A stretch of DNA of 64,000 nucleotides from Bacteroidota bacterium (GTDB lineage Bacteria > Bacteroidota > Bacteroidia > Chitinophagales > Saprospiraceae). Shown piece after piece: positions 1 through 64,000 of this stretch; position 1 is the first letter of the stretch, and the number at the start of each line of letters is the position of its first letter. Under the pieces are notes generated by a model, which saw only the letters and a program-made list of their open reading frames with translations, searched no databases and was not told the origin of the DNA. The position numbers and the translations under genes were made by a program. The stretch spans positions 1 through 64,000 of the forward strand of contig JASBVF010000012.1 in NCBI GenBank assembly GCA_030147525.1, in the 5' to 3' direction.

Positions 1-118
1 CGTCGATATAAAGCCAGAGCGTCTGCATGATCAACACAAACAAGGCAATAAAAAACGTCACGATGAATGGCGGAATAAAGCCCGAGATCAACATTCCGTC
101 TAACTTCTTCAGTTTCAT
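1..118 (-). CDS. LptF/LptG-family permease, N-terminal fragment
   Basis: Reading leftward from an ATG at 118, the frame stays open to the window edge (39 codons). The product begins with a short basic stretch (MKLKKLD) and then a hydrophobic segment containing FIPPFIVTFFIALFVLIMQ. This is the usual start of YjgP/YjgQ (LptF/LptG) permeases, the inner-membrane part of the lipopolysaccharide export ABC transporter. Only the first transmembrane helix is visible, so LptF and LptG cannot be told apart. A TAACTTTG box lies upstream at 150-143 on the same strand. Confidence 0.7.
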   Translation of the reverse strand, partial: MKLKKLDGMLISGFIPPFIVTFFIALFVLIMQTLWLYID

Positions 119-142
119 TTTTTTGTTTTAAAACATAAACGG

Positions 143-150
143 CAAAGTTA
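143..150 (-). promoter_or_regulatory. Candidate Bacteroidota -7 box for the permease gene
   Basis: On the minus strand these bases read TAACTTTG, an exact match to the Bacteroidota -7 consensus TAnnTTTG, 25 bp before the ATG. No clear TTTG -33 element is visible at the expected distance, so the call rests on the -7 box alone. Confidence 0.35.
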
Positions 151-278
151 GGGCTTTGCACCTTTTGTTTACTTTTTCTTCAGATAAAACCCATTGGTCG
201 AATACCGGCCCCGTTTTTCAGGAAAAAAATTTCATCTTGCTGTAACAAATAAATCAGAGGCATCGTCAGCCAATTACA

Positions 279-791
279 ATGAACCTGGAACAATTTACAT
301 CCGACATATTGCCGATTAAAAACAAGCTTTTCCGTTTCGCCATGCGCATTGTAAATCATGCCGCCGAAGCGGAAGACGTGGTGCAGGAGGTTTTCATTAA
401 ACTTTGGAACAACCGGCAGCAGATGGACGCCATCCAAAATGTGGAGGCGTGGTGCATTACGGCGACAAAAAACCTTTCCATCGACAAGCTGCGCTCCAAG
501 CATCAGCGGCTTGCTCCGATAAAAGCCGGATTTGACCTGCATGACCATTCAGCCAATCCTTACCAGGCTGCCGCCGGAAAAAACATGGTGGACCTGGTAA
601 AAAAACTGATGGATAACCTGCCTGAAAAACAGCGGGACATTATGCATCTTCGGGATATTGAAGGCTTGACATATCAGGAAATCGCCGATTCGCTTGAACT
701 CCCGCTCGACCAAGTGAAAGTTTACCTCTTTCGGGCAAGAAAAACGGTGCGGGAAGGCTTGACCCGGCTCAAAAAGCAGGAACTGATTTAA
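279..791 (+). CDS. ECF-type RNA polymerase sigma factor
   Basis: A 170-residue sigma-70 family protein of extracytoplasmic-function size. Region 2 is near residues 10-75 (EAEDVVQEVFIKLWNN, then the W-x-x-x-x-A-x-N-L-x-I-D-x-L-R pattern). Region 4 is near residues 105-160 (LPEKQRDIMHLRDIEGLTY followed by a helix-turn-helix ending VKVYLFRARK). The next gene, 49 bp downstream, encodes a small single-pass membrane protein of the kind that holds such factors inactive. Two DUF4252 genes follow on the same strand, which suggests a cell-envelope regulon. The family call is firm; the signal and target genes are not visible. Confidence 0.93.
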   Translation: MNLEQFTSDILPIKNKLFRFAMRIVNHAAEAEDVVQEVFIKLWNNRQQMDAIQNVEAWCITATKNLSIDKLRSKHQRLAPIKAGFDLHDHSANPYQAAAGKNMVDLVKKLMDNLPEKQRDIMHLRDIEGLTYQEIADSLELPLDQVKVYLFRARKTVREGLTRLKKQELI

Positions 792-840
792 ACCACACCC
801 CAAAAGCAACGATGAATCCTCAAAAACTTAATCATCAGAC

Positions 841-1320
841 ATGAAAAATTTAATCGAAAAATACTTTGAAGGCGAAACAACACTCCAGGAAGAGGCGGAA
901 CTGAGAAGTTATTTCAGCTCGGACGACATCGACCCTGCGCTGTTGCCTTACCAACCATTGTTCCGGCATTTGCAACATGAACGTGAGCAAACGGTAAGCC
1001 CACAATTTGATCAAAAACTGAATGCCAGGCTGACAGCCTCCCCGAAAATCGTCCGCATTCAAAATCAACGACGCAACCTGCTTCGGATCGCTGCAGTGGG
1101 AGCGGTATTGTTGGGAGCTTTTTTCTTCCTGCAGCGTCCCATCGAGCCCGCTTCGCCGCAGGCCATCAACTGGGAAAAATATGAAATCACAGACGAGCGG
1201 GCCGCTTACGAGGAGACGGTAAAAGCCTTAAAATTATTATCGTCGAAGCTCAACAAAGGCACCAACAAAACCGTGCAGGAAGTTGAGAAAATAGAAAAAG
1301 TGGGTAAATACTTTAATTAA
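841..1320 (+). CDS. Putative membrane anti-sigma factor
   Basis: A 159-residue protein with a charged N-terminal part (about residues 1-78), one transmembrane helix near 80-98 (LLRIAAVGAVLLGAFFFLQ) and a short C-terminal part with a Lys/Glu-rich tail. The opening, MKNLIEKYFEGETTLQEEAE, is the type seen in small Bacteroidota proteins encoded directly after ECF sigma genes. It probably binds the neighbouring sigma factor through its cytoplasmic N-terminus. There is no canonical zinc-binding anti-sigma motif, so the role is inferred from position and topology. Confidence 0.7.
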   Translation: MKNLIEKYFEGETTLQEEAELRSYFSSDDIDPALLPYQPLFRHLQHEREQTVSPQFDQKLNARLTASPKIVRIQNQRRNLLRIAAVGAVLLGAFFFLQRPIEPASPQAINWEKYEITDERAAYEETVKALKLLSSKLNKGTNKTVQEVEKIEKVGKYFN

Positions 1321-1436
1321 AATATGGGGGATGGTAGGCGCATAGTTGCACTTAACTTACCGAGGTCAATGTTGTGAAAGCCTTCCCGCTACTTGAATTT
1401 CATCCGATTGTTTAACTTTTAAATTCAGACAAAATC

Positions 1437-1985
1437 ATGAAATACCTTTCAATTTTATTCGCCCTGTTCTTCGCAGCCGGCATAGCCAACACCGCTGCCG
1501 CTCAGGAGGACGCCATTTCGAAATACTTTGCCAAATACCTGGACGATGAGCGTTTCACCGTCGTGTACGTTAGTGGAAAGATGTTTGAAATGATCAACAA
1601 AATGGAAATCAATCTCGACGACGACGAAGCCGCAGCCATCCTCTCCGTTTGCAAAGATCTCAAGGGGCTCCGGATTTTGACCACAGAGGAAAACGGTTTT
1701 CAGTTCTACAACGAAGCGCTGAAAATCATCAACAAAAACGAGTACGAAACGCTGATGACCGTTCGGGAAGGCAAGAGCGAAAACGTACAGTTTCTGGTGA
1801 AAGACAGCAACGGCGGCAACGTCATCAACGAACTGCTTTTGCTGGTTGGCGGTGAAAATGAGGATTTTGTACTCATCAGCTTCATCGGTAAAATCGACCT
1901 GAACGAGGTCAGCAAACTTTCCAAAGCTTTCAAGGAAAAGGAAAAAAAGGCTACTAACAACAACTCGAAAGCGAAAAAGAATTAA
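1437..1985 (+). CDS. DUF4252 domain-containing secreted protein (copy 1)
   Basis: A 182-residue protein with a cleavable signal peptide (hydrophobic residues 4-18, then ANTAAAQ). It matches the Bacteroidota DUF4252 family: an FTVVYVSGKMFEM segment near residue 40, a KDLKGLRILTTEE strand near residue 70, and a C-terminal ISFIGKIDLNEVSKLSK pattern. The tail is rich in Lys and Asn. The molecular function of the family is unknown. A second family member follows immediately, and both lie behind an ECF sigma/anti-sigma pair, so they are probably targets or accessories of that regulator. They may have arisen by tandem duplication and then diverged. Confidence 0.88.
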   Translation: MKYLSILFALFFAAGIANTAAAQEDAISKYFAKYLDDERFTVVYVSGKMFEMINKMEINLDDDEAAAILSVCKDLKGLRILTTEENGFQFYNEALKIINKNEYETLMTVREGKSENVQFLVKDSNGGNVINELLLLVGGENEDFVLISFIGKIDLNEVSKLSKAFKEKEKKATNNNSKAKKN

Positions 1986-1989
1986 TCAA

Positions 1990-2023
1990 GGTATTGAGAG
2001 GGGCCCCTACCCCTCTCAATACC
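1990..2023. repeat. Perfect 14-bp inverted repeat between the two DUF4252 genes
   Basis: GGTATTGAGAGGGG at 1990-2003 is followed after a 6-nt loop by its exact complement at 2010-2023. No T-tract follows, so it is not a standard intrinsic terminator. It may act as an mRNA processing or attenuation hairpin between the genes. It shares the decamer TTGAGAGGGG with the array at 28018-28103. Confidence 0.85.
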
Positions 2024-2043
2024 TGACTCAAAACCACCTCGAC

Positions 2044-2601
2044 ATGAAAAACATTCTGCTATTTACCTGCCTCCTTGTACTGCCGGCACTGGCTTTCAGC
2101 CAGACGAGGACGCTGAATAAATTTTACCGGCAAAACAAAAAAGGTGCGGACGTTCAGAATATGAAAGTCCCCGGCTGGCTGATTCGCTTCGGCGGAAAAA
2201 TCGCACTGAAAAACGTCGATAACGAAGATGAAAAAGTGGCGCTTGACCTGCTGAAAAAAGTAGGCACCGTTCGGTTTATGTACACGGAAGAGGGAACGAA
2301 AATCTCTCCCAAAGCCGTAAAAAACCTCCGGAACGATCTTCTCAAAGATCATTTTGACGACCTGATACAAATCCGTAGCGGAGAAATGGATTTCCAGCTG
2401 ATGATCAGGGAGCAGGACGGTTTGATCAGCGAATTATTCATGTTCTACAACGACCGTGAAGATGGGGAGATGGCTTTCATTTCAGCCAAAACCAAACTAC
2501 ACCTGGACGATCTGAAATTGTTGCTGAAAAAGGAAATGGGCGACAAGCTCCAACCTATTTTCGACGTGGAGGACGACCCCGTAGTCGAACCAACCCTCTG
2601 A
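2044..2601 (+). CDS. DUF4252 domain-containing secreted protein (copy 2)
   Basis: A 185-residue protein with a signal peptide (MKNILLFTCLLVLPALAFSQ). The mature part has the same layout as the preceding gene: a GTVRFMYTEEGTKIS strand corresponding to LRILTTEE in copy 1, and a C-terminal MAFISAKTKLHLDDLKLLLK motif. Its start lies 20 bp after the 14-bp hairpin. The C-terminal tail is acidic rather than basic, so the copies have diverged in charge. A strong intrinsic terminator follows, which marks this as the last gene of the sigma-led cluster. Function unknown. Confidence 0.88.
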   Translation: MKNILLFTCLLVLPALAFSQTRTLNKFYRQNKKGADVQNMKVPGWLIRFGGKIALKNVDNEDEKVALDLLKKVGTVRFMYTEEGTKISPKAVKNLRNDLLKDHFDDLIQIRSGEMDFQLMIREQDGLISELFMFYNDREDGEMAFISAKTKLHLDDLKLLLKKEMGDKLQPIFDVEDDPVVEPTL

Positions 2602-2624
2602 TTTCACAAAAAGCACTATCAAAA

Positions 2625-2657
2625 AAAAAGCGGCATTCTTAACGGATGCCGCTTTTT
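2625..2657 (+). terminator. Rho-independent terminator after the sigma/DUF4252 cluster
   Basis: A 12-bp stem, AAAAAGCGGCAT (2625-2636) pairing with 2646-2657, closes a 9-nt loop. The descending arm ends in TTTTT, so A-run and T-run both form part of the stem. Confidence 0.88.
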
Positions 2658-2729
2658 CATTTAAATCCGGATGCGATATTCCTGTAAGATTGCTTAAATT
2701 CGCAGCTCACCAAAATAGCATTACGAATC

Positions 2730-3815
2730 ATGAATGTACTCACATCCACACGTTTCCGCCCCGGTGTTTTGCATGGGGACGAAGTAACTGATCTCCTCAA
2801 CTATGCCAACGATAATGATTTTGCACTTCCCGCCGTCAATGTTGTCGGGACCAACTCGGTAAACGCTGTTCTTGAAACAGCCCGGGCAGTCAACTCTCCG
2901 GTCATCATTCAGTTTTCCAATGGTGGCGCTCACTTTTTTGCTGGAAAAGGCCTCTCCAACGAAGGACAGCAGGCAGCCATTCTCGGAGGTATCTCCGGCG
3001 CCATGCACGTTCACACACTGGCAAAAGCCTACGGTGTAACGGTTATTTTGCACACAGACCACTGCGCAAAAAAACTGCTGCCCTGGATCGACGGCCTCGT
3101 TGACGCCGGCGAGAAATTTTACGAATCAAGAGGATACCCGCTCTACAGCTCCCACATGCTCGACCTCTCCGAAGAACCCATCAACGAAAACGTTGAAATT
3201 TGCGTGGATTACCTCAAGCGCATGAGCGCCATCGGTATGACCCTCGAAATTGAATTAGGTGTTACCGGCGGTGAAGAAGACGGCGTTGATAATACAAATA
3301 TCGACAGCTCGAAGCTTTACACCCAGCCTTCAGAAGTAGGTTACGCTTACGCTGAATTGAGCAAAGTCAGCAATCGTTTCACCATTGCAGCTGCTTTCGG
3401 TAACGTTCACGGCGTTTACAAGCCGGGTAACGTGAAACTGGAACCAGTCATTTTGAAAAATTCACAAGATTATGTGAAAGAAAAATTCAAAACCGAGCGG
3501 AACAACCCGGTTAACTTCGTCTTCCACGGTGGCAGCGGCTCCAGCCGTGAGGAAATCCGGGAGGCCATCGGCTACGGCGCCATCAAGATGAACATCGATA
3601 CCGATATGCAGTGGGCTTACTGGGATGGTGTTCGGGAATATTACGAATCCAAAAAAGATTACCTCCAGGCCCAAATCGGCAACCCGGAAGGTGACGACAA
3701 GCCTAACAAGAAATACTATGATCCACGTGTTTGGCTTCGCAAAGGGGAAGACGCTTTTGTAAAAAGATTGAAAACAGCATTCGAAGATTTGAATTGTATC
3801 AATCGCAATGCGTGA
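2730..3815 (+). CDS. fbaA: Class II fructose-bisphosphate aldolase
   Basis: This cytoplasmic enzyme splits fructose 1,6-bisphosphate into dihydroxyacetone phosphate and glyceraldehyde 3-phosphate, using zinc. At 361 residues it matches the FbaA (type A) length of about 359. The active-site motif LHTDHCAKK lies near residue 108, with its His as metal ligand. The conserved YSSHMLDLSEEP follows near residue 140. The substrate loop FHGGSGSS is near 268, followed by GAIKMNIDTDMQWA. The first ATG fits the family start. The gene is monocistronic, bounded by terminators on both sides. Confidence 0.97.
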   Translation: MNVLTSTRFRPGVLHGDEVTDLLNYANDNDFALPAVNVVGTNSVNAVLETARAVNSPVIIQFSNGGAHFFAGKGLSNEGQQAAILGGISGAMHVHTLAKAYGVTVILHTDHCAKKLLPWIDGLVDAGEKFYESRGYPLYSSHMLDLSEEPINENVEICVDYLKRMSAIGMTLEIELGVTGGEEDGVDNTNIDSSKLYTQPSEVGYAYAELSKVSNRFTIAAAFGNVHGVYKPGNVKLEPVILKNSQDYVKEKFKTERNNPVNFVFHGGSGSSREEIREAIGYGAIKMNIDTDMQWAYWDGVREYYESKKDYLQAQIGNPEGDDKPNKKYYDPRVWLRKGEDAFVKRLKTAFEDLNCINRNA

Positions 3816-3835
3816 TCCTTTATATATTTTTGAAA

Positions 3836-3866
3836 AAAGCCCCCGCTGCAGTGCAGTGGGGGCTTT
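3836..3866. terminator. Bidirectional terminator between fbaA and the mutase-like gene
   Basis: The arms AAAGCCCCCGCTG (3836-3848) and CAGTGGGGGCTTT (3854-3866) pair with one G-T pair and a 5-nt loop. A-runs and T-runs on both sides suit convergent termination. Confidence 0.9.
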
Positions 3867-3894
3867 CTCGTTTGTAAACCTTGGCTATGTCGAT

Positions 3895-5016
3895 TTACAT
3901 ATTCTGAAACTTCTCCCAGGCAGCTCCGGCCAATTTTGCAGTCAGGTTTTCCACAAAATAACTACCTGCGGCCGGGTCGGTTACCCAGTCAAAATGACTT
4001 TCCATTTTTAAAATATGCTGAACATTCCGGGCAATCCGGCGGGAAAACTCGGTCGTATTGCCGGTGAAAGCATCGGAAGGAAGGATGGTTAAACGATCCG
4101 CTCCGCCAATGACCGCAGCCATGGCCTGTGTCGTAGCCTGAATCATGTTGGTATTCGCATCCTCCGACTGAGAGGAGGTAGCAAGATGCGCTTCGATGGG
4201 CGGCATTTCCAATACCTCGACGCCGTAAGCCCTCAACACGTTGGCCCAAAGCAATTTCAGCGCCCTGATTTTGGCTATTTCAACGAAGTAATTCTTACCA
4301 ATGGAAATGGAAAACTGAAGAAAATGATTGGACTCTTCAACGGGGATTCTCTTTTGTTCCAAACCATCCACCCAGTTGACGGCTTCGTTGATCAGGTTGG
4401 CCAATTCAGTAATCGCATCGCCTTCCTTGAAAAATGCATGCCCGTTGACAGGCAGAACTTTGAACTCCGGCAGTTTGTGCTTCGCAACTTCCACCAACTC
4501 CAGCGCATCTTCCATGACGACAGCATCGTTGTTGGCCCAATTGACGGAACCCCGCAGTTTGCGGGTGTCCACGCCGGTATTTTTTGCGGTGTGTTGAAAA
4601 TGCTCCAGCAGATGCTTTGGGTCTGCGTTTTTATTTTTTTCAAAAAAATGGACGGAAACGAGCGGCAGTTGAATTCCTTCCAGGAGGGTCTCCATCCGGT
4701 GGTCACCCAGATTCTCGTACAAAACAAATCGGGGCGCTTCTACTCCATGATGAAGAGCCTGCCGGACCTGGTGGTTAGCCTTCTGCAAATCAGCGGCTTC
4801 AATGTCTTCGCCTATCTCCCAGTTGGAAGCAGGGCCGAGGGGAGCCGGAAGCGACTTTAAATCCTCTGCGTGCGGGAAAGGGTCGATGTCAAGGTGGTCG
4901 AGCTTCCACTCAAGGCTTGAAAGGGGTTTGCCTTTGAGGTCCTTTTCAATTTTAGCCAGCCACTCGTTCTTGCTGACGGGTGGGAAATCGATCGAAAGGT
5001 GAGGTGTATTTGTCAT
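3895..5016 (-). CDS. Methylmalonyl-CoA mutase family protein, barrel only
   Basis: The 373-residue product resembles the TIM-barrel substrate domain of methylmalonyl-CoA mutase. C-terminal landmarks are LEMPPIEAHLATSSQSE, ADRLTILPSDAF and FDWVTDPAAGSYFVENLT. It stops right after the barrel (AWEKFQNM), so the cobalamin-binding domain (DxHxxG type) is absent. That fits a small-subunit (MutA-like) role, which normally pairs with a large catalytic subunit to interconvert methylmalonyl-CoA and succinyl-CoA. No large subunit lies next to it in the visible sequence. I chose the ATG at 5016; an in-frame ATG at 5049 would add 11 residues with no family resemblance. Confidence 0.83.
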   Translation of the reverse strand: MTNTPHLSIDFPPVSKNEWLAKIEKDLKGKPLSSLEWKLDHLDIDPFPHAEDLKSLPAPLGPASNWEIGEDIEAADLQKANHQVRQALHHGVEAPRFVLYENLGDHRMETLLEGIQLPLVSVHFFEKNKNADPKHLLEHFQHTAKNTGVDTRKLRGSVNWANNDAVVMEDALELVEVAKHKLPEFKVLPVNGHAFFKEGDAITELANLINEAVNWVDGLEQKRIPVEESNHFLQFSISIGKNYFVEIAKIRALKLLWANVLRAYGVEVLEMPPIEAHLATSSQSEDANTNMIQATTQAMAAVIGGADRLTILPSDAFTGNTTEFSRRIARNVQHILKMESHFDWVTDPAAGSYFVENLTAKLAGAAWEKFQNM

Positions 5017-5342
5017 GGCACAGTGAGTTTGCGGTAAAAATAACCACATCCGGCCTACTTCAAAACTTAAATTTTTAGGGTTCCCTCCGCCCGAATCTGT
5101 TGAATTTTATATTAATGGTAGAAAAATATCAATCTTTTCAGCAGGCTATTTGGCTTCAATTTTGTCATATCGAAATGTTGTCAATCAGAAAATAGGCTGC
5201 AAATGTTGTCATGGTACTTACTTGAATTTTCAAAACAATCTGATCTAAGCTCCTACCCTGCCCGCTTATTACCAAGGCAGCAATTTGTTAAATCGTCAAA
5301 GTGCTCAGAAAAATTTCATTCCAAACCAACTCTTAAATCATC
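5017..5342. other. Divergent intergenic region with an 11-bp direct repeat
   Basis: About 325 bp separate the leftward mutase-like gene from the rightward kinase gene, with no supportable ORF. AAATGTTGTCA occurs at 5173-5183 and again at 5201-5211, 28 bp apart in the same orientation. It could be a regulator site for either gene. Nothing else stands out. Confidence 0.4.
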
Positions 5343-7442
5343 GTGAAAACATACCCAAAATATCACTTCAAGGATACTGAAGACTTTCACAGCCGCATCC
5401 TGTTGCTGTTCATGGGGTTATCCGTCTTTTTCATGTTACTCGCCCCGTTTTTCTTTCCTCCGAACGCAGGTTTTCTTATTAATTATCCTGTTGTGAATTC
5501 CCTGCAGTTTATTGCATACATAGGTATTGCCATTGGTTCTTGCTACAGCGATTTTTTAAAAAAACACTTGGGTAATCTTGCCTTCACAGGTTCCATCCTG
5601 TTCTGTCTGTACCTTTCCTACAGCGTTTACGAGAGTCAGCTGAACTTCTACATCATGCGGTACTATTGGGTCTTTATCGCAGTGGCGGGTGTTTGTTTTT
5701 CAAAAAGGATACACCTTATCTTGCTGCTTTGGGTGACCTACATTTCAACATCCATCATCCACTTTATTTTACCGCCTGAAGTTATTTACTACCCGATGTG
5801 GTCGTACGTGCTTTTCACACCGCCATTGGCTTTTGTTTTTTATACGCTCGTCAGCCAAAGCATTGCGAAGCACGAAAAATTGATGGAAAGTGAACGCTCC
5901 CTGCGCCGTAAAAGCGAAGAACTCGACACCATTCTGGATACGCTGAACGCAATGGTAGCTTACAAGGATAGCAGCAACGTTTTGAGAAAAGTTAACCAGG
6001 CGATGGCCAACTTCATGGGCATGACTAAAGAACAGGCAGAGGGAATGTCGTTGTATGACATCGTTGACCCGAAACTCGCCAGGGAGTTTCATGAAGAAGA
6101 CAAGTTGGTGATGAAATCCGGCAAACCGTTACTCAACCGGCTTGAAAAAGTTGTCTCTCCACAAACTAATGAAACGCTTTGGTTCCGCACAAGTAAGTTC
6201 CCGTACCTGGATGAAAAGGGACAAAGTACCGGAGTAGTTTTCAGCTCTGAAGATGTAACAGACCAGGTTCTGGCTGAGGCGAAACTTCGGGAAAGTGAAG
6301 AACGCTTCAGAATGATCTTCGAATATGCCCCTGACGGCATGGCGCTCATCGATAATCCCAATTGGAATTTTATTAAAATCAACCGGGCTTTCGTTGAAAT
6401 GCTGGGCTACAGTGAAAGCGAGATCAAGCAACTCAGCCCTTTTGACATCGTTCACCCGGATGATGTCCATATCTGCAGAGATTTTCACCATGAAGTAACT
6501 TACGGCGACCTGATCCACTACATTTCAGAAAAAAGATACATTCATAAAAATGGTAAAATCGTGTACGGCAGCCTTTCCGTATATGTTGTGCGGGAAAAGG
6601 GACAGGCAAAGTACATGATTGCGAGTCTGAAGGATATTACCCAGCAAAAGGAAAGCGATATCCAGCTGAAACATTACGCCAGGCGGCTGGAGGAAAGCAA
6701 TCAGAATCTTCAGGAGTTCGCCTACGCTGCTTCACACGACCTGCGTGAACCCCTCCGTACAGTGGTTTCTTATGTGCAGCTTTTAAAAAGGAAACTGCCG
6801 GGGGAACACCTGCAGGGAAGTACAGTTGAATTCATGGACTTTATTATCGGTGGGGCCATGCGGATGGAAATGCAAATTCAGGCTTTACTTGACTATTCGA
6901 GGATCGGTAAGGGTGAGTTGCAAGTGACTAATTTCGACCTGAAGGATGCTGTCGAAAGGGTATGCCTCGGTTTGCGCAAGCAAATGATTGATAATGAAGC
7001 GATTATTGAAGTACAGGATGACCCCCAAATTTCCGGAGACCGTTTTCAAATTGAGGCCCTGCTTCAAAACCTCATCTCCAACGCAATCAAATACCGCAGT
7101 CCGCAGCGAAAACCTCATATCATTATCACAGCCGGTAGCTGTGATATTTACTGGAAAATTTCAATTACTGACAACGGCATCGGCATCGCCGAAGAGTTTC
7201 TGGATAAAATTTTTGCCGTCTTCCGGCGGCTTCACAGCCAGGACCACATACCCGGAACCGGCGTCGGGCTGGCGATTTGTCGAAGGATTACCCAACGCCA
7301 CGGAGGTAAAATCTGGGCAGAATCAAATCTGGGATACGGAACTACCTTCCATTTTATTCTTCCAAAAATTTCAAAAAATGGCAGCGTGCAAAAGCCTACG
7401 ATTGAAATTCACGAAATCGCTTCGAAATTAGTCGGTGCCTAA
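5343..7442 (+). CDS. Membrane PAS sensor histidine kinase
   Basis: A 699-residue kinase. The N-terminal ~180 residues hold several hydrophobic helices (for example LLLFMGLSVFFMLLAPFFF). They are followed by a PAS domain (about 190-310), a second PAS domain (about 318-435), a short coiled coil, and a HisKA dimerisation domain with phospho-acceptor His465 in FAYAASHDLREPL. The HATPase_c domain has an N-box (LISNAIKYRS, near 577), a G1 box (DNGIGIAEEF, near 607) and a G2 box (GTGVGLAI, near 640). No receiver domain or response regulator gene is adjacent, so this is an orphan kinase. The start codon is GTG at 5343. The membrane domain is not a recognised sensor family. Confidence 0.92.
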   Translation: MKTYPKYHFKDTEDFHSRILLLFMGLSVFFMLLAPFFFPPNAGFLINYPVVNSLQFIAYIGIAIGSCYSDFLKKHLGNLAFTGSILFCLYLSYSVYESQLNFYIMRYYWVFIAVAGVCFSKRIHLILLLWVTYISTSIIHFILPPEVIYYPMWSYVLFTPPLAFVFYTLVSQSIAKHEKLMESERSLRRKSEELDTILDTLNAMVAYKDSSNVLRKVNQAMANFMGMTKEQAEGMSLYDIVDPKLAREFHEEDKLVMKSGKPLLNRLEKVVSPQTNETLWFRTSKFPYLDEKGQSTGVVFSSEDVTDQVLAEAKLRESEERFRMIFEYAPDGMALIDNPNWNFIKINRAFVEMLGYSESEIKQLSPFDIVHPDDVHICRDFHHEVTYGDLIHYISEKRYIHKNGKIVYGSLSVYVVREKGQAKYMIASLKDITQQKESDIQLKHYARRLEESNQNLQEFAYAASHDLREPLRTVVSYVQLLKRKLPGEHLQGSTVEFMDFIIGGAMRMEMQIQALLDYSRIGKGELQVTNFDLKDAVERVCLGLRKQMIDNEAIIEVQDDPQISGDRFQIEALLQNLISNAIKYRSPQRKPHIIITAGSCDIYWKISITDNGIGIAEEFLDKIFAVFRRLHSQDHIPGTGVGLAICRRITQRHGGKIWAESNLGYGTTFHFILPKISKNGSVQKPTIEIHEIASKLVGA

Positions 7443-7448
7443 AACGGA

Positions 7449-7479
7449 AACAGCCCCTGCGGTATCCGCAGAGGCTGTT
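7449..7479. terminator. Bidirectional terminator between the kinase and ahcY
   Basis: AACAGCC-C-CTGCGG (7449-7462) pairs across a TAT loop with CCGCAG-A-GGCTGTT (7466-7479), with a single C/A mismatch. It lies between two convergent genes. Confidence 0.85.
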
Positions 7480-7500
7480 GTTATTCTTAAGCTAAAAAAA

Positions 7501-8814
7501 TTAATAGCGGTAGTATTCCGGCTTGTAAGGACCTTCCTTCTGAACGCCGATGTACTTGGCCTGGTGATCTTTCAGCTCCTCCAGTTCCACACCAATTTTA
7601 GCGAGGTGCAGACGAGCCACCTGCTCATCAAGATGCTTGGGCAGGGTGTACACTTTGTTTTCGTAGCGGTCGCTATGGTTCCAGAGTTCGATCTGGGCCA
7701 GTACCTGGTTGGTGAAAGAGTTCGACATAACAAATGACGGGTGGCCGGTAGCGCAACCGAGATTCACCAAACGGCCCTCTGCCAGCAGCAGAATATCGTT
7801 GCCGTCTACGGTGTACTTGTCCACCTGAGGCTTGATATTCACATGCGTGGAGCCATAGTTCTTCTTCAACCAGGCTACATCGATTTCATTATCAAAGTGG
7901 CCGATGTTGCAAAGAATAGTCTTGTCTTTCATCAGTTTGAAATGCTCAGCCGTAACGATGTCGCAGTTCCCGGTAGCAGTAACGACGATGTTCGCACGTG
8001 GAATTGCATTTTCCAGCTTGATGACTTCGTAACCGTCCATGGCAGCCTGCAAAGCGCAGATCGGGTCAATTTCGGTAACAATCACACGGCAGCCGGCTCC
8101 ACGAAGAGAGGCAGCAGAACCTTTTCCTACATCGCCATAACCGGCTACAACAGCTACTTTACCAGCCATCATGATATCCGTTGCACGGCGGATGGCATCC
8201 ACGAGGCTTTCCTTGCAGCCGTATTTGTTGTCAAATTTTGACTTCGTGACACTGTCGTTCACGTTGATGGCAGGCATTGGAAGCGTGCCTTCTTTCATGC
8301 GGTCGTACAGACGGTGAACGCCGGTAGTCGTTTCTTCGCTGATACCTTTGATGTCTTTAACCAGTTCAGGATATTGATCCAAAACCATGTTGGTGAGGTC
8401 GCCGCCATCGTCGAGGATCATGTTCAGTGGCTGGCCCCCTTCGAAAGCGAAGAGCGTTTGCTCGATGCACCAATTGAATTCTTCTTCGGTCTGACCTTTC
8501 CAGGCATAAACAGGGATACCTGCCGCAGCAATGGCAGCAGCTGCGTGATCCTGCGTAGAGAAAATGTTGCAGGAAGACCAGGTCACTTCAGCGCCAAGCT
8601 CAACCAGCGTTTCAATCAAAACAGCTGTTTGGATGGTCATGTGAAGGCAACCGGCAATGCGGGCGCCCTTCAGCGGTTTGTCTTTGCCGTACTGCTCACG
8701 CAATGACATGAGCCCGGGCATTTCGGCTTCAGCCAGTTCGATTTCCTTGCGGCCGTAATCTGCCTGGGAAATATCTTTTACTTTGTACTTGAGGGTTGTC
8801 TCAGTTGCTTGCAT
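7501..8814 (-). CDS. ahcY: Adenosylhomocysteinase (SAH hydrolase)
   Basis: This cytoplasmic NAD-dependent enzyme hydrolyses S-adenosylhomocysteine to adenosine and homocysteine, relieving product inhibition of methyltransferases. The 437-residue protein has the full family layout. The substrate domain includes [14 protein letters not shown] near residue 82 and LDDGGDLT near 137. The NAD-binding Rossmann loop is GYGDVGKG near 224. [10 protein letters not shown] and [12 protein letters not shown] follow, and the C-terminal Lys-Tyr tail ends KPEYYRY. No SAH riboswitch-like structure was recognised in the 160 bp upstream. Confidence 0.97.
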
Positions 8815-8977
8815 TATAAAAATGGAGTTTGATGAAAATTATGTGATCAATGATCGTGATGAAAGTTTAAGGAATTGATTTTGCTGAAAAATTAGGCTTC
8901 CAGCAGGAGCAGGGAAAAATTCAGCGCCGCAAAGATAATCTTTCTTCGCTAAATCCACGCCATGCAAAAATCCAACG

Positions 8978-9544
8978 TTACAACCATTTTTCCTCCGCAA
9001 TGTTGGCCGGCAAGGCCATTTTCTCCAGCAAATCGTTCAGACTGTCAGAAACCGTGACCAGCGCCAGGTTTGAATCCTTTAAAAAGCCTTCTTTCCACAT
9101 TTTCCTGACGTGAGCCAGCAAGTGGTCATAAAATCCATTCACATTGAGCAGACCGATGGGTTTGTTGTGCAGTCGCAATTGCCGCCAGGTGAGTATTTCA
9201 AAAAACTCATCCAGCGTACCAAAACCGCCGGGCAGGATGATGAAACCATCAGAATTTTCAGCCATGATTTCCTTGCGCTTATGCATGGTTTGCGTTATGA
9301 TAAGCTCAGTCAGGCCGGTGTGGCAGACTTCCTTTTCTTTTAAAAATCCGGGGATCACGCCGAGCACCTGCCTTCCGTTTTCAAGTACAGCATCGGCGAT
9401 GACGCCCATCAGTCCGATATTGCCGGCGCCGTAAACGAGGCGGATGCTGCGTTTGGCAAGGGTTTCACCTGTGCTACGGGCTATTTCAGAGAAATCAGGA
9501 TCGAACCCCGTGTTTGCCCCACAAAATACAGAGATGGATTTCAT
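8978..9544 (-). CDS. LOG-family (TIGR00730) nucleotide phosphoribohydrolase
   Basis: The 188-residue protein carries the LOG signature PGGFGTLDEFFEILTW (near residue 103) and an N-terminal Rossmann-like SISVFCGANTGFD. Family members release the base from nucleoside 5'-monophosphates; in plants and some bacteria this yields active cytokinins. Bacterial substrates are often general AMP-like nucleotides, so a cytokinin role is not implied. The ATG directly abuts the TAA of the upstream Uma2 gene (TAAATG), so the two genes look co-transcribed and perhaps translationally coupled. Confidence 0.9.
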   Translation of the reverse strand: MKSISVFCGANTGFDPDFSEIARSTGETLAKRSIRLVYGAGNIGLMGVIADAVLENGRQVLGVIPGFLKEKEVCHTGLTELIITQTMHKRKEIMAENSDGFIILPGGFGTLDEFFEILTWRQLRLHNKPIGLLNVNGFYDHLLAHVRKMWKEGFLKDSNLALVTVSDSLNDLLEKMALPANIAEEKWL

Positions 9545-10109
9545 TTATTTTGGTGAGAATAAGTTGGCAATTTCAATTTCAAATCCTTCAAGCAGCTTGG
9601 ATTTAACAGACCCTTCTTCGGCAGCGAAGGAAAAAAGCCGGAAAGCATTTTCAACATTTTCGTACACTTCGATGGCTTGATTTTTTGGATCGACAAGCCA
9701 GTATTCTTTGACACCGGCTGATTCGTAATCATTGTTTTTAAGTACCCTGTCCTTGTAGATTGAACTTGGCGAAATAATTTCAATGACGAGGTCAGACACG
9801 CCGAGGACACCCTCCTTCATGTCAATGATACCGCTATTCTCTTTTGAAATGAATAAAATATCGGGAAGCACATGGCTGAATTCGTGGAGGTAAACGTCTA
9901 TGGGAGCCGAAAAGACTCTACCAAGTTTTTTTTCTAAAACGAATTGAAACAAGTAAAAAAACAAGCTTCCAGAAGACTGCCTGATGCAGGGGGGTAGGTG
10001 CAGGTTTTTTCAAAATTTCTCCATTGATAAGTTCATAGTATGCGTCTTCGCCTTCAAATTCCATTTGGCGAAACCTCTCGATCCTAATCTTTTTTTCAGC
10101 TGTCAGCAT
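9545..10109 (-). pseudogene. Uma2-family endonuclease, split by a frameshift
   Basis: Two overlapping minus-strand frames together make one Uma2 (PD-(D/E)XK-type) protein. Positions 10109 to about 9955 give the N-terminus (RFRQMEFEGEDAYYELINGE). From about 9960 to 9545 a different frame gives the rest (SAPIDVYLHE, PDILFISKEN, LVIEIISPSS, EYWLVDP). The switch lies in a run of seven A (9955-9961, T7 on the coding strand); one fewer T would restore a product of about 187 residues. Uma2 proteins are abundant and poorly understood, sometimes linked to mobile DNA. The defect may be real, phase-variable or a sequencing error in the homopolymer. Confidence 0.82.
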
Positions 10110-10178
10110 ATCTTTCTAAGTTTTTAACCTGATGCAAGTTATGAATTTTCATTCCTGAAAACCCGCCTTGAGAAATCG

Positions 10179-10211
10179 TTGTAACTACACCTTGCGTTTT
10201 TCCTAAATTTG
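10179..10211 (+). promoter_or_regulatory. Candidate promoter for miaE
   Basis: An exact TAnnTTTG box (TAAATTTG, 10204-10211) has a TTG element 22 bp upstream (10179-10181). That spacing fits Bacteroidota housekeeping promoters. Transcription would begin just before the octamer-like leader at 10221. Confidence 0.5.
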
Positions 10212-10220
10212 CCCTCCCCG

Positions 10221-10260
10221 ATTCAATCAATCAATCATCCACTCATTCAATCATTAACTT
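10221..10260 (+). repeat. Octamer-phased leader of miaE
   Basis: The 40 bp between the promoter and the GTG can be read as five consecutive degenerate 8-nt units: ATTCAATC, AATCAATC, ATCCACTC, ATTCAATC and ATTAACTT. The array contains no G at all, so the leader should be unstructured. Confidence 0.6.
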
Positions 10261-10845
10261 GTGAAGCTAAACCTCGACATCACCGTCCCCTCCCGGCCTG
10301 AATGGGTCGACGCCGTCATGGCTGATTTTGATGCTTTTCTGCAGGATCACGCTGACTGTGAACGCAAGGCCAGCGCCATGGCCATGAGTTTTGTTGCCAA
10401 ATACCCCGATCGCACGGAGATCATTCCCGAACTAATCGCCATTGGCATCGAAGAGCTGGAACATTTTCAGCAGGTTTACGAATTAATGGAAAGCCGGGGC
10501 ATCCAACTTGCCCACTCCATCGGACAGGACCCCTACGTCAGCGAATTGCTCAAGCGTTGCCATAGCGGCAGGCTGGAACGTTTCCTCGACCGCCTGCTCA
10601 TCGCTTCGGTGGTGGAAACCCGCGGGGCCGAACGCTTCCGGCTGGTGAGCGAAGCGCAAAAAGACCCGGAGATGCATCGATTTTATAAAATCCTGTGGGC
10701 ATCGGAGGCAAAGCATGGGCATGTATTTGTAAAAATGGCCCTGAATTATTTTGATGAAAAAACTGTGTACGACCGATTGGCCTGGTGGATTGAGCAGGAG
10801 GGCGAAGTGATTGACGGGCTGGAAATCAGGGCAGCACTGCATTAA
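10261..10845 (+). CDS. miaE: tRNA-(ms2io6A)-hydroxylase-like protein
   Basis: MiaE is a ferritin-like di-iron monooxygenase that hydroxylates the isopentenyl side chain of ms2i6A at position 37 of tRNAs reading UNN codons. The 194-residue product shows the iron-ligand pattern of the family: Glu in DCERKAS (near residue 38), ExxH in EELEHF (near 63), Glu in VETRGAERF (near 120) and ExxH in SEAKHGH (near 151). The start is GTG at 10261, directly after a G-free octamer leader. The agmatinase-family gene follows 32 bp downstream, so the two may be co-transcribed. Confidence 0.88.
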   Translation: MKLNLDITVPSRPEWVDAVMADFDAFLQDHADCERKASAMAMSFVAKYPDRTEIIPELIAIGIEELEHFQQVYELMESRGIQLAHSIGQDPYVSELLKRCHSGRLERFLDRLLIASVVETRGAERFRLVSEAQKDPEMHRFYKILWASEAKHGHVFVKMALNYFDEKTVYDRLAWWIEQEGEVIDGLEIRAALH

Positions 10846-10877
10846 ACTTTCACCAAAAAACATCCTGCCAAATAAAA

Positions 10878-11939
10878 ATGTCCAGAGAACATAAAATAGC
10901 CCGCTTCGACCCCTCCGACGTAACCGTTAAAAACGGCCACTTCATCGGTCTTCCTTTCGATGAAAAGGACGCCCGGATTGTTCTGGTGCCGGTTCCATGG
11001 GACGTCACCGTTTCTTATTCGGACGGCACCGCTACCGGTGCCCAAAACATGCTCGAAGCTTCCTCACAACTTGACCTGTTTGACCCTGACGTGCCGGATG
11101 CCTGGAAAATCGGCATCTACATGCGTCACCTCGACCTTTTCTGGCTGAACCGGAATGAGGAACTGCGCCCTATCGCCGAAGTGTATATCGATTTCGTTGA
11201 AAATGGCGGACACCCCGGCCAGGACCGGCAAATGGAAATGGCGTTGGAAGAAATCAACAACGCATGCTTCGCCCTGAAGACCTGGGTTTACCAGGAAACC
11301 TCCCACTTGCTGAACCAGGGCAAACTGGTCGGTATCGTTGGAGGAGAGCATAGCGTCCCGCTCGGATTCCTGGAGGCACTTGCGCAGCGGCACGACGATT
11401 TCGGCATTTTGCAAATCGATGCACACCAGGATTTGCGAAAAGAATACGAAGGATTCAGCTATTCCCACGCCTCCATTTTTTACAATGCTCTGAAAATCAA
11501 AGAAATAAGCAAATTGGTGCAGGTTGGCATCCGGGACTACTGCGAGGATGAAACGCAGCTGGTCAAGCATTCAAACGGCCGTGTAAAAGTCTGGTACGAT
11601 CAGCAAATCCGGGAAGAATTATTCGATGGGAGGAGTTTCAAAAAAATCTGCAAACGCATTGTTGCCGAACTGCCTAAAAAAGTCTACATCAGTTTTGATA
11701 TCGATGGATTGGAACCGAGCCTTTGCCCAAATACCGGGACGCCGGTTCCCGGCGGGCTGAGTTACCAGGAAGCGATTTATTTGCTGAAAATGGTGGTGGA
11801 TAGCGGTCGTGAAATTATCGGCTTTGACCTTTGCGAAGTCGCCGGTATCGATCATGAACTGGACGGCAACACTGGTGCACGAATACTTTACAAACTCTGC
11901 AATCTGATGGGCAAATCTGCCAAACTCCATGAATCCTGA
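10878..11939 (+). CDS. Agmatinase/arginase-family ureohydrolase
   Basis: A 353-residue binuclear manganese hydrolase of the ureohydrolase superfamily. Metal ligands are visible in GGEHS (near residue 154), DAHQD (near 180) and SFDIDGLEPS (near 273). Family enzymes hydrolyse guanidino substrates, releasing urea from agmatine or arginine or formamide from formiminoglutamate. The protein is about 40-50 residues longer than SpeB of E. coli because of an N-terminal extension and an insert near residues 85-130. The exact substrate cannot be read from sequence. Agmatine, feeding putrescine synthesis, is the likeliest; hence no symbol. Confidence 0.87.
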   Translation: MSREHKIARFDPSDVTVKNGHFIGLPFDEKDARIVLVPVPWDVTVSYSDGTATGAQNMLEASSQLDLFDPDVPDAWKIGIYMRHLDLFWLNRNEELRPIAEVYIDFVENGGHPGQDRQMEMALEEINNACFALKTWVYQETSHLLNQGKLVGIVGGEHSVPLGFLEALAQRHDDFGILQIDAHQDLRKEYEGFSYSHASIFYNALKIKEISKLVQVGIRDYCEDETQLVKHSNGRVKVWYDQQIREELFDGRSFKKICKRIVAELPKKVYISFDIDGLEPSLCPNTGTPVPGGLSYQEAIYLLKMVVDSGREIIGFDLCEVAGIDHELDGNTGARILYKLCNLMGKSAKLHES

Positions 11940-11987
11940 CAGGCAAAGCCTTTTCAACGTGATTGAACGGGTATGATCCAAAATTGC

Positions 11988-12545
11988 ATGACTGAAATAC
12001 TTCATTTTGACGAACAGCTCTTCCATCTCATCAATTCAGGATGGCACAATCCGTTTTTTGATGTCGTCATGCCTTTCCTTCGCAACAAGTATGTCTGGAT
12101 GCCTTTCTACCTGTTTTTACTCACTTTTTTATTGATTAACTTTAAGAAAAACGGGCTTTTCCTAGTACTCGCCCTGGCCCTCACCATTGGTATGGCCGAC
12201 TTTACGAGCAGTCATTTGATCAAAAAAAACGTCAAAAGGCTGCGGCCCTGCAAGGTCATCGAACGCCCCTCCGATCTTCATCTGCTGGTGCCCTGTGGCA
12301 GCGGATATAGTTTTCCATCCTCACATGCTGCCAATCATTTTGCCATTGCCGTTTTTCTGAGTCTGACCTTGGGAAAAATTTTTCGCTGGATCAGGTTGCC
12401 ACTGCTGCTTTGGGCACTCTCCATTTCACTGGCCCAGGTCTACGTTGGCGTTCACTTTCCGCTGGATATCACGGCAGGTGCACTGCTTGGCAGTCTGATC
12501 GGGTGGGTGGTGTACCTGGCATCCAGAAAATATTACCGTTTGTAG
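11988..12545 (+). CDS. PAP2-family membrane phosphatase
   Basis: The 185-residue integral membrane protein carries the three parts of the lipid phosphatase signature: KKNVKRLRPC (near residue 80), the PSSHA motif in YSFPSSHAANHF (near 108), and VGVHFPLDITAG (near 152) with the catalytic His. About five hydrophobic helices are visible. The family dephosphorylates phosphatidic acid, undecaprenyl pyrophosphate or similar lipids at the inner membrane. I preferred the ATG at 11988, which puts the FDEQLFHLIN start at the usual distance; an ATG at 11973 adds five residues. Confidence 0.87.
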   Translation: MTEILHFDEQLFHLINSGWHNPFFDVVMPFLRNKYVWMPFYLFLLTFLLINFKKNGLFLVLALALTIGMADFTSSHLIKKNVKRLRPCKVIERPSDLHLLVPCGSGYSFPSSHAANHFAIAVFLSLTLGKIFRWIRLPLLLWALSISLAQVYVGVHFPLDITAGALLGSLIGWVVYLASRKYYRL

Positions 12546-12734
12546 TTCCCCGTCTAATTGGTTTTAACAAACAACATAGCAGCATTGCCACGCTTGCCGC
12601 AAGTGAACAACCGCTTCTCTTGGATTAACTACATCCATAAAAATACAACGGAGCTAAACATTGGAAGGCTAAGGCTGTTGATACGGAACTGTTTTTCAAA
12701 ACTTTATGAAAGCCAGTTCAATAAAATAAATACC

Positions 12735-13511
12735 ATGTTCCGTCACTTCCTTTTTGCAAGCGCACTCCTTTTCATGCTGGTCATTTCAGCTTGCGGTATC
12801 AAATACCCTAAAAACATTGAGGAAAAGCCACCCGTCAGTCATGAAATCTGGGATGGACTTTTAAAAAAACACGTCACATCTATCGGTTTTGTAGATTACC
12901 AGGGCATGATCAGGGATTCAGCCCGCTTGAACGAATACCTTCACATCCTCTCAAGCGCCCATCCCAATAAAAAACTTTGGTCAAAAGATGAGCAGATGGC
13001 CTACTGGATCAATGTTTACAATGCTTTTACCGTGAAATTAATCGTTGACAACTACCCGGTAGCCAGCATCAAAGACATCAAAAAAGGCATTCCGTTTGTC
13101 AATACGGTTTGGGATATCAAATTCATCAACATCCAGGGTCAACAATACGACCTGAACAACATCGAACACGGCATCCTCCGGAAATTCTGGAAAGATGCCC
13201 GCATCCATGCCGCTGTCAATTGCGCCTCCTACTCCTGCCCCCGTCTCCGGGACGAAGCATTTGTTGCTAAAAGACTGGACGAACAGCTCGACGACTCGAT
13301 GCGCAAATTTGTCAACGATCCTGTACGGAATAAAATCACGGCGGAAAAGGCAGCCCTTTCCTCCATTTTCAACTGGTTCAAGGGCGATTTCAAGCGGGAT
13401 GCCGGTTCCGTCCGGAAGTTCGTCAACCAATATTCGACCATTAAAATCGGTGAAAAAACGGAGATTACTTACCTCGATTACGACTGGAGTTTGAACGATG
13501 CGAAGGAATAG
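12735..13511 (+). CDS. DUF547 domain lipoprotein
   Basis: The 258-residue product begins with a lipoprotein signal peptide ending in the lipobox VISAC (Cys near residue 19). The open frame extends upstream to 12558, but that part has no family resemblance, so the ATG at 12735 was chosen. DUF547 landmarks follow: AYWINVYNAFTVKLI (near 91), FWKDARIHAAVNCAS (near 153) with the conserved His and Cys, and a C-terminal EITYLDYDWSLN. The family is widespread and of unknown activity; conserved Asn, His and Cys residues suggest an enzyme. The lipobox places it on the periplasmic or outer-membrane face. Confidence 0.88.
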   Translation: MFRHFLFASALLFMLVISACGIKYPKNIEEKPPVSHEIWDGLLKKHVTSIGFVDYQGMIRDSARLNEYLHILSSAHPNKKLWSKDEQMAYWINVYNAFTVKLIVDNYPVASIKDIKKGIPFVNTVWDIKFINIQGQQYDLNNIEHGILRKFWKDARIHAAVNCASYSCPRLRDEAFVAKRLDEQLDDSMRKFVNDPVRNKITAEKAALSSIFNWFKGDFKRDAGSVRKFVNQYSTIKIGEKTEITYLDYDWSLNDAKE

Positions 13512-13555
13512 ACAAGTTGAAAAAGTAGGTCTTGGGGTAGTAAATATCGTCTCCC

Positions 13556-14248
13556 TCAATTCAACATGCGCACGTAGAGTGACCTCAAAGTTTGCGGTTG
13601 CGCAAGGCCCCAGGCCCAGAGGTTGAACACGACGAAGTTGGCAATCTGCACCCGAAGCCAGCTGTTTTGATCGTACTTCCGGGCAGAGACAATGGCTTTG
13701 CGAGGAACAATGAAATAACTCAGCCCAACCTTTTTGGCCTTTCGCAGAAAATCGTACTCCTCCATGACTACATGATCAGGATCGTAACCTCCAAGAGCAA
13801 GGAAATCACTTTTGCGGATGAAATAAGTTTTATCGCCTCCCTGACAGAAAAGCCAGGAGAAACGGGTAAAAAAACTGTTGATCCGCAACATGAATTTATT
13901 GGAATCGAAGCGATACTGAAAACTGCCGGTGCGCCAGCCTTCCTTCATCGCCGTTTCAATATCGCTGGCAAATGTTTCAGGTGGCTGCGTATCCGCATGT
14001 ACGAAATAAAGCACATCGCCTGCACTTTTCTCCACGCCAAAATTCATCTGCAGGGCACGGCCTTTCCCGGGGGAATGGATCACTTTTGCACCCGCTTCCT
14101 CTGCAAGCTGGCAGGTTGCATCCTTGCTGCCGCCATCTGAAATAATGACTTCGCAAACCTTCTCCCCACCATGCCTCAGCAAAAATCGAACAGTCTTTAC
14201 AATACTTTGTGCTTCATTAAAAGTGGGTATGATGATGGATATTTTCAT
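13556..14248 (-). CDS. Family 2 glycosyltransferase (TIGR04283-like)
   Basis: The 230-residue GT-A protein starts with ISIIIPTFNEAQSI. It has the nucleotide-binding IISDGGSKDAT (near residue 35), a DxD-like metal site YFVHADTQPP (near 83), and a C-terminal hydrophobic stretch. The GGDKTYFIRKSDFLALGGYD and VMEEYDFLRK motifs match the TIGR04283 subfamily, some members of which lie in arsenosugar clusters. No arsenic genes are adjacent, so the acceptor is unknown. It is convergent with the DUF547 gene, 44 bp away, with no clear terminator between. Confidence 0.87.
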   Translation of the reverse strand: MKISIIIPTFNEAQSIVKTVRFLLRHGGEKVCEVIISDGGSKDATCQLAEEAGAKVIHSPGKGRALQMNFGVEKSAGDVLYFVHADTQPPETFASDIETAMKEGWRTGSFQYRFDSNKFMLRINSFFTRFSWLFCQGGDKTYFIRKSDFLALGGYDPDHVVMEEYDFLRKAKKVGLSYFIVPRKAIVSARKYDQNSWLRVQIANFVVFNLWAWGLAQPQTLRSLYVRMLN

Positions 14249-14396
14249 TGAAATCGTGTGTTCCCGGCTAAGCTATGGCACCGTTTTTAGAAATAAAAAA
14301 GTGTGGCAAATTAATTATTCACAAACTTTAACTAATAACATTTTTCTATACGAACCAAGGACACAAGCAGTTTTTTTTTGACACGAAAATTTGGTT

Positions 14397-15521
14397 TTAA
14401 AATGCTTCCCGCACGGTCAGGTAGGGAAAAAACTCACCTTTTTCATTCCCAGCCACATCCAGCCGCAGGTTGATATGATCGTTTTTGCTAAGCATGAAGC
14501 GGAGACCTGCACCGTAAGTAAAATGCGCCTTTTGAGAAAACAAATCACCTGCTGTGGGAGACACGGCCCCCACCCCGCCAAAAGCAACGGCACCAAATCT
14601 TCCAAACAACTCCCGCCGGTACTCTGCCTGCATCATCCACAGGTTTTTATCTCTCAGGCGCCCCTCAAAGTAGCCCCGCATTTTTTTAGGCCCGCCAATA
14701 AATGCCAGTTGCTGGAACGGCACATCGCCCTGCGTGAAAACCAGCCAGGCATTCAGTGCCAGTATGTTTTTAGAGGTTTTTGAAAAATAGCCAACTACAT
14801 CAAGGGAAAACCGGGTGAAATTAAAATCGCTGCCGATGCCTTTCGCGTTCGCAAAAATTTCAGCTTCCGACCAGAAACCTTTCGTTGGGTAAAAAATCTG
14901 GTCCCGGCTGTCAAAATTCCACAACAAACCGGCGCCTGAAACAACCCCTCCCCTGCTCCCGGTTATCCCATTTTGAATGAGCTGACCATCGGCTGCCCGT
15001 TTGGTAATATTGTAATCATCCCACCAGTACCTAAGCCCGAGGTAGTGATGGGGCGCAACCAGCCTCAGCAAATTCAGCCGGATCCGGGGGAAGTTGACGC
15101 TGTAGGTTTCCTCGTCTGATTTTTCAGTCTCGTTACCAATGCCAAAAAACTGGTAAACGTAGCGGTAGTAGCCCAACTCACCGTTGGCCTGCCAGGTTTC
15201 CCTGTTAAAAAACACCTGAAAAGGCAGATAAATCAGTACCTGTTTTTCCTGTGTGTAGGCGAATCCAAGCTGCACCTGTGACGGACGCTCCTCGTCGGTT
15301 TGGCCCCGCATCCGAAAAGCGTAGAGCGTGGCAAGGCCTCCAGCAAGCCGGGTTTCAGGGGTATAGTAAATGATCGGGATGGGGATCAGGCTGCTTTTGC
15401 GAAACAACTTTTGCTGACGCATCGAATCGTCCTCCACTTCCTGACCGAAAAGCGGCAAGATGGCTGACACTGACAGCGAGAGCAGTAGCAGAAATCTGTA
15501 AATTTTTATTTTGCGCTTCAT
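14397..15521 (-). CDS. BamA/TamA-like outer-membrane beta-barrel protein
   Basis: The 374-residue product has a signal peptide (SLSVSAILPLFGQ) and then alternating strands typical of a C-terminal surface-antigen (Omp85-type) barrel. Motifs include RLAGGLATLYAFRMRG (near residue 53), LLWNFDSRDQIFYPTKGFW (near 190) and the lid-loop-like FIGGPKKMRGYFEGRLRDKN (near 260). There are no obvious POTRA domains, so this is the short, barrel-only form common in Bacteroidota. I chose the ATG at 15521, which begins the signal peptide; an upstream in-frame start adds ten residues. Function is unproven: transport or lipid handling at the outer membrane. Confidence 0.82.
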   Translation of the reverse strand: MKRKIKIYRFLLLLSLSVSAILPLFGQEVEDDSMRQQKLFRKSSLIPIPIIYYTPETRLAGGLATLYAFRMRGQTDEERPSQVQLGFAYTQEKQVLIYLPFQVFFNRETWQANGELGYYRYVYQFFGIGNETEKSDEETYSVNFPRIRLNLLRLVAPHHYLGLRYWWDDYNITKRAADGQLIQNGITGSRGGVVSGAGLLWNFDSRDQIFYPTKGFWSEAEIFANAKGIGSDFNFTRFSLDVVGYFSKTSKNILALNAWLVFTQGDVPFQQLAFIGGPKKMRGYFEGRLRDKNLWMMQAEYRRELFGRFGAVAFGGVGAVSPTAGDLFSQKAHFTYGAGLRFMLSKNDHINLRLDVAGNEKGEFFPYLTVREAF

Positions 15522-15584
15522 TGAATGTGTAAAATTATAACCGGGAGCCAAACCTAAACCGCTCTTTCATCAATAAAAAACAAC

Positions 15585-16319
15585 ATGAAAAAATCCAGAA
15601 TACCCCGCCTTACAGCTGCTCAAATGGCCGAAGTTGACCGACTGATGACGGAAGAATACGGCGTCCAACTCCTTCAAATGATGGAAAACGCAGGACGCAG
15701 CCTGGCCCTTCTTGCAGTACGGCGTTTTCTCGATAAAAAACCTAAGCAAAAAACCGTGGTCGTGCTGGCCGGCCCCGGCGGCAACGGCGGCGGAGCACTC
15801 GTTTGTGCCCGCAGGTTGCATGGTTGGGGCGCCAAAGTAACGGTTTTTATCACTGCCGATAACGATGCTGCTATGAGTCCGGCTGCCCTGCATCAACTTC
15901 AGACACTCCGGCGGATAGGCATAAAAATCAAAACAGCCGACGATCTGAAAAAAACTAAACCTGCCAAACTTGTCATCGACGGCGTGCTCGGATACAGCAT
16001 CAAAGGTACGCCAAGGGGAAACGCCCGAACAATGATCGAGTGGGCCAGCAAGCAAATTGCACCGGTTCTCTCCCTCGACACGCCCTCCGGCCTGGATCTC
16101 ACGAACGGGAAAGTACACAACCCGGCCGTGAGGGCCGACGCTACATTGACACTGGCGCTGCCCAAACGTGGTCTGTTTTATAAAAAAGCCAGGGAGGTAC
16201 GGGGCGAATTATACCTTGCAGACATCGGCGTGCCCCCTGAATTGTATGCCGAACCAAGTTTGGGGTTAAAAGTTTCAAAAAACCTTTTCGGCAAGGGGGA
16301 TATGGTGAGGATAGACTGA
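15585..16319 (+). CDS. nnrE: NAD(P)H-hydrate epimerase (YjeF N-terminal domain)
   Basis: This enzyme interconverts R and S forms of damaged (hydrated) NAD(P)H so that the S-specific dehydratase can repair them. The 244-residue protein shows VVVLAGPGGNGGGALVCAR (near residue 59), KLVIDGVLGYSIKG (near 128) and LSLDTPSGLDLTNG (near 163), which together define the YjeF N-terminal fold. The ADP-dependent dehydratase domain found fused in E. coli YjeF is absent and is not encoded nearby. The gene diverges from the BamA-like gene, 63 bp away. Confidence 0.9.
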   Translation: MKKSRIPRLTAAQMAEVDRLMTEEYGVQLLQMMENAGRSLALLAVRRFLDKKPKQKTVVVLAGPGGNGGGALVCARRLHGWGAKVTVFITADNDAAMSPAALHQLQTLRRIGIKIKTADDLKKTKPAKLVIDGVLGYSIKGTPRGNARTMIEWASKQIAPVLSLDTPSGLDLTNGKVHNPAVRADATLTLALPKRGLFYKKAREVRGELYLADIGVPPELYAEPSLGLKVSKNLFGKGDMVRID

Positions 16320-16434
16320 GTTTTTCACTGGCAGAATATAAAGCAACAGACGGTTGAAAATTATTCCACCAGTTGGAACCCTGCCAAAAAAGATAAATTC
16401 ATCCGGTGTCTGAAAAATAAATACCCAGAAAAAA

Positions 16435-16442
16435 TACCTTTG
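16435..16442 (+). promoter_or_regulatory. Candidate -7 box for the ZIP transporter gene
   Basis: TACCTTTG is an exact TAnnTTTG match, 22 bp before the chosen ATG. No clear -33 element is seen at the expected spacing. Confidence 0.35.
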
Positions 16443-16464
16443 CTCCCAAACCAAACTATTGCAA

Positions 16465-17199
16465 ATGCCCATCTGGCAATCCATACTTCTTATTTCGACG
16501 GTGCTGCTTGGCGGCGGTGCTGCATTTGTTTTCCAAAAAGAGAAGAAGAACCTTCTTCAATTGATCCTTTCTTTCAGTGGGGCCTACATCCTCGGCATTG
16601 CAGTACTGCACCTCATGCCCTGGGTTTTCGCCGGTGGCGAACATGAGCCCGGCATCTGGATTCTCGCCGGTTTTTTTGTACAGTTGCTGCTTGAGCAACT
16701 TTCTGCCGGAGTCGAACACGGCCACATTCATGCCCCCCACAAGTTTTCTGCCGGCTTTGTGGTTTCGGTGATGACAGGACTCTGCATCCATGCTTTTGTG
16801 GAAGGCATGCCGCTGAGTTACTACGGCGAATTTCACCAGGCAGAACTGGGACATTCGCATTCTCATAATCATTTATTGTATGGAATTGTGCTGCACCATA
16901 TTCCCGCAGCATTTGCGCTGGTGACTTTATTGCTGGTTAGCGGTCTGGATAAAAAGTGGGTGTTGTTTTGCCTTGCCATTTTTGCCATCATGTCGCCGCT
17001 GGGGGCTTCGCTCGCAGCTTCGATTGACATCAGCCCGGCATGGCAGAAAGGAATACTTGCCTTTGCAGTAGGATCATTGATGCACATCGCAACGGTTATT
17101 TTATTTGAAATGGACAACTCCAGCCATCATTATATTTCACCCAGAAAACTCATTGCTATCGGGGCTGGTTTGGGCATCGCAATACTTACTATTTTCTAA
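16465..17199 (+). CDS. ZIP-family divalent metal transporter
   Basis: A 244-residue inner-membrane protein with about eight hydrophobic helices. Helix IV carries the metal-binding pattern GLCIHAFVEGMPLS (near residue 112) and helix V carries LHHIPAAFAL (near 147); together they make the ZIP transport site. A His-rich loop (HSHSHNH, near 132) lies between them. A second His cluster (HGHIHAPH) near residue 90 is also typical. The likely substrate is zinc or another divalent cation, imported to the cytoplasm. The frame opens at TTG 16459, but the ATG at 16465 is the better start. Confidence 0.9.
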   Translation: MPIWQSILLISTVLLGGGAAFVFQKEKKNLLQLILSFSGAYILGIAVLHLMPWVFAGGEHEPGIWILAGFFVQLLLEQLSAGVEHGHIHAPHKFSAGFVVSVMTGLCIHAFVEGMPLSYYGEFHQAELGHSHSHNHLLYGIVLHHIPAAFALVTLLLVSGLDKKWVLFCLAIFAIMSPLGASLAASIDISPAWQKGILAFAVGSLMHIATVILFEMDNSSHHYISPRKLIAIGAGLGIAILTIF

Positions 17200-17398
17200 A
17201 ATACATGCTTGAAAATCACAACGTTAAAACAAGACCTCTTGCATAAAATTGGTCGGCTGAATTGCACGGGCAAAGAAAGGTATTTACTAATTTCGTTTTG
17301 AATACATAAAAACTCACAGTGATACATTTTGAAAAATAGCTACATTGGTGGTTTAATTCTGTAATTGAAGTAACCAATTTTTAGTCTAAACTCACGGC

Positions 17399-20230
17399 AT
17401 GAAGAATTTTACACAAATCTGCTTTTTGATAACAACCATTTTGCTCTCTGCCTTTACCGCTAACGCACAGGTAAATATTCGGGGAACTGTAACTGATTCG
17501 AAAAACAACGATCCGTTGATCGGTGCAAGTATTTTTGTAAAAGAATCCGGAGAGGGAACTGTAACAGACTTTGATGGCAGCTTCGAACTGAGAATCAAAG
17601 GAGACTTGCCCGTTGTTGCGTCTGTTTCTTACACGGGCTACGAAGAACAGGATATTAACATTACATCTGCAAGCACCAAACTGGTGATAAAAATGGAAGA
17701 AACCGCCTTTACCACTTCCGAAATCGAAATCATCGGTCAACGCATTTCTGAAAAACAAAAAGCATCTCCCCTGACAGTCGAATCGCTCGATCTTGTGGCC
17801 ATCAAAGAAACGGCTTCCGACAACTTTTACGATGGATTGGGCGCACTGAAAGGAGTGGACCTGACGGCCGCAAGTCTTGGTTTTAAGATCATCAACACCC
17901 GTGGGTTTAACAGTACAAGCCCTGTTCGCTCGCTTCAGATTATCGACGGCGTGGACAATCAGGCGCCTGGGTTGAACTTTTCGCTGGGGAATTTTCTTGG
18001 CTCCTCCGAGTTGGATGTCGTGAAAGTGGACATGATTCAAGGCGCCAGTTCAGCCTACTATGGTCCGAATGCCTTTAATGGTGTCATTAATATGCAAACG
18101 AAAGACCCGTTTTTTCAAAAAGGACTTTCCGTGATGATGAAAGGTGGCGAACGAAACCTCTTCGAGGGGGCTATTCGTTGGGCAGATGCCTTTAAAAACA
18201 AAGACGGAGTAGAATATTTCGGCTATAAATTCAACTTCTCTTACCTGAGGGCGAACGACTGGGTAGCTGACAACTACAATCCGGTGGACGACTCCCGTGT
18301 TACGAAAGATAATCCGGGCCGTTTTGATGCTGTCAACATCTACGGCGACGAATACAATGCCGTGAACGACGCCTCCACCACAGCACCCTGGAACGATGTC
18401 GGGTTGGGTACTTATTACCGTGTAGGCTACAGGGAAGTAGACCTCGTTAACTACAACACCCGTAACGTAAAAGCCAATGCAGCATTTCACCTGCGAACCA
18501 AACCGCTGCTTCAGGAAGCTTCACCGGAATTGATTCTTTCCTCCAGTTTTGGTAACGGAACAACTGTTTATCAGGGTGACAACCGCTTCAGCCTCAGAGG
18601 TATTTTGTTTTTTCAAAACAGGCTGGAATACAGGAAGCGTGATAAATTTTTCATCAGAGCCTACGCTACGCACGAAGACGCCGGCAACTCTTACGACCCA
18701 TACTTCACGGCTTTGCGGCTTCAGCAAATTGCAAAACCCACTGAGCTCTGGGGCCTGAACTATCGCAAATTCTGGAAGGATCAGAAATTTCAGCGCAGAG
18801 CAGAAGAATTGGGCTATCCGAAACTGGACCTGACCCAGTTCCCCATCCCTCCTTTCGACACAACAGCCGCCATGATGTGGCTCCAGGAATACAACGACAC
18901 ACTTACTCACTGGCACCAATTGGCTGCCAATTTTGCCAATATGGCGGATCCGAACCCACCGGCCGGAGGGGTTCAAACTTTTGACTTTTTCGAACCTGGC
19001 ACGGATCGTTTCAATCAGGCTTTTAACGATATTATTTCCAGGAAATCAAATAGTGAAGAGAATGGAACCCGGTTTTTTGATAAATCAGCCCTGTATCATG
19101 TGCATGGAGAGTACACCTTCACGCCCACATTCGCCGAAAAAATAGTGTTGGGTGGTAACGGGCGGCTTTACAGACCTCAGTCAGACGGAACCATCTTCGT
19201 CGATACAGCAGGTATCAGAATCAGCAACTACGAATTTGGGATGTACAGCGGCATCGAGAAAAAATTCATGGATGAAAAACTGACCTCCAGCCTGACCGTG
19301 AGGGTTGACAAAAACCAAAACTACAACTGGATCAGCACGCCCGCTGCTTCGTTGGTTTACAAACCCAGACCAAACAATTACCTGCGGGTATCTTTTTCTT
19401 CCGCCATCAGAAATCCAACACTGACCGACCAATACCTGAACCTCGACGTAGGCCGGGCCACACTGCTCGGCAACCTGAACGGTTTCAACAACCTGATTAC
19501 GCTTGAATCTTTCCGGGACTATACCTCCTGCCTGTGTCTTGACACACTGCAGTATTTCAATGCACCGCCTGTACAACCGGAGAAAGTGAAGACATTTGAA
19601 ATTGGCTACCGCACTACGCTTTTCAACAGCCTTTACGTGGATGCAGGTTATTACTATAGCATCTACAATGATTTCCTGGGATACAACATAGGTATCGATG
19701 CTGAATTCGGGGATAACGGTCTTCCGTTGCCGGGCCTGAAAGTGTACCGCCTTTCCGCGAACTCCACTAACAGGGTAACCACGCAGGGTTTTAACATCGG
19801 TACCAGCTTTTATTTCATGGATTATTACCAGCTATCCGGCAACTACTCCTGGAACAAGTTGAATAAGACTTTTGAAGATGACCCGATCATCCCTGCTTTC
19901 AACACGCCGGAACATAAATTTAACGTCAGCCTTTCAGGTAGGAACGTACAGGTAAGGCTGGGCAACAAATACGTTCGGAACTTTGGTTTCAACATCAATT
20001 ATAAATACGTTCAGGGGTTTGTTTTTGAAGGTTCTCCGCAGTTCACGGGCTTTATTCCAAGCTACCAGCTGGTGGATGCTCAAATTAATTACAATGCCAA
20101 AAGCCTCAACACTACTTTTAAACTGGGAGCATCCAACATCCTGAACAACCTGCACTACGAAACTTACGGTGGGCCTAGAATCGGGCGGCTGGCTTATTTC
20201 TCTGTCACTTATGAGTTTAAAAAACAATAA
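17399..20230 (+). CDS. TonB-dependent outer-membrane receptor
   Basis: The 943-residue protein has a signal peptide (ending FTANAQ), then a CarboxypepD_reg-like beta-sandwich (residues about 24-105, starting VNIRGTVTDSKNNDPLIGAS). A plug domain follows (about 115-235, with a RGFNSTSPVR loop and VDMIQGASSAYYGPNAFNG), then a large beta-barrel ending in a C-terminal strand (YFSVTYEFKK). It imports a bulky or scarce substrate across the outer membrane using TonB energy. There is no SusD partner; instead a secreted hydrolase-like gene follows 97 bp downstream, so the two may handle the same substrate. The ligand is unknown. Confidence 0.93.
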   Translation: MKNFTQICFLITTILLSAFTANAQVNIRGTVTDSKNNDPLIGASIFVKESGEGTVTDFDGSFELRIKGDLPVVASVSYTGYEEQDINITSASTKLVIKMEETAFTTSEIEIIGQRISEKQKASPLTVESLDLVAIKETASDNFYDGLGALKGVDLTAASLGFKIINTRGFNSTSPVRSLQIIDGVDNQAPGLNFSLGNFLGSSELDVVKVDMIQGASSAYYGPNAFNGVINMQTKDPFFQKGLSVMMKGGERNLFEGAIRWADAFKNKDGVEYFGYKFNFSYLRANDWVADNYNPVDDSRVTKDNPGRFDAVNIYGDEYNAVNDASTTAPWNDVGLGTYYRVGYREVDLVNYNTRNVKANAAFHLRTKPLLQEASPELILSSSFGNGTTVYQGDNRFSLRGILFFQNRLEYRKRDKFFIRAYATHEDAGNSYDPYFTALRLQQIAKPTELWGLNYRKFWKDQKFQRRAEELGYPKLDLTQFPIPPFDTTAAMMWLQEYNDTLTHWHQLAANFANMADPNPPAGGVQTFDFFEPGTDRFNQAFNDIISRKSNSEENGTRFFDKSALYHVHGEYTFTPTFAEKIVLGGNGRLYRPQSDGTIFVDTAGIRISNYEFGMYSGIEKKFMDEKLTSSLTVRVDKNQNYNWISTPAASLVYKPRPNNYLRVSFSSAIRNPTLTDQYLNLDVGRATLLGNLNGFNNLITLESFRDYTSCLCLDTLQYFNAPPVQPEKVKTFEIGYRTTLFNSLYVDAGYYYSIYNDFLGYNIGIDAEFGDNGLPLPGLKVYRLSANSTNRVTTQGFNIGTSFYFMDYYQLSGNYSWNKLNKTFEDDPIIPAFNTPEHKFNVSLSGRNVQVRLGNKYVRNFGFNINYKYVQGFVFEGSPQFTGFIPSYQLVDAQINYNAKSLNTTFKLGASNILNNLHYETYGGPRIGRLAYFSVTYEFKKQ

Positions 20231-20327
20231 ATGGCTCTTGTTTCGAAGCAATGCCGGGATTGATTCAGGCAGGGCTTTAGACAGAAATAACTTTACTTAA
20301 ATTCATTTTTCATCAAAATTTTTGTCC

Positions 20328-21857
20328 ATGAAAAAACTCAACACTCTTATTGCCGCATTAATGTTTTTGTGGCTGATACCTATGACTGCCCAGGTCAGAT
20401 ACCTGGACAAGGTTTTTACAGACGTAAATGTTACTGCTGATGTTTTGTACAGCGTTAATGCTACGGTTCTACTCCTCCCTCAAACAGGTGAAGCCGTTCC
20501 TCAGCCTCTGCGCATGGATATTTACGAGCCGGCTGGTGATACTGAGACCGCACGTCCGCTGGCGATCATCTGCCATACGGGTAACTTCCTGCCTTTCCCT
20601 CAGAACGGTGGAACTCAAGGCACCAGAAAAGACTCTTCGATTGTTTACATCGCAAAACAACTTGCGCTGAGAGGTTATGTCGCTGCCATTATCGACTACC
20701 GCTTAGGCTGGAACCCCATCGCCCAAACACAGGACGAAAGGGTTTTTACCCTCATCAATGCTGCCTACAGAGGAGTACAGGATGCCAGAACATGTATCCG
20801 TTACTTCAAAAAAGATGTAGCTGAAGGTGGTAACAACTATGGCATCGATCCTAACAAAATCATGTTGTGGGGCGATGGCACCGGCGGTTATATCACCCTC
20901 GCTGCTGCTTCAATCGACGCTTACCAGGAGATCGTTCTTCCAAAGTTTATCATCAACCTCGGAGGCAACCCTGTGCCAATGGTACTTGAAGGCGTCAATG
21001 GTGACATCTACGGCACCAGCGTAGGTATCGTACCTCCGGGCTTCCCGGGCTTCCCTGCCGGCGATACACTGTGCTATCCTAACCACGTTGGCTACGATTC
21101 TGAATTCCAGCTTTCTGTGAACATGGGTGGCGCTATCGGTGACACTTCCTGGATCGATCCGGGTGGACCTGCTATCATCAGCTTCCACGTACCTACTGAT
21201 CCTTTTGCACCTTATGTAGAAGGTACGGTATTGGTTCCGGTTGTGAACCTTCCTGTTGTTGAAGTTCAGGGCAGCTACCTTGCTGTGAAAGAAGCCAATG
21301 CAGATGGTCTGAACAGCGCTTTCGCCGGCATGTCATTCACCGGTGACTTCTCTGCTGTGGCTAACTCAAGGAACGACGGCTATTCCGGCCTGTTCCCGTT
21401 GATTGGCGTTATTCCACAAGACAGCTCACCCTGGCAGTGGTGGAACAAGGATACCAATCCGAACAGCAACGCTGGTCTGCAAACCAACCCGAACATGTCA
21501 GCTGCTAAAGGTATGAGCTACTGCGATACGATGATCGCTTACGTGACGCCTCGTGCCTGTCTGCAACTCGGCCTCTACTGCCCGGGCGTAACGGATGCCA
21601 ACGAAGTACAGCCTAACGAAGTTGGACTGAACATCTCGCCGAACCCGGCTTCTGAAGTTGTTCGTTTTGAAACAAAAGCTGAATACCCGATCGAGCACAT
21701 TTACATTTATGATATGAATGGCCGTTTGGTAAAAGCACACACCAACGTAAACAGCAACCAGTTTACAATGGAGCGCAATAGCCTGAATACCGGCACGTAC
21801 GTGGCAAGAGTCTTGTTCAAAGACAGCTTTACGTCCAAGAAAATTATGTTCAGATAA
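20328..21857 (+). CDS. Secreted alpha/beta-hydrolase relative with T9SS sorting domain
   Basis: The 509-residue product has a signal peptide (to about residue 21). An esterase-like core follows: RPLAIICHTGNF at the oxyanion-loop position, GYVAAIIDYRLGW near 120, and IDPNKIMLWGDGTGGYITL at the nucleophile elbow. Canonical relatives have G-x-S-x-G-G here; this one reads G-D-G-T-G-G, so the catalytic Ser is replaced by Gly. After a long insert a C-terminal T9SS type A sorting domain begins (about residue 435, ISPNPASEVV) and ends TSKKIMFR. It is exported through T9SS, and may be a binding protein or pseudoenzyme. The ATG at 20328 was preferred over TTG at 20322. Confidence 0.82.
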   Translation: MKKLNTLIAALMFLWLIPMTAQVRYLDKVFTDVNVTADVLYSVNATVLLLPQTGEAVPQPLRMDIYEPAGDTETARPLAIICHTGNFLPFPQNGGTQGTRKDSSIVYIAKQLALRGYVAAIIDYRLGWNPIAQTQDERVFTLINAAYRGVQDARTCIRYFKKDVAEGGNNYGIDPNKIMLWGDGTGGYITLAAASIDAYQEIVLPKFIINLGGNPVPMVLEGVNGDIYGTSVGIVPPGFPGFPAGDTLCYPNHVGYDSEFQLSVNMGGAIGDTSWIDPGGPAIISFHVPTDPFAPYVEGTVLVPVVNLPVVEVQGSYLAVKEANADGLNSAFAGMSFTGDFSAVANSRNDGYSGLFPLIGVIPQDSSPWQWWNKDTNPNSNAGLQTNPNMSAAKGMSYCDTMIAYVTPRACLQLGLYCPGVTDANEVQPNEVGLNISPNPASEVVRFETKAEYPIEHIYIYDMNGRLVKAHTNVNSNQFTMERNSLNTGTYVARVLFKDSFTSKKIMFR

Positions 21858-21892
21858 TTTCTGAGCTGAGCAACAGAATTTGCTCCAACGAT

Positions 21893-21942
21893 AAAAGCCC
21901 CGTTAAGTGTGATTTTTTTTCACTGCTTAACGGGGCTTTTTA
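21893..21942. terminator. Strong intrinsic terminator
   Basis: A perfect 15-bp stem, AAAAGCCCCGTTAAG (21893-21907) with CTTAACGGGGCTTTT (21926-21940), is followed by TTA. It ends the receptor/hydrolase unit and could also stop leftward transcription from the 22028 gene. Confidence 0.92.
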
Positions 21943-22027
21943 TTTGAGTCAGGATGCTGAAAACCGGTGGATTATCTACCGAAATGGATTCTAAGCCGCT
22001 TTTATTAAGCTGAAAAATACATCCATT

Positions 22028-22744
22028 TTACTCATTCACCCCGAACCAATACATCAACCCGAACCCCACCGCCAGGCTCACCCACCCCAGATAAAAAATC
22101 ACCTGCCCGGCCAGCCTCGTGTTCGGCTCGAACGTGAAAAACTTCCGGCCTTCGGTGTCGATGGTTTTGTCCTGCCAGTAGTACCAGCCCATACCGACGC
22201 CGGCGATCAAAAACAATGGGCTGAACAACACTCCTCCTGCCACTACGCTGAGAAGGTAAGCCGCCATCCAGAAAGTATTCCCTTTTTTACCGGCCCTGAG
22301 CTTTTCATTCCGCTTTTTTCTGAAACGCTCGGCATCTTCAGCAGGAATGGGGATGCCTCTTTGCGCCAGAATAATCCGGGCGACGGCCACATCTTCGGGC
22401 GTCCATTCGTCCGGCCTTTTCACGACGTCCAGCAGTTCACGGGCATCGAATTGCTGGAGGTAATGTATTTCAATAAAGTCAGGATTGGCCAGGACCTGCT
22501 TTTCGAGAATGGCGTTGATTTTTTTAAAATCTTCCGGTCGTAATTTCAAAACAGCGAAAGGCAACAGACCATGCCCTGTGATCGCTTCAGCCAGCAGGGT
22601 CTGGCTTTTTTCCAAACGAAATGGAATGCGATGCGCTTCCAGTATCCGCACAAAATCAGCCACCTGGGTTTCGTTGATGAAATCCCGGTAAAACTCAAAC
22701 TCTCCGTCTGGCGCCGTACTGAAATCGCTGTCGAGAATATCCAT
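22028..22744 (-). CDS. Conserved membrane protein of unknown function
   Basis: The 238-residue product has a cytosolic N-terminal part whose first half (FINETQVADFVRILEAHRIP, then LRPEDFKKINAILEK) resembles the DUF2007/putative signal-transducing fold. A charged linker (FRKKRNEKLRAGKK) follows, then two to three transmembrane helices (about 155-195 and 215-235). The frame also opens at a TTG at 22768 that overlaps the TGA of the upstream M28 peptidase gene, so coupling with that gene is possible. The ATG at 22744 was chosen. Function unknown. Confidence 0.72.
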   Translation of the reverse strand: MDILDSDFSTAPDGEFEFYRDFINETQVADFVRILEAHRIPFRLEKSQTLLAEAITGHGLLPFAVLKLRPEDFKKINAILEKQVLANPDFIEIHYLQQFDARELLDVVKRPDEWTPEDVAVARIILAQRGIPIPAEDAERFRKKRNEKLRAGKKGNTFWMAAYLLSVVAGGVLFSPLFLIAGVGMGWYYWQDKTIDTEGRKFFTFEPNTRLAGQVIFYLGWVSLAVGFGLMYWFGVNE

Positions 22745-22764
22745 TTGTTGGATGTTTGGCAGTT

Positions 22765-24501
22765 TCAATTCGCAAAAACCATTCTCTTAGTATCTACAAC
22801 CTTGCCATCTACGACGAGGCTGTAAGCGTAAACGCCCGTAACGTTGTAGCCGTGGTGGTAAACAATCTCATTCATGCCCTGCTGTATCTTCACCGGAAGG
22901 CGCTTGAGTACCCGGCCTTCCATGTCGCTGACGGTCAGAAAAGCAGCCTTGTAGCCGGACGCTTTGTGTGCCATGAAGGAAATGATGGTGGCCTCATCGA
23001 ATGGGTTCGGGCGGTTTTGAAACAATTCAAAATCAGCCTGCGGCTGTTCGTCCAGTTCTTCACCGGTAGCAGTGATGTTGGGCGGCAGCACTTCTTTGCT
23101 GAAAAGGCTCTCAATTCCATTTGCATCCACCGAAGCCACGCTCACGATCACCACTCCGGATGGTTTGGGCACCGTCACGTTCAGGTTGTTGGTGGTATAA
23201 ATTTCATCAAAATCATTGCTGGAAGTCCGTACAAAAACACGGTACTCACCGTAGGCATTCGGGTCGGTGATGCTGATGTAGAGGGAATCGCCGTTTTTAC
23301 CGGCATCAAAATCAGGTGTAACTGGCCCGATGGCCGCCATCCCCGCCGCAACGCCATTAATGACGGCGTTTCTTGAGAGGTAGTTGAAATCGACAAAAAA
23401 ACTGTCGAGGATCATATCGCCGTCTGTGTCGACACCGAGAATATCCGTCGAAGTGTGCTGGCGATCGTGGTAGTCAGGGTCGTTGGCGTTGGCGTTGCCG
23501 TGTTCATTGGCGGAGGTAAAACGCATGGCCGGAAAGCCTTTTTGCCGGAAAGGAATGTGGTCCCCTCCCCTGCCCGACCGGTCTTCGGCTGACATGACAG
23601 TCAGCATCATGGGCACGGCGACGAGATCTTTCAATTCTTCTTCGTATTGCAGTTTGATGAAACGGGATAGCTGTTTGTGGGCAGAGTTAAAGCCACCGGA
23701 AGAAAACATCCGTACCTGCGTACTGTCCACATGATTCAGGCCGGGGCACGACGGCGCCGACGATGTTTCACCACAAATAATACCACCGACGATGTCATTA
23801 TTCAAAACCGCTTTGATCTTGATCCCCTTTTCCACCGCGTAAGTGGCAAAGGCATCTGCGCCGTGCAGGCCCTGCTCTTCGCCGATCGTAGCCATAAAAA
23901 CAATGGTGTGGTTAAATGCGAGCTGGCTCATCACCCGGGCCAGTTCGATGACGAGGGCGGTACCGCTGCCGTTGTCTTCCATACCTTCGGCGAGGCAGGT
24001 GGTGTCGCAGACGGAATTGCAGCGGCTGTCGAGGTGGGCTTCGATGAGAATGATACCCTCCGCTGTTTCGTCCAGCCCCGGCAATACGGCAAAGACATTC
24101 CGATGCTGCCCCACGCTGCAAATATTTTGATCAAACTGAAGGTAGGACGTCACGAGCCGCCCTTCGCTGGCAACGCTCGCCTCCTGAAATTTCTGATACA
24201 CCCAACGCCGGGCTGCGCCGATGCCCCGAACGGGCGAAAGCGTATCCGAGCCGGTATTCCGTGTTTCAAAAGCGCTGAGTTTTATCAAATATTCTTTCAG
24301 GGAATCCGGTGAAACATTGGCCAGAATGGCCGGTACGATGACATCAGGATGATTGAGGCCTGCCTGCACGGGATAGTTGGCAGGGTCGTAATTGCCAAGC
24401 ATAATGTCCTCGGCAATGGGATTGGTGGATAATATATTGGTTTGTGAAAAGCCGGCAACACTGTACAGGGCCAGCAGGAGAAGTGTAAAAATTTTATGCA
24501 T
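22765..24501 (-). CDS. Secreted M28-family metallopeptidase with T9SS sorting domain
   Basis: The 578-residue product has a signal peptide (MHKIFTLLLLALYSVAGFSQ). The M28 zinc aminopeptidase core shows its metal and catalytic residues: His in EAHLDSR, Asp in GMEDNGSGTA, the Glu pair in TIGEEQGLHG, Asp in LNNDIVGG, and a last His in GGDHIPFRQKGFPAMRF. The C-terminal ~90 residues form a T9SS type A sorting domain (FQNRPNPFDEATIISF to MVFAN). It should hydrolyse peptides outside the cell or at its surface. The ATG at 24501 starts the signal peptide, 13 codons inside the longest frame. Confidence 0.92.
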   Translation of the reverse strand: MHKIFTLLLLALYSVAGFSQTNILSTNPIAEDIMLGNYDPANYPVQAGLNHPDVIVPAILANVSPDSLKEYLIKLSAFETRNTGSDTLSPVRGIGAARRWVYQKFQEASVASEGRLVTSYLQFDQNICSVGQHRNVFAVLPGLDETAEGIILIEAHLDSRCNSVCDTTCLAEGMEDNGSGTALVIELARVMSQLAFNHTIVFMATIGEEQGLHGADAFATYAVEKGIKIKAVLNNDIVGGIICGETSSAPSCPGLNHVDSTQVRMFSSGGFNSAHKQLSRFIKLQYEEELKDLVAVPMMLTVMSAEDRSGRGGDHIPFRQKGFPAMRFTSANEHGNANANDPDYHDRQHTSTDILGVDTDGDMILDSFFVDFNYLSRNAVINGVAAGMAAIGPVTPDFDAGKNGDSLYISITDPNAYGEYRVFVRTSSNDFDEIYTTNNLNVTVPKPSGVVIVSVASVDANGIESLFSKEVLPPNITATGEELDEQPQADFELFQNRPNPFDEATIISFMAHKASGYKAAFLTVSDMEGRVLKRLPVKIQQGMNEIVYHHGYNVTGVYAYSLVVDGKVVDTKRMVFAN

Positions 24502-24555
24502 AACAGGGAAGTTTTGATGATGAATAAACAAACATAACAAAATCTCCCTGTCAAC

Positions 24556-24596
24556 AAAAAAAGCGCTGTCTGGTCGTTGCAGGCAGCGCTTTTTTT
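24556..24596 (-). terminator. Intrinsic terminator of ruvB
   Basis: AAAAAAAGCGCTG (24556-24568) pairs with CAGCGCTTTTTTT (24584-24596). On the minus strand it lies downstream of the ruvB stop and before the M28 start, so it ends ruvB transcription. Confidence 0.88.
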
Positions 24597-24737
24597 CGTG
24601 TTTCTTCCAACGGGGTGCGAATGAATTGAAATTGAGAAATTATTAGAAATAGGAAATTGGCACTACTGCTTTGATTTTGAAGTGGTTAATCAATTTCATA
24701 ATGTCGGTTAATTTCTCAATTTCAATAAATTCGCCCC

Positions 24738-25775
24738 CTATTCCCCTATTTCAAACAAGGTCCCGATCCTACCCGGCGGCACGACGCCGACATGCTTGTA
24801 AGCTTTTTCGGTGGCTTCCCGGCCACGGGGCGTCCGTTGCAGATAGCCTTCCATGATGAGGAAAGGCTCGTGAACCTCCTCGATAGTGCCCGGCTCCTCC
24901 CCTACCGCCGTGGCGATGGTGGTCAGTCCGACGGGACCGCCTTTGAACTTGTTGATGATGGCATCGAGGATTTTGTTATCCATTTCATTGAGGCCGCCTT
25001 CGTCGACGTTGAGGGCGCTGAGGCCGATCTTCGATATTTCAACATCGACGGTGCCATTGCCTTTAATCTGGGCAAAATCCCGGATGCGGCGCAGCAAAAG
25101 ATTGGCGATACGAGGCGTGCCACGGCTGCGGCGGGCAATTTCGAAAGCGCCGTCTTCGGTGATGGGCACTTTCAGGATGGCCGCCGAGCGTTTGATGATT
25201 TTTTTCAATACCTCCACGTCGTAGTAGTCAAGGTGGCAGGTGATGCCGAAACGGGAGCGCATGGGTGCCGTCAGCAGCCCCATACGGGTAGTGGCGCCGA
25301 CGAGGGTGAACTGGTTCAGCGCAATCTGAATACTGCGGGCATTCGGGCCGCTGTCGATCATGATGTCGATGCGGTAATCTTCCATGGCCGAGTAGAGGTA
25401 TTCCTCCACGACGTTGTTCAAACGATGGATTTCATCAATGAAAAGTACGTCGCCTTCTTCCAGGTTGGTGAGCAGGCCGGCGAGGTCGCCGGGTTTTTCC
25501 AGCACAGGGCCGGATGACATTTTGAGCGTAGCGCCCAACTCATTGGAAATAATGTGGGACAGCGTCGTTTTACCCAAACCCGGCGGGCCGTGCAGCAACA
25601 CATGGTCGAGCGCTTCACTCCGCTGCTTGGCGGCAGCGATAAAAATGCGCAGGTTCTCCACGATTTTCGCCTGACCACTGAACTCGTCCAATTCCTTTGG
25701 ACGGAGGGCTCTTTCTATCTGTTGTTCGTCTCCGGTCATGCTTCCGCCGGTGGCGTCGAGGTTCGGATTTTGCAA
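24738..25775 (-). CDS. ruvB: Holliday junction ATP-dependent helicase RuvB
   Basis: RuvB forms hexameric rings that drive branch migration of Holliday junctions together with RuvA. The 345-residue protein has the family start [12 protein letters not shown] (near residue 25), Walker [11 protein letters not shown] (near 65), Walker B FIDEIHRL (near 115), the sensor stretch [20 protein letters not shown] and the C-terminal winged-helix DNA-binding part ending [15 protein letters not shown]. The first start is TTG at 25775 (NPNLDATGG fits family N-termini); an ATG at 25739 is the alternative. ruvA and ruvC are not adjacent. Confidence 0.95.
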
Positions 25776-25839
25776 AAGTTATCGAATTTTGAATGATTGA
25801 GTTAATGAATTGGAGGCCGGTCTTCCCTGACCAATTACG

Positions 25840-26430
25840 TCAATCCCAGACCCCTTCCCCCTGCCAGATGACTTTTCCTTTGTTGAAACGATTGAGATAC
25901 AACTGGTGACACTCATCGCTTTCGTCACCTTTGGTTTCGCAGAGCAGCTTGCCTTCACAATCGTAAAGATAAGCGGTGGGGATGGCTTTGTAGAGATAGC
26001 CCCACTTTCCGCCGAACTGAAACTTGATCACCTGCGTCGGGTTGTGTTTGTCGATGGCTTTGTCCATCCACGGCACGGCGAAGGGGTTGGTCGTGTCCAC
26101 GCAGGGGGGCGTTCCTGTTTCACTGCTGCTCACGACTTCCAGGCAGGTGACCTGCACGAAAGCCTGCTCCCGCATGCAGGCGCTCATCATGTCATCGACT
26201 TTTTTGTAGCCAAAACGAATGGCTTGTTTATCCTTCAGCACCACGCCTTCCGGCAGGGTGACGGGGTTGAGCAGCTGGCCGCTTTCCAGCTCAATGAGCA
26301 GGCCGCAGCCGTCGAGGTCGGAGAAGTCTTTTACGGTTCCCATGACTTCGCAGCTTCCGCCTTTGGCGCCCGGTTTTACCTTGCAGCCAAATGCTAAAGC
26401 CAGTAGCAAGACAAAAATCAGCTTTTGCAT
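25840..26430 (-). CDS. Putative lipoprotein of unknown function
   Basis: The 196-residue product begins with a short signal peptide and lipobox (LAFGC, Cys at residue 16). The mature part contains six or more Cys residues, including SCEVMGTVKDFSDLDGCG near residue 27 and CEGKLLCETKGDESDECH near 160. It repeats small beta-rich segments of the kind seen in periplasmic Bacteroidota lipoproteins. No known domain was recognised. It lies between leftward ruvB and rightward icd, 64 bp upstream of ruvB on the same strand, so the two may share a transcript. Confidence 0.7.
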   Translation of the reverse strand: MQKLIFVLLLALAFGCKVKPGAKGGSCEVMGTVKDFSDLDGCGLLIELESGQLLNPVTLPEGVVLKDKQAIRFGYKKVDDMMSACMREQAFVQVTCLEVVSSSETGTPPCVDTTNPFAVPWMDKAIDKHNPTQVIKFQFGGKWGYLYKAIPTAYLYDCEGKLLCETKGDESDECHQLYLNRFNKGKVIWQGEGVWD

Positions 26431-26485
26431 GTAAATTGTAATTGAATTTTAAAGTCTGTCATTACCTGAAACGGCCTGTAAAACA

Positions 26486-26493
26486 TACCTTTG
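26486..26493 (+). promoter_or_regulatory. Candidate -7 box for icd
   Basis: TACCTTTG matches TAnnTTTG exactly, 127 bp before the icd ATG. Transcription from here would include the whole octamer quasi-palindrome in the leader. No -33 element is evident. Confidence 0.35.
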
Positions 26494-26511
26494 GGCCGCT
26501 TTTTCCGGGTA

Positions 26512-26604
26512 TTTGTGTGTTTGTGTGTTTGTGTGTTTGTGGATTTCCGATGCTTTTCGTTCCCCAAACACTCAAACACTCAAACACACAAACCCTCAAA
26601 ATTT
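26512..26604 (+). repeat. Octamer array and inverted octamer array in the icd leader
   Basis: TTTGTGTG occurs three times end to end at 26512-26535, with a partial fourth copy. After 25 nt, five CAAACxxx-type octamers run from 26565 to 26604 (CAAACACT twice, then CAAACACA, CAAACCCT and CAAAATTT). The second array is an imperfect complement of the first, so the leader can form a long hairpin just before the icd start. Confidence 0.8.
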
Positions 26605-26619
26605 CAAACCAACAACGAC

Positions 26620-27885
<1,266 letters not shown>

Positions 27886-27990
27886 TTACGGATAGGCAGC
27901 CGGCAGTTTTTGTTTGCCTGCTATTTGTAAACTCCTACTGATTTGCGATCTTTTGTTAGCATACTTACTATATTAACAACTTGAAGAGGG

Positions 27991-28018
27991 GCGGTCCGAA
28001 TGGGCCGCTTTTTTTTTG
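27991..28018 (+). terminator. Intrinsic terminator of icd
   Basis: GCGGTCC (27991-27997) pairs with GGGCCGC (28002-28008) around a GAAT tetraloop, with one G-T pair, followed by nine T. It lies about 105 bp after the icd stop. Confidence 0.88.
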
Positions 28019-28103
28019 GTTGAGAGGGGTTGAGAGGGGTTGAGAAGGGTTGAGAGGGGTTGAGCGCTCAACCATCTCAACCCCTCTCAACCCCTCTCAA
28101 CCA
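28018..28103. repeat. Decamer-built long quasi-palindrome downstream of icd
   Basis: Four 10-nt units of GGTTGAGAGG (28018-28057, one variant GGTTGAGAAG) run into the 16-bp palindrome GGTTGAGCGCTCAACC (28058-28073). Inverted decamers (ATCTCAACC, then CCTCTCAACC twice) follow to about 28102. The arms pair over roughly 30-40 bp. It lies between convergent genes, right after the icd terminator, and shares TTGAGAGGGG with the hairpin at 1990-2023. Confidence 0.88.
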
Positions 28104-28110
28104 TAAAACC

Positions 28111-28782
28111 CTACGCCGCCCGCCTCCTTTTAGGCTTGCGTACCATGTCCGGTGTAAGGTAAATCTCTACATAATCAGACTTTGGGCCTTCGCCAGCGGT
28201 GGTAGCGTAAGCGACCCTGAACCAGTAGACTTTCCCAAGTTCAAGCGTGATTTTACGCCTGTGAGAATTACCTGACACGGGTAGGTAACTCCAAGTTGCG
28301 CCATTGTCTTCCGACACTTGCCAATTGTAATAAATAGCTTTTTTCTCCTGTTTGTAAGGCTGGGTTTTAAGAACAATCTCTCCGGGGTTCGGCGTCAGTT
28401 CAAAGGTTGGCTTTGGCGGCACGCCTTCCGGTATGTTCGCTTTTGTGCGTTCGAGGTAAGAAGGATATCCCAGTCGCTGTGCTTTTACCGTGTCGCTGCC
28501 GATTAGCTGCTGTGCATAGTCTATCCAACTCAAATGGCCGAGGATTATTTCAGTATGAGCTTTGTTCCTCCGATCTCTGTTTAAAGTGGATGGGTTCATT
28601 TTAAAAATAGATTCTAAGTTTTCAAAGTTGCTTTTGGCGGTACGCATCGCCGCAACGGTTGGAGTAGGCGATGGCAGGAAATCAACGCAGGCTTCCATGC
28701 ACGTAATGCGATCTTCTGTGAATGTTGCCACACTTTCAAGTGGTAGGGATTTCACGTACGAAATACTTAATTGTATTTGCAT
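28111..28782 (-). CDS. Hypothetical protein with C-terminal fibronectin type III-like domain
   Basis: The 223-residue product has no signal peptide. Its N-terminal half looks helical (VAAMRTAKSNFENLESIF). The C-terminal half (about residues 125-212) resembles a fibronectin type III sandwich, with YYNWQVSEDNGATWSYLPV and GKVYWFRVAYATTAGEGPKS as strand-rich segments. The end is basic (KPKRRRAA). The ATG at 28782 was chosen because the upstream 11 codons of the frame look non-coding. Function is not recognised; similar stand-alone proteins occur in Bacteroidota. Confidence 0.68.
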   Translation of the reverse strand: MQIQLSISYVKSLPLESVATFTEDRITCMEACVDFLPSPTPTVAAMRTAKSNFENLESIFKMNPSTLNRDRRNKAHTEIILGHLSWIDYAQQLIGSDTVKAQRLGYPSYLERTKANIPEGVPPKPTFELTPNPGEIVLKTQPYKQEKKAIYYNWQVSEDNGATWSYLPVSGNSHRRKITLELGKVYWFRVAYATTAGEGPKSDYVEIYLTPDMVRKPKRRRAA

Positions 28783-29191
28783 AATGGTATGGGTATAAAA
28801 TATAGAAATTAACAACCTGCCGGCCGGCAGCGTCGAGGAACAAGAGAGCGTATATCACGACTCATGAAACCCGCTACAATTTGTTTTCATTTTTGATAAA
28901 AAGAAATAGGAAGGCAGAAAAAAATTTTCCGGATGAACGTGATGATTCGGATATCTGCTGCGATGGTATGGCGACCCGTTTTTTCACCCCGGCAGAGCAG
29001 TCATAATTTTTTTTCACAATGACTGATATTTTACCCGTTTTTCCACTTCCGGAGCGCTGCATTTAAACCAGCCGCCTTGTGCAATTGACTTTGGCAAAAC
29101 ATGCCTCATTTTTCACAAAACATTAAATATCAAAGCTTTAAGGACGGCAAGCAAGGTACTACCTGTCGCCTTTTTGCATTTTTTAAGGTAA

Positions 29192-29352
29192 AACTTCCTT
29201 ATTTTGGATGCCAACTACAGGAAAGTGGATGCCAAAATAAGGAAAGTGCGTGCCAACTACAGGAAAGTGGACGCCAACATAAGGAAAGTGCGTGCCAACT
29301 AAAGGAAAGTGAGCGCCAACTACAGGAAAGTGGACGCCAAAATAAGGAAGCT
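29192..29352. repeat. 21-bp minisatellite with an inverted flank
   Basis: Seven head-to-tail 21-nt units fill 29206-29352, the first reading GGATGCCAACTACAGGAAAGT. Odd and even units tend to alternate between ACTACAGG and AAATAAGG cores. The stretch at 29192-29207 (AACTTCCTTATTTTGG) is the complement of part of the last unit, so the array could fold back. The rest of 28783-29418 has no supportable gene. One + strand frame reads heptapeptides (CQLQESG type) through the array, but coding is unproven. Confidence 0.85.
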
Positions 29353-29418
29353 GGCAATCACTTTAATGTCTTACAACCTCATTTTCAGCTCAAAATTTTT
29401 CTCACAAAAGACGGGTTT

Positions 29419-30933
29419 TTACGACTGCACATAATACATCTCCACTTCGCCGACATTTTTGGCGGGCACCTTGCCCCGGTATTCGCAGCTGAATTTGTCT
29501 TTCACCAGTTGGAAGGTAGAATTTGAAATATTGACCCGGCCGGCTTCGCCGCTGCTTTCCATGCGGGAAGCGACATTGACGGTGTCGCCCCAGATGTCGT
29601 AGGCGAATTTTTTGCTGCCCACCACCCCGGCTACGAGCGGACCGGTGTGTATGCCGATGCGGGCTTCAAATGCAGGCAACCCCTGCGCTACCCTTTCTGC
29701 GTTCCAGACGAGCAGGAATTGCTGGATTTCGAGTGCCGCCTCTACAACATGGACCGGATGACCACCGTCCAGACCGGGCAGGCCGCCGGCACACATGTAG
29801 GCGTCGCCGATGGTTTTGATTTTTTCAAGGCCGTGCTTGCCGATGATGCGGTCAAAGTTTTTAAAAGCATAATCGAGCGTGCGCACCAGCTCGTCGGGAG
29901 GGAGCACCTTTGATATTTCACTAAAACCCTTGAAATCGGTAAAAAGTACGGTGGCCAGGTCGTAATGCCGGGCCTCGGCGGTACCGTTTTTTTTCAGCTC
30001 ATCGGCCACGGCGATGGGCAGAATGTTGAGCAACAGCTCTTCCGAACGTTTGCGCTCTTCGTCGATGATGCGGTTTTTTTCGGCCAGTTCGGCGTTGTGT
30101 CTTCTGATAACCCGGTAACGTTGTAACAGGCCGATCAGCAGCAGGCCGCCCAGCCCCGCCACGGCGATGAGCAGGTTGCGCTGGCTTTTGCGAAGCTCCA
30201 GCTCGGCTTGTTGTTCCCGCAGTTCGGCGTCCTGTTGTTTCAGGATCATCTCCGACTGGGCCAGGCTGAAAGAGTCGAGGATATTGATAAAAGTAAGCGA
30301 ATCGAGCATGCGCTCTTTTTCAGAAAGGATCAGTTCTTTGCGCATTTGCTCCTCGGTCATGTTGGTAATGACGGCTTCCCGCTGGGCCATTTTCGACTCC
30401 AGCGTTGCCGTTTTGGCTTTCAACTTTTGCTGTTGTTCGGAGAGCTGCGTCACCTCCTGTTTCAGTTCTTTACCTTGCAGAATGGCGATGTCCCGCTCGA
30501 TGTCTTCGAGGTCTTTTTTCTTATTTAAAATGCCGGCAAGGATTTTCATGGCCTCCAGATTGTCCATGCGCAGGACGTCGTCGGCTGTCAGGGCATTGCT
30601 TTCTTCAAAGCTTTTGAACGCCCGGTTTTTATACACACTGCGTTTGGATTCCACCTTCATCAGCGCCTTTCCTTTCCGGTTGAGGGCCAGTGCCATCATG
30701 CTTTGCTGGTTGTTTTTTTTGGCAGCTTCGTAAGCTTTTTCTGACCAGTCGATGGTTTCGTCCAGCAGGTTTTCAGCGTAATACATCTGCGCCAGCGTGA
30801 GGGCGTCCATGATGTACTCCTGGCCGGTTTTGCCGGCCATGTTTTTTTCAAAATCCCTGATTTGCGCTGATTGTGCGGAAAGGTTAAAAGCGACTGCGGA
30901 GAGCAGCAAAAAGATTGTGTTGAAGACTTTCAT
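29419..30933 (-). CDS. TPR and class III adenylate cyclase membrane protein
   Basis: The 504-residue product has a signal peptide, a TPR-like helical region (about 30-130), a long coiled coil (about 135-240) and a transmembrane helix (LLIAVAGLGGLLLIGLL, near 255). A cytosolic class III cyclase domain follows (about 310-504). Metal Asp residues sit in VLFTDFKGFSE and IGDAYM. The substrate-selecting pair is Lys in LEKIKTIGD and Asp in FAYDIWGDTVN, which favours ATP over GTP. It should make cyclic AMP in response to a periplasmic input. No cyclic-nucleotide receptor gene is nearby. Confidence 0.9.
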   Translation of the reverse strand: MKVFNTIFLLLSAVAFNLSAQSAQIRDFEKNMAGKTGQEYIMDALTLAQMYYAENLLDETIDWSEKAYEAAKKNNQQSMMALALNRKGKALMKVESKRSVYKNRAFKSFEESNALTADDVLRMDNLEAMKILAGILNKKKDLEDIERDIAILQGKELKQEVTQLSEQQQKLKAKTATLESKMAQREAVITNMTEEQMRKELILSEKERMLDSLTFINILDSFSLAQSEMILKQQDAELREQQAELELRKSQRNLLIAVAGLGGLLLIGLLQRYRVIRRHNAELAEKNRIIDEERKRSEELLLNILPIAVADELKKNGTAEARHYDLATVLFTDFKGFSEISKVLPPDELVRTLDYAFKNFDRIIGKHGLEKIKTIGDAYMCAGGLPGLDGGHPVHVVEAALEIQQFLLVWNAERVAQGLPAFEARIGIHTGPLVAGVVGSKKFAYDIWGDTVNVASRMESSGEAGRVNISNSTFQLVKDKFSCEYRGKVPAKNVGEVEMYYVQS

Positions 30934-31215
30934 TTGGAAGTGTTTTTTAAAAAGTTTTCTCTGTGAAATAGCTCATACGTGCAAGGCGGATTTCAGTTGC
31001 ACTTATTTTATGAGAAACAAATTTCAGATAAAAAGCGGGTTTTACAGTAATTTTTATTGAAATACCGGTCAGCGTTTTTAGTAAAATGTCCTGTAACATT
31101 TCTTTTACCGGGCGGAGCCCTGCGGGAATTTTTTCGATATCGCCCGAAAAGCGTTCAAAGCATAAAGCCAAATCTCCCGCTTTTCTAAATTTGCAAAAAA
31201 CTAAACCGGCCAAGC
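30934..31215. other. Divergent intergenic region before GDPD
   Basis: This 280-bp gap separates the leftward cyclase from the rightward phosphodiesterase gene. It holds an exact TAAATTTG -7 box at 31186-31193, 23 bp before the GDPD start. No other structure was noted. Confidence 0.4.
31186..31193 (+). promoter_or_regulatory. Candidate -7 box for the GDPD gene
   Basis: TAAATTTG is an exact match to TAnnTTTG at a typical distance from the ATG. A -33 element is not obvious. Confidence 0.4.
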
Positions 31216-32130
31216 ATGAAAATAAATAAAAATCCACGCCACATAAACGTTGCCTTACTGCTTCTCTTCTTGTTTACCACTTTCACAACCTCCGCACAAA
31301 ACATGGAAAATAAAACATTCGACTGGCAGGGCCACCGTGGCGCACGGGGTCTTTTACCTGAAAACACGATCCCTGCATTTCTCAAGGCCCTCGAATTCCG
31401 GGCCGTTACCACCCTCGAGCTGGACCTGGCCGTTTCAAAAGACGGCATCCTCATCGTCAGCCACGAACCCTGGATGTCGGAAAAAATCTGCACCAAACCC
31501 GATGGCAGCCCCGTCACCAAAGCGGAGGAAAAAAACCTCAAAATCATGGAGCTGACCTACGAAGAAATCAAGCAATACGACTGCGGCAGCCGTGGGAATG
31601 CCCGTTTTCCGGAGCAGGCGGCCATGAAAACCCACAAACCTTCCCTCGCCGACGTGGTGAACGAGGTGAAAAAATATTGCTTCATGCGGAAACTGGATCT
31701 GCCCTCGTTTAATATCGAAATTAAAAGCGAGGAAGCGTACGACGGGGTTTTTACCCCGCCGATTGAGGATTATGCAAAACTGGTCGTCGAAGAAGTGCAA
31801 CAACTACTGCCAAGGGAAAAGGTGTGCATACAGTCTTTCGACGTCCGCCCCCTGCAAATCATCCATGAAATGGAGCCCGGCATTACACTTGCCCTCCTCG
31901 TCGAAAACCTCTCCGGCCCCAAAGCCAACCTCGAACGGCTGGGCTTTCAACCCGACATTTACAGCCCCTACTACAAGCTGCTGAGAAAGAAGCACATCAA
32001 ATCCCTTCATAAAAAAGGCATCCGTGTCATACCCTGGACGGTCAACAACCCGAAAGCCATGAAAAAACTCATTCGCAAAGGGGTGGACGGGATCATTACG
32101 GATTATCCGAATTTGATTGAAGCGCTGTGA
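31216..32130 (+). CDS. Secreted glycerophosphodiester phosphodiesterase
   Basis: The 304-residue product has a signal peptide (about residues 1-28, ending TTSAQ). The GDPD TIM-barrel starts with GHRGARGLLPENTIPAF (near residue 38), where His and Arg are catalytic. It continues with the metal-binding ELDLAVSKDGILIVSHEP (near 65) and ends with the typical GVDGIITDYPNL. The family hydrolyses glycerophosphodiesters to glycerol 3-phosphate and an alcohol, in the periplasm here. The palindrome at 32146-32180 lies just downstream and probably ends transcription. Confidence 0.93.
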   Translation: MKINKNPRHINVALLLLFLFTTFTTSAQNMENKTFDWQGHRGARGLLPENTIPAFLKALEFRAVTTLELDLAVSKDGILIVSHEPWMSEKICTKPDGSPVTKAEEKNLKIMELTYEEIKQYDCGSRGNARFPEQAAMKTHKPSLADVVNEVKKYCFMRKLDLPSFNIEIKSEEAYDGVFTPPIEDYAKLVVEEVQQLLPREKVCIQSFDVRPLQIIHEMEPGITLALLVENLSGPKANLERLGFQPDIYSPYYKLLRKKHIKSLHKKGIRVIPWTVNNPKAMKKLIRKGVDGIITDYPNLIEAL

Positions 32131-32145
32131 AGCTGGCAGCCCCGC

Positions 32146-32180
32146 ACGTTTACTAAAACTTTTAAAAGTTTAGTAAACGT
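32146..32180. repeat. 35-bp palindrome after the GDPD gene
   Basis: ACGTTTACTAAAACTTTT (32146-32163) is followed at once by its complement AAAAGTTTAGTAAACGT (32164-32180), with one bulged A. It can act as a terminator hairpin although it lacks a GC core and T-tail. Confidence 0.75.
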
Positions 32181-32220
32181 AAACCGGGAATTACCGGTGG
32201 TTCAATTGTAATCCCAAAAC

Positions 32221-32260
32221 CCCTTAAACCCTTAAACCTTTAAACCTTTAAACCCCCGAA
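32221..32260 (+). repeat. Octamer array upstream of a lipoprotein gene
   Basis: CCCTTAAA (twice), CCTTTAAA (twice) and the degenerate CCCCCGAA follow each other in 8-nt phase. The array lies 54 bp before the start of the lipoprotein gene at 32314. No inverted arm was found. Confidence 0.65.
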
Positions 32261-32313
32261 CTTCAAACCCCCAAAATTTCCTACCTTTCCTGTCTGACTT
32301 AAACTAACAAAAG

Positions 32314-33069
32314 ATGCATTTAAAAACACTCCTTTTTGCTGCCGCAACCCTGTTTCTCATTCAATCCTGTCAAACCGATGCCATTCAGGATGAAAATCCT
32401 CCGGCGCCCGGTTTTAACATCGAAGCCTCCGACCATCATGCCATCATCCTTGCCGATAAAGTCATGCAGGCCTTGGGCGGCCGCAAAGCCTGGGACGCAA
32501 CCCGGTATCTGAAGTGGAATTTCTTCGGCCGCCGCATTCTCACCTGGGACAAACACACCGGCGACGTGCGCATCGAATCATTGCCCGACAGCACCACTTA
32601 CCTGCTCAACGTCAATACCATGGAGGGAAAAGTCCGCCGCCGGGGCGTCGTCGAAACCAACCCGGATACGCTCAATATGCTGCTCGATCGTGGCAAAAGC
32701 ATCTGGATCAACGACTCCTACTGGCTCGTTATGCCATTTAAACTAAAGGATTCCGGAGTCACCCTCAAACACGTGGGACAAGACACCACCGCCGACGGCC
32801 GCCTGGCGGATGTACTGCAATTGACTTTCGATCAGGTGGGCGACACCCCCGAAAACAAGTACCTCGTTTACGTGGACGATGAAACCAAACTGGTCACGCA
32901 ATGGGCGTTTTTCAGGGATGCAGGCATGGAATCGCCGAACTTCGTCACGCCCTGGGCCAATTATAAAAAGTACGGCAACATCCTGCTCTCCGGCGACCGA
33001 GGCGAGCGGCAGTTGAGCGATATTGAAGTGCCGGAAAGCTTGCCCGCTGACATATTCACGGAGTTTTGA
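32314..33069 (+). CDS. Putative lipoprotein, LolA-like fold suspected
   Basis: The 251-residue product has a lipoprotein signal peptide (lipobox IQSC, Cys near residue 19). The mature part begins with a helix-rich segment (ADKVMQALGGRKAWDATRYL), then many beta strands. This layout resembles the outer-membrane lipoprotein-sorting (LolA/LolB-like) sandwich found in many Bacteroidota DUF6503-type proteins, but the match is by impression only. A candidate -7 box (TACCTTTC, 32282-32289) lies upstream and an octamer array precedes it. The PorE-like gene follows 127 bp downstream. Confidence 0.68.
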   Translation: MHLKTLLFAAATLFLIQSCQTDAIQDENPPAPGFNIEASDHHAIILADKVMQALGGRKAWDATRYLKWNFFGRRILTWDKHTGDVRIESLPDSTTYLLNVNTMEGKVRRRGVVETNPDTLNMLLDRGKSIWINDSYWLVMPFKLKDSGVTLKHVGQDTTADGRLADVLQLTFDQVGDTPENKYLVYVDDETKLVTQWAFFRDAGMESPNFVTPWANYKKYGNILLSGDRGERQLSDIEVPESLPADIFTEF

Positions 33070-33196
33070 GTCGCACAATTCAGGTTTTTCTATATTTTGG
33101 CAGTCGTTGTGAAAAACGAATCCCCCTGCGCCCCTTTCGCTGCACGTCAGCAGTGGCCGGAGCAGGCAGGAGCATATACAGCCAAAAAATTGATGC

Positions 33197-35164
33197 ATGA
33201 AAATTGATCTGAGAACTTTTTACCCCGCAGTATACTTTTTGTTGCTTTTGTTTTTGTCAAACCCTGCGTTTGCCCAATCAGCCAAAGCCTATGAAAAAGC
33301 AGGAGACAAAGCCTTCGCCGCCAAAGATTACCACGCCGCCTTCGTCCACTTCCGGGATGCGATGGAGCTCAATAAAAAAGACGTTGGCCTCTGGTTCAAA
33401 TACGCCGAAGTCACCCGCCAGTTCAACGCTTACGAAGAAGCAGAAGAGTACTACACCAAAGTGTGGACGAGCAAGGAAAAACAGGCTTACCCCATGGCGG
33501 CCTTCTGGCTTGGTCAGGTAAAAAAAATGGTAGGGAAATACGATGAAGCCATCGAGGTGTTCGAAGATTTTCTGAAAAACGAGGGCCGTGATGATTACTA
33601 CAGCCAATGGGCAAAGGAAGAACTGGAAACCTGCCGCTGGGCCATGCAACTGGAACCGGCAACTGACAAGCTCATCCGGGTCGAGCATTTGAGTAAGAAA
33701 ATCAATACGCCCTACTCGGAGTTTGGCGCTGTGGTGGCAGGCGACGAATTGTATTACTCCTCCTTTCGCTACGACTTCGATGGCGACACCCATCTCCCGG
33801 AAAGAAAACTCACCAAAGTGCTCTACTCGGAAAACCTTGGCAAAGGCCGCATCCTCACACGAGGCTTTAACGTTGATAAAAAACACACGGCTCATACCGC
33901 TTTCAGCACTGACCGGGAGCGGATTTACTTCACCCTCTGCGAGTACGTAACCTCCTCCGATATTCGTTGCGATATTTACTACCGGGAAAGAGACCGACGG
34001 GGCAACTGGGAGAAAAAACCCGTCAAACTTCCCGACATCGTCAACAAAAAAGGATACACCACCACCCACCCGGCTATCGGTTTCGATTCCGTGGCGCAAA
34101 AGGAAATCCTCTATTTCGTCTCCGACCGCAACGGCGGAAAAGGCAAACTCGATATCTGGTATTGCGAAATGGAAAAAGACAAGTTCCTGGAACCTAAAAA
34201 CCTGGAATCCGTCAACACGCCGGAGAACGACATCACGCCTTTTTTTCATTCCGCTTCGCAAACCCTGTACTTTAGCTCCGACGGGCGGCGGCCTTCCCTC
34301 GGTGGTTTTGATGTTTTTAAAATGAACCGTCAGCCTGACTGGGGCCCCATTGAAAACGCCGGAAAACCCGTCAATACCAGTTACCACGACCTCTACTTCT
34401 CCCTTGACGAGCCCGGTAATCGGGCCTATTTTTCCTCCAACCGTCCCGGCTCCTTTTACCTCGATGCCTCCAACAAGGCTTGTTGTTATGATATTTACCA
34501 AATGACGATCAGCGATATTCCGGAGGATTCGACAGGGATCATACCACCGCAGGTTGTCACCGAAACACCTCCGGAGACGCCCTTCATCCCGACCACGTTG
34601 GAGGATTTTCTACCGCTTGCGCTCTATTTCGACAACGACGAACCCGACAAGCGCACCACTCGTACCACCACCAAAAAGTCCTACGAAACGACCTACTTCA
34701 AATATTACGACCGGAAGTCTGACTACATCGAGTCATACACCAAACCACTCACGGAAGACGAAGCCAGTGAAGCGGCCCTCGAAATCGAGGAGTTTTTTGA
34801 AAATGAAGTAAAAAAAGGCTACGATTTCCTGCAGCTTTTCAGTGAAATACTTTTGAAACGCCTCGAAAATGGGGAGCGGGTGGAAATTGTCATCAAAGGA
34901 TACACCAGCCCCCGTGCCAAATCCGACTACAACGACAACCTCGCACAGCGCCGCATCAGCAGCCTGCGCAACCAGTTCGAATCCTACCGGGGCGGTATTT
35001 TCGAATCCTACCTTAAACATGGGAAACTGGTCATCTCTGAAGCGCCCTTCGGAGAAACCAAAGCCTCCGCCAATGTCAGCGATGACCTGACAGACGAACG
35101 TAATTCAATTTACAGCGTTGGAGCAGCGAAAGAAAGGAGAGTGGAAATCGTGGAGGTGAAATAA
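33197..35164 (+). CDS. PorE/OmpA-like envelope protein (TPR, PD40 propeller, OmpA domain)
   Basis: The 655-residue product has a signal peptide (ending NPAFAQ). TPR repeats follow (about 27-150, AYEKAGDKAFAAKDYHAAFV), then a PD40/WD40-like beta-propeller (about 165-430, with blades such as EILYFVSDRNGGKGKLDIW and LYFSSDGRRPSLGGFDV). A degenerate OmpA-type peptidoglycan-binding domain closes it (about 480-655), with VEIVIKGYTSPRAKSDYN and LAQRRISSLRNQF. This is the domain order of the T9SS component PorE and related anchors, though the carboxypeptidase-like domain of PorE is not evident. It probably links the outer membrane to peptidoglycan. Confidence 0.82.
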   Translation: MKIDLRTFYPAVYFLLLLFLSNPAFAQSAKAYEKAGDKAFAAKDYHAAFVHFRDAMELNKKDVGLWFKYAEVTRQFNAYEEAEEYYTKVWTSKEKQAYPMAAFWLGQVKKMVGKYDEAIEVFEDFLKNEGRDDYYSQWAKEELETCRWAMQLEPATDKLIRVEHLSKKINTPYSEFGAVVAGDELYYSSFRYDFDGDTHLPERKLTKVLYSENLGKGRILTRGFNVDKKHTAHTAFSTDRERIYFTLCEYVTSSDIRCDIYYRERDRRGNWEKKPVKLPDIVNKKGYTTTHPAIGFDSVAQKEILYFVSDRNGGKGKLDIWYCEMEKDKFLEPKNLESVNTPENDITPFFHSASQTLYFSSDGRRPSLGGFDVFKMNRQPDWGPIENAGKPVNTSYHDLYFSLDEPGNRAYFSSNRPGSFYLDASNKACCYDIYQMTISDIPEDSTGIIPPQVVTETPPETPFIPTTLEDFLPLALYFDNDEPDKRTTRTTTKKSYETTYFKYYDRKSDYIESYTKPLTEDEASEAALEIEEFFENEVKKGYDFLQLFSEILLKRLENGERVEIVIKGYTSPRAKSDYNDNLAQRRISSLRNQFESYRGGIFESYLKHGKLVISEAPFGETKASANVSDDLTDERNSIYSVGAAKERRVEIVEVK

Positions 35165-35254
35165 TGAGTAATGATGAATGATGAATGATAAATGATGAAC
35201 CTTAGCAAGTCGCTTGTTTATCATTCATCATTCACCATTAATCATTATTCATTT
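35164..35254. repeat. Quasi-palindrome between the PorE-like gene and ndk
   Basis: ATGAGTAATGATGAATGATG at 35164 opens a 36-nt arm of ATGAATG-like tandem units. After 17 nt, a near-complement runs from 35217 to 35254 (TTTATCATTCATCATTCACC and onward). The arms differ at only a few positions. The element fills the gap between two convergent genes and touches both stop codons. Confidence 0.85.
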
Positions 35255-35669
35255 AGAAACATTCAACGCCTGCGAAGTGGAAAGCGCCTTCGATGGCGGC
35301 ATTCTCGTCGGAGTCGGAGCCGTGAACGGCATTTTCACCTACGCTCTTGGCGTACTTTGCACGGATGGTACCAGGCGCAGCATCGGCAGGATTGGTAGCG
35401 CCGATGAGGGTACGGAAATCAGCCACCGCATTTTCTTTTTCAAGAATCGCAGCCACGATAGGACCAGAAGACATAAAATCCACGAGTTCGCCGTAAAACG
35501 GGCGCTCTTTGTGAACGGCGTAAAATTCGCCGGCTTTGGCTTTGGTCAGTTGTGTCATTTTCAGTGCAACAATCCGGAAACCGGCAGCAGTGATGTCATT
35601 AAGGATAGCGCCGATGTGACCTGCTTTCACAGCATCGGGCTTGATCATGGTCAAAGTTTTATTACTCAT
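35253..35669 (-). CDS. ndk: Nucleoside diphosphate kinase
   Basis: This enzyme transfers the gamma-phosphate of ATP to nucleoside diphosphates through a phospho-His intermediate. The 138-residue protein has the family length. It starts [17 protein letters not shown], and its active-site motif is [13 protein letters not shown] with the catalytic His near residue 115. The conserved [16 protein letters not shown] is near 55 and [17 protein letters not shown] near 88. The stop overlaps the edge of the downstream quasi-palindrome, and another octamer quasi-palindrome occupies the leader. Confidence 0.97.
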
Positions 35670-35674
35670 TGATT

Positions 35675-35770
35675 TTTGTGTGTTTGGGTGCTTGAGTGTT
35701 TGGGTGCTTGTGTATTGTCAGGCAGGGAAGCACTTCAAACACACAAACAACTAAAAACGCAAACACCATT
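35675..35770 (-). repeat. Octamer quasi-palindrome in the ndk leader
   Basis: On the + strand five 8-nt units of the form (T/C)TTGnGTG run from 35675 to 35714, opening with TTTGTGTG, the same unit as in the icd leader. After 16 nt, degenerate complementary octamers (CACTTCAA, ACACACAA, ACAACTAA, AAACGCAA, ACACCATT) fill 35731-35770. The element begins 6 bp upstream of the ndk ATG. Confidence 0.78.
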
Positions 35771-35884
35771 TTAAAAACGGGCGCAAAAGTAAACATTCCG
35801 AAGTTTCCGACTCAAACTCCACTGTTAATTTTGGAATAAATATAATTTTTGGGAACTTCGCCCGCCAAATTTTCAGGACAATTC

Positions 35885-36898
35885 ATGGAAAACATCAACG
35901 AGCTAAAATCGCTGCTTTCGATTCCCAAGGATATCGTCATCACCACCCACCGAAATCCTGACGGAGACGCCATCGGTTCATCGCTGGGATTGCGGCACTA
36001 CCTCGAGCAATTGGGGCACACGGTTAAAGTGGCAGTTCCTTCCGAATTCCCGCATTTTTTGAACTGGATGCCCGGCACGAAAGATATTTTGGTGTATGAC
36101 ACCGGTCAGGAAGAGGTAAAAAAGGCACTTGAAAAGCCGGATATGGTTTTTTGTCTGGATTTTAACTCACTGGAACGGATCGATAAAATGGGCGAGCTGA
36201 TCGCTCAGCTGAAAACCAAAATCGTTCTGATCGACCATCACCTGTATCCCGAGCCGTTTTACGATTTCGAATTGCATGACGTCACCGCCAGTTCGACCAG
36301 TGAACTGGTATATGATTTCATCAATTTGCTCGGCGATAAGCGGTTGATCAACCTGAATGTGGCAGATTGCCTTTTTACCGGCATCCTCACAGACACCGGA
36401 TCTTTTAAATACGCCACTTCTCCAAAGCTATTCCGGTTGGTAGCTGATTTGCTGGAATTAGGCGTCGATGACAACCGTATCCAGAATCTGGTGTTCAATA
36501 GTCTGGAAGAAAAGCACCTGCGCCTGCTGGGCCATGTGCTCGACAACCGCATGGAAGTGCTCGATGAATACCGCACGGCCATCATTACCCTGACGAAACA
36601 GGATTATGAAAAATACAAGATCAGCCGGGGCGATACAGAAGGGCTGGTCAATTATTTATTGCAAATGAGCAACGTGGCACTGGCCATATTTATACACGAA
36701 CAACCAACCATTACAAAAATCTCCCTGCGTTCCAAAGGCAATTTTTCAGTGCAGGAAATCGCCAAAAAGCATTTTAGAGGCGGAGGACATAAAAACGCTT
36801 CCGGCGGCTATTCCTACATCGGTCTTCGCCCGACGGTGAAGAAATTCAAATCCATCCTGCCCGAATACAAGGATTTACTTTTAAACAATGACCTTTGA
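35885..36898 (+). CDS. nrnA: Bifunctional oligoribonuclease / PAP phosphatase
   Basis: NrnA-type DHH phosphoesterases degrade short RNA oligomers and 3'-phosphoadenosine 5'-phosphate. The 337-residue protein has the DHH-domain motifs HRNPDGDAIGSSLGL (near residue 21), FCLDFNSLERIDK (near 88) and IDHHLYPEPF (near 116). LFTGILTDTGSFKYAT follows, and the C-terminal DHHA1 motif is FRGGGHKNASGG (near 296). The frame is open from 35849 but the ATG at 35885 fits the family start. The FKBP lipoprotein gene follows 56 bp later and prfB after that, so the three probably share transcripts. Confidence 0.92.
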   Translation: MENINELKSLLSIPKDIVITTHRNPDGDAIGSSLGLRHYLEQLGHTVKVAVPSEFPHFLNWMPGTKDILVYDTGQEEVKKALEKPDMVFCLDFNSLERIDKMGELIAQLKTKIVLIDHHLYPEPFYDFELHDVTASSTSELVYDFINLLGDKRLINLNVADCLFTGILTDTGSFKYATSPKLFRLVADLLELGVDDNRIQNLVFNSLEEKHLRLLGHVLDNRMEVLDEYRTAIITLTKQDYEKYKISRGDTEGLVNYLLQMSNVALAIFIHEQPTITKISLRSKGNFSVQEIAKKHFRGGGHKNASGGYSYIGLRPTVKKFKSILPEYKDLLLNNDL

Positions 36899-36954
36899 CA
36901 AGCCGCTTCTGTCTTGCCCTCCCAGGAAGACCCGGCTTTAATTTTGATTTTAAA

Positions 36955-37857
36955 ATGAAGCAGATTTTTTTATTTTTTATTACGGCAACGATTGTACTCT
37001 CAGCCTGTGGCGGCGGTGAGCAAATGACTCCGAATGGCTACAAGTTGGTCAATCACACCAACAACAGCGGCACCAGGCCGCAAATCGGCGAATATGCCTA
37101 TGTTCACGTTTATGTGTTCCAGGATGACAGCCTCGTCAACACCTCCAGAGATTACGGCAGAGCAATTCCGGTAGCAGTACCAGACTTTTCCACCATGACC
37201 GAAGAGGAAAAAGGCCCAGGTAAATCAAACCCGATCGCTGACGCTATCGGCATGATGTCCCCCGGCGACAGTGTGAGCGTTTTCATCCCTATCGATGAAA
37301 AAATGCGTGAAATGCCGCAGCTGAAAGATGCCAAGAAACTGGTTTACGACATCGTTCTGGAAGAAATCAAAACCCAGGAACAATACCAGGAAGCTCAGGC
37401 GGCCGAACGTGCAGTCGCCATGGAAAAGCAGCAAGCCATCAAAGAACGGGAGCCTGAAGTAGCCGCTCAAATGACGGATATCGCTGCTAAGTACAAAGCC
37501 GGACAACTGAACGATCAGCTCAAAACCACTGAAAGCGGCCTGAAATACCTCATTCTGGAGGAAGGAACCGGCGCTCAGGCTGAACCCGGAAAGAGGGTTG
37601 AGGTTTTATACTACGGCGTACTGCCCAACGGTGAAATGTTTGACAACTCCTTCATGCGTGGCGCCACATTCCCGTTCACACTCGGCGTAGGCCAGGTGAT
37701 TCCGGGTTGGGACGAAGGTATTGCACTGCTGAAGGAAGGCTCAAAAGGCGTACTTTTCATTCCTTCAGAATTGGGATACGGAGCTTCCGGCAGCGGTAAA
37801 ATTCCACCGAACTCTGAACTGTTGTTTTACGTTGAATTGCAGAAAGTAGCGAAGTAA
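36955..37857 (+). CDS. FKBP-type peptidyl-prolyl isomerase lipoprotein
   Basis: The 300-residue product has a lipobox (LSAC, Cys near residue 17). A degenerate FKBP-like first half follows (about 25-140), then a charged helical linker (about 140-190). The C-terminal FKBP domain (about 195-300) has the usual VEVLYYGVLPNGEMFDNS, QVIPGWDEGIALLKEGSKG and FIPSELGYGASGSGKIPPNS motifs. It should speed cis/trans isomerisation of X-Pro bonds in envelope proteins and may act as a chaperone, as FkpA does. The ATG at 36955 starts the signal peptide; the frame opens at a TTG further upstream. Confidence 0.92.
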   Translation: MKQIFLFFITATIVLSACGGGEQMTPNGYKLVNHTNNSGTRPQIGEYAYVHVYVFQDDSLVNTSRDYGRAIPVAVPDFSTMTEEEKGPGKSNPIADAIGMMSPGDSVSVFIPIDEKMREMPQLKDAKKLVYDIVLEEIKTQEQYQEAQAAERAVAMEKQQAIKEREPEVAAQMTDIAAKYKAGQLNDQLKTTESGLKYLILEEGTGAQAEPGKRVEVLYYGVLPNGEMFDNSFMRGATFPFTLGVGQVIPGWDEGIALLKEGSKGVLFIPSELGYGASGSGKIPPNSELLFYVELQKVAK

Positions 37858-37867
37858 AATGTCAGAT

Positions 37868-37929
37868 GGATGAATTGTTTGATGCCTGGATTATTTCAAA
37901 TACAAATCCAGGCATCAGACAAATCAACC
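37868..37929 (+). terminator. 25-bp stem hairpin after the FKBP gene
   Basis: GGATGAATTGTTTGATGCCT at 37868 opens an arm that pairs over 25 bp with 37905-37929, with three mismatches; the inner 13 bp (TGATGCCTGGATT type) pair well. No T-tail follows, so it may attenuate rather than stop transcription into prfB. Confidence 0.65.
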
Positions 37930-37969
37930 AAACAGTAATCAAAAACAATTAAACAATAACCAAAATATT

Positions 37970-39065
37970 ATGACCAGCGAACAACTGATGACGTTGAAAG
38001 AGCGCCTGGCTTTGTTAAGGAGGTATCTTTGACGTCTCTAAACGATTGATCGAAATTGAAGAAAAGGAGCAACTGACCGGCGACCCCAACTTCTGGGATG
38101 ACCCGACCAAAGCTCAAAGTATCCTGAAGACCATCAAATCCAATAAAAAGTGGGTTGAGCAATATACCACGGTCGAAACAGCCGTGGGCGATGCTGAAGT
38201 CTTGCTGGAATTCCAAAAGGCCGGAGAAGCTTCCGAGGAAGAAGTGGACGCACAATACGAGAAAGCCCTCGAAATGACGGACGACCTCGAATTCCGCTCC
38301 ACGCTCAACCAACCGGAAGACGAACTGGGCGCTGTCATTGAAATCAATGCAGGCGCCGGTGGCACGGAAGCCTGCGATTGGGCCTCAATGATCTCCCGCA
38401 TGTATGTTATGTGGGCTGAAAAAAATGACTACAAGGCTACCCAGCTTTGGATGACGCCTGGCGACACAGCCGGCGTAAAATCCGTAGGGCTTGAAATCGA
38501 CGGCGACTATGCTTTCGGTATGTTGAAAGGTGAAAACGGCGTTCACCGCCTCGTGCGGGTCAGCCCTTTCAACTCGCAGGGTAAGCGGATGACTTCCTTT
38601 GCATCCGTTTTCGTTCACCCGATGGTGGACGAACGGATCGAGGTGGAAATCAACCCCGCTGATCTTGATTGGGATACTTTCCGCTCCAGCGGTGCGGGCG
38701 GCCAGCACGTAAACAAAACGGAAAGTGCCGTTCGGGTACGACACCTGCCCAGCGGTATTGTCGTGGAATGTCAGCAGGAACGATCACAAATCCAGAACCG
38801 GGAAAAAGCATTGCAAATGCTGAAATCCAGGCTCTACGAGCAGGAGCTGGAAAAACAAAAAGCTGAAAAGGAAAAAATCGAGGCAGGTAAAATGAAGAAC
38901 GAGTGGGGCAGCCAGATCCGTAGCTACGTCCTCGACGACCGGCGGGTGAAAGACCACCGTACCGGCTTCCAGACTTCTCAAACCGATGCCGTTCTCGACG
39001 GCGACCTCGAAGGTTTTCTGAAGGCTTTCCTGATGAATAAAACGGAAGTTTCCGAAGCAGATTAA
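37970..39065 (+). CDS. prfB: Peptide chain release factor 2 with programmed +1 frameshift
   Basis: RF2 ends translation at UGA and UAA. A 20-codon first frame (37970-38029) stops at TGA 38030-38032. The main frame resumes at 38031 after skipping T38030, giving a 364-residue protein (join 37970-38029, 38031-39065). The slip site carries AGGAGG (38018-38023), 3 nt, then CTT-TGA-C, the classic RF2 arrangement. Downstream, the catalytic GGQ motif is in SSGAGGQHVNKTESAVR, the stop-codon-reading SPF motif is in VRVSPFNSQGKR, and EINAGAGGTEACDWA is conserved. It is therefore an intact, autoregulated gene. Confidence 0.97.
38018..38033 (+). promoter_or_regulatory. Programmed frameshift signal of prfB
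   Basis: AGGAGG-TAT-CTT-TGA-C places a Shine-Dalgarno-like AGGAGG three nt before the slippery CTT and the in-frame UGA. It is notable here because Bacteroidota rarely use Shine-Dalgarno pairing for initiation but keep this internal one. Confidence 0.95.
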
Positions 39066-39074
39066 ATCAAACGG

Positions 39075-39105
39075 TTGACGGGGTGACTTTCTGTCACCCC
39101 GTCAA
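39075..39105 (+). terminator. Terminator hairpin of prfB
   Basis: TTGACGGGGTGAC (39075-39087) pairs perfectly with GTCACCCCGTCAA (39093-39105) around a TTTCT loop. It lies 10 bp after the stop and has no strong T-run. Confidence 0.85.
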
Positions 39106-39186
39106 AATTTCAGCCAGACCCTGAACGGTTTTTTCAGCATTTTTTCTCACCTTTAGGCAGCAACTTTCATCACAAATATTTACAAA

Positions 39187-40077
39187 ATGAAAAACTACTG
39201 CCTGAACTTCCCTACGCTGTTCGCTTCCCTTTTTGTCTTTTTTTTGTTTCAAACCGGATGTAAAACACCACCGTCAACCGGTAACGATGCATCAAAAGAA
39301 GAATGGACCTCACTCTTCAACGGCCAAAACCTCGACGGTTGGGACGTAAAAATATCCGGTTACGACCTCAACGACAATTACGAAAACACCTTCGTTGTGG
39401 AGGACAGTATGATAAAGGTGAAATACGATGGGTATGAGGAATTCGGCAATCGATTCGGCCATTTGTTTTACAAAGAACCGTTTTCTTATTACCGCCTTCA
39501 ACTGGACTACCGCTTCGTGGGTGAACAATGTCCCGGCGGTGAAGGCTGGGCGCTGCGAAACAGTGGCGCCATGCTGCACGGCCAGTCTGCTGCCACGATG
39601 GCCAAAGACCAGGATTTCCCCATTTCCATCGAAGCACAATTCCTCGGCGGCGACGGCGAAAACGAGCGCCATACGCTCAACCTCTGCACACCCGGTACGC
39701 ACGTTGTAATGAACGGAGAACTGGAGGAAACACATTGCATTGAATCCAGATCAAAGACTTACCACGGTGAACAATGGGTAACAGCGGAGTTCCTGGTGTT
39801 GGGCGATTCATTGATTCAGCATATTCTCAATGGTGAAGTCGTTTTGGAATATACCAAACCGCAAATTGGCGGCGGCACGGTAAATAACTTTGACCCTGCG
39901 GTCAAAACAGACGGGAAGGCGCTGACGGAAGGTTCAATTTCGTTGCAAAGTGAGAGTCACCCCGTTCACTTTCGCAATATCAAGCTCCTCAATCTGGAAG
40001 GATGCACAGATCCAAAAGCGAAGAATTACAAGTCCTATTTTGTAAAATCTAAAAACAGTCTTTGTCTGTACGACTGA
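39187..40077 (+). CDS. DUF1080 (3-keto-disaccharide hydrolase-like) lipoprotein
   Basis: The 296-residue product has a lipoprotein signal peptide (lipobox QTGC, Cys near residue 25). A DUF1080 concanavalin-like sandwich follows, starting EEWTSLFNGQNLDGWDVKI (near residue 38) and ending HPVHFRNIKLLNLEG (near 258), the usual strand pair of the family. Family members cleave 3-keto-glycosides or bind carbohydrate at the cell surface. A Cys-containing tail (CTDPKAKNYKSYFVKS) resembles short tails seen on other Bacteroidota secreted proteins. It is monocistronic between two terminators. Confidence 0.88.
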   Translation: MKNYCLNFPTLFASLFVFFLFQTGCKTPPSTGNDASKEEWTSLFNGQNLDGWDVKISGYDLNDNYENTFVVEDSMIKVKYDGYEEFGNRFGHLFYKEPFSYYRLQLDYRFVGEQCPGGEGWALRNSGAMLHGQSAATMAKDQDFPISIEAQFLGGDGENERHTLNLCTPGTHVVMNGELEETHCIESRSKTYHGEQWVTAEFLVLGDSLIQHILNGEVVLEYTKPQIGGGTVNNFDPAVKTDGKALTEGSISLQSESHPVHFRNIKLLNLEGCTDPKAKNYKSYFVKSKNSLCLYD

Positions 40078-40098
40078 GATTTGTCTTAAAAAAGAAAT

Positions 40099-40135
40099 GG
40101 GCTGAATCGTTTGATTGAATGATTCAGCCCGTTTT
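40099..40135. terminator. Bidirectional terminator between the DUF1080 gene and lysC
   Basis: GGGCTGAATC (40099-40108) pairs with GATTCAGCCC (40121-40130), with a GTTTT run after it and an A-rich stretch before it. It lies between convergent genes. Confidence 0.82.
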
Positions 40136-40139
40136 AATT

Positions 40140-41444
40140 TTACGCCTTCCGTTTCATGGTAGGCACTTCTTTCGCCACCATCTGAACGGTATTTTTAGTT
40201 CGCTCTTCCACCATGATAATTTTACCCTGGCGGAGCATTTCCAGCGTCTGTGGTGTGTAATGCCGGACCGTGATCAGTTCCAGCCCCTCGCTGTCGATGA
40301 GGACTTTGAAATCCTTATCGATGTCCTGCGCAAACTGCCTGACTTTATCATCCAAACTGTTGTTGTTCACACATACGGCAAAGCTAATGGCAGTGTTTTG
40401 CATCAAATTCACCTGAAGGCGGTACTCAGCGATTTTATTGAACAGAAAACTCATGTGGTGCTCCGCAACGAAAGAAAAGTCACGGGTGGAAATATTCATC
40501 AATGCCTGATTTTTTTCCACGGCAACCATTGGCGGGTAGAGATCATCCACATCCGGCCCGATGAAAGTACCCTCTCCTTCCGGATTAATAAATGACTTCA
40601 CATAAAGCGGGATGCTCTTGTTTTGCAACGGTTTGATCGTCTTCGGGTGAATCACTTTAGCGCCGTAGTAAGTCATCTCGATCGCTTCCCGGTAGCTTAG
40701 CCGGTCGAGCTTCGTCACGTTTTCGAAGATGCGCGGGTCTCCGGTCAATACACCCGGTACATCTTTCCAGATCGTCATACTCTCGCCGTCGAGGCAAAAT
40801 GAAAAAATGGCAGCCGTATAATCCGAGCCTTCACGACCGAGCGTTGTAGTGAAATTTTCAGTCGTGCTACCGATGAAACCCTGGGTAAGTACGAAGCCCC
40901 CCTTATCGAGCAGAGGCTGAGCAATCGACCTTGCGTTTTCTATCGTTTGCTCCCATTGCACCCAACCTTCCCGGTAAATATCGTCCGTCAGGATGATATC
41001 CCGTGCATCCAGCCAGTGAGTGGGTAGTCCCTGACGAGTAAGGTAAGCGGCGACAATTCTCGTCGAAACCAACTCCCCTGCCGACACGATCTGGTCATAC
41101 ATGAAATCATAATTCTCATGCGGCTCTTCATCCAGTACCCACTCGACAGCCACGAAAGTGTCATTCACCTCATCGTAAACAGGATCGCCTTTTTCAAACA
41201 GCTCATCCATAATTTGATAGTGAGCTGCCTTCAAATCTTCCAGCAGCTTCGGGCCTTCTCCGGTTTTGTTAGAATGGGCATTGACGATCCGTTCCAGCGC
41301 ATCTGTCGTTTTTCCCATTGCAGAGACGACGATGACCAGCGGATCACCCTGGTATGATCTTAAAATTTGAGTTACATTTTTTACACCGGCGGCATCTTTA
41401 ACAGAGGCGCCACCGAATTTGAAAACTTTCAGTTTCTTTTTCAT
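40140..41444 (-). CDS. lysC: Aspartate kinase (monofunctional)
   Basis: This enzyme phosphorylates aspartate, the first step toward lysine, threonine and methionine. The 434-residue product starts with the kinase motif VFKFGGASVKDA (near residue 6). VIVVSAMGKTTDALE follows near 37, then FTTLGREGSDYTAAI near 212 and the MTYYGAKVIHPKTIKP stretch near 260. Tandem ACT-type regulatory segments (STRDFSFVAEHH, then VNNNSLDDKV) occupy the C-terminal third, so feedback control by an amino acid is expected. No homoserine dehydrogenase is fused. It is cytoplasmic and monocistronic. Confidence 0.95.
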   Translation of the reverse strand: MKKKLKVFKFGGASVKDAAGVKNVTQILRSYQGDPLVIVVSAMGKTTDALERIVNAHSNKTGEGPKLLEDLKAAHYQIMDELFEKGDPVYDEVNDTFVAVEWVLDEEPHENYDFMYDQIVSAGELVSTRIVAAYLTRQGLPTHWLDARDIILTDDIYREGWVQWEQTIENARSIAQPLLDKGGFVLTQGFIGSTTENFTTTLGREGSDYTAAIFSFCLDGESMTIWKDVPGVLTGDPRIFENVTKLDRLSYREAIEMTYYGAKVIHPKTIKPLQNKSIPLYVKSFINPEGEGTFIGPDVDDLYPPMVAVEKNQALMNISTRDFSFVAEHHMSFLFNKIAEYRLQVNLMQNTAISFAVCVNNNSLDDKVRQFAQDIDKDFKVLIDSEGLELITVRHYTPQTLEMLRQGKIIMVEERTKNTVQMVAKEVPTMKRKA

Positions 41445-41551
41445 GCTTAAAGAGGATTGTGAAAAACGGCGGCAAAGATAAGTGTTAGAAGGTAAGGAGG
41501 TTACAATCGGAGTTCGTATTCTGTGGTAGTAGTTAAAAAGTGCCGTTTTTC

Positions 41552-41610
41552 AAAAAAAAATAGCCCTGCCCGACAGGCTTTTGCGGAAAAAACCTTTTGA
41601 GCAGGGCTAT
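41552..41610 (-). terminator. Intrinsic terminator of rpsU
   Basis: ATAGCCCTGC (41560-41569) and GCAGGGCTAT (41601-41610) pair around a 31-nt loop. On the minus strand a nine-residue T-run follows the stem. It lies downstream of rpsU. Confidence 0.83.
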
Positions 41611-41640
41611 CTTTAACAATAACCTTTCGTAGAAAAATGG

Positions 41641-41832
41641 TTACTCCATCTCCCTTCTTCGTTTTTCTTTGTAAACGGCTGCCAGCTTTTCATGGCGCTT
41701 TACAACTGATTTCTTTTTGAAATCTTTTCTGTTACGTAATTCCTTCAGCAAGCCTGTGCTGATGAATTTACGCTTGTAACGGCGAAGGGCTCTGTCGATG
41801 GTTTCTCCATTTTTAACTTCTACAATAAGCAT
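41641..41832 (-). CDS. rpsU: 30S ribosomal protein S21
   Basis: The 63-residue, strongly basic protein matches bS21: MLIVEVKNGETIDRALRRYK, then the arginine-rich KRRREME end. bS21 sits near the 3' end of 16S rRNA and helps mRNA binding. The open frame extends to 41892, but the ATG at 41832 gives the normal S21 length and start. It lies 87 bp downstream of rpoD on the same strand and before a terminator, so the two genes may form one unit (rpoD first, rpsU second). Confidence 0.95.
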   Translation of the reverse strand: MLIVEVKNGETIDRALRRYKRKFISTGLLKELRNRKDFKKKSVVKRHEKLAAVYKEKRRREME

Positions 41833-41919
41833 GAATAAATCTGATTTTATGAATGATTTTAGTGCGGGAGAATAACTGAGTTTTGGAAACACAGACCGCC
41901 TCCCGGAAAAATTTGTCTA

Positions 41920-42786
41920 TTAATTAAGACTGAAATGAATGTCGTGGCGCTTGATTTTAGCCTGGAGTTTCTTCAAACCCTTGTACTTGATTTGACGAAC
42001 CCGCTCCTTGCCAACGCCCAGCAACTCGCTGATTTCATCAAGACCGAATGTGCGCTCCTGCCCTATGCCATAGTACATGGAAAGTACCTGCGCTTCGTTA
42101 GGTTGCAGGCCATTGAGCAGCATTTGAATTTCCTTTTGGAGGGATTCACGTTGTACGACCTTGGTGTCCGGCTTCGGAATGGCATCGTCTTCGATGAAAT
42201 AAGTCAGGTCAGTGTCTTCTCCTTCCTGAAGCGGAGCATCGAGCGAACTGCAGCGACTGTTGGTTTCCAGACATTTTTCCACTGCATCGTGGGTCATTTC
42301 GAGTTTAGTCGCAATTTCTTCGATTGTTGGCTCACGCTCTAATCTTTGCATCAGGTCATCCCGTGTCCGGAGCACCTTCATCAAATTGGACTGATGATTG
42401 AAAGGAACTCTGATTTTGCGGGATTTTTCGCCGATAGCCTGAAGGATGCTCTGGCGAATCCACCAAACGGCGTATGAGATAAATTTGAAACCTTTTGTTT
42501 CATCGAAACGCTCGGCAGCTTTAAGCAAACCAAGGTTTCCTTCGTTAATCAAATCACCCAGCGTCAGTCCGCAATGCTGGTATTGTTTTGCCACGGAGAT
42601 AACGAATTTAAGGTTGCAATTAACAATTTGCTGAAAGGCGTCCTGATCGCCTTCCTTGAATTTTCTAAACAACGAAACCTCCTGTTCCGGCGTGAGCACA
42701 TCGTAACGGGAGACTTCAGTCATGTACTTTTCAAGCGATTTGGCGTCCCGCCTGGTAATGGATTGACTTATGACTAATGCCCTCAT
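41920..42786 (-). CDS. rpoD: Primary RNA polymerase sigma factor
   Basis: The 288-residue protein is the short sigma-70 of Bacteroidota, which lacks the long region 1.1 and non-conserved insert of E. coli RpoD. It has region 1.2 (DAKSLEKYMTEVSRYDVLTP), region 2 with the -10 reading helix (DETKGFKFISYAVWWIRQSI), region 3 and region 4 with the -35 helix-turn-helix (FGLDEISELLGVGKERVRQI). This factor would read the TAnnTTTG boxes noted in this window. The first ATG at 42786 is a normal start. Confidence 0.96.
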   Translation of the reverse strand: MRALVISQSITRRDAKSLEKYMTEVSRYDVLTPEQEVSLFRKFKEGDQDAFQQIVNCNLKFVISVAKQYQHCGLTLGDLINEGNLGLLKAAERFDETKGFKFISYAVWWIRQSILQAIGEKSRKIRVPFNHQSNLMKVLRTRDDLMQRLEREPTIEEIATKLEMTHDAVEKCLETNSRCSSLDAPLQEGEDTDLTYFIEDDAIPKPDTKVVQRESLQKEIQMLLNGLQPNEAQVLSMYYGIGQERTFGLDEISELLGVGKERVRQIKYKGLKKLQAKIKRHDIHFSLN

Positions 42787-42914
42787 TTATTCAAAAAAGT
42801 TTTAGATCTTCCATAGCGGAAGAATGGTGAAATTCAGTTTTTTGGTTGATCAAGTTTGTTTTCCTGTGGATGCAACTTGTGTGGTATTCAGTGATAAAAT
42901 GTGACTGCTAAGGA

Positions 42915-43265
42915 TTAAATTGCCGAGATCACAGCATTCAGATGGTGATCTTTGACAATATCTTCTGCGAAACGCTTATGGCCTCTGGGCGCAAGCAAAA
43001 AAAGCGTTCCTCCTTTGCGGGCCGCTAATGTACTTAAAAGTTTCCATTTTGAGACCTTACGGTTCATATTCTCTGTTTTTACAGCGATTTCGATGTAGCT
43101 TTTGCCTCCTGTTCTCAGCCCTGTAATGTCCGGAATGTAGGGAGCATCCTCTCCTGGTTTGGAAAATTGGGCCGGAGTTTCGTATTCCTCTACATTGGCT
43201 TTTATGTTGGAAAACCCTCGTTTTTTAGCCCAATCAATTGCTTTTTCAAAATAGCTTTCAGTCAT
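42915..43265 (-). CDS. Small protein with a possible PD-(D/E)XK nuclease fold
   Basis: The 116-residue product has no signal peptide. A PDITGLRTGGKSYIEIAVKT segment (near residue 45) resembles the metal-binding core of PD-(D/E)XK nucleases, with Asp, then Glu, then Lys a little further on. The following LAARKGGTLFLLAPRG could be the next strand. A helix at the start (YFEKAIDWAKKRGFSNI) also suits such folds. The match is by pattern only; it may be a nuclease, a nucleic-acid-binding relative or something else. It lies 128 bp upstream of rpoD on the same strand. Confidence 0.55.
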   Translation of the reverse strand: MTESYFEKAIDWAKKRGFSNIKANVEEYETPAQFSKPGEDAPYIPDITGLRTGGKSYIEIAVKTENMNRKVSKWKLLSTLAARKGGTLFLLAPRGHKRFAEDIVKDHHLNAVISAI

Positions 43266-44049
43266 GATAAAATATTTAAACAGTTAACAAAAAACAGGGT
43301 GATCTAATCAATTATATCCTTTGCAAGAGAGTAAACAATTTGTTTTCGCCCTTGGATGAAATATCAACTAAAAAAAGTTCATTAAACTGGAAATCAACAC
43401 AAAAAGAGTTGTAGAAAATTTGCGGCCTTTACAATTCACACCTGTAAGAAAACGGTTTTCAAACAAGATAGTTCAATTTTGTCTGATTCTTAAATATTTT
43501 AAGTGTTTTTTTCTAAACATTTTATCAACGATAAAATTGCCTGGTGAATTTGATCCACTACCATTATTTCATGATTTTCATTCATCGCATCGGCGTTACC
43601 TGATTGTTAGGATTTCATTTCCTTACTTTGGTACAATTCTTGGCCTTCACTTAGCATCAACTCCCTTCCTCCCACTGATTTTTCATCACTTTTTTGAATT
43701 TTCCTACCCTCTCAAGGGTAAGCGATATTGTCAAAAATAACCTGACCTGTTTCACAAAAACCTGAACAGTATGAAGCACTTAAACACTTTTCGGGCATCG
43801 TTTTCCAGGCCCGCTCAACCACGTCCTGTACCCGCCTCAATACTCCATCCACCATAGCTTTTTTGGAAAACTTTCAGCCAGGGCATGGCTCCCGGCATGC
43901 CCAACTTTAATCCTTTTTTCATTGAAAATCAAATATTTAGAACTATTATCAGATTAGGGCGCTGTCAGTGTCCCGAAAATCAACCAAGATAAAAAACAAC
44001 AGCCTTACAAAAACGGAATTCACGAACTCACTCCCCTTTGCCGCTGCCC
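43266..44049. other. Long intergenic leader region of the giant gene
   Basis: About 780 bp carry no gene I can support. The 106-codon frame at 43420-43740 is low in complexity and lacks family resemblance. A 7-bp hairpin (GGGCATG at 43881-43887 with CATGCCC at 43896-43902) and an ATG-led frame of under 30 codons at 43771 are the only features noted. The length suggests a regulated leader or a remnant of decayed sequence. Confidence 0.4.
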
Positions 44050-47000
44050 ATGGTCTTCAAAAAGACTGCAAATATTGCTTTTACAGGAATGTTATTTTTT
44101 CTGCTTTGCCTGCCTCAGGCAAAGGCTGAAAGTCCGTTCGACAATCAACACTTTGCTACAAAAATTTACGCTGACCTGCAGGCTGTTGTTTTCACAGGTT
44201 TGGAGCAGGCTATGGCATTCTCCATGCCTCCGCCCTGTATTATTTTAATTAATCCGGGTTTTGATTCCAACCTATCTCAATGGACAAAGTTTAATGGTCC
44301 GACCGGAACCACCGACTCTTACGCCGGAACTCACGGCGCCTTACTAAATAATTTTTACACTACGCTTTCACAAGCTAATACCGGAATTGTTCCCGGAAGG
44401 GTGTACACGCTAAGTGCCTATGGTAAAACAACCGAAAGCCCTTCCGCAAGGTTAATCATAAACTTCAAAGATGCCTCCAACAACCAGTTAAGTCAGGCTT
44501 TTGTCGACATTAGCGCTTTGAACTATACACAGTATTACATCAGCGCAACGGCTCCTTCCAATGCAGTTACCATTGAAGTTATCGCTTCAAAATTTGGAAT
44601 CGGCACCCTCAAAGTTGATGAACTTTGTCTGGAAGAAACCATTCCCATCGTCGGACAATGCATCCTTACTCACAATGCAGGTTTCGAAAATGGAATGACA
44701 AACTGGACTATTTCCGGAGGCACGGTCACCAATTCCGCCGAATCCCACTCCGGTGCTTCAGGTGCTGAAATTATCAGCAACGGAGCCAATGTTTACCAAA
44801 ACCTTGGTATACTCAGCGGTGAGACCTACGAACTGTCAGCCTGGGCCAAGGTTTCCACAACTGCACCATCTTACGCCGAGCTGTTTATCAAATGGCTGGA
44901 CGTAAACGAAAACCTGATCCACAGCGTCGTTCAACCTGTAATTCCCAATACCACCGGCTACACGAAGTTTTCACTGAAGGGAAAAGCTCCTGCCAATGCC
45001 GTTTACGCTCAAATTGGCGGGTACAAAACGGGAGGCACTAACCAGGTTTTTTACGTTGATGATTTTTGCTTCAGCAAAACGAATACGCTGGGTGGAAATA
45101 ACTGGAATCAGACCTGCGGCTGTTCAGAAAACCTGCTGCCCAACGGTCATTTTGAAGAGGCATACACTTCATCTTTCCCCTACGCTGTCGAAGGAATACC
45201 TGCTGCAGCCATTTCAAACGGAAACACTGCCACTGTCAAACCTTGGTCAACAAGCACTGCCGGTTATTCTTTCTACCTCAATGATAACTCCGGTGCCGTC
45301 AACAACCCGGAAGGCAACCGGTTCGTCCTGTTGCCCAACAATGGGGATAAATGGAGCCTGAATACCCATTTTTCTGACAACCTGAAACTCGTTGACGGTG
45401 AAACTTACAATTTATGTTTCCATGCAGCAGCATGGAATACATCGCTTGATTTCAACGGACTTCCCGACGGCGGGACAGAAACACAGCTGCCTGGCGTAGT
45501 CAAACTCGGTTTGACTTTTCAAAGCGGGTACCAGGATGTCGCCGCTGTTTCACTCCCTGCAAACGAAACTTTCAGCAACCTCCACTGGGTCAGGCACACC
45601 CTTACTTTCACTTACAGTGCAATCGACCCGATTGTAAATTTAATATTTGAGAACAACCGGGCGAATGCAGGTATCCTGATTGATGCTGTGTCTCTTTCCA
45701 AAGTCAGTTGCCCGGCTGAAATAGCCTGTGGGCCAGGTGGCATCACTTTTGAGCGTTGGACCGGCATTTCCGGGAGCAACATTCTCGACCTGATAACCAA
45801 TCCCAACTTTCCGAACAACTACGCAGAAACAGGTATACTTACCTCTTTCCAGGGGGCTCTCAATTACTCATCCAGCTATGGTACGAGGGTGTATGGTTAT
45901 CTTATCCCATCGCAAACAGGTAATTACAGCTTTAACGTCACTTCCGATGACAACGCCCGGCTTTACCTGAGTCCAGATCAGAGTTTTGCTAACAAATCCA
46001 TCATCGCCAGCGTGCCCGGATGGACGAACCCAACCGAGCACACTAAATTTCCGGAGCAGACTTCAACTAACATCTCGCTGCTGGCCGGCCAGAAATACTA
46101 CATAGAACTCGTTCACAAAGAAGGAGGCGGCAGCGACCATTTTCAGGTTTACTGGAAAACACCATCCTCCGGCACCTGGACCATCATTCCGGGGGCTAAC
46201 CTGTCGCCGGTTTGCTACGCAGAAGACTGTGCAAATGGCAAAGACGACGACTTTGACGGACTGACAGATTGTGCCGACCCTGATTGTGGCTCCGGCGTCA
46301 ACATTTCCTACATCGTCACTGACGAGAACTGTGGAACAGGCGGTGGGGCCATCGATCTGACTGTAACCGGTGCCAGCCTGCCGGTTGCATATCATTGGTC
46401 CGATATGGCGCCGGATGCGTGGTGGACTTTTGATGGCAGTACCGACGATTATTCCGGCGGAGTCAACCACAACAACGGAATCGCCGGCAACATTATCTAC
46501 GTCAATGATGCCGTGCAGGGGCGGACTTCAGCCTACTTTGACGGAAACACCTACATCCGGTACAGCGTGGACAATGGTTTCATGGAAAAAGCTTTTTCTG
46601 CCTTGACTGTATCCATGTGGGTGAAACCAGACAATCTCAACAGCCTGCAAACTCTTTTTGACGAAGGTGGCTCCACCGGAGGAAAGGGCCTAGCCATTCG
46701 TTTAACCAACAATTTACTGGTTGCAAGGGTGAAAGAAGGCGGATCTACCGCCACCAGCGACACCCATATTTTCCCGAATGACGGACAGTGGCACCATGTG
46801 GCGGCAGTTTTTGACAACGGTCTTTTTACCGTTTTTCTGGATGGCGTGCCGGGGCCGGTGATCAATGCCGGTTTTACGACCATCAAAAACCATGGCAATA
46901 ACGGCGGAATAGGCGCTTCTATCGGTGGCTCCGTGCTCAACAGTAGCGGCACCATTTATAAAGGCAAGATGGATGACGTCCGCTATTTTTATGAAAAAGC

Positions 47001-50000
47001 TTTAAACGCTGACCAGATTGCCGACATGGCACGCAATGACGGCGATCGCAGCAATCTTTTCGCAGGGGATTACATGGTGAACGTTTTCACAGCCGCAGGT
47101 TGCACGGTATCCTCAATCATAACCATTCTCAGCACAAGTAATCATACGGACGGAGGAACCGTCAGCGGAGATGAAACTTCCTGCCTGAGCAGCTACGACC
47201 CCGGCCTGATTTCCAGCAATACCTCGGCCAGCGGAGGCGGTGCAGGCACCACGGAATACCAGTGGCAAAAAAGCACCGACAATGGCAACAGCTGGGCTGA
47301 CATTCCCGGCGCAGTGAGCGAAACTTTCGACCCGGGCGTCATTTCCATCCCTACGCATTTCCGCCGGGGCGGAAGGTTAAACCCTTGCCTGGCTTGGATT
47401 TACTCAAATGTTGTTGTTAAAAATTTTACCGTAAACCCCGTAAAAGGTGGCGTTATTTCCGGAACAGAGAGCTACTGCGGGGCTTTCGATCCTGCGATCA
47501 TCTCATCCGACACACTTCCCTCCGGTGGCAGCGGGGGTACACTGGAATTCCAATGGCAGCAAAGCCTCGACAGCGTCATCTGGAACGATATCGCAGGGGC
47601 TACTGCCGCTACTTTCGATCCGCTGCCCATCACGCAAACGACGATTTATCGCCGGGGCGCAAGGCGTTCCCCGTGCGCAGACTTTATTTTTTCAAATGAA
47701 GTGGTAAAAATGGTGGTCGAGAACTATACCGATCCTGGCATCATAGCCGGTGACCAGTCCAACTGCGGAAGTTTCGACCCGGGGCTGATTTCCAGCGTTA
47801 CCAAACCATCGGGCGGAGCGGACGGCACGCTCGTGCATCAATGGCAACTGAGCACGGATGGCGGCGCTACCTGGTCAAATATTTCAGGCGCTAACTCGGA
47901 GACACTGAATCCGGTTACCATCATTCAAACCACGCTTTACCGCCGGGGCGCCCGGCGTTCCCCATGCGCTGATTTTATTTATTCAAATGTTATCACAAAA
48001 AGCGTGGTGTCAAATTTCACATCGGGGGGTATCATTTCAGGCGATCAGTCCACCTGCGGGAGCTACGATCCGTTTATCATCAGCAACTTTTCTTCACCTT
48101 CCGGCGGAAGCGATGGTATTGTCACCTATCAATGGCAAAGCAGCACTAACAGCGGCGCAAGCTGGTCGACCATCAGCGGCGCTACAAATATCACCTACGA
48201 TCCACCCGTGATCAACCAGACAACCTGGTTCAGAAGGCAGGCACGACGAGCGCCATGCTCGGCCTGGATTAACTCAAGCACAGTCATAAAAACTGTAAAA
48301 CCTGCCCCGGCAACTACTATCGAAACCTACCCGACAAGTACAAACGGGTACCTGTGTGAATGGACGACTTACACGTTTCAGGCTGCCGACCTCGGGCCCG
48401 GAGCCACTTACGCATGGGATTTTGGCGCTTACGCAACCCCGCAAACAGCCAGCGGCAAAGGCCCGCATGAGGTCGCCTTCAATGTTCCCAATGGTGCAGC
48501 TTCGACGGATATCACCGTTTCGCTTACCGGCTCCGTCGATGGATGTTCAGCTACCGACACCCGAAACCTCAGCATCCGGCCACAAATTCTGGTCACTGAC
48601 ATTTCCCTGATGGACCCGACAGACTGCAACGAAGTAAACGGAAGCATTGCAATCACAACTTCACATCCTGTTACCACCACCGTGAGTGCAAGCATCGACG
48701 GCGGCTCAACCTGGGTCAACGAACCCCTTGACTTTACCGGACTCACTGCCGGCAGCTACGAAATATTACTCCGCTACGTCGACGGCGAATGTCCATACGC
48801 CTGGGGTAATGTTACCCTCACCGAACCCGCCAACCTCACGGCTGACATTCAGCTTTCCGCAATTGAAACCTGTGAAAATCAAACATTTACCGTCGAAGCA
48901 ATTCCGACCAGCGGGACTTCACCTACTTTTAGCTGGAACTTTGGCACTTCGGCCACTCCTGCTACAGCCACCGGTGTTGGTCCGCATACGGTTTCGTACA
49001 GTGCCGGTGGCCAGCATAACATTGCCCTGACCATCCAGGAAAACTTCTGCTCCGGCTTCGTCGATACCGTCATCACGGTCGTTTCCAATTACAGCCATGG
49101 CGGAATAATTGAGGGCGATGAAGATTTGTGTACGGCAGGTCCCGGCGGCATAATCACCTCTACCTCAGCGCCCGGCGGCGGGTCAGGTGGAACAAACGCT
49201 TACCAGTGGGAATATAGCGAAGATGACGGCAGTGGCGGCTGGACAGCCTGGACGGAAATAGCAGGCGCAAACGGCGATACGCTCGTTCCGGACACGATTT
49301 CCATCACGACAAAATTCCGGCGAAAAGCTCAGCGTACACCCTGCGCTAACTGGGTTTTATCCAATGAAATTACCAAACGAATGGCCGGCATCCCCTCCCC
49401 TGCCGACGACCTGTTCAACTCGGCTTGTCCGGGATTTTTATTCTTTGGTTACGTTAACCTGAACGATGGCAGCCTCTCCAATCCGGTTTACACACTCGTC
49501 ACGCCTCCGCTAAACGGAACACTCGACCTTGACACTGACGGGGAGTTTGTTTACACGCCCAACTCGTTTTTCTGCGGAACCGATCAGTTCACTTACCGTG
49601 TCTGCAACAACGGAACCAGCTGCTGTGCCACGGCTGTAGCTACCATTGACCTTGCCGACGACGAGGTGCCCGTTTTACAAAATATCCCTTCTGACATACT
49701 GATCAGCTGCGATGATGAAATACCCTTGCCGCCCATCGTCGATGCATGGGAAAACTGCCAAACCGTAACCATCGGCATGGATGAGGCAACTAACCAAGGC
49801 GAGCAAGACAGTTGCTCAATTTACAGTTATGACCTCACCCGAATCTGGACAGCCAGCGACTACTGCGGCAACAATGGCTCAGCCCAACAGGTGCTTTCTA
49901 TTCAGGACAACACTGCCCCGGATATTTACCGGATTTACACCTTGCCGAACGGCGCCAAAATGGTCGCCGGCGTCATGGAAAATGTTTCACATCGCTGGAA

Positions 50001-53000
50001 AACCATCAAATTTCCGGTACAATTCAGCACCAAACCGGTCGTGTTTGCCCAGGTTGCCACAGCAAATGATACGACCGCCGTCGTCACCCGGATGCGAAAT
50101 ATTACGACTTCGCAATTTCAACTGCGATTGCAGGAGGAAGAAAATCAGGACGGAATTCACGGCGTGGAAAGCGTGTCGTGGATTGCTATCGAACCGGGTA
50201 CTCACAACGGCGCCAGTCCGTTTGAGGTTAATTCAAAACTGGTGAGCAGCAGCCTCACCAACATTGCTTTCGAGCAAACCTACACTACGCCGGGCTTCAT
50301 CGGCACCATTCAGACTTTTAATGAAAATAACCCCGCCAACCTGCGAATTTCCTCGCTGTCCGGCATTGAGGTCAATGTTTTTTGCCAGGAGGAAACTTCA
50401 TTTGACCCGGAGACCAACCACGGTTTTGAAACGGTTGGTTACCTGGCGCTGAGCGGTTCCGGTAATTTCACCAACAACCAGGGTGAGGTAGTGGGTGAAA
50501 CAGGCCGGGTTACCCTCGACCAGAATTACCTGACCGTCAACCTTCAGCACAGTTACCACAACCCGGTTGTCGTTCTCGGTGGTATCACCATGAATGATGG
50601 GGCACCGGCAACCATACGTGTTAAAAATATTACTGCCCACTCCTTCTCCGTCCGGGTGGAGGAATGGGAATATCTTGACGGCATCCACAGCCCTGAAGAT
50701 TTAACCTACCTCGTGGTGGAGGGTAGCATTCCTTTCGACCGGATTGTCGAATGCAGCAATATTCCCGCACCGCCTGTCATCGGTACTGACATCGTTGGGA
50801 AAGACAATTGCGATATTTCCACTCCCCTGACCATCACGGACAGCCCGTTTGTTTTCAACTGCGACAACGACACGCTGTTTACCCGAACCTACTACGTTCA
50901 GGATGAATGCGGAAATACGACAACCCTGACCCAGGCTTACATCCTACGGGACACGACGCCGCCAGTTTTCACTCCGCCGGCCAACATCACGATCACCTGC
51001 ACCATCCCGATTGACAGCCTGGCCGTTTTGGGGGATGTTTTGGATGAAACGGACAACTGCGCCACCGGCCTCGAAGCGGCTTACACCGACAACCTCAGTT
51101 TCCTGTTCGGCTGTAATGGCTACGTACTACGGACCTGGTCGCTGACTGATTTTTGTGGAAACACCACGACGCACACGCAAACCATCACCGTTTACAATGA
51201 CAACGACGCTGACGGCGATGGCCTGGCCGATGCATTCGACCTTGACGACGACAATGACGGCATTCCCGATGTGGACGAAGGAGATGGCGACACTGATGGC
51301 GATGGCATCCCCAACAGCCTTGACCTCGACAGTGACAATGACGGCATTCCCGACCTCGTTGAAGCCGGGTTTCCGGATGCGAACGGCGACGGAATCATTG
51401 ATTCGTTCGGCCAACCGGATTGGGACATTGACGGCGACGGGCTGGCAAACGAAGCAGATGCCAACGACAATGACCCAAGCCTTGCCGCTTCCGATAATTT
51501 CAATCCGCTCAGCATGAGCAATGACCGTGACGGGGATGGAATTCCGAATTTCCTTGACCTCGACAGCGACAACGACGGCATCCCCGACCTCATCGAGGCA
51601 GGTGGTGCTGATGAAAATAATGACGGCATGATTGACTACCCCATCCCCGGCGACCCGACTTCCATGCAGGATGCTGACGGCGACGGGTTTGGTGATCAGT
51701 ACGACCCGGACGATGACTCTTCCTTCGGAATTGACGAAGCGGGCAATATTCTGGTCAGGTTTTTCAATGGAAATTATTTTGGCGGCGACAGTGGCTTCAA
51801 CCCGGATTCCGATGGCGATGGCGTTCCCAATTTTTACGATCTCGACAGCGATAATGACGGGATTACAGACCTCATCGAATCCGGCGGCGTGGATACGAAT
51901 GGCGACGGCGTCATCGACAGCGGTGAATTTTCAGATGTCAATCAAAACGGTTTCGACGATACTTACGAAAATATGCCGCTCGTGATTACAGAAGGCGACG
52001 GAGGAAGCGGCACCGGCATTCCTATCGACGGAAATGGCGACGGCACAACTTACCTCTCCGGCGACCATGACATGGATGGCATTCCAAATTACCTCGACAC
52101 CGACAGTGATGACGACGGTATTTTTGACCTGATTGAAATTGGTTTCGGGCACATGGACTCCAACGGAGACGGAAGTATTGACGCTTCGTTCGTGGATAGC
52201 GACAACAACGGCCTGAACGATGCTTCGACCGGGGTAATTTTCACTGACGGCGATGGCGCAACCAACGACGGCATTCCGGAAGACGATACCGATGTGGACA
52301 CCAGCCCCTACAACAGCACCGCCGCAGACGGAGCATTCGGGCAACCCAACGGCCAGCCCGATATCGACGACGACGGGGACGGTATCCCGAATTTCCTCGA
52401 CACGGACAGTGACGATGACGGCATTCTTGACCAGGTTGAAGACGCCAACGGAAACGGCATTGCCGACACCGGTGAAACAGGCTACCTCAATCCCGACTCC
52501 GACGGCGACCTCATTCCGGACGGCGTCGAGGATGCCAACCAGGACGGCATCTACGATCCTGCCACAGAAACCAACCCGCTGAACATCGACACCGATGGCG
52601 ACGGCATCGAAGATGGCGTGGAGGACGAAAACAAAAACGGGATCGTAGATGGCCCAACGGAAAGTGATCCGAGAGACCCCTGCGACCCCATCGCAAACCC
52701 GGCCTGTATCGGGATTGTTTTAGATATAAAAATGAGGCTGCTCGGCCCTCTTATTGAAAACGGCGGCTCAAACCTGATGCGGGATGACCTTCGGGCTTCC
52801 GGAAACCTGCCAAACCTTGAGCCTTATAGTTTTATGTCAAATTTTGAGCACAAAGGTGAAGGTGGAAGCGAGTTTTTCGATGTGGCATTGCTTGACTCGA
52901 CCGGCGCAAATGCGATCGTTGACTGGATTTTTATCGAACTCCGTTCAGTAAGCACACCGGACCTGGTGACTGCCACCCGTGCCGCAATTCTCCAGCGGGA

Positions 53001-53502
53001 CGGCGATGTGGTAGATGTAGATGGCGTTTCGCCGGTACGTTTTGACCATACGCCCAGCGGTGATTATTTCGTTGCCGTGAGGCATCGCAACCACCTCGGC
53101 GCCAGCACGTTGAATTCTTACACCCTCTCTCCCACCCCAACGGTCATCGATTTTTCAGACCCCGCTACCGAGACTTATGGTGCACATGCCCAGGCAGCGG
53201 TCAACGACAAAATGGCACTATGGCCCGGCGATCTCAACGCCGACCGAAAAGTCATTTACCAGGGCCCGGGCAACGATGCCATTCCGATTTTCTTTCACAT
53301 CATGACCCGGCCGGAGAATACCAACAGCCTGGCCAATTTCATCACGTTTGGATACGATCCGTTTGATTTGAACATGGACGGGAAAACCATATACCAGGGC
53401 CCGGGAAATGACCGGGCTAAAATCCTGATCTACACGGTACTGAGTAATCCACTGAATGTCAACTCGTTGGCTAACTTTATTATTCTGGAAAAGTTACCGT
53501 AG
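44050..53502 (+). CDS. Giant multidomain secreted protein A
   Basis: The 3150-residue product has a signal peptide (residues 1-26). In order follow three CBM-like sandwiches (about 62-560, first starting INPGFDSNLSQWT), a PA14-like domain (563-725), a LamG-like domain (786-1000), four Cys-paired 'ARR-PC' repeats (1031-1416), a PKD-like part and a fifth such repeat (1682-1775). H-lectin-like modules (about 1957-2235), two HYR-like modules, thrombospondin type 3 calcium repeats (2385-2880) and a C-terminal module (2888-3150) complete it. The end carries two dockerin-like motifs (GDLNADRKVIYQG and FDLNMDGKTIYQG) and finishes LEKLP, not a T9SS type A domain. It is likely a cell-surface adhesin. 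TTG at 44038 is the alternative start. Confidence 0.87.
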   Translation: MVFKKTANIAFTGMLFFLLCLPQAKAESPFDNQHFATKIYADLQAVVFTGLEQAMAFSMPPPCIILINPGFDSNLSQWTKFNGPTGTTDSYAGTHGALLNNFYTTLSQANTGIVPGRVYTLSAYGKTTESPSARLIINFKDASNNQLSQAFVDISALNYTQYYISATAPSNAVTIEVIASKFGIGTLKVDELCLEETIPIVGQCILTHNAGFENGMTNWTISGGTVTNSAESHSGASGAEIISNGANVYQNLGILSGETYELSAWAKVSTTAPSYAELFIKWLDVNENLIHSVVQPVIPNTTGYTKFSLKGKAPANAVYAQIGGYKTGGTNQVFYVDDFCFSKTNTLGGNNWNQTCGCSENLLPNGHFEEAYTSSFPYAVEGIPAAAISNGNTATVKPWSTSTAGYSFYLNDNSGAVNNPEGNRFVLLPNNGDKWSLNTHFSDNLKLVDGETYNLCFHAAAWNTSLDFNGLPDGGTETQLPGVVKLGLTFQSGYQDVAAVSLPANETFSNLHWVRHTLTFTYSAIDPIVNLIFENNRANAGILIDAVSLSKVSCPAEIACGPGGITFERWTGISGSNILDLITNPNFPNNYAETGILTSFQGALNYSSSYGTRVYGYLIPSQTGNYSFNVTSDDNARLYLSPDQSFANKSIIASVPGWTNPTEHTKFPEQTSTNISLLAGQKYYIELVHKEGGGSDHFQVYWKTPSSGTWTIIPGANLSPVCYAEDCANGKDDDFDGLTDCADPDCGSGVNISYIVTDENCGTGGGAIDLTVTGASLPVAYHWSDMAPDAWWTFDGSTDDYSGGVNHNNGIAGNIIYVNDAVQGRTSAYFDGNTYIRYSVDNGFMEKAFSALTVSMWVKPDNLNSLQTLFDEGGSTGGKGLAIRLTNNLLVARVKEGGSTATSDTHIFPNDGQWHHVAAVFDNGLFTVFLDGVPGPVINAGFTTIKNHGNNGGIGASIGGSVLNSSGTIYKGKMDDVRYFYEKALNADQIADMARNDGDRSNLFAGDYMVNVFTAAGCTVSSIITILSTSNHTDGGTVSGDETSCLSSYDPGLISSNTSASGGGAGTTEYQWQKSTDNGNSWADIPGAVSETFDPGVISIPTHFRRGGRLNPCLAWIYSNVVVKNFTVNPVKGGVISGTESYCGAFDPAIISSDTLPSGGSGGTLEFQWQQSLDSVIWNDIAGATAATFDPLPITQTTIYRRGARRSPCADFIFSNEVVKMVVENYTDPGIIAGDQSNCGSFDPGLISSVTKPSGGADGTLVHQWQLSTDGGATWSNISGANSETLNPVTIIQTTLYRRGARRSPCADFIYSNVITKSVVSNFTSGGIISGDQSTCGSYDPFIISNFSSPSGGSDGIVTYQWQSSTNSGASWSTISGATNITYDPPVINQTTWFRRQARRAPCSAWINSSTVIKTVKPAPATTIETYPTSTNGYLCEWTTYTFQAADLGPGATYAWDFGAYATPQTASGKGPHEVAFNVPNGAASTDITVSLTGSVDGCSATDTRNLSIRPQILVTDISLMDPTDCNEVNGSIAITTSHPVTTTVSASIDGGSTWVNEPLDFTGLTAGSYEILLRYVDGECPYAWGNVTLTEPANLTADIQLSAIETCENQTFTVEAIPTSGTSPTFSWNFGTSATPATATGVGPHTVSYSAGGQHNIALTIQENFCSGFVDTVITVVSNYSHGGIIEGDEDLCTAGPGGIITSTSAPGGGSGGTNAYQWEYSEDDGSGGWTAWTEIAGANGDTLVPDTISITTKFRRKAQRTPCANWVLSNEITKRMAGIPSPADDLFNSACPGFLFFGYVNLNDGSLSNPVYTLVTPPLNGTLDLDTDGEFVYTPNSFFCGTDQFTYRVCNNGTSCCATAVATIDLADDEVPVLQNIPSDILISCDDEIPLPPIVDAWENCQTVTIGMDEATNQGEQDSCSIYSYDLTRIWTASDYCGNNGSAQQVLSIQDNTAPDIYRIYTLPNGAKMVAGVMENVSHRWKTIKFPVQFSTKPVVFAQVATANDTTAVVTRMRNITTSQFQLRLQEEENQDGIHGVESVSWIAIEPGTHNGASPFEVNSKLVSSSLTNIAFEQTYTTPGFIGTIQTFNENNPANLRISSLSGIEVNVFCQEETSFDPETNHGFETVGYLALSGSGNFTNNQGEVVGETGRVTLDQNYLTVNLQHSYHNPVVVLGGITMNDGAPATIRVKNITAHSFSVRVEEWEYLDGIHSPEDLTYLVVEGSIPFDRIVECSNIPAPPVIGTDIVGKDNCDISTPLTITDSPFVFNCDNDTLFTRTYYVQDECGNTTTLTQAYILRDTTPPVFTPPANITITCTIPIDSLAVLGDVLDETDNCATGLEAAYTDNLSFLFGCNGYVLRTWSLTDFCGNTTTHTQTITVYNDNDADGDGLADAFDLDDDNDGIPDVDEGDGDTDGDGIPNSLDLDSDNDGIPDLVEAGFPDANGDGIIDSFGQPDWDIDGDGLANEADANDNDPSLAASDNFNPLSMSNDRDGDGIPNFLDLDSDNDGIPDLIEAGGADENNDGMIDYPIPGDPTSMQDADGDGFGDQYDPDDDSSFGIDEAGNILVRFFNGNYFGGDSGFNPDSDGDGVPNFYDLDSDNDGITDLIESGGVDTNGDGVIDSGEFSDVNQNGFDDTYENMPLVITEGDGGSGTGIPIDGNGDGTTYLSGDHDMDGIPNYLDTDSDDDGIFDLIEIGFGHMDSNGDGSIDASFVDSDNNGLNDASTGVIFTDGDGATNDGIPEDDTDVDTSPYNSTAADGAFGQPNGQPDIDDDGDGIPNFLDTDSDDDGILDQVEDANGNGIADTGETGYLNPDSDGDLIPDGVEDANQDGIYDPATETNPLNIDTDGDGIEDGVEDENKNGIVDGPTESDPRDPCDPIANPACIGIVLDIKMRLLGPLIENGGSNLMRDDLRASGNLPNLEPYSFMSNFEHKGEGGSEFFDVALLDSTGANAIVDWIFIELRSVSTPDLVTATRAAILQRDGDVVDVDGVSPVRFDHTPSGDYFVAVRHRNHLGASTLNSYTLSPTPTVIDFSDPATETYGAHAQAAVNDKMALWPGDLNADRKVIYQGPGNDAIPIFFHIMTRPENTNSLANFITFGYDPFDLNMDGKTIYQGPGNDRAKILIYTVLSNPLNVNSLANFIILEKLP
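47143..48300 (+). repeat. Four tandem Cys-paired 'ARR-PC' repeats in giant protein A
   Basis: Each repeat is roughly 92-97 residues. It has an early Cys in a CG-x-(Y/F)-DP motif, a central YQWQ-x-STDxGxxW motif, and a late Cys in YRR-x-ARR-x-PC followed by a SNVVxK strand. Two Cys per unit suggest a disulfide. A fifth copy lies near 49095-49380. Confidence 0.85.
51205..52680 (+). repeat. Thrombospondin type 3 repeats in giant protein A
   Basis: About 490 residues consist of DxDxDGxxDxxD units, for example DLDDDNDGIPD and DLDSDNDGIPDL, typical of TSP3 calcium-binding repeats. They would form a stiff calcium-dependent stalk before the C-terminal module. Confidence 0.9.
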
Positions 53503-53513
53503 CATCGCCCGTT

Positions 53514-54590
53514 TCACCGGGTAACATGCAACACAGCGGCAGGCAAGTCATCCACATTTTCAATTTTGCCATACAACTTGCTCAACCGGATATCGAGCAA
53601 CCTGACGGTCTCCTGGCTTAATTCAGGCTCCCAGTATGCCTGGCCAATCACCGGCATCGACGCAAAAAGCATGTAACCTTCCTCAACGGAATCCCAGGCA
53701 ATCAGACAGGTCGGGGTTTCGAAGGATTGACCTGCTTTGGTCACCACCAGCAAAATGTTGTAGTCAGTGGCCAGGCATTTCTGCGATGGTTTGGACTCAT
53801 ACAGGCCAAAGCCGGTTTTTATGATAAAACCATGTTTGCGAAGCAAAACCTTAGCCTCGTCGTACCTGGCCAACAATTGGGGCCGAAGCCAATCCTGGTC
53901 ATTCAGTTCAGCCAAAGGCAACCAGCACTGTTCTTTTAAACGGAAAAATTCAAGATGGCCGGGCCTGAGTTTGTAGTCAAACATGGGAACATTTTTCGGG
54001 TAAAATCCGGGATAATAAAAATCCATCCCCTGTTCCTTCGCAAATTCGATCTCGAGCATCATCGTGTAAACACCCAGGCTGAATCGCTGATAATCAGCAT
54101 CATAGGCCGCTTCCAGGGAGGCAATACTGCGTTCTCCACGATCAAAAATGCTGAAGGCGATGAGTTTTTTGTCATCGTACACACACAATTCCCAGGTATT
54201 GAAATTTTCGGCCGGTTCACTTTTCAGCAAATGCTGTTCGAGTTTCGGGATCAGCATCCAGTTATGTATTTCACTTTTAAATTTCTGCCAGAGAACCTCT
54301 TTTTCCTCCGTTTGACGAAATGGCCGGATTTCCACCCTGAACAATGCTCCATTTTTGCGCAGTAGCTTGCGCAATCTTTTTTTCCAGGTAAAATGCTCCA
54401 GCGCAACCCTCAGCATCACACAGGAGCGCCAACTATCTCCCATAAATTTTATGCTCGAAGCAAAAACGTGATTGCTGTTGCGGAACCACCCGTTAGCCAG
54501 CAGGTCATCGATCTGTGCAGGTGACAGCTTTTGAACCTGAAAGTTCCCATAGAATGAGGGTGGAAAATTGGGTTGCTTTTTTGCCGGCAT
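53514..54590 (-). CDS. Arginyl-tRNA--protein transferase-like (GNAT-fold) protein
   Basis: The 358-residue protein resembles the ATE/Bpt family, which attaches Arg or Leu from tRNA to protein N-termini. Family-like segments are LEHFTWKKRLRKLLRKNG (near residue 85), the FRVEIRPF strand (near 104), and the C-terminal YYPGFYPKNVPMFDYKLRPG (near 197), matching the conserved Y-x-G-F-Y-x(5)-M-x-Y-K core. It has no signal peptide, so it acts in the cytoplasm. Its stop lies 11 bp from the stop of giant A in convergent orientation, with no terminator between. Whether it retains N-end-rule activity is unproven. Confidence 0.75.
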   Translation of the reverse strand: MPAKKQPNFPPSFYGNFQVQKLSPAQIDDLLANGWFRNSNHVFASSIKFMGDSWRSCVMLRVALEHFTWKKRLRKLLRKNGALFRVEIRPFRQTEEKEVLWQKFKSEIHNWMLIPKLEQHLLKSEPAENFNTWELCVYDDKKLIAFSIFDRGERSIASLEAAYDADYQRFSLGVYTMMLEIEFAKEQGMDFYYPGFYPKNVPMFDYKLRPGHLEFFRLKEQCWLPLAELNDQDWLRPQLLARYDEAKVLLRKHGFIIKTGFGLYESKPSQKCLATDYNILLVVTKAGQSFETPTCLIAWDSVEEGYMLFASMPVIGQAYWEPELSQETVRLLDIRLSKLYGKIENVDDLPAAVLHVTR

Positions 54591-54889
54591 ATTGGTTTTT
54601 AGTCAAATAAAAAATGATTGTGTGTAAAGCTAAAGGCCAATAAGTTGATAATCAATGAATTCGATTTTCCTACATCGCATTTTTCCTGTTTGCGGAATTC
54701 CGGTTCAGGATGACAACAGTAGCTTTTTTTACATGCGGTAAAAACCGCAAATTAACTGCCCGAACTTACTTTTTAGCTGTCAAAGTCAGGGTTTTGACGT
54801 GTAAAAACATCATAAATGTGAAATGTTCCCGACTTTCGGCGGCAAGTTTATTTTACTTCGCAAAATATCATAACGAACAATCTAAAAAA

Positions 54890-56476
54890 ATGAAGAGAAT
54901 TCAACTCATATTACTGACCTTCCTTTTCCTGTTCCCACTGCTAAGCCTCAGCGCCCAGGAAATTACCTGGGCAGAACATATTGCTCCCATCATGTACAAA
55001 AATTGCGGCAGTTGCCACAACGACGGCGGCGTGGCGCCTTTTTCGCTGACCGATTACGAAACAGCCAAAGCCTGGGCTTCGCTCATCGAATGGGCCGTCA
55101 ACACCGGCCACATGCCGCCCTGGCCACCGGACCCCGAATACCGTCATTTTGCTTTTGAAAGAACCATTTCGGAGGAAGAAAAAACTGCCATCCTCGAATG
55201 GATCGCCACGGGAACCCAGTCCGGCGATCTTTCCCAAACACCACCGGTACCCGACTACCCGGAGGGCGCCATGCTCCCGGGGACGCCTGACCTGATTTTA
55301 CAAATTCCGACCTACACCGTGCAGGCTCAGGGGCAGGACGAATACCGCTGTTTTGTGATTCCCGATGCTGTTTTACAGGATAAGTATGTTACCCACTGGG
55401 AGATCGTACCCGGCAATCGCTCCATTGTGCACCATGTAGTGGTTTACCAGGACGAGTCCGGGCAATGTGCGGCTCTCGATGCAGCCACGCCGGGGCCTGG
55501 CTACAGTTGTTTCGGCGGCGCCTGCAACTCGGCAGAAATCATCGGTGCATGGGCGCCGGGCGGCAACCCGCTCGTTTACCCCGAAAACATGGGCATTCGG
55601 CTGAAGGCTGGCTCTGACATTGTCATCGAAATGCATTACCCGGCGGGAAGTTTTGGCCAGGCTGACAGTACCCGCATTCATTTATTTTTTGCTCCGCAAT
55701 CAGCCGGAATGCGGGAAGTGAAATTTGACGCTGTGGCCGACCCCTGGCAAACAATCCAGAATGGCCCGTTTGTAATTCCTGCCAATCAGGTAAAAACTTT
55801 CACCACGAAAATGAATTTCAACTTCGGGCAGGACATCACGCTGCTCAGGGTGTTGCCACACATGCACCTTCTGGGAAAATCAGTCAAAGCATGGCTCGTC
55901 GAGCCAAATGGCGCCGAAGTGCCGCTCATTCATATTCCTGAATGGGATTTTCACTGGCAGGGGATGTATGCTTTTCCCCAACCCCTCAGAATTAAAAACG
56001 GATCGAAGCTCCACACGGAATTCACCTACGACAATACCACCATGAATCCCAACAATCCCAACAGTCCGCCTCAAACTGTGTACTACGGCGAAAGTACCAC
56101 GGACGAAATGCTTTTTCTTTTTGTGGAATACACTCCCTACCAACCCGGCGACGAAAATATCGTGCTGGATAGCTCCTTCATCACGCCCGTATTCGAAGCC
56201 AGGGGTGGGCGCAGCACTGCTGAACTATTGCCCTGCCAGCCCAATCCAGTGTCGGATTTCACGATGATTCCTTTTTATCTTTCTGAAAAACAGGAAGTTA
56301 GCATCAGTATTTTTGATGTAACCGGAAAGGAGATTGCCCGGCCCCTTCCCCATTCGACATTGCCCACTGGCCCGCATTCGGTCGAACTCAGGCAAAAATT
56401 GTCGTCTGGCGTTTATTTCGTGCGCCTTACATGTGAAAACGGGCAAATTAAAACCTCTAAGTTTGTGGCTGAGTAA
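54890..56476 (+). CDS. Secreted cytochrome c / copper type II monooxygenase with T9SS domain
   Basis: The 528-residue product has a signal peptide (ending LSLSAQ). A haem c motif CGSCH follows near residue 38, then an ascorbate-dependent copper monooxygenase-like region with likely ligands: the His pair in SIVHHVVVYQ, His in IEMHYPAG, the HxH of LPHMHLLGKS and Met in DEMLFLFVEY. The last ~85 residues form a T9SS type A sorting domain (CQPNPVSDFTMIPF to KTSKFVAE). Haem and copper would allow electron transfer and substrate hydroxylation outside the cell. The frame opens 60 codons earlier, but the ATG at 54890 starts the signal peptide. Confidence 0.88.
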   Translation: MKRIQLILLTFLFLFPLLSLSAQEITWAEHIAPIMYKNCGSCHNDGGVAPFSLTDYETAKAWASLIEWAVNTGHMPPWPPDPEYRHFAFERTISEEEKTAILEWIATGTQSGDLSQTPPVPDYPEGAMLPGTPDLILQIPTYTVQAQGQDEYRCFVIPDAVLQDKYVTHWEIVPGNRSIVHHVVVYQDESGQCAALDAATPGPGYSCFGGACNSAEIIGAWAPGGNPLVYPENMGIRLKAGSDIVIEMHYPAGSFGQADSTRIHLFFAPQSAGMREVKFDAVADPWQTIQNGPFVIPANQVKTFTTKMNFNFGQDITLLRVLPHMHLLGKSVKAWLVEPNGAEVPLIHIPEWDFHWQGMYAFPQPLRIKNGSKLHTEFTYDNTTMNPNNPNSPPQTVYYGESTTDEMLFLFVEYTPYQPGDENIVLDSSFITPVFEARGGRSTAELLPCQPNPVSDFTMIPFYLSEKQEVSISIFDVTGKEIARPLPHSTLPTGPHSVELRQKLSSGVYFVRLTCENGQIKTSKFVAE

Positions 56477-56513
56477 AGGCTTATGCTTTTTATGCCAATT
56501 TAAAATTAACATC

Positions 56514-56583
56514 AAGCCACAACGAGCACCGAAACCTTTCTCACCGGAACTACTGGTGAAATCACTCCTGCTCGTTGTGGCTT
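56514..56583. repeat. 70-nt hairpin with a perfect 15-bp outer stem
   Basis: AAGCCACAACGAGCA (56514-56528) pairs exactly with TGCTCGTTGTGGCTT (56569-56583). The 40-nt loop holds a weaker inner stem (TCACC/GGTGA). No T-run follows, so it is not an ordinary terminator. It could be a small RNA, a processed mRNA hairpin or a short mobile repeat. Confidence 0.8.
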
Positions 56584-56651
56584 GCATCTTTGAAAACAGG
56601 AAGTTATCATTCAAAATGGCTTAGTGCTCATCTTTAAATTCAAAATCCAGT

Positions 56652-57716
56652 ATGAAAAAATTATTCAACATTTCATTTTTGTTTGTCGTATTGCCTTTTG
56701 CGGCTCAAACGCAGATTGTCATTAATTCAGCAGATATTTCACCCGTAGGTTACACAGCCATTCAGAGCCGGGATTCCCTTCCGGACGGCACGATTCAAGC
56801 CGGTGGCATGGGAGATCAGTCCTGGGATTTCAGCGCACTGAAAGACATGGACCAGGACACACTTACGGCACTGGCAGCATCGGAAACGCCCTACGCTTCC
56901 GAGCATCCGAGTGCAAATTTTGCGGTCAGGCGGGATACCAGCCTTTACATTTATTTTTCCAACAATACAGACGCCCTGGGCCTGCTTGGAATTTCCGGCA
57001 CTTTGAACTATCAGGGTTACCTCGTGGAGGGGAGCCTGAAGTTTTCACCTCCGCAATCCATCCTGAAATTCCCGGCAAGCCTGAACTCCGCTTACACCGA
57101 AACGGTGACGTCTTCCGTGCAGGTGCCGGGCAGCGTGATCGGTTCCACGTTTGACAGCCTGAGGTTGAGAACGCACACCACTCGTGATGTAAAATTTGAG
57201 GCATTTGGTGATCTGGTAACTCCTGCCGGCAGCTTCGAGACCCTACGGGCAACGGAAGTCGAGACCGGGGTTGACTCTGTGTACATTTATTCCAGCGGGT
57301 TCTGGTTTCCTCTTCAGGGTGTTAAAAAAGATACCGTTGTTTACTACAACTGGTGGACAAATCAGGGCGGGCTTGGCTTTCCCGTAGTTCAGATTGAAGC
57401 AAACACGGCGGGCAATATCAAAATTGTTTCCTGGCTGAAGGATGTTGTCAATTCATCCAAGGAAGTAGCGAACTTCCTCTCACTTTCGGTATTTCCAAAT
57501 CCGGCATCTACCTGGCTGACGGTCGAATTACCGGAGATTTTTGAAGGAAGCCTTGAGGTTTACGACATGAATGGCCAACTGAGTTTGACTAAAAAAATCC
57601 AGGGGCAAAAAGAAATTATCGACCTGCAAAGCCTGGCACAGGGCGCTCATGTGATTGTTTTAAAAAATAAAAAAGGTCAGTTGCAAGGCTTCCGGCGATT
57701 CGAAGTTTTGAAATAA
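56652..57716 (+). CDS. Secreted T9SS sorting-domain protein of unknown function
   Basis: The 354-residue product has a signal peptide (about 1-20). Its mature part (about 21-270) is beta-rich, with no catalytic motif recognised; GGMGDQSWDFSALKDMDQDT near residue 52 and VTPAGSFETLRATEVE near 195 are typical of a Bacteroidota secreted-protein family seen next to sorting domains. The C-terminal T9SS type A domain begins near 276 (LSVFPNPASTWLTVEL) and ends RRFEVLK. It follows the monooxygenase gene by 175 bp, separated by the 70-nt hairpin. Confidence 0.83.
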   Translation: MKKLFNISFLFVVLPFAAQTQIVINSADISPVGYTAIQSRDSLPDGTIQAGGMGDQSWDFSALKDMDQDTLTALAASETPYASEHPSANFAVRRDTSLYIYFSNNTDALGLLGISGTLNYQGYLVEGSLKFSPPQSILKFPASLNSAYTETVTSSVQVPGSVIGSTFDSLRLRTHTTRDVKFEAFGDLVTPAGSFETLRATEVETGVDSVYIYSSGFWFPLQGVKKDTVVYYNWWTNQGGLGFPVVQIEANTAGNIKIVSWLKDVVNSSKEVANFLSLSVFPNPASTWLTVELPEIFEGSLEVYDMNGQLSLTKKIQGQKEIIDLQSLAQGAHVIVLKNKKGQLQGFRRFEVLK

Positions 57717-57737
57717 AACTTACCGAAAGAAAAAAAT

Positions 57738-57769
57738 AAGCCCCAGTGGATTTTACTCCACCGGGGCTT
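57738..57769. terminator. Bidirectional terminator between the T9SS gene and giant B
   Basis: AAGCCCC-A-GTGGA (57738-57750) pairs with TCCAC-C-GGGGCTT (57757-57769), with one A/C mismatch and T-runs on both sides. It lies between convergent genes. Confidence 0.85.
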
Positions 57770-57803
57770 TTCACTTTAAAAAAATTATCAAGTCCAAGTA
57801 GCC

Positions 57804-60800
57804 TTACGGCAGTTTCTCTGTAAGCACAAAATTTGCCAGCATGAGCATGTTTTCCGGGGTGGAGAAAATAGCATTGACGAGCAGTTGCACCCGGTCATTA
57901 TTGGGTCCCTGGTAAATGCTCACCCCGTCCAGGTTCAGATCGGCGGCCTGGTAGCCCTCCAGCAGGTAATTGGCCAGCTGGTTGTTGTTTGAATCATTGA
58001 CCAGCACTTGCTGGAATAATTTCAGGATATCGTTGTTCGGTCCCTGGAATACAATTTTGCCATCGCCGTTGAAATCTCCGGGCCAGAGTATCATTTCCCC
58101 GTCTTTGAGGCGGCGGGCATTTTCGCCTCCGTACACCTCAAGGTTTGGATCGGAAAAATCAATGCTCGTAGGCGTTGGCGACAGCAGGTACGGATGTGCC
58201 GTCATCACTCCCAGGTGGTTTCTGTGGCGGATGGCCACATAAAATTCCCCGCTTGGGCAATCGTTAAAACGAACGTATGAGAGCCCGTCGACATCACGCA
58301 CATCGCCGTCTTTTTGAAGCAAGGCAGCTCTGGTTGCAACGATGCTGTCGGGTTTGTAAACTGACCGCAGTTCCACAAGTACCCAGTCCACCGGCGCATC
58401 CATGCCCGTAACGAACAGCATGCCGGGCTGTATTTTCTCCTTGATTCCGTTCGGCTGATATCCGCCACCGGTTCCGTTTTCACCAATGTGCTGAAGCGTT
58501 GGTAGCGCCGTGTAGGGTTCGCCTGTCGGTAATACAAATTTGTATCTCAGCTCATCCCTCATCAGTCCGGTCGTGTCGTTGCCCACCAGCGGCCCTAGCA
58601 GTTTCACACGAATGTTCAGCACCAAACCACGGCAGGCAGCACTCAACACCGGATCGCAGGGGTCACGAGGGTCGCTTTCACCGGCATCTTTCATGCCGTT
58701 GAAGTTCTGATCTTCGTCGCCATCGGATAGGAGGTCGCCATCGGTATCCGGGTTCAGCGGATCGGTCTCACCTGAGTCAAATTTCCCGTTCAGGTTTTGA
58801 TCTTCCACACCATCGGGAATGCCGTCACCGTCGGTGTCGGGGTTGTAGAGATCTGTCTCACCAGCGTCTCTTTTACCATTCCGGTTGATGTCTTCCAGCC
58901 TGTCGCTCAACAGATCGTTGTCAGAATCCGGGTCCAGAAAGTTCAAAATACCATCGCCGTCATCGTCAACATCCGGTATGCCATTGCCGGAGGCAAAAGC
59001 ACCGTCAGCTTGTGATCCCAGGTATGGCGTACTGTCTGCATCACCGCTGTCTTCCGGTCTTCCATCGATGGTAAACCCATCGTTTTCTGTTAAAATATTG
59101 GCCGAGGCCTGGGCTGTGTCGTCAAAACCGTTCCGGTCCTGGTCGATGAAGTTATCGATCACGCCGTCCCCGTTGACATCACGGGCTGCCATGCCCGATT
59201 CGTAAGTGTCTTTGATTTGATCGTTGTCGCTGTCGAGGTCCCGGTGGTTTGGCAGGTTGTCGAAATCAGCATCACCACCGATGAAAACTGTGCCGTTACC
59301 GTCACTGTCTTCCGCTCGCCCGTTGATCACAAAACCGTCGCCATCCGTCCTGATGAGCGGGTAAGTCACGTAAATATCGTGGAAACCATCCTGGTTGAGA
59401 TCGGTGAAACTACCGTTGAGTTCCAGCCGGCCATCGCCATCTGTATCGATACCCCCGGCTTCAATCAGGTCGGCAATGCCGTCATTGTCGCTTTCGCTGT
59501 CCAGAAAATCCGGAACCAGGTCGCCATCGGTGTCGGTAACGTCAGTAGCCAAACCACCGGCGTATTTTGACCCGGTAAAAACGATGAGCGGCCGTGTCGG
59601 ACCTTCAATGCCCGGAAGCTGATCCGAGTCCGGATCGTAGCGGTCATAAAAACCGTCGCCATCCGCATCGGGCATGGTCATGGGGTCGTTGAGCACCGGG
59701 TAGTCGATGATACCATTTCCGTCCGTATCCACCCCACCGGCTTCGATGAGGTCTGGAATGCCATCGTTGTCGCTGTCTCGGTCGAGGTAGTTGGGGATGC
59801 CGTCGCCATCCCGGTCATTGGTGGAAGAGAGCGGATTAAAAGTGACGGAACTCGCAACCCCCGGATTGGTGTCATTGCCATCAAAACCGTAAGCGAAACC
59901 ATCTCCGTCGTTATCCCAACCAGTATTTCCAACAAAATCAATGACCCCGTCACCGTTTGCGTCAATGCCGCCAATTTCAATCAGGTCAGGAATGCCGTCA
60001 TTGTCAGAATCTAAATCTTTTGAGTTCGGAATGCCGTCGCCGTCGAAGTCGTCTTCCGTTTCAATGGCATCCGGGATGCCGTCGTTGTCGTCGTCGAGAT
60101 CGAAATAATCAGCAACGCCATCGCCGTCAGTATCCAATTCCGGCGCTACGTAAATAGTTTGAACCTTAACGGTTGTATTACCGCAGTTATCCTGCACCGT
60201 CCACGTCCGGATGATATGTCCATCACAACCTGTGAGATTGGAAACGTTATCGGTGTAAACGGCATTGACGGCCGTTGCGCAATTGTCTGACTCATCGGTC
60301 ACATCGCCGGTTTTTGCCAGGTTATCTTTGTTGTCACTGCAAAGTATTGTCACATCTGCCGGCACCGTGAAAGTGGGCGGAATGGTATCGATGAGGGTGT
60401 AAGTCTGTACCAGTTGCGTAATATTTCCACAGTCATCTACCGTTTGCCAGGTGCGGGTGAAAGTGGTATCCGTTTGACAATTAAAACTGCTGCTACTTTC
60501 CGTCATAGTGAGCTGGATGGTTCCGTCGCAATTATCAATTGCCACGATTTCGGTACCGATTTTAAGCGGGGCCGGAATGGCATCGCAGCTCACGGTTTTA
60601 TCAAAAGGCAGACTGCCTTCCACCACCATGTATGCGACCGTTTCGAGGGCATGCATGCCGTCGAGGTAATCAAATTCATCCAGTTTCACTTCAAAACTTG
60701 TAGCAGTCACATTCAGCACACGGGCGGTCACCGGGTCGATTTCATTGTTGGAAACAGCACCCATGATGACGACCGGATTGTGATATCTGAATTTCAGGTT

Positions 60801-63800
60801 GATGGTTTGGGAAGCATGACCCAGGTTGACTTTCCCGATTTCGCCGATCAATTCTCCCGTCTTCGTCCGGATGTCGGTAGCGCCCTGGCAGGCAAAGTAT
60901 CCAACCGTTTCCAGGTTATGCGTCGTTTCCGGGTCGTTGGAGTTTTCCTCAGAAACCCAGATGTCAAGATTGGTCTGAGTAAGATTGTCAATTCGCACGT
61001 TGGCCGGGTCGCTGTCGTTGTTCGTCTGGAGGCAGGCGAAGAAATCCGGCTGACCAGGGAATATCTGCCCCAGCGTTTTATTGACCGGATTGCTGTTGAT
61101 CAGCCAGGTATTCACTTCGAAAGGCGTACTTCCTCCCTGCGCTCCTTTTTCCATGGCAATCCATGCGACTTTTTCAACAAGATGCTTACCATCATTGCCC
61201 TCTTCCTCTTGCAGGCGCACTTGAAATTGAGTGGTAGAAACGTTGCGCAGGCGAACTACTACTGCCGAAGCTTCATTTCTCGTGGTTACCTGGGTTAAAA
61301 TTACTGGCTGCGTGGCAAACTGTACCGGCAACGCTACCGTTTTCCAGTGTTCTGACACATTTTCCATCACACCCGCCACCATTCTTTTGCCATTTGGCAA
61401 AGTATAAATCCGGTAAATGTCAGGCGAAGTGAAATCCTGAACATTGATCGTTTGCTGGGCATTGGCAGTGTTGGTGCAATAATCCACACCATTCCAGATT
61501 CTTACCCGCTGATAGTTGTACAATGCACAGCTGTCAGAGCCCTTGGTCGTAAATTCATCCAGACCCAGTGAAACCATCTGGCAGTTTTCAACCACCTGAA
61601 CCGCTTCAGCGACCGGAATCTGGTCGTCGCAACTGATGGTAATATCCGCCGGAACGTTTACAATCGAAGGTGGCTGAGCATCCATCATATTGATGGTCAC
61701 CGTTGCAGTATCGCAGCAAACAGAGCCATTGTTGCAAACAACGTAGCGGAATGTTTCTGCTCCGCAAAACGTGGAGTTCGGGTTGTAAATAAATTCTCCG
61801 TCGGGATCAAAGTCAAGCGATCCGTTTGCCGGGAAAGTCAGTACGTTGAAGGCCGGATTCACAAGGTTCAAATCATTGTCGCTCACGTTGGCTGTATGCG
61901 GAAAACCCGGACAAACCGTAGCGTAAGTATCATCGCCGAGGTTAGGCTGCTGCACCAGCGTGGCGGCTACTTCATTTGAGTACACCCAATCAGCGCATGG
62001 CGTGCGGCGTGCCTTTCGCCGGTATTGTGTTGAAACAGCGATTACCGGCGGATCATATCCAGCGGAATTAGCGCCGGAAATATCCGTCCATGCATTCCAG
62101 CCGCCCGAACCGTTGCTGGTTCGCCTCTCCCATTGGTAGAGAGTCGTTCCGCCTGCCCCTCCCGAAGGATTGGAACCGGCCAGAATAGCGGATGGATTGT
62201 ACGTGCTGCAAAGCGTTTCACCACCAAGGATGGAGCCGCCGTTGGTAAAGTTTTTAACAATTAAAATAGTCGTATCGGACACACCGGTACAGTTGGCATC
62301 CTTCAGCGTCACGGCTATCGGAGCTATGCCACCGGTGGCAAAACTTACGCTGTGAGGCCCGGCTCCGGTCGCTGATGCAGGGGTGGCACTGTTTCCAAAA
62401 AACCAGCTAAAAGTCGGATTGCCACTGGTGGCTACTGCCTCTACCGTTACCAACTGACCGGCACAGGTTTCACTGGCCGAAAGGTAAATATCGGCAGCCG
62501 GTGGCGGGTCAGACAGAGCGACCACGCCGTAATTTTCCATGCAATCTCCACCTGAGTATCGAACCAGGATTTCATAAATGCCGGCACCCAGTGAGTTCAC
62601 TGTACTGCTGCTTCCCCAGTTCAAGCCGCCATCAACAGAGTATTCAACAGTAGTACCGACCGGATAACCGGCGTTGATCGTGATGCTTCCGTTGGTTGTA
62701 TTACACTGGTCCGGATCAACTTTGGTGACACTGTTGAACTGAATTTCGGGTCTGAAATTCAGCACCTTGCTGTCGGTTGCAGAGCAGCCATTGGCGGTAG
62801 TTGTCAGCGTTACGGTCGTGGTGGTTTCCGCTGCAGCGTTGGGCACATCGAATTGCACGAAGTGCGATCCCCGGCCCATTTTGGTGGCGGGATCAGCGTA
62901 CATTCCAAAATTCCAGTCGTAAGTGACGCCCGGACCTGCATCCACCGCATCAAATTCGTAGTCGGTCAGTTCGCACAGGTAGCCGCTCAGGCTGGAGGGC
63001 GAAGTCGAGATATTTGCTGTCGGGTACTGACGTACCTCCTTGGTGATTACGTTTGAATTTAACCAAACCGCACATGGCGTGCGGCGTGCCTTCCTGCGGT
63101 ATTTTGTGGTTTGTGAAATCACGCCCGGATTGTAATTCAGGCCGGTAGCCCCGGAAATTACGGTCCAGGTCGTACCGCCGTCGGTACTTTGCTCCCACTG
63201 GTACATCTGGTAGCCGTCGGTTCCGCCGCTTGCAGGCGAAAGACTTGTGATTTCTGCGGGGTCGTAACTTCCGCAAAACGATTCATCGGCGCTGAGCGAG
63301 CCTGCGCTCACGAAATTCACCGCCACCATTTTAATGATGATGTTGGAATAAATATAACTGGTGCAGGGCGATTTACGGGCACCCCGGCGATATTGTGTTG
63401 TCTGACTGATGATACCGGGATTGTAGTATTCCTGATTGGCATTCACGATGTCCATCCAGGTTGTGCCACCGTCAGTGCTTTGTTGCCATTGGTAAAAAAC
63501 CGTTCCGCTGCCCGTTCCGCCGCTTGGCGCCACCACGTTCAGAATGATGTCCGGATCGTAAATTCCGCAATTGTCCTGATCGCCGACAATGATGCCGGGG
63601 TCAGAGAAATTGGTCAGCACGGTTTTAACGACGGCATTTGAATAAATAAAACTACCACAGCGGGCACGCCGGGCGCCTCTCCGGTAGCGGGTTGTCAGTG
63701 AAATGCTTCCCGGATCTAAAGTTGCGCCGGTTGCACCGGAAATATCCGTCCAGGTCACGCCGCCATCTATGCTTTCCTGCCATTGGTATTCGAGCGCACC

Positions 63801-64000
63801 GCCACCGCCGGCAGGGGCTGTCGCTTCGCTCAAAGGAGCGGGATCAAAGCCATTGCAGCCAGTTTCGGCGCCGACAATGGTGCCGGCACTTGTCAAATTG
63901 TGACAAACGCTCACCAGGTAGTCTTCCACCTCGCCATTTTCAACGATGCCGGTGTAGGCTGTTTCAGGTGAAAACGGGCGTTCGGAAAACAACCGGGCAC
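57804..64000 (-). CDS. Giant multidomain secreted protein B (5' end beyond window)
   Basis: The frame stays open to the right edge, so the N-terminus is missing; more than 2060 residues are visible. It begins inside a GEVED-type domain (NGEVEDYLVSV). Three 'ARR-PC' repeats follow (63905 down to 63030), then a PKD-like part, a fourth such repeat (about 62255-61965), H-lectin-like modules (about 61430-60600) and HYR-like modules. Thrombospondin type 3 repeats (about 60140-58640) precede a C-terminal module with two dockerin-like motifs (GDFNGDGKIVFQG and ADLNLDGVSIYQG), ending TEKLP. The order matches giant A from its repeats onward. It is probably secreted and surface-bound. Confidence 0.87.
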   Translation of the reverse strand, partial: ARLFSERPFSPETAYTGIVENGEVEDYLVSVCHNLTSAGTIVGAETGCNGFDPAPLSEATAPAGGGGALEYQWQESIDGGVTWTDISGATGATLDPGSISLTTRYRRGARRARCGSFIYSNAVVKTVLTNFSDPGIIVGDQDNCGIYDPDIILNVVAPSGGTGSGTVFYQWQQSTDGGTTWMDIVNANQEYYNPGIISQTTQYRRGARKSPCTSYIYSNIIIKMVAVNFVSAGSLSADESFCGSYDPAEITSLSPASGGTDGYQMYQWEQSTDGGTTWTVISGATGLNYNPGVISQTTKYRRKARRTPCAVWLNSNVITKEVRQYPTANISTSPSSLSGYLCELTDYEFDAVDAGPGVTYDWNFGMYADPATKMGRGSHFVQFDVPNAAAETTTTVTLTTTANGCSATDSKVLNFRPEIQFNSVTKVDPDQCNTTNGSITINAGYPVGTTVEYSVDGGLNWGSSSTVNSLGAGIYEILVRYSGGDCMENYGVVALSDPPPAADIYLSASETCAGQLVTVEAVATSGNPTFSWFFGNSATPASATGAGPHSVSFATGGIAPIAVTLKDANCTGVSDTTILIVKNFTNGGSILGGETLCSTYNPSAILAGSNPSGGAGGTTLYQWERRTSNGSGGWNAWTDISGANSAGYDPPVIAVSTQYRRKARRTPCADWVYSNEVAATLVQQPNLGDDTYATVCPGFPHTANVSDNDLNLVNPAFNVLTFPANGSLDFDPDGEFIYNPNSTFCGAETFRYVVCNNGSVCCDTATVTINMMDAQPPSIVNVPADITISCDDQIPVAEAVQVVENCQMVSLGLDEFTTKGSDSCALYNYQRVRIWNGVDYCTNTANAQQTINVQDFTSPDIYRIYTLPNGKRMVAGVMENVSEHWKTVALPVQFATQPVILTQVTTRNEASAVVVRLRNVSTTQFQVRLQEEEGNDGKHLVEKVAWIAMEKGAQGGSTPFEVNTWLINSNPVNKTLGQIFPGQPDFFACLQTNNDSDPANVRIDNLTQTNLDIWVSEENSNDPETTHNLETVGYFACQGATDIRTKTGELIGEIGKVNLGHASQTINLKFRYHNPVVIMGAVSNNEIDPVTARVLNVTATSFEVKLDEFDYLDGMHALETVAYMVVEGSLPFDKTVSCDAIPAPLKIGTEIVAIDNCDGTIQLTMTESSSSFNCQTDTTFTRTWQTVDDCGNITQLVQTYTLIDTIPPTFTVPADVTILCSDNKDNLAKTGDVTDESDNCATAVNAVYTDNVSNLTGCDGHIIRTWTVQDNCGNTTVKVQTIYVAPELDTDGDGVADYFDLDDDNDGIPDAIETEDDFDGDGIPNSKDLDSDNDGIPDLIEIGGIDANGDGVIDFVGNTGWDNDGDGFAYGFDGNDTNPGVASSVTFNPLSSTNDRDGDGIPNYLDRDSDNDGIPDLIEAGGVDTDGNGIIDYPVLNDPMTMPDADGDGFYDRYDPDSDQLPGIEGPTRPLIVFTGSKYAGGLATDVTDTDGDLVPDFLDSESDNDGIADLIEAGGIDTDGDGRLELNGSFTDLNQDGFHDIYVTYPLIRTDGDGFVINGRAEDSDGNGTVFIGGDADFDNLPNHRDLDSDNDQIKDTYESGMAARDVNGDGVIDNFIDQDRNGFDDTAQASANILTENDGFTIDGRPEDSGDADSTPYLGSQADGAFASGNGIPDVDDDGDGILNFLDPDSDNDLLSDRLEDINRNGKRDAGETDLYNPDTDGDGIPDGVEDQNLNGKFDSGETDPLNPDTDGDLLSDGDEDQNFNGMKDAGESDPRDPCDPVLSAACRGLVLNIRVKLLGPLVGNDTTGLMRDELRYKFVLPTGEPYTALPTLQHIGENGTGGGYQPNGIKEKIQPGMLFVTGMDAPVDWVLVELRSVYKPDSIVATRAALLQKDGDVRDVDGLSYVRFNDCPSGEFYVAIRHRNHLGVMTAHPYLLSPTPTSIDFSDPNLEVYGGENARRLKDGEMILWPGDFNGDGKIVFQGPNNDILKLFQQVLVNDSNNNQLANYLLEGYQAADLNLDGVSIYQGPNNDRVQLLVNAIFSTPENMLMLANFVLTEKLP
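58640..60140 (-). repeat. Thrombospondin type 3 repeats in giant protein B
   Basis: About 500 residues of DxDxDGxxD units (for example FDLDDDNDGIPD and DLDSDNDGIPDL) match the calcium-binding array of giant A in position and spacing. Confidence 0.88.
63030..63905 (-). repeat. Three tandem 'ARR-PC' repeats in giant protein B
   Basis: Three units show the same signature as in giant A: an early Cys (CG-x-YDP), a YQWQ/YQWE-x-STDGGxTW centre and a late YRRxARxxPC or close variant. They lie directly after the GEVED-type domain. Confidence 0.85.

Follow-up and report, generated by a model that had tools for sequence, protein, structure and literature searches.

Phased intergenic arrays with inverted partners at gene boundaries of a Saprospiraceae genome and its relatives

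Long simple sequence repeats (LSSRs) with units of 5-11 nt are known from work of Mrazek and colleagues, as related in consulted parts of PMC4679880 and PMC4060949, and TAACTGA heptamer repeats occur in Beggiatoaceae, Cyanobacteria and some Bacteroidetes (PMC4679880). In the consulted parts of the latter paper, heptamer arrays often stand just upstream of start codons, and some Bacteroidetes gaps hold several heptamers where the gaps of relatives are shorter and repeat-free, both of which recall the arrays described here. That system differs in using one fixed heptamer, with 169 direct sets and one indirect set in the BOGUAY genome, and the same parts report neither inverted partner arms nor a change of unit at orthologous gaps (PMC4679880). 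REPs are small palindromes (20-40 bp) that fall into superfamilies marked by a GTAG or CGTC tag and have a transposase of their own (consulted parts of PMC3116915 and PMC3733652); our arrays resemble REPs and REPINs, as portrayed there, as dispersed, multi-copy, hairpin-capable intergenic palindromes, but have no constant sequence. Not one of 1109 intergenic gaps of the genome studied here (G000) holds two adjacent copies of TAACTGA. The likeness to LSSRs, as far as the consulted parts describe these, lies in intergenic, head-to-tail units of 7-10 nt beyond chance, in a length that is mostly not a multiple of 3; the arrays here differ in that most have an inverted partner, in their strand order next to genes and in the change of unit at several addresses where arrays persist. 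Correction of quasipalindromes by template switching can make two arms complementary and let them co-vary. Alone, it gives no tandem units, no words common to different sites and no replacement by another word. Sequence-directed mutagenesis is mentioned in the consulted part of PMC4060949. In open-access PMC literature, subscription literature being outside our scope, we found no description of inverted phased arrays with unit change.

The window is a 64,000-nucleotide stretch of this genome, in which an earlier note had pointed out six gaps with short-unit arrays, four of them with a second, inverted array. TRF recovers arrays at all six sites and agrees on the four inverted ones (26512, 28018, 35170 and 35676). 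A hairpin upstream of a gene of the isocitrate/isopropylmalate dehydrogenase family (PF00180) stands in the divergent gap 26431-26619. Its G-type arm (TTTGTGTG)3.8 (26512..26541; period 8, TRF 100%) is followed by a loop (26542-26564) and a C-type arm (CAAACACT)4.5 (26565..26600; TRF inverted, 89%), and its fold z is -9.13. The convergent gap 27886-28110 holds period-10 arms, the G-type (GGTTGAGAGG)4.7 (28018..28064; TRF 94%) and the C-type (CTCAACCCCT)3.7 (28067..28102; TRF inverted, 92%), with a fold z of -11.96. Between a TPR/PD40 gene and ndk, which converge (Pfam assignments), a period-7 G-type arm (AATGATG; 35162..35199; TRF 35170-35199, 91%) overlaps the TPR/PD40 stop codon, and its C-type partner (35220..35253; TRF inverted, 85%) extends to the ndk stop codon; this hairpin folds with z -8.75. 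The 5' leader of ndk carries a period-16 (2 x 8) arm that is G-type as read on the plus strand (35676..35710; TRF 94%) and a C-type arm (35736..35766; TRF inverted, 72%, 16% indels), with a fold z of -3.73. This hairpin would lie in the 5' untranslated region if a putative ndk promoter core, TTTACTTTTGCGC (35781..35793, minus strand), is right; we take the core to be of Bacteroidota type, and it is kept in the orthologous gaps of most of the genus.

The remaining two sites are C-type period-8 arrays. The single array (CCCTTAAA)4.4 (32221..32255; TRF 92%), upstream of a gene at 32314, has no inverted partner and a fold of 0 kcal/mol. A decayed array, ATTCAATC (10221..10255; TRF 4.4 copies, 77% matches), immediately before a MiaE-family gene (10261-10845, plus strand; PF06175), falls below the thresholds of a second array detector and is picked up by TRF alone; no inverted arm was seen there, and folding gave no stable structure. 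An inverted-pair scan of the window yielded 37 pairs, and the 25 listed include three of the four array hairpins (37 nt at 95%, 33 nt at 94%, 35 nt at 83%) and not the one at 35676. An Rfam search of the window gave nothing above gathering scores. Searched across the phylum with at most three candidates scored per genome, the hairpin at 26505-26604 gave weak partial matches of 24-38 nt in its own genome and in at least 4 of 295 others.

Beyond the window, we sampled 1.66 of the 7.08 Mb of G000, in which gene calling by a simple hexamer script leaves 1109 predicted gaps; array densities may be inflated because several of the sampled contigs were picked for earlier matches on them. An excess over shuffled intergenic sequence had been set beforehand as the test, and it was found: the gaps hold 69 arrays, about one gap in 20, and 20 dinucleotide shuffles of every gap hold none. 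Most units are 7-10 nt long, which places the arrays among head-to-tail repeats of 5-11 nt units beyond chance, as LSSRs are defined. Their periods are 8 (28 arrays), 16 (13), 7 (13), 9 (4), 10 (3), 14 (3), 21 (2), and 15, 17 and 18 (one each); 8 or 16 makes up 41 of the 69, and 7 or 14 makes up 16. The proposed coupling to inverted arms was also confirmed, with a reverse-complement 8-mer in the own gap of 50 of 66 arrays against 4.4% in random gaps (periods 15 and 21, 3 of the 69 arrays, are left out of coupling and family counts). For inverted repeats the control was a single mononucleotide shuffle of each of 1078 gaps, none longer than 600 nt.

The arrays follow a strand order. G-type arrays of G000 lie nearer the left gene in 32 of 38 cases and C-type arrays nearer the right gene in 29 of 31, and array gaps with a stem score of at least 13 are G-first in 31 cases, C-first in one and tied in one. 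The same order appears in G007 (15/18 G-type, 11/12 C-type, 14:0 G-first). In keeping with the placement first noted, in leaders and between genes, 30 of 38 G-type and 22 of 31 C-type arrays come to within 15 nt of a predicted gene on their own side. G is depleted before starts in hairpin-free gaps (0.118, against 0.232 for C), and G-first order may have come from avoidance of G upstream of start codons and then been inherited by the family; start-codon composition leaves the 7:0 G-first order of convergent gaps unexplained. Stop codons supplied by arrays were considered as a cause of this order and dropped because a G-first hairpin free of stop codons exists (GAAATTGGG in L010), a single case rather than a systematic count.

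One candidate identity for these hairpins is that of intrinsic terminators whose stems are unusually long. Per kb, stems scoring at least 13 are some 15 times as dense in convergent gaps (4.22) as in divergent ones (0.29), but 28 of 33 array hairpins lack a T-run on either strand, only 5 having one on one strand, compared with 47 of 186 non-array hairpins that have one. Per gap, the enrichment by context is weak as well (divergent 3.6%, ++ 4.8%, convergent 5.7%, -- 6.2%, with divergent gaps about twice as long). Array hairpins also lie between atpH, atpA and atpG and in the ndk leader, and the position inside the atp operon speaks against a terminator role there. An ordinary hairpin with a T-run stands beside the array after atpG and at 27984-28017 (z -4.1; absent from the consensus scan), where the array at 28018 begins directly after it. 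We set the terminator reading aside as hardly probable.

Mobile elements were a second candidate, namely elements akin to REPs and REPINs that REP-associated tyrosine transposases (RAYTs) would move. G000 has dispersed palindromes and encodes REP_Tyr_transpos proteins (NF047646: 97.9 and 93.5 bits against a cut-off of 80; a third, at 49.4, falls below it), and one of these (L182) has a period-7 array outside both of its flanks; the fourth Y1 protein is IS200-like (74.3 against a cut-off of 55), and the IS200-like Y1 gene (L179) has a period-7 array on one side. However, the palindromes beside Y1 genes, seen near at least three of the four, are GC-rich and by eye of other sequence (GCAAGTG...CACTTGC, CCGGGT...ACCCGG), and of 33 array hairpins only 3 have GTAG within 6 nt of a foot. 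Neither words nor loops of the arrays are constant: they differ from site to site and, at one address, from species to species, and no palindrome of 20-40 nt is constant across copies. Matches to PF01797 number at least 9 in G007, at least 8 in G009 and none in G002 and G013 (assemblies 89% and 78% complete), yet G002 and G013 have atpH-atpA arrays. As for transposons or MITEs, loops are unconserved and the site before gldB in G001 looks like a replacement rather than a clean insertion. Having inspected the Y1 genes, their flanks and the hairpin feet, we found mobilisation by RAYTs unsupported and consider it highly improbable.

The units themselves hint at exchange within genomes. Most window sites do have units of their own, as the earlier note held, and the sites at 26512 and 35676 have GTGTTTG-like words in common; genome-wide the statement fails, with the same units recurring at many sites. 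Of 1485 gap pairs, 102 have a 12-mer in common; 50 null runs average 6.0 such pairs and never exceed 10. Words are also lineage-specific: GTAGGC words occur in 17 of 1109 gaps of G000 and 0 of 301 of G007, GAGGTAT words in 0 of 1109 and 7 of 301. The units are dispersed families within a genome that differ between lineages, which leaves unsupported the proposal that they are private to their sites and arise solely by local slippage and arm-to-arm copying. Same-site arms resemble each other more than arms of different sites in family B, a mixed group (23.5 vs 13.1), and in the 7-mers (21.0 vs 17.7), and do not in families A and C (18.7 vs 18.4; 19.5 vs 19.4). Given the shared words and the result for families A and C, a process that spreads words between sites therefore seems needed besides local events. 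A site-local model, in which each site changes alone by slippage and by template-switch copying between its own two arms, is consistent with the frequent same-site arm match, with stems of 33-37 nt at 94-95% and with family B and the 7-mers, as well as with the co-variation reported below. The shared and lineage-specific words, families A and C and the apparent replacement of a whole hairpin by a dispersed word in G001 argue against it, and we regard it as distinctly unlikely.

Orthologous gaps were compared among 14 genomes, one per species and thus at species level, in slots chosen for an array in G007 or G000, so that they are not a random sample. At the atpH-atpA gap, 12 of 14 genomes have a phased array (10 of period 8, 2 of period 7), and these 12 use no fewer than six different units. 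At atpA-atpG such an array is present in 7 of the 10 genomes covered (all period 7), and before gldB in 9 of 12; slot C56:216241 covers 6 of 14, including G001, and slot C58:22373 covers 8. With 40 mononucleotide shuffles, slot-array p-values cannot fall below 0.024. The species tree rests on four proteins (three for G002), with support of 34-69 at five nodes, and leaves out G006 and G011. The arms at atpH-atpA match well (score of at least 13) in only 10 of 14 genomes, and in G008 and G012 they bear different variants of the word. Among 31 gaps orthologous between G000 and G007, at least one species has an array at 7 and both at 6, by eye never with an identical unit; four of the six paired G000 arrays lie below the first threshold, and all four are significant by shuffle tests. 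The same address holding different words in related species suggests, as far as sequence comparison can tell, that structure rather than sequence is kept.

Folding is consistent with this suggestion. RNA fold z values of -3 or lower occur at atpH-atpA in 12 of 14 and at atpA-atpG in 9 of 10 genomes, and at the orthologous ndk leaders in 5 of 11 (folded stretch limited to 140 nt); hairpins are common in these genomes, since 31 of 80 array-free same-strand gaps (39%) reach that value too. Arms of one site were proposed to co-vary, and at species level they do: over six orthologous gaps, own arms are closer than the mean cross-species match, computed over whole gaps, in 50 of 65 cases (G001 at C56:216241, a period-7 array, and slot C58:22373 are not in this set). 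The own partner arm is the best match, alone or tied, in only 17 of 65, in part because word families are common to species.

Conservation has its limits. G003 and G005 have an array at neither atp gap, G004 has arrays in 4 of 256 gaps, and the 39 gaps orthologous between G000 and G004 show an array in G000 only at 4 and in both at 0; the arrays are dispensable. The prfB slot described below, phased in only 3 of 13, likewise counts against the structure reading. Slot C58:22373, before an acetyl-CoA synthetase-like gene, has a clear array in 3 of 8 genomes (G000, G007, G011), a marginal one in G008 and none in G001, G004, G010 and G012, and this poor keeping lowers support for the structure reading. 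It favours instead a neutral by-product, in which repeats of 5-11 nt units grow by slippage, snap-back adds the inverted arm and selection trims gene edges, with no function involved. An array load of 1.6 to 10.6% of gaps among three congeners fits that account, as do arrays that reach up to 10 nt into predicted genes. According to the consulted parts of two papers, mismatch repair works best on loops of 1-3 nt and some prokaryotes have an excess of 6-11 nt tandem repeats in their gaps (PMC4060949), and heptamers outnumber other long repeats in most genomes (PMC4679880, citing Mrazek). We nevertheless think a purely neutral origin rather doubtful: the strong fold at the two atp-operon slots persists despite sequence turnover, and words common to different sites are unexpected from independent local growth.

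The explanation that we prefer, and that in our judgement could equally well prove right or wrong, is that gene-boundary hairpins are kept for structure and not for sequence while their arms are turned over by slippage and between-site copying. Slippage would lengthen and shuffle units within an arm, and the hairpin could outlive such indels because arms built from one unit can also pair in a shifted register. Now and then a whole hairpin may be overwritten by a copy from another site, by ectopic template switching or gene conversion through short common words. We infer such copying from the family sharing and from one replacement: before gldB, G013, G004 and G008 have in common a AATTGTTG-type hairpin, and G001 has between conserved flanks a AAACCTGAAACCG hairpin whose arm recurs, within gaps or outside them, at no fewer than 19 other places in G001, at least 5 in G013 and at least 6 in G004, with none listed for G012. 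The G001 hairpin thus looks as if it had been replaced whole by a word dispersed in that genome. Once transcribed, the hairpins might serve as intercistronic, 3'-end or leader elements in mRNA stability or processing, with pairing alone under selection. A further, tentative possibility is that a hairpin population throughout the genome keeps address, period and pairing while an active process, be it ectopic template switching or some unknown enzyme, carries words to new sites until they sweep through lineages. This would be a bacterial analogue of the homogenisation of satellites, with functional RNA hairpins between genes, for instance in the ATP synthase operon, as its target.

If the structure reading is right, these hairpins would be a regulatory or stabilising class invisible to searches for sequence conservation, because address, unit length and pairing are kept and not letters or alignment columns; intergenic conservation scores could then overlook functional structure. 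They would also offer a natural system for slippage, palindrome formation and between-site copying in bacteria. The array-bearing group here is uncultured; a cultivable relative would allow a direct test at the orthologous atp gaps. Among cultivable relatives, Chitinophaga solisilvae (L035) bears inverted arrays of period 7. The window also holds a hairpin at 37867..37930, upstream of prfB (RF-2; PF00472/PF03462); in a comparison set that takes in G014, a member of another genus, this slot has a hairpin of differing sequence in most species examined, phased in 3 of 13.

TRF returned tandem arrays at all six window sites that the earlier note had described. Four of these fold into strong hairpins (z −9.1, −12.0, −8.8 and −3.7); the folding test gave no fold at 10221 and 32221, both of which are single arrays. 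The window covers positions 1-64000 of contig C13 in the reference genome (7.08 Mb, 59 contigs). In a 1.66 Mb sample of that genome with 1109 predicted gaps, we defined arrays by a score of at least 16 and a period of 5-24. This yielded 69 arrays in 58 gaps and 0 in 20 dinucleotide shuffles per gap, a clear excess. Period 8 is the most frequent (28 arrays), followed by 16 and 7 (13 each), 9 (4), 10 and 14 (3 each), 21 (2) and 15, 17 and 18 (1 each). The proposed coupling to an inverted arm was borne out too: 50 of 66 arrays have a reverse-complement 8-mer elsewhere in their own gap, compared with 4.4% for random other gaps. Among congeners, the corresponding values are 16/31 and 3.7% in G007 and 1/3 and 8.3% in G004. 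Arrays occupy 58/1109 gaps in the reference genome, 32/301 in G007 and 4/256 in G004. Stems scoring at least 13 occur in 219 of 1078 reference gaps and in 0 after one mononucleotide shuffle. The window also holds a 21-bp tandem repeat at 29205-29349 (TGGATGCCAACTACAGGAAAG; 6.5 copies, higher-order periods of 42 and 63 by TRF), which does not belong to the octamer class and lies either between genes or within a short gene that went unrecognised.

The inverted pairs, or array hairpins, have a largely constant layout. Whichever strand is read, the gene edge on the left is followed by a G-rich array, then by a loop and a C-rich array, and the next gene edge closes the series on the right. In the reference genome, the left gene is the nearer one for 32 of 38 G-type (G-rich) arrays and the right gene for 29 of 31 C-type (C-rich) arrays, and the distance to the gene predicted on that flank is at most 15 nt for 30/38 and 22/31, respectively. 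Array gaps with a stem of at least 13 are G-first in 31 cases and C-first in one, with one tie; non-array gaps with such a stem divide 122 : 44, with 20 ties. The same orientation is found in G007 (G-type near the left gene 15/18, C-type near the right 11/12, G-first to C-first 14 : 0). Near gene edges, the ratio is 28 : 0 for array hairpins and 78 : 19 (7 ties) for non-array hairpins; at least 40 nt from both edges, non-array hairpins show no order bias (8 : 6, 3 ties), and the lone array hairpin is C-first. In hairpin-free gaps, G stands at 0.118 and C at 0.232 upstream of starts; after stops, such gaps have no G/C skew (0.216 and 0.201). Avoidance of G before starts is thus the likely source of the G-first order. 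Convergent gaps are G-first as well (7 : 0), an order that would there have been inherited by family.

The earlier note described unit sequence as differing between sites and suggested slippage plus template-switch copying between the arms of one site. Across the sampled gaps, units recur: a common 12-mer links 102 of 1485 gap pairs, whereas column-permuted units gave a mean of 6.0 and a maximum of 10 in 50 runs (55 reference gaps; the arrays of period 15 or 21, three in all, set aside). The largest 11-mer-linked group comprises 13 gaps, mostly with GTGTTTGN (a strict word pattern finds 8), and others comprise 10 (AATGAGNG), 9 (AATGATG/GAACTAT) and 6 (AGGATTGR). Array words are lineage-specific. 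In 1109 reference and 301 G007 gaps, respectively, GTAGGC words occur in 17 and 0, AATGATG-type words in 20 and 2, AGGATTG in 9 and 4, GAGGTAT in 0 and 7 and CGGATT in 0 and 6. Hairpins with a looser 9-10 nt periodicity, perhaps a relaxed form of the class, lie in reference gaps C56:146851, C56:182619, C56:184720, C16:175831, C59b:3390, C56:2739 and C19:201714, with words such as AGGATTGGATCACGGATTGGGCGGAT..., TCCCGCAGATTTCGCAGATTT and AACACATAAGACACATAAGG; similar words presumably occur in other phyla.

Orthologous gaps often carry arrays with different words. Seven of 31 gaps shared by the reference genome and G007 have an array in at least one genome and six in both, counting four reference members that fell below the first threshold, of which three and one were significant in later tests; by eye, the unit is never identical in any pair. 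With G004, the reference genome shares 39 gaps (array in the reference only at 4, in both at 0) and G007 shares 24 (G007 only at 3, G004 only at 1). Slots compared more widely were picked for an array in the reference genome or G007, or for lying beside ndk. Two are in the ATP synthase operon (Pfam): atpH-atpA is phased in 12 of 14 genomes (ten period 8, two period 7; irregular hairpins in G003 and G005), and atpA-atpG in 7 of 10 examined, all with period 7 (short GC hairpins in G003 and G005, another palindrome in G006). Arrays also occur before gldB in 9/12 (six period 8, three period 7), at C56:216241 (myo-inositol-1-phosphate synthase / pgpA) in 6/6 examined (period 7 or 8), and upstream of prfB in 3/13, where most retain a hairpin. 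Where arrays persist, unit length is largely kept and the letters change. Folding z is −3 or lower in 12/14, 9/10, 9/12, 3/5 and 10/13, respectively, and in 31/80 array-free same-strand reference gaps.

Slots that stay occupied while their letters change speak for selection on structure. A neutral reading of the array hairpins appears less likely, but we retain it because this genome is rich in ordinary hairpins, arrays can be missing and the slot C58:22373 is poorly kept (clear arrays in 3/8, marginal in a fourth). In the most likely reading, slippage would act within an arm, units would be copied between sites, and selection would favour an RNA hairpin. The position of array hairpins within the atp operon argues against their being terminators; a T-run on either strand flanks 5/33 array hairpins versus 47/186 other hairpins. 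Array-like hairpins also lie at the atpF-atpH boundary (L134:11333-11422, weak, z −2.0) and beyond the terminator-like hairpin of atpG (L134:7963-8101; z −7.0 for the whole gap). Right of the middle of locus L305 (G010 contig C391) is a 68-nt near-perfect palindrome with a 22-nt loop (TTGGTAGCACAGCG...), in a gap that in some other species carries array hairpins.

In the ndk leader, the hairpin comes after a TTTACTTTTGCGC-like element that most of the genus conserves. The hairpin's units are GTGTTTG-like in the reference genome, AGGATTGA-like in G007, G008, G011 and G012, and AGAGTTTG/AGAGAATG in G010; these six of 11 leaders have significant arrays, and five of 11 reach z −3 or lower (fold cut to 140 nt). 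The hairpin is decayed in G001 and G013, and by eye there is no hairpin array in G004, G009, G003 or G005. In G007 (L210, C29 about 9600-9870), hairpin and loop are present twice in tandem. The gene that adjoins ndk at its 3' end differs between some species; in the gap on this side, hairpin arrays have period 7 in the reference genome and period 10 in G005, and the hairpins of G001, G004, G008 and G013 are ordinary and terminator-like.

Both arms can change together. Before gldB, G013, G004 and G008 share a AATTGTTG-type hairpin with a CAATTTCAACAATA arm; G001, of the same clade (weak inner support in the tree), has GGTTTCAGG...CCTGAAACCGAAAACCTGAAACCG. The G001 and G013 sequences match at 78.6% over 238 nt with the replaced part included, their flanks align, and the gldB start is nearly identical. 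Among the candidates scored, matches to the G001 arm fall at 19 other places in G001 (each counted once; the best 97% over 30 nt), at 5 in G013 (assembly 78% complete) and at 6 in G004; a search of G012 found none. Judged from these alignments, both arms apparently changed jointly, in one replacement, to an already dispersed word.

Between species, arms co-vary on average: over six gaps and 65 species-gaps, arms had a mean score of 18.0 against their own partner, 12.7 against other species' whole gaps and 7.6 against shuffled gaps, and own exceeded the cross-species mean in 50/65 (Wilcoxon 1e-8, indicative only since species are not independent), but own equalled or exceeded every other species in just 17/65. 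Within the reference genome, arms of one site resemble each other more than arms of different sites of the same family do among 7-mers (21.0 vs 17.7, 8 sites) and in family B (23.5 vs 13.1; 11 sites, mixed subfamilies), but not in families A (18.7 vs 18.4, 7 sites) or C (19.5 vs 19.4, 6 sites). At atpH-atpA, G008 and G012 carry different word variants on the two arms.

Across 80 Ndk loci, hand-grouped from titles, few gaps hold inverted arrays of period 7-10, and their distribution is patchy: 6/353 among Saprospiraceae and their relatives (L010, which belongs to this genus, accounts for three), 0/208 in Flavobacteriia, 3/164 in Chitinophagaceae (all from Chitinophaga solisilvae) and 1/57 in the remaining groups. 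As tandem repeats, the arrays belong to the long simple sequence repeats (LSSRs) with units of 5-11 nt. The closest description found is that of TAACTGA heptamers, which, in the sections consulted, are reported without inverted arms or unit switching, unlike the arrays here (PMC4679880). Identity with REP elements fails on constant sequence and on the tag, and RAYT neighbourhoods lend it no support. Four loci (L180, L181, L182 and L179) are Y1 transposase genes, two of them over the REP_Tyr_transpos cut-off; the GC-rich palindromes beside Y1 genes (e.g. GCAAGTGTTGAGCGCAGCGGCACTTGC, GGCCGGGTTATTTACCCGGCG) recur elsewhere in the sample and are probably true REP families.
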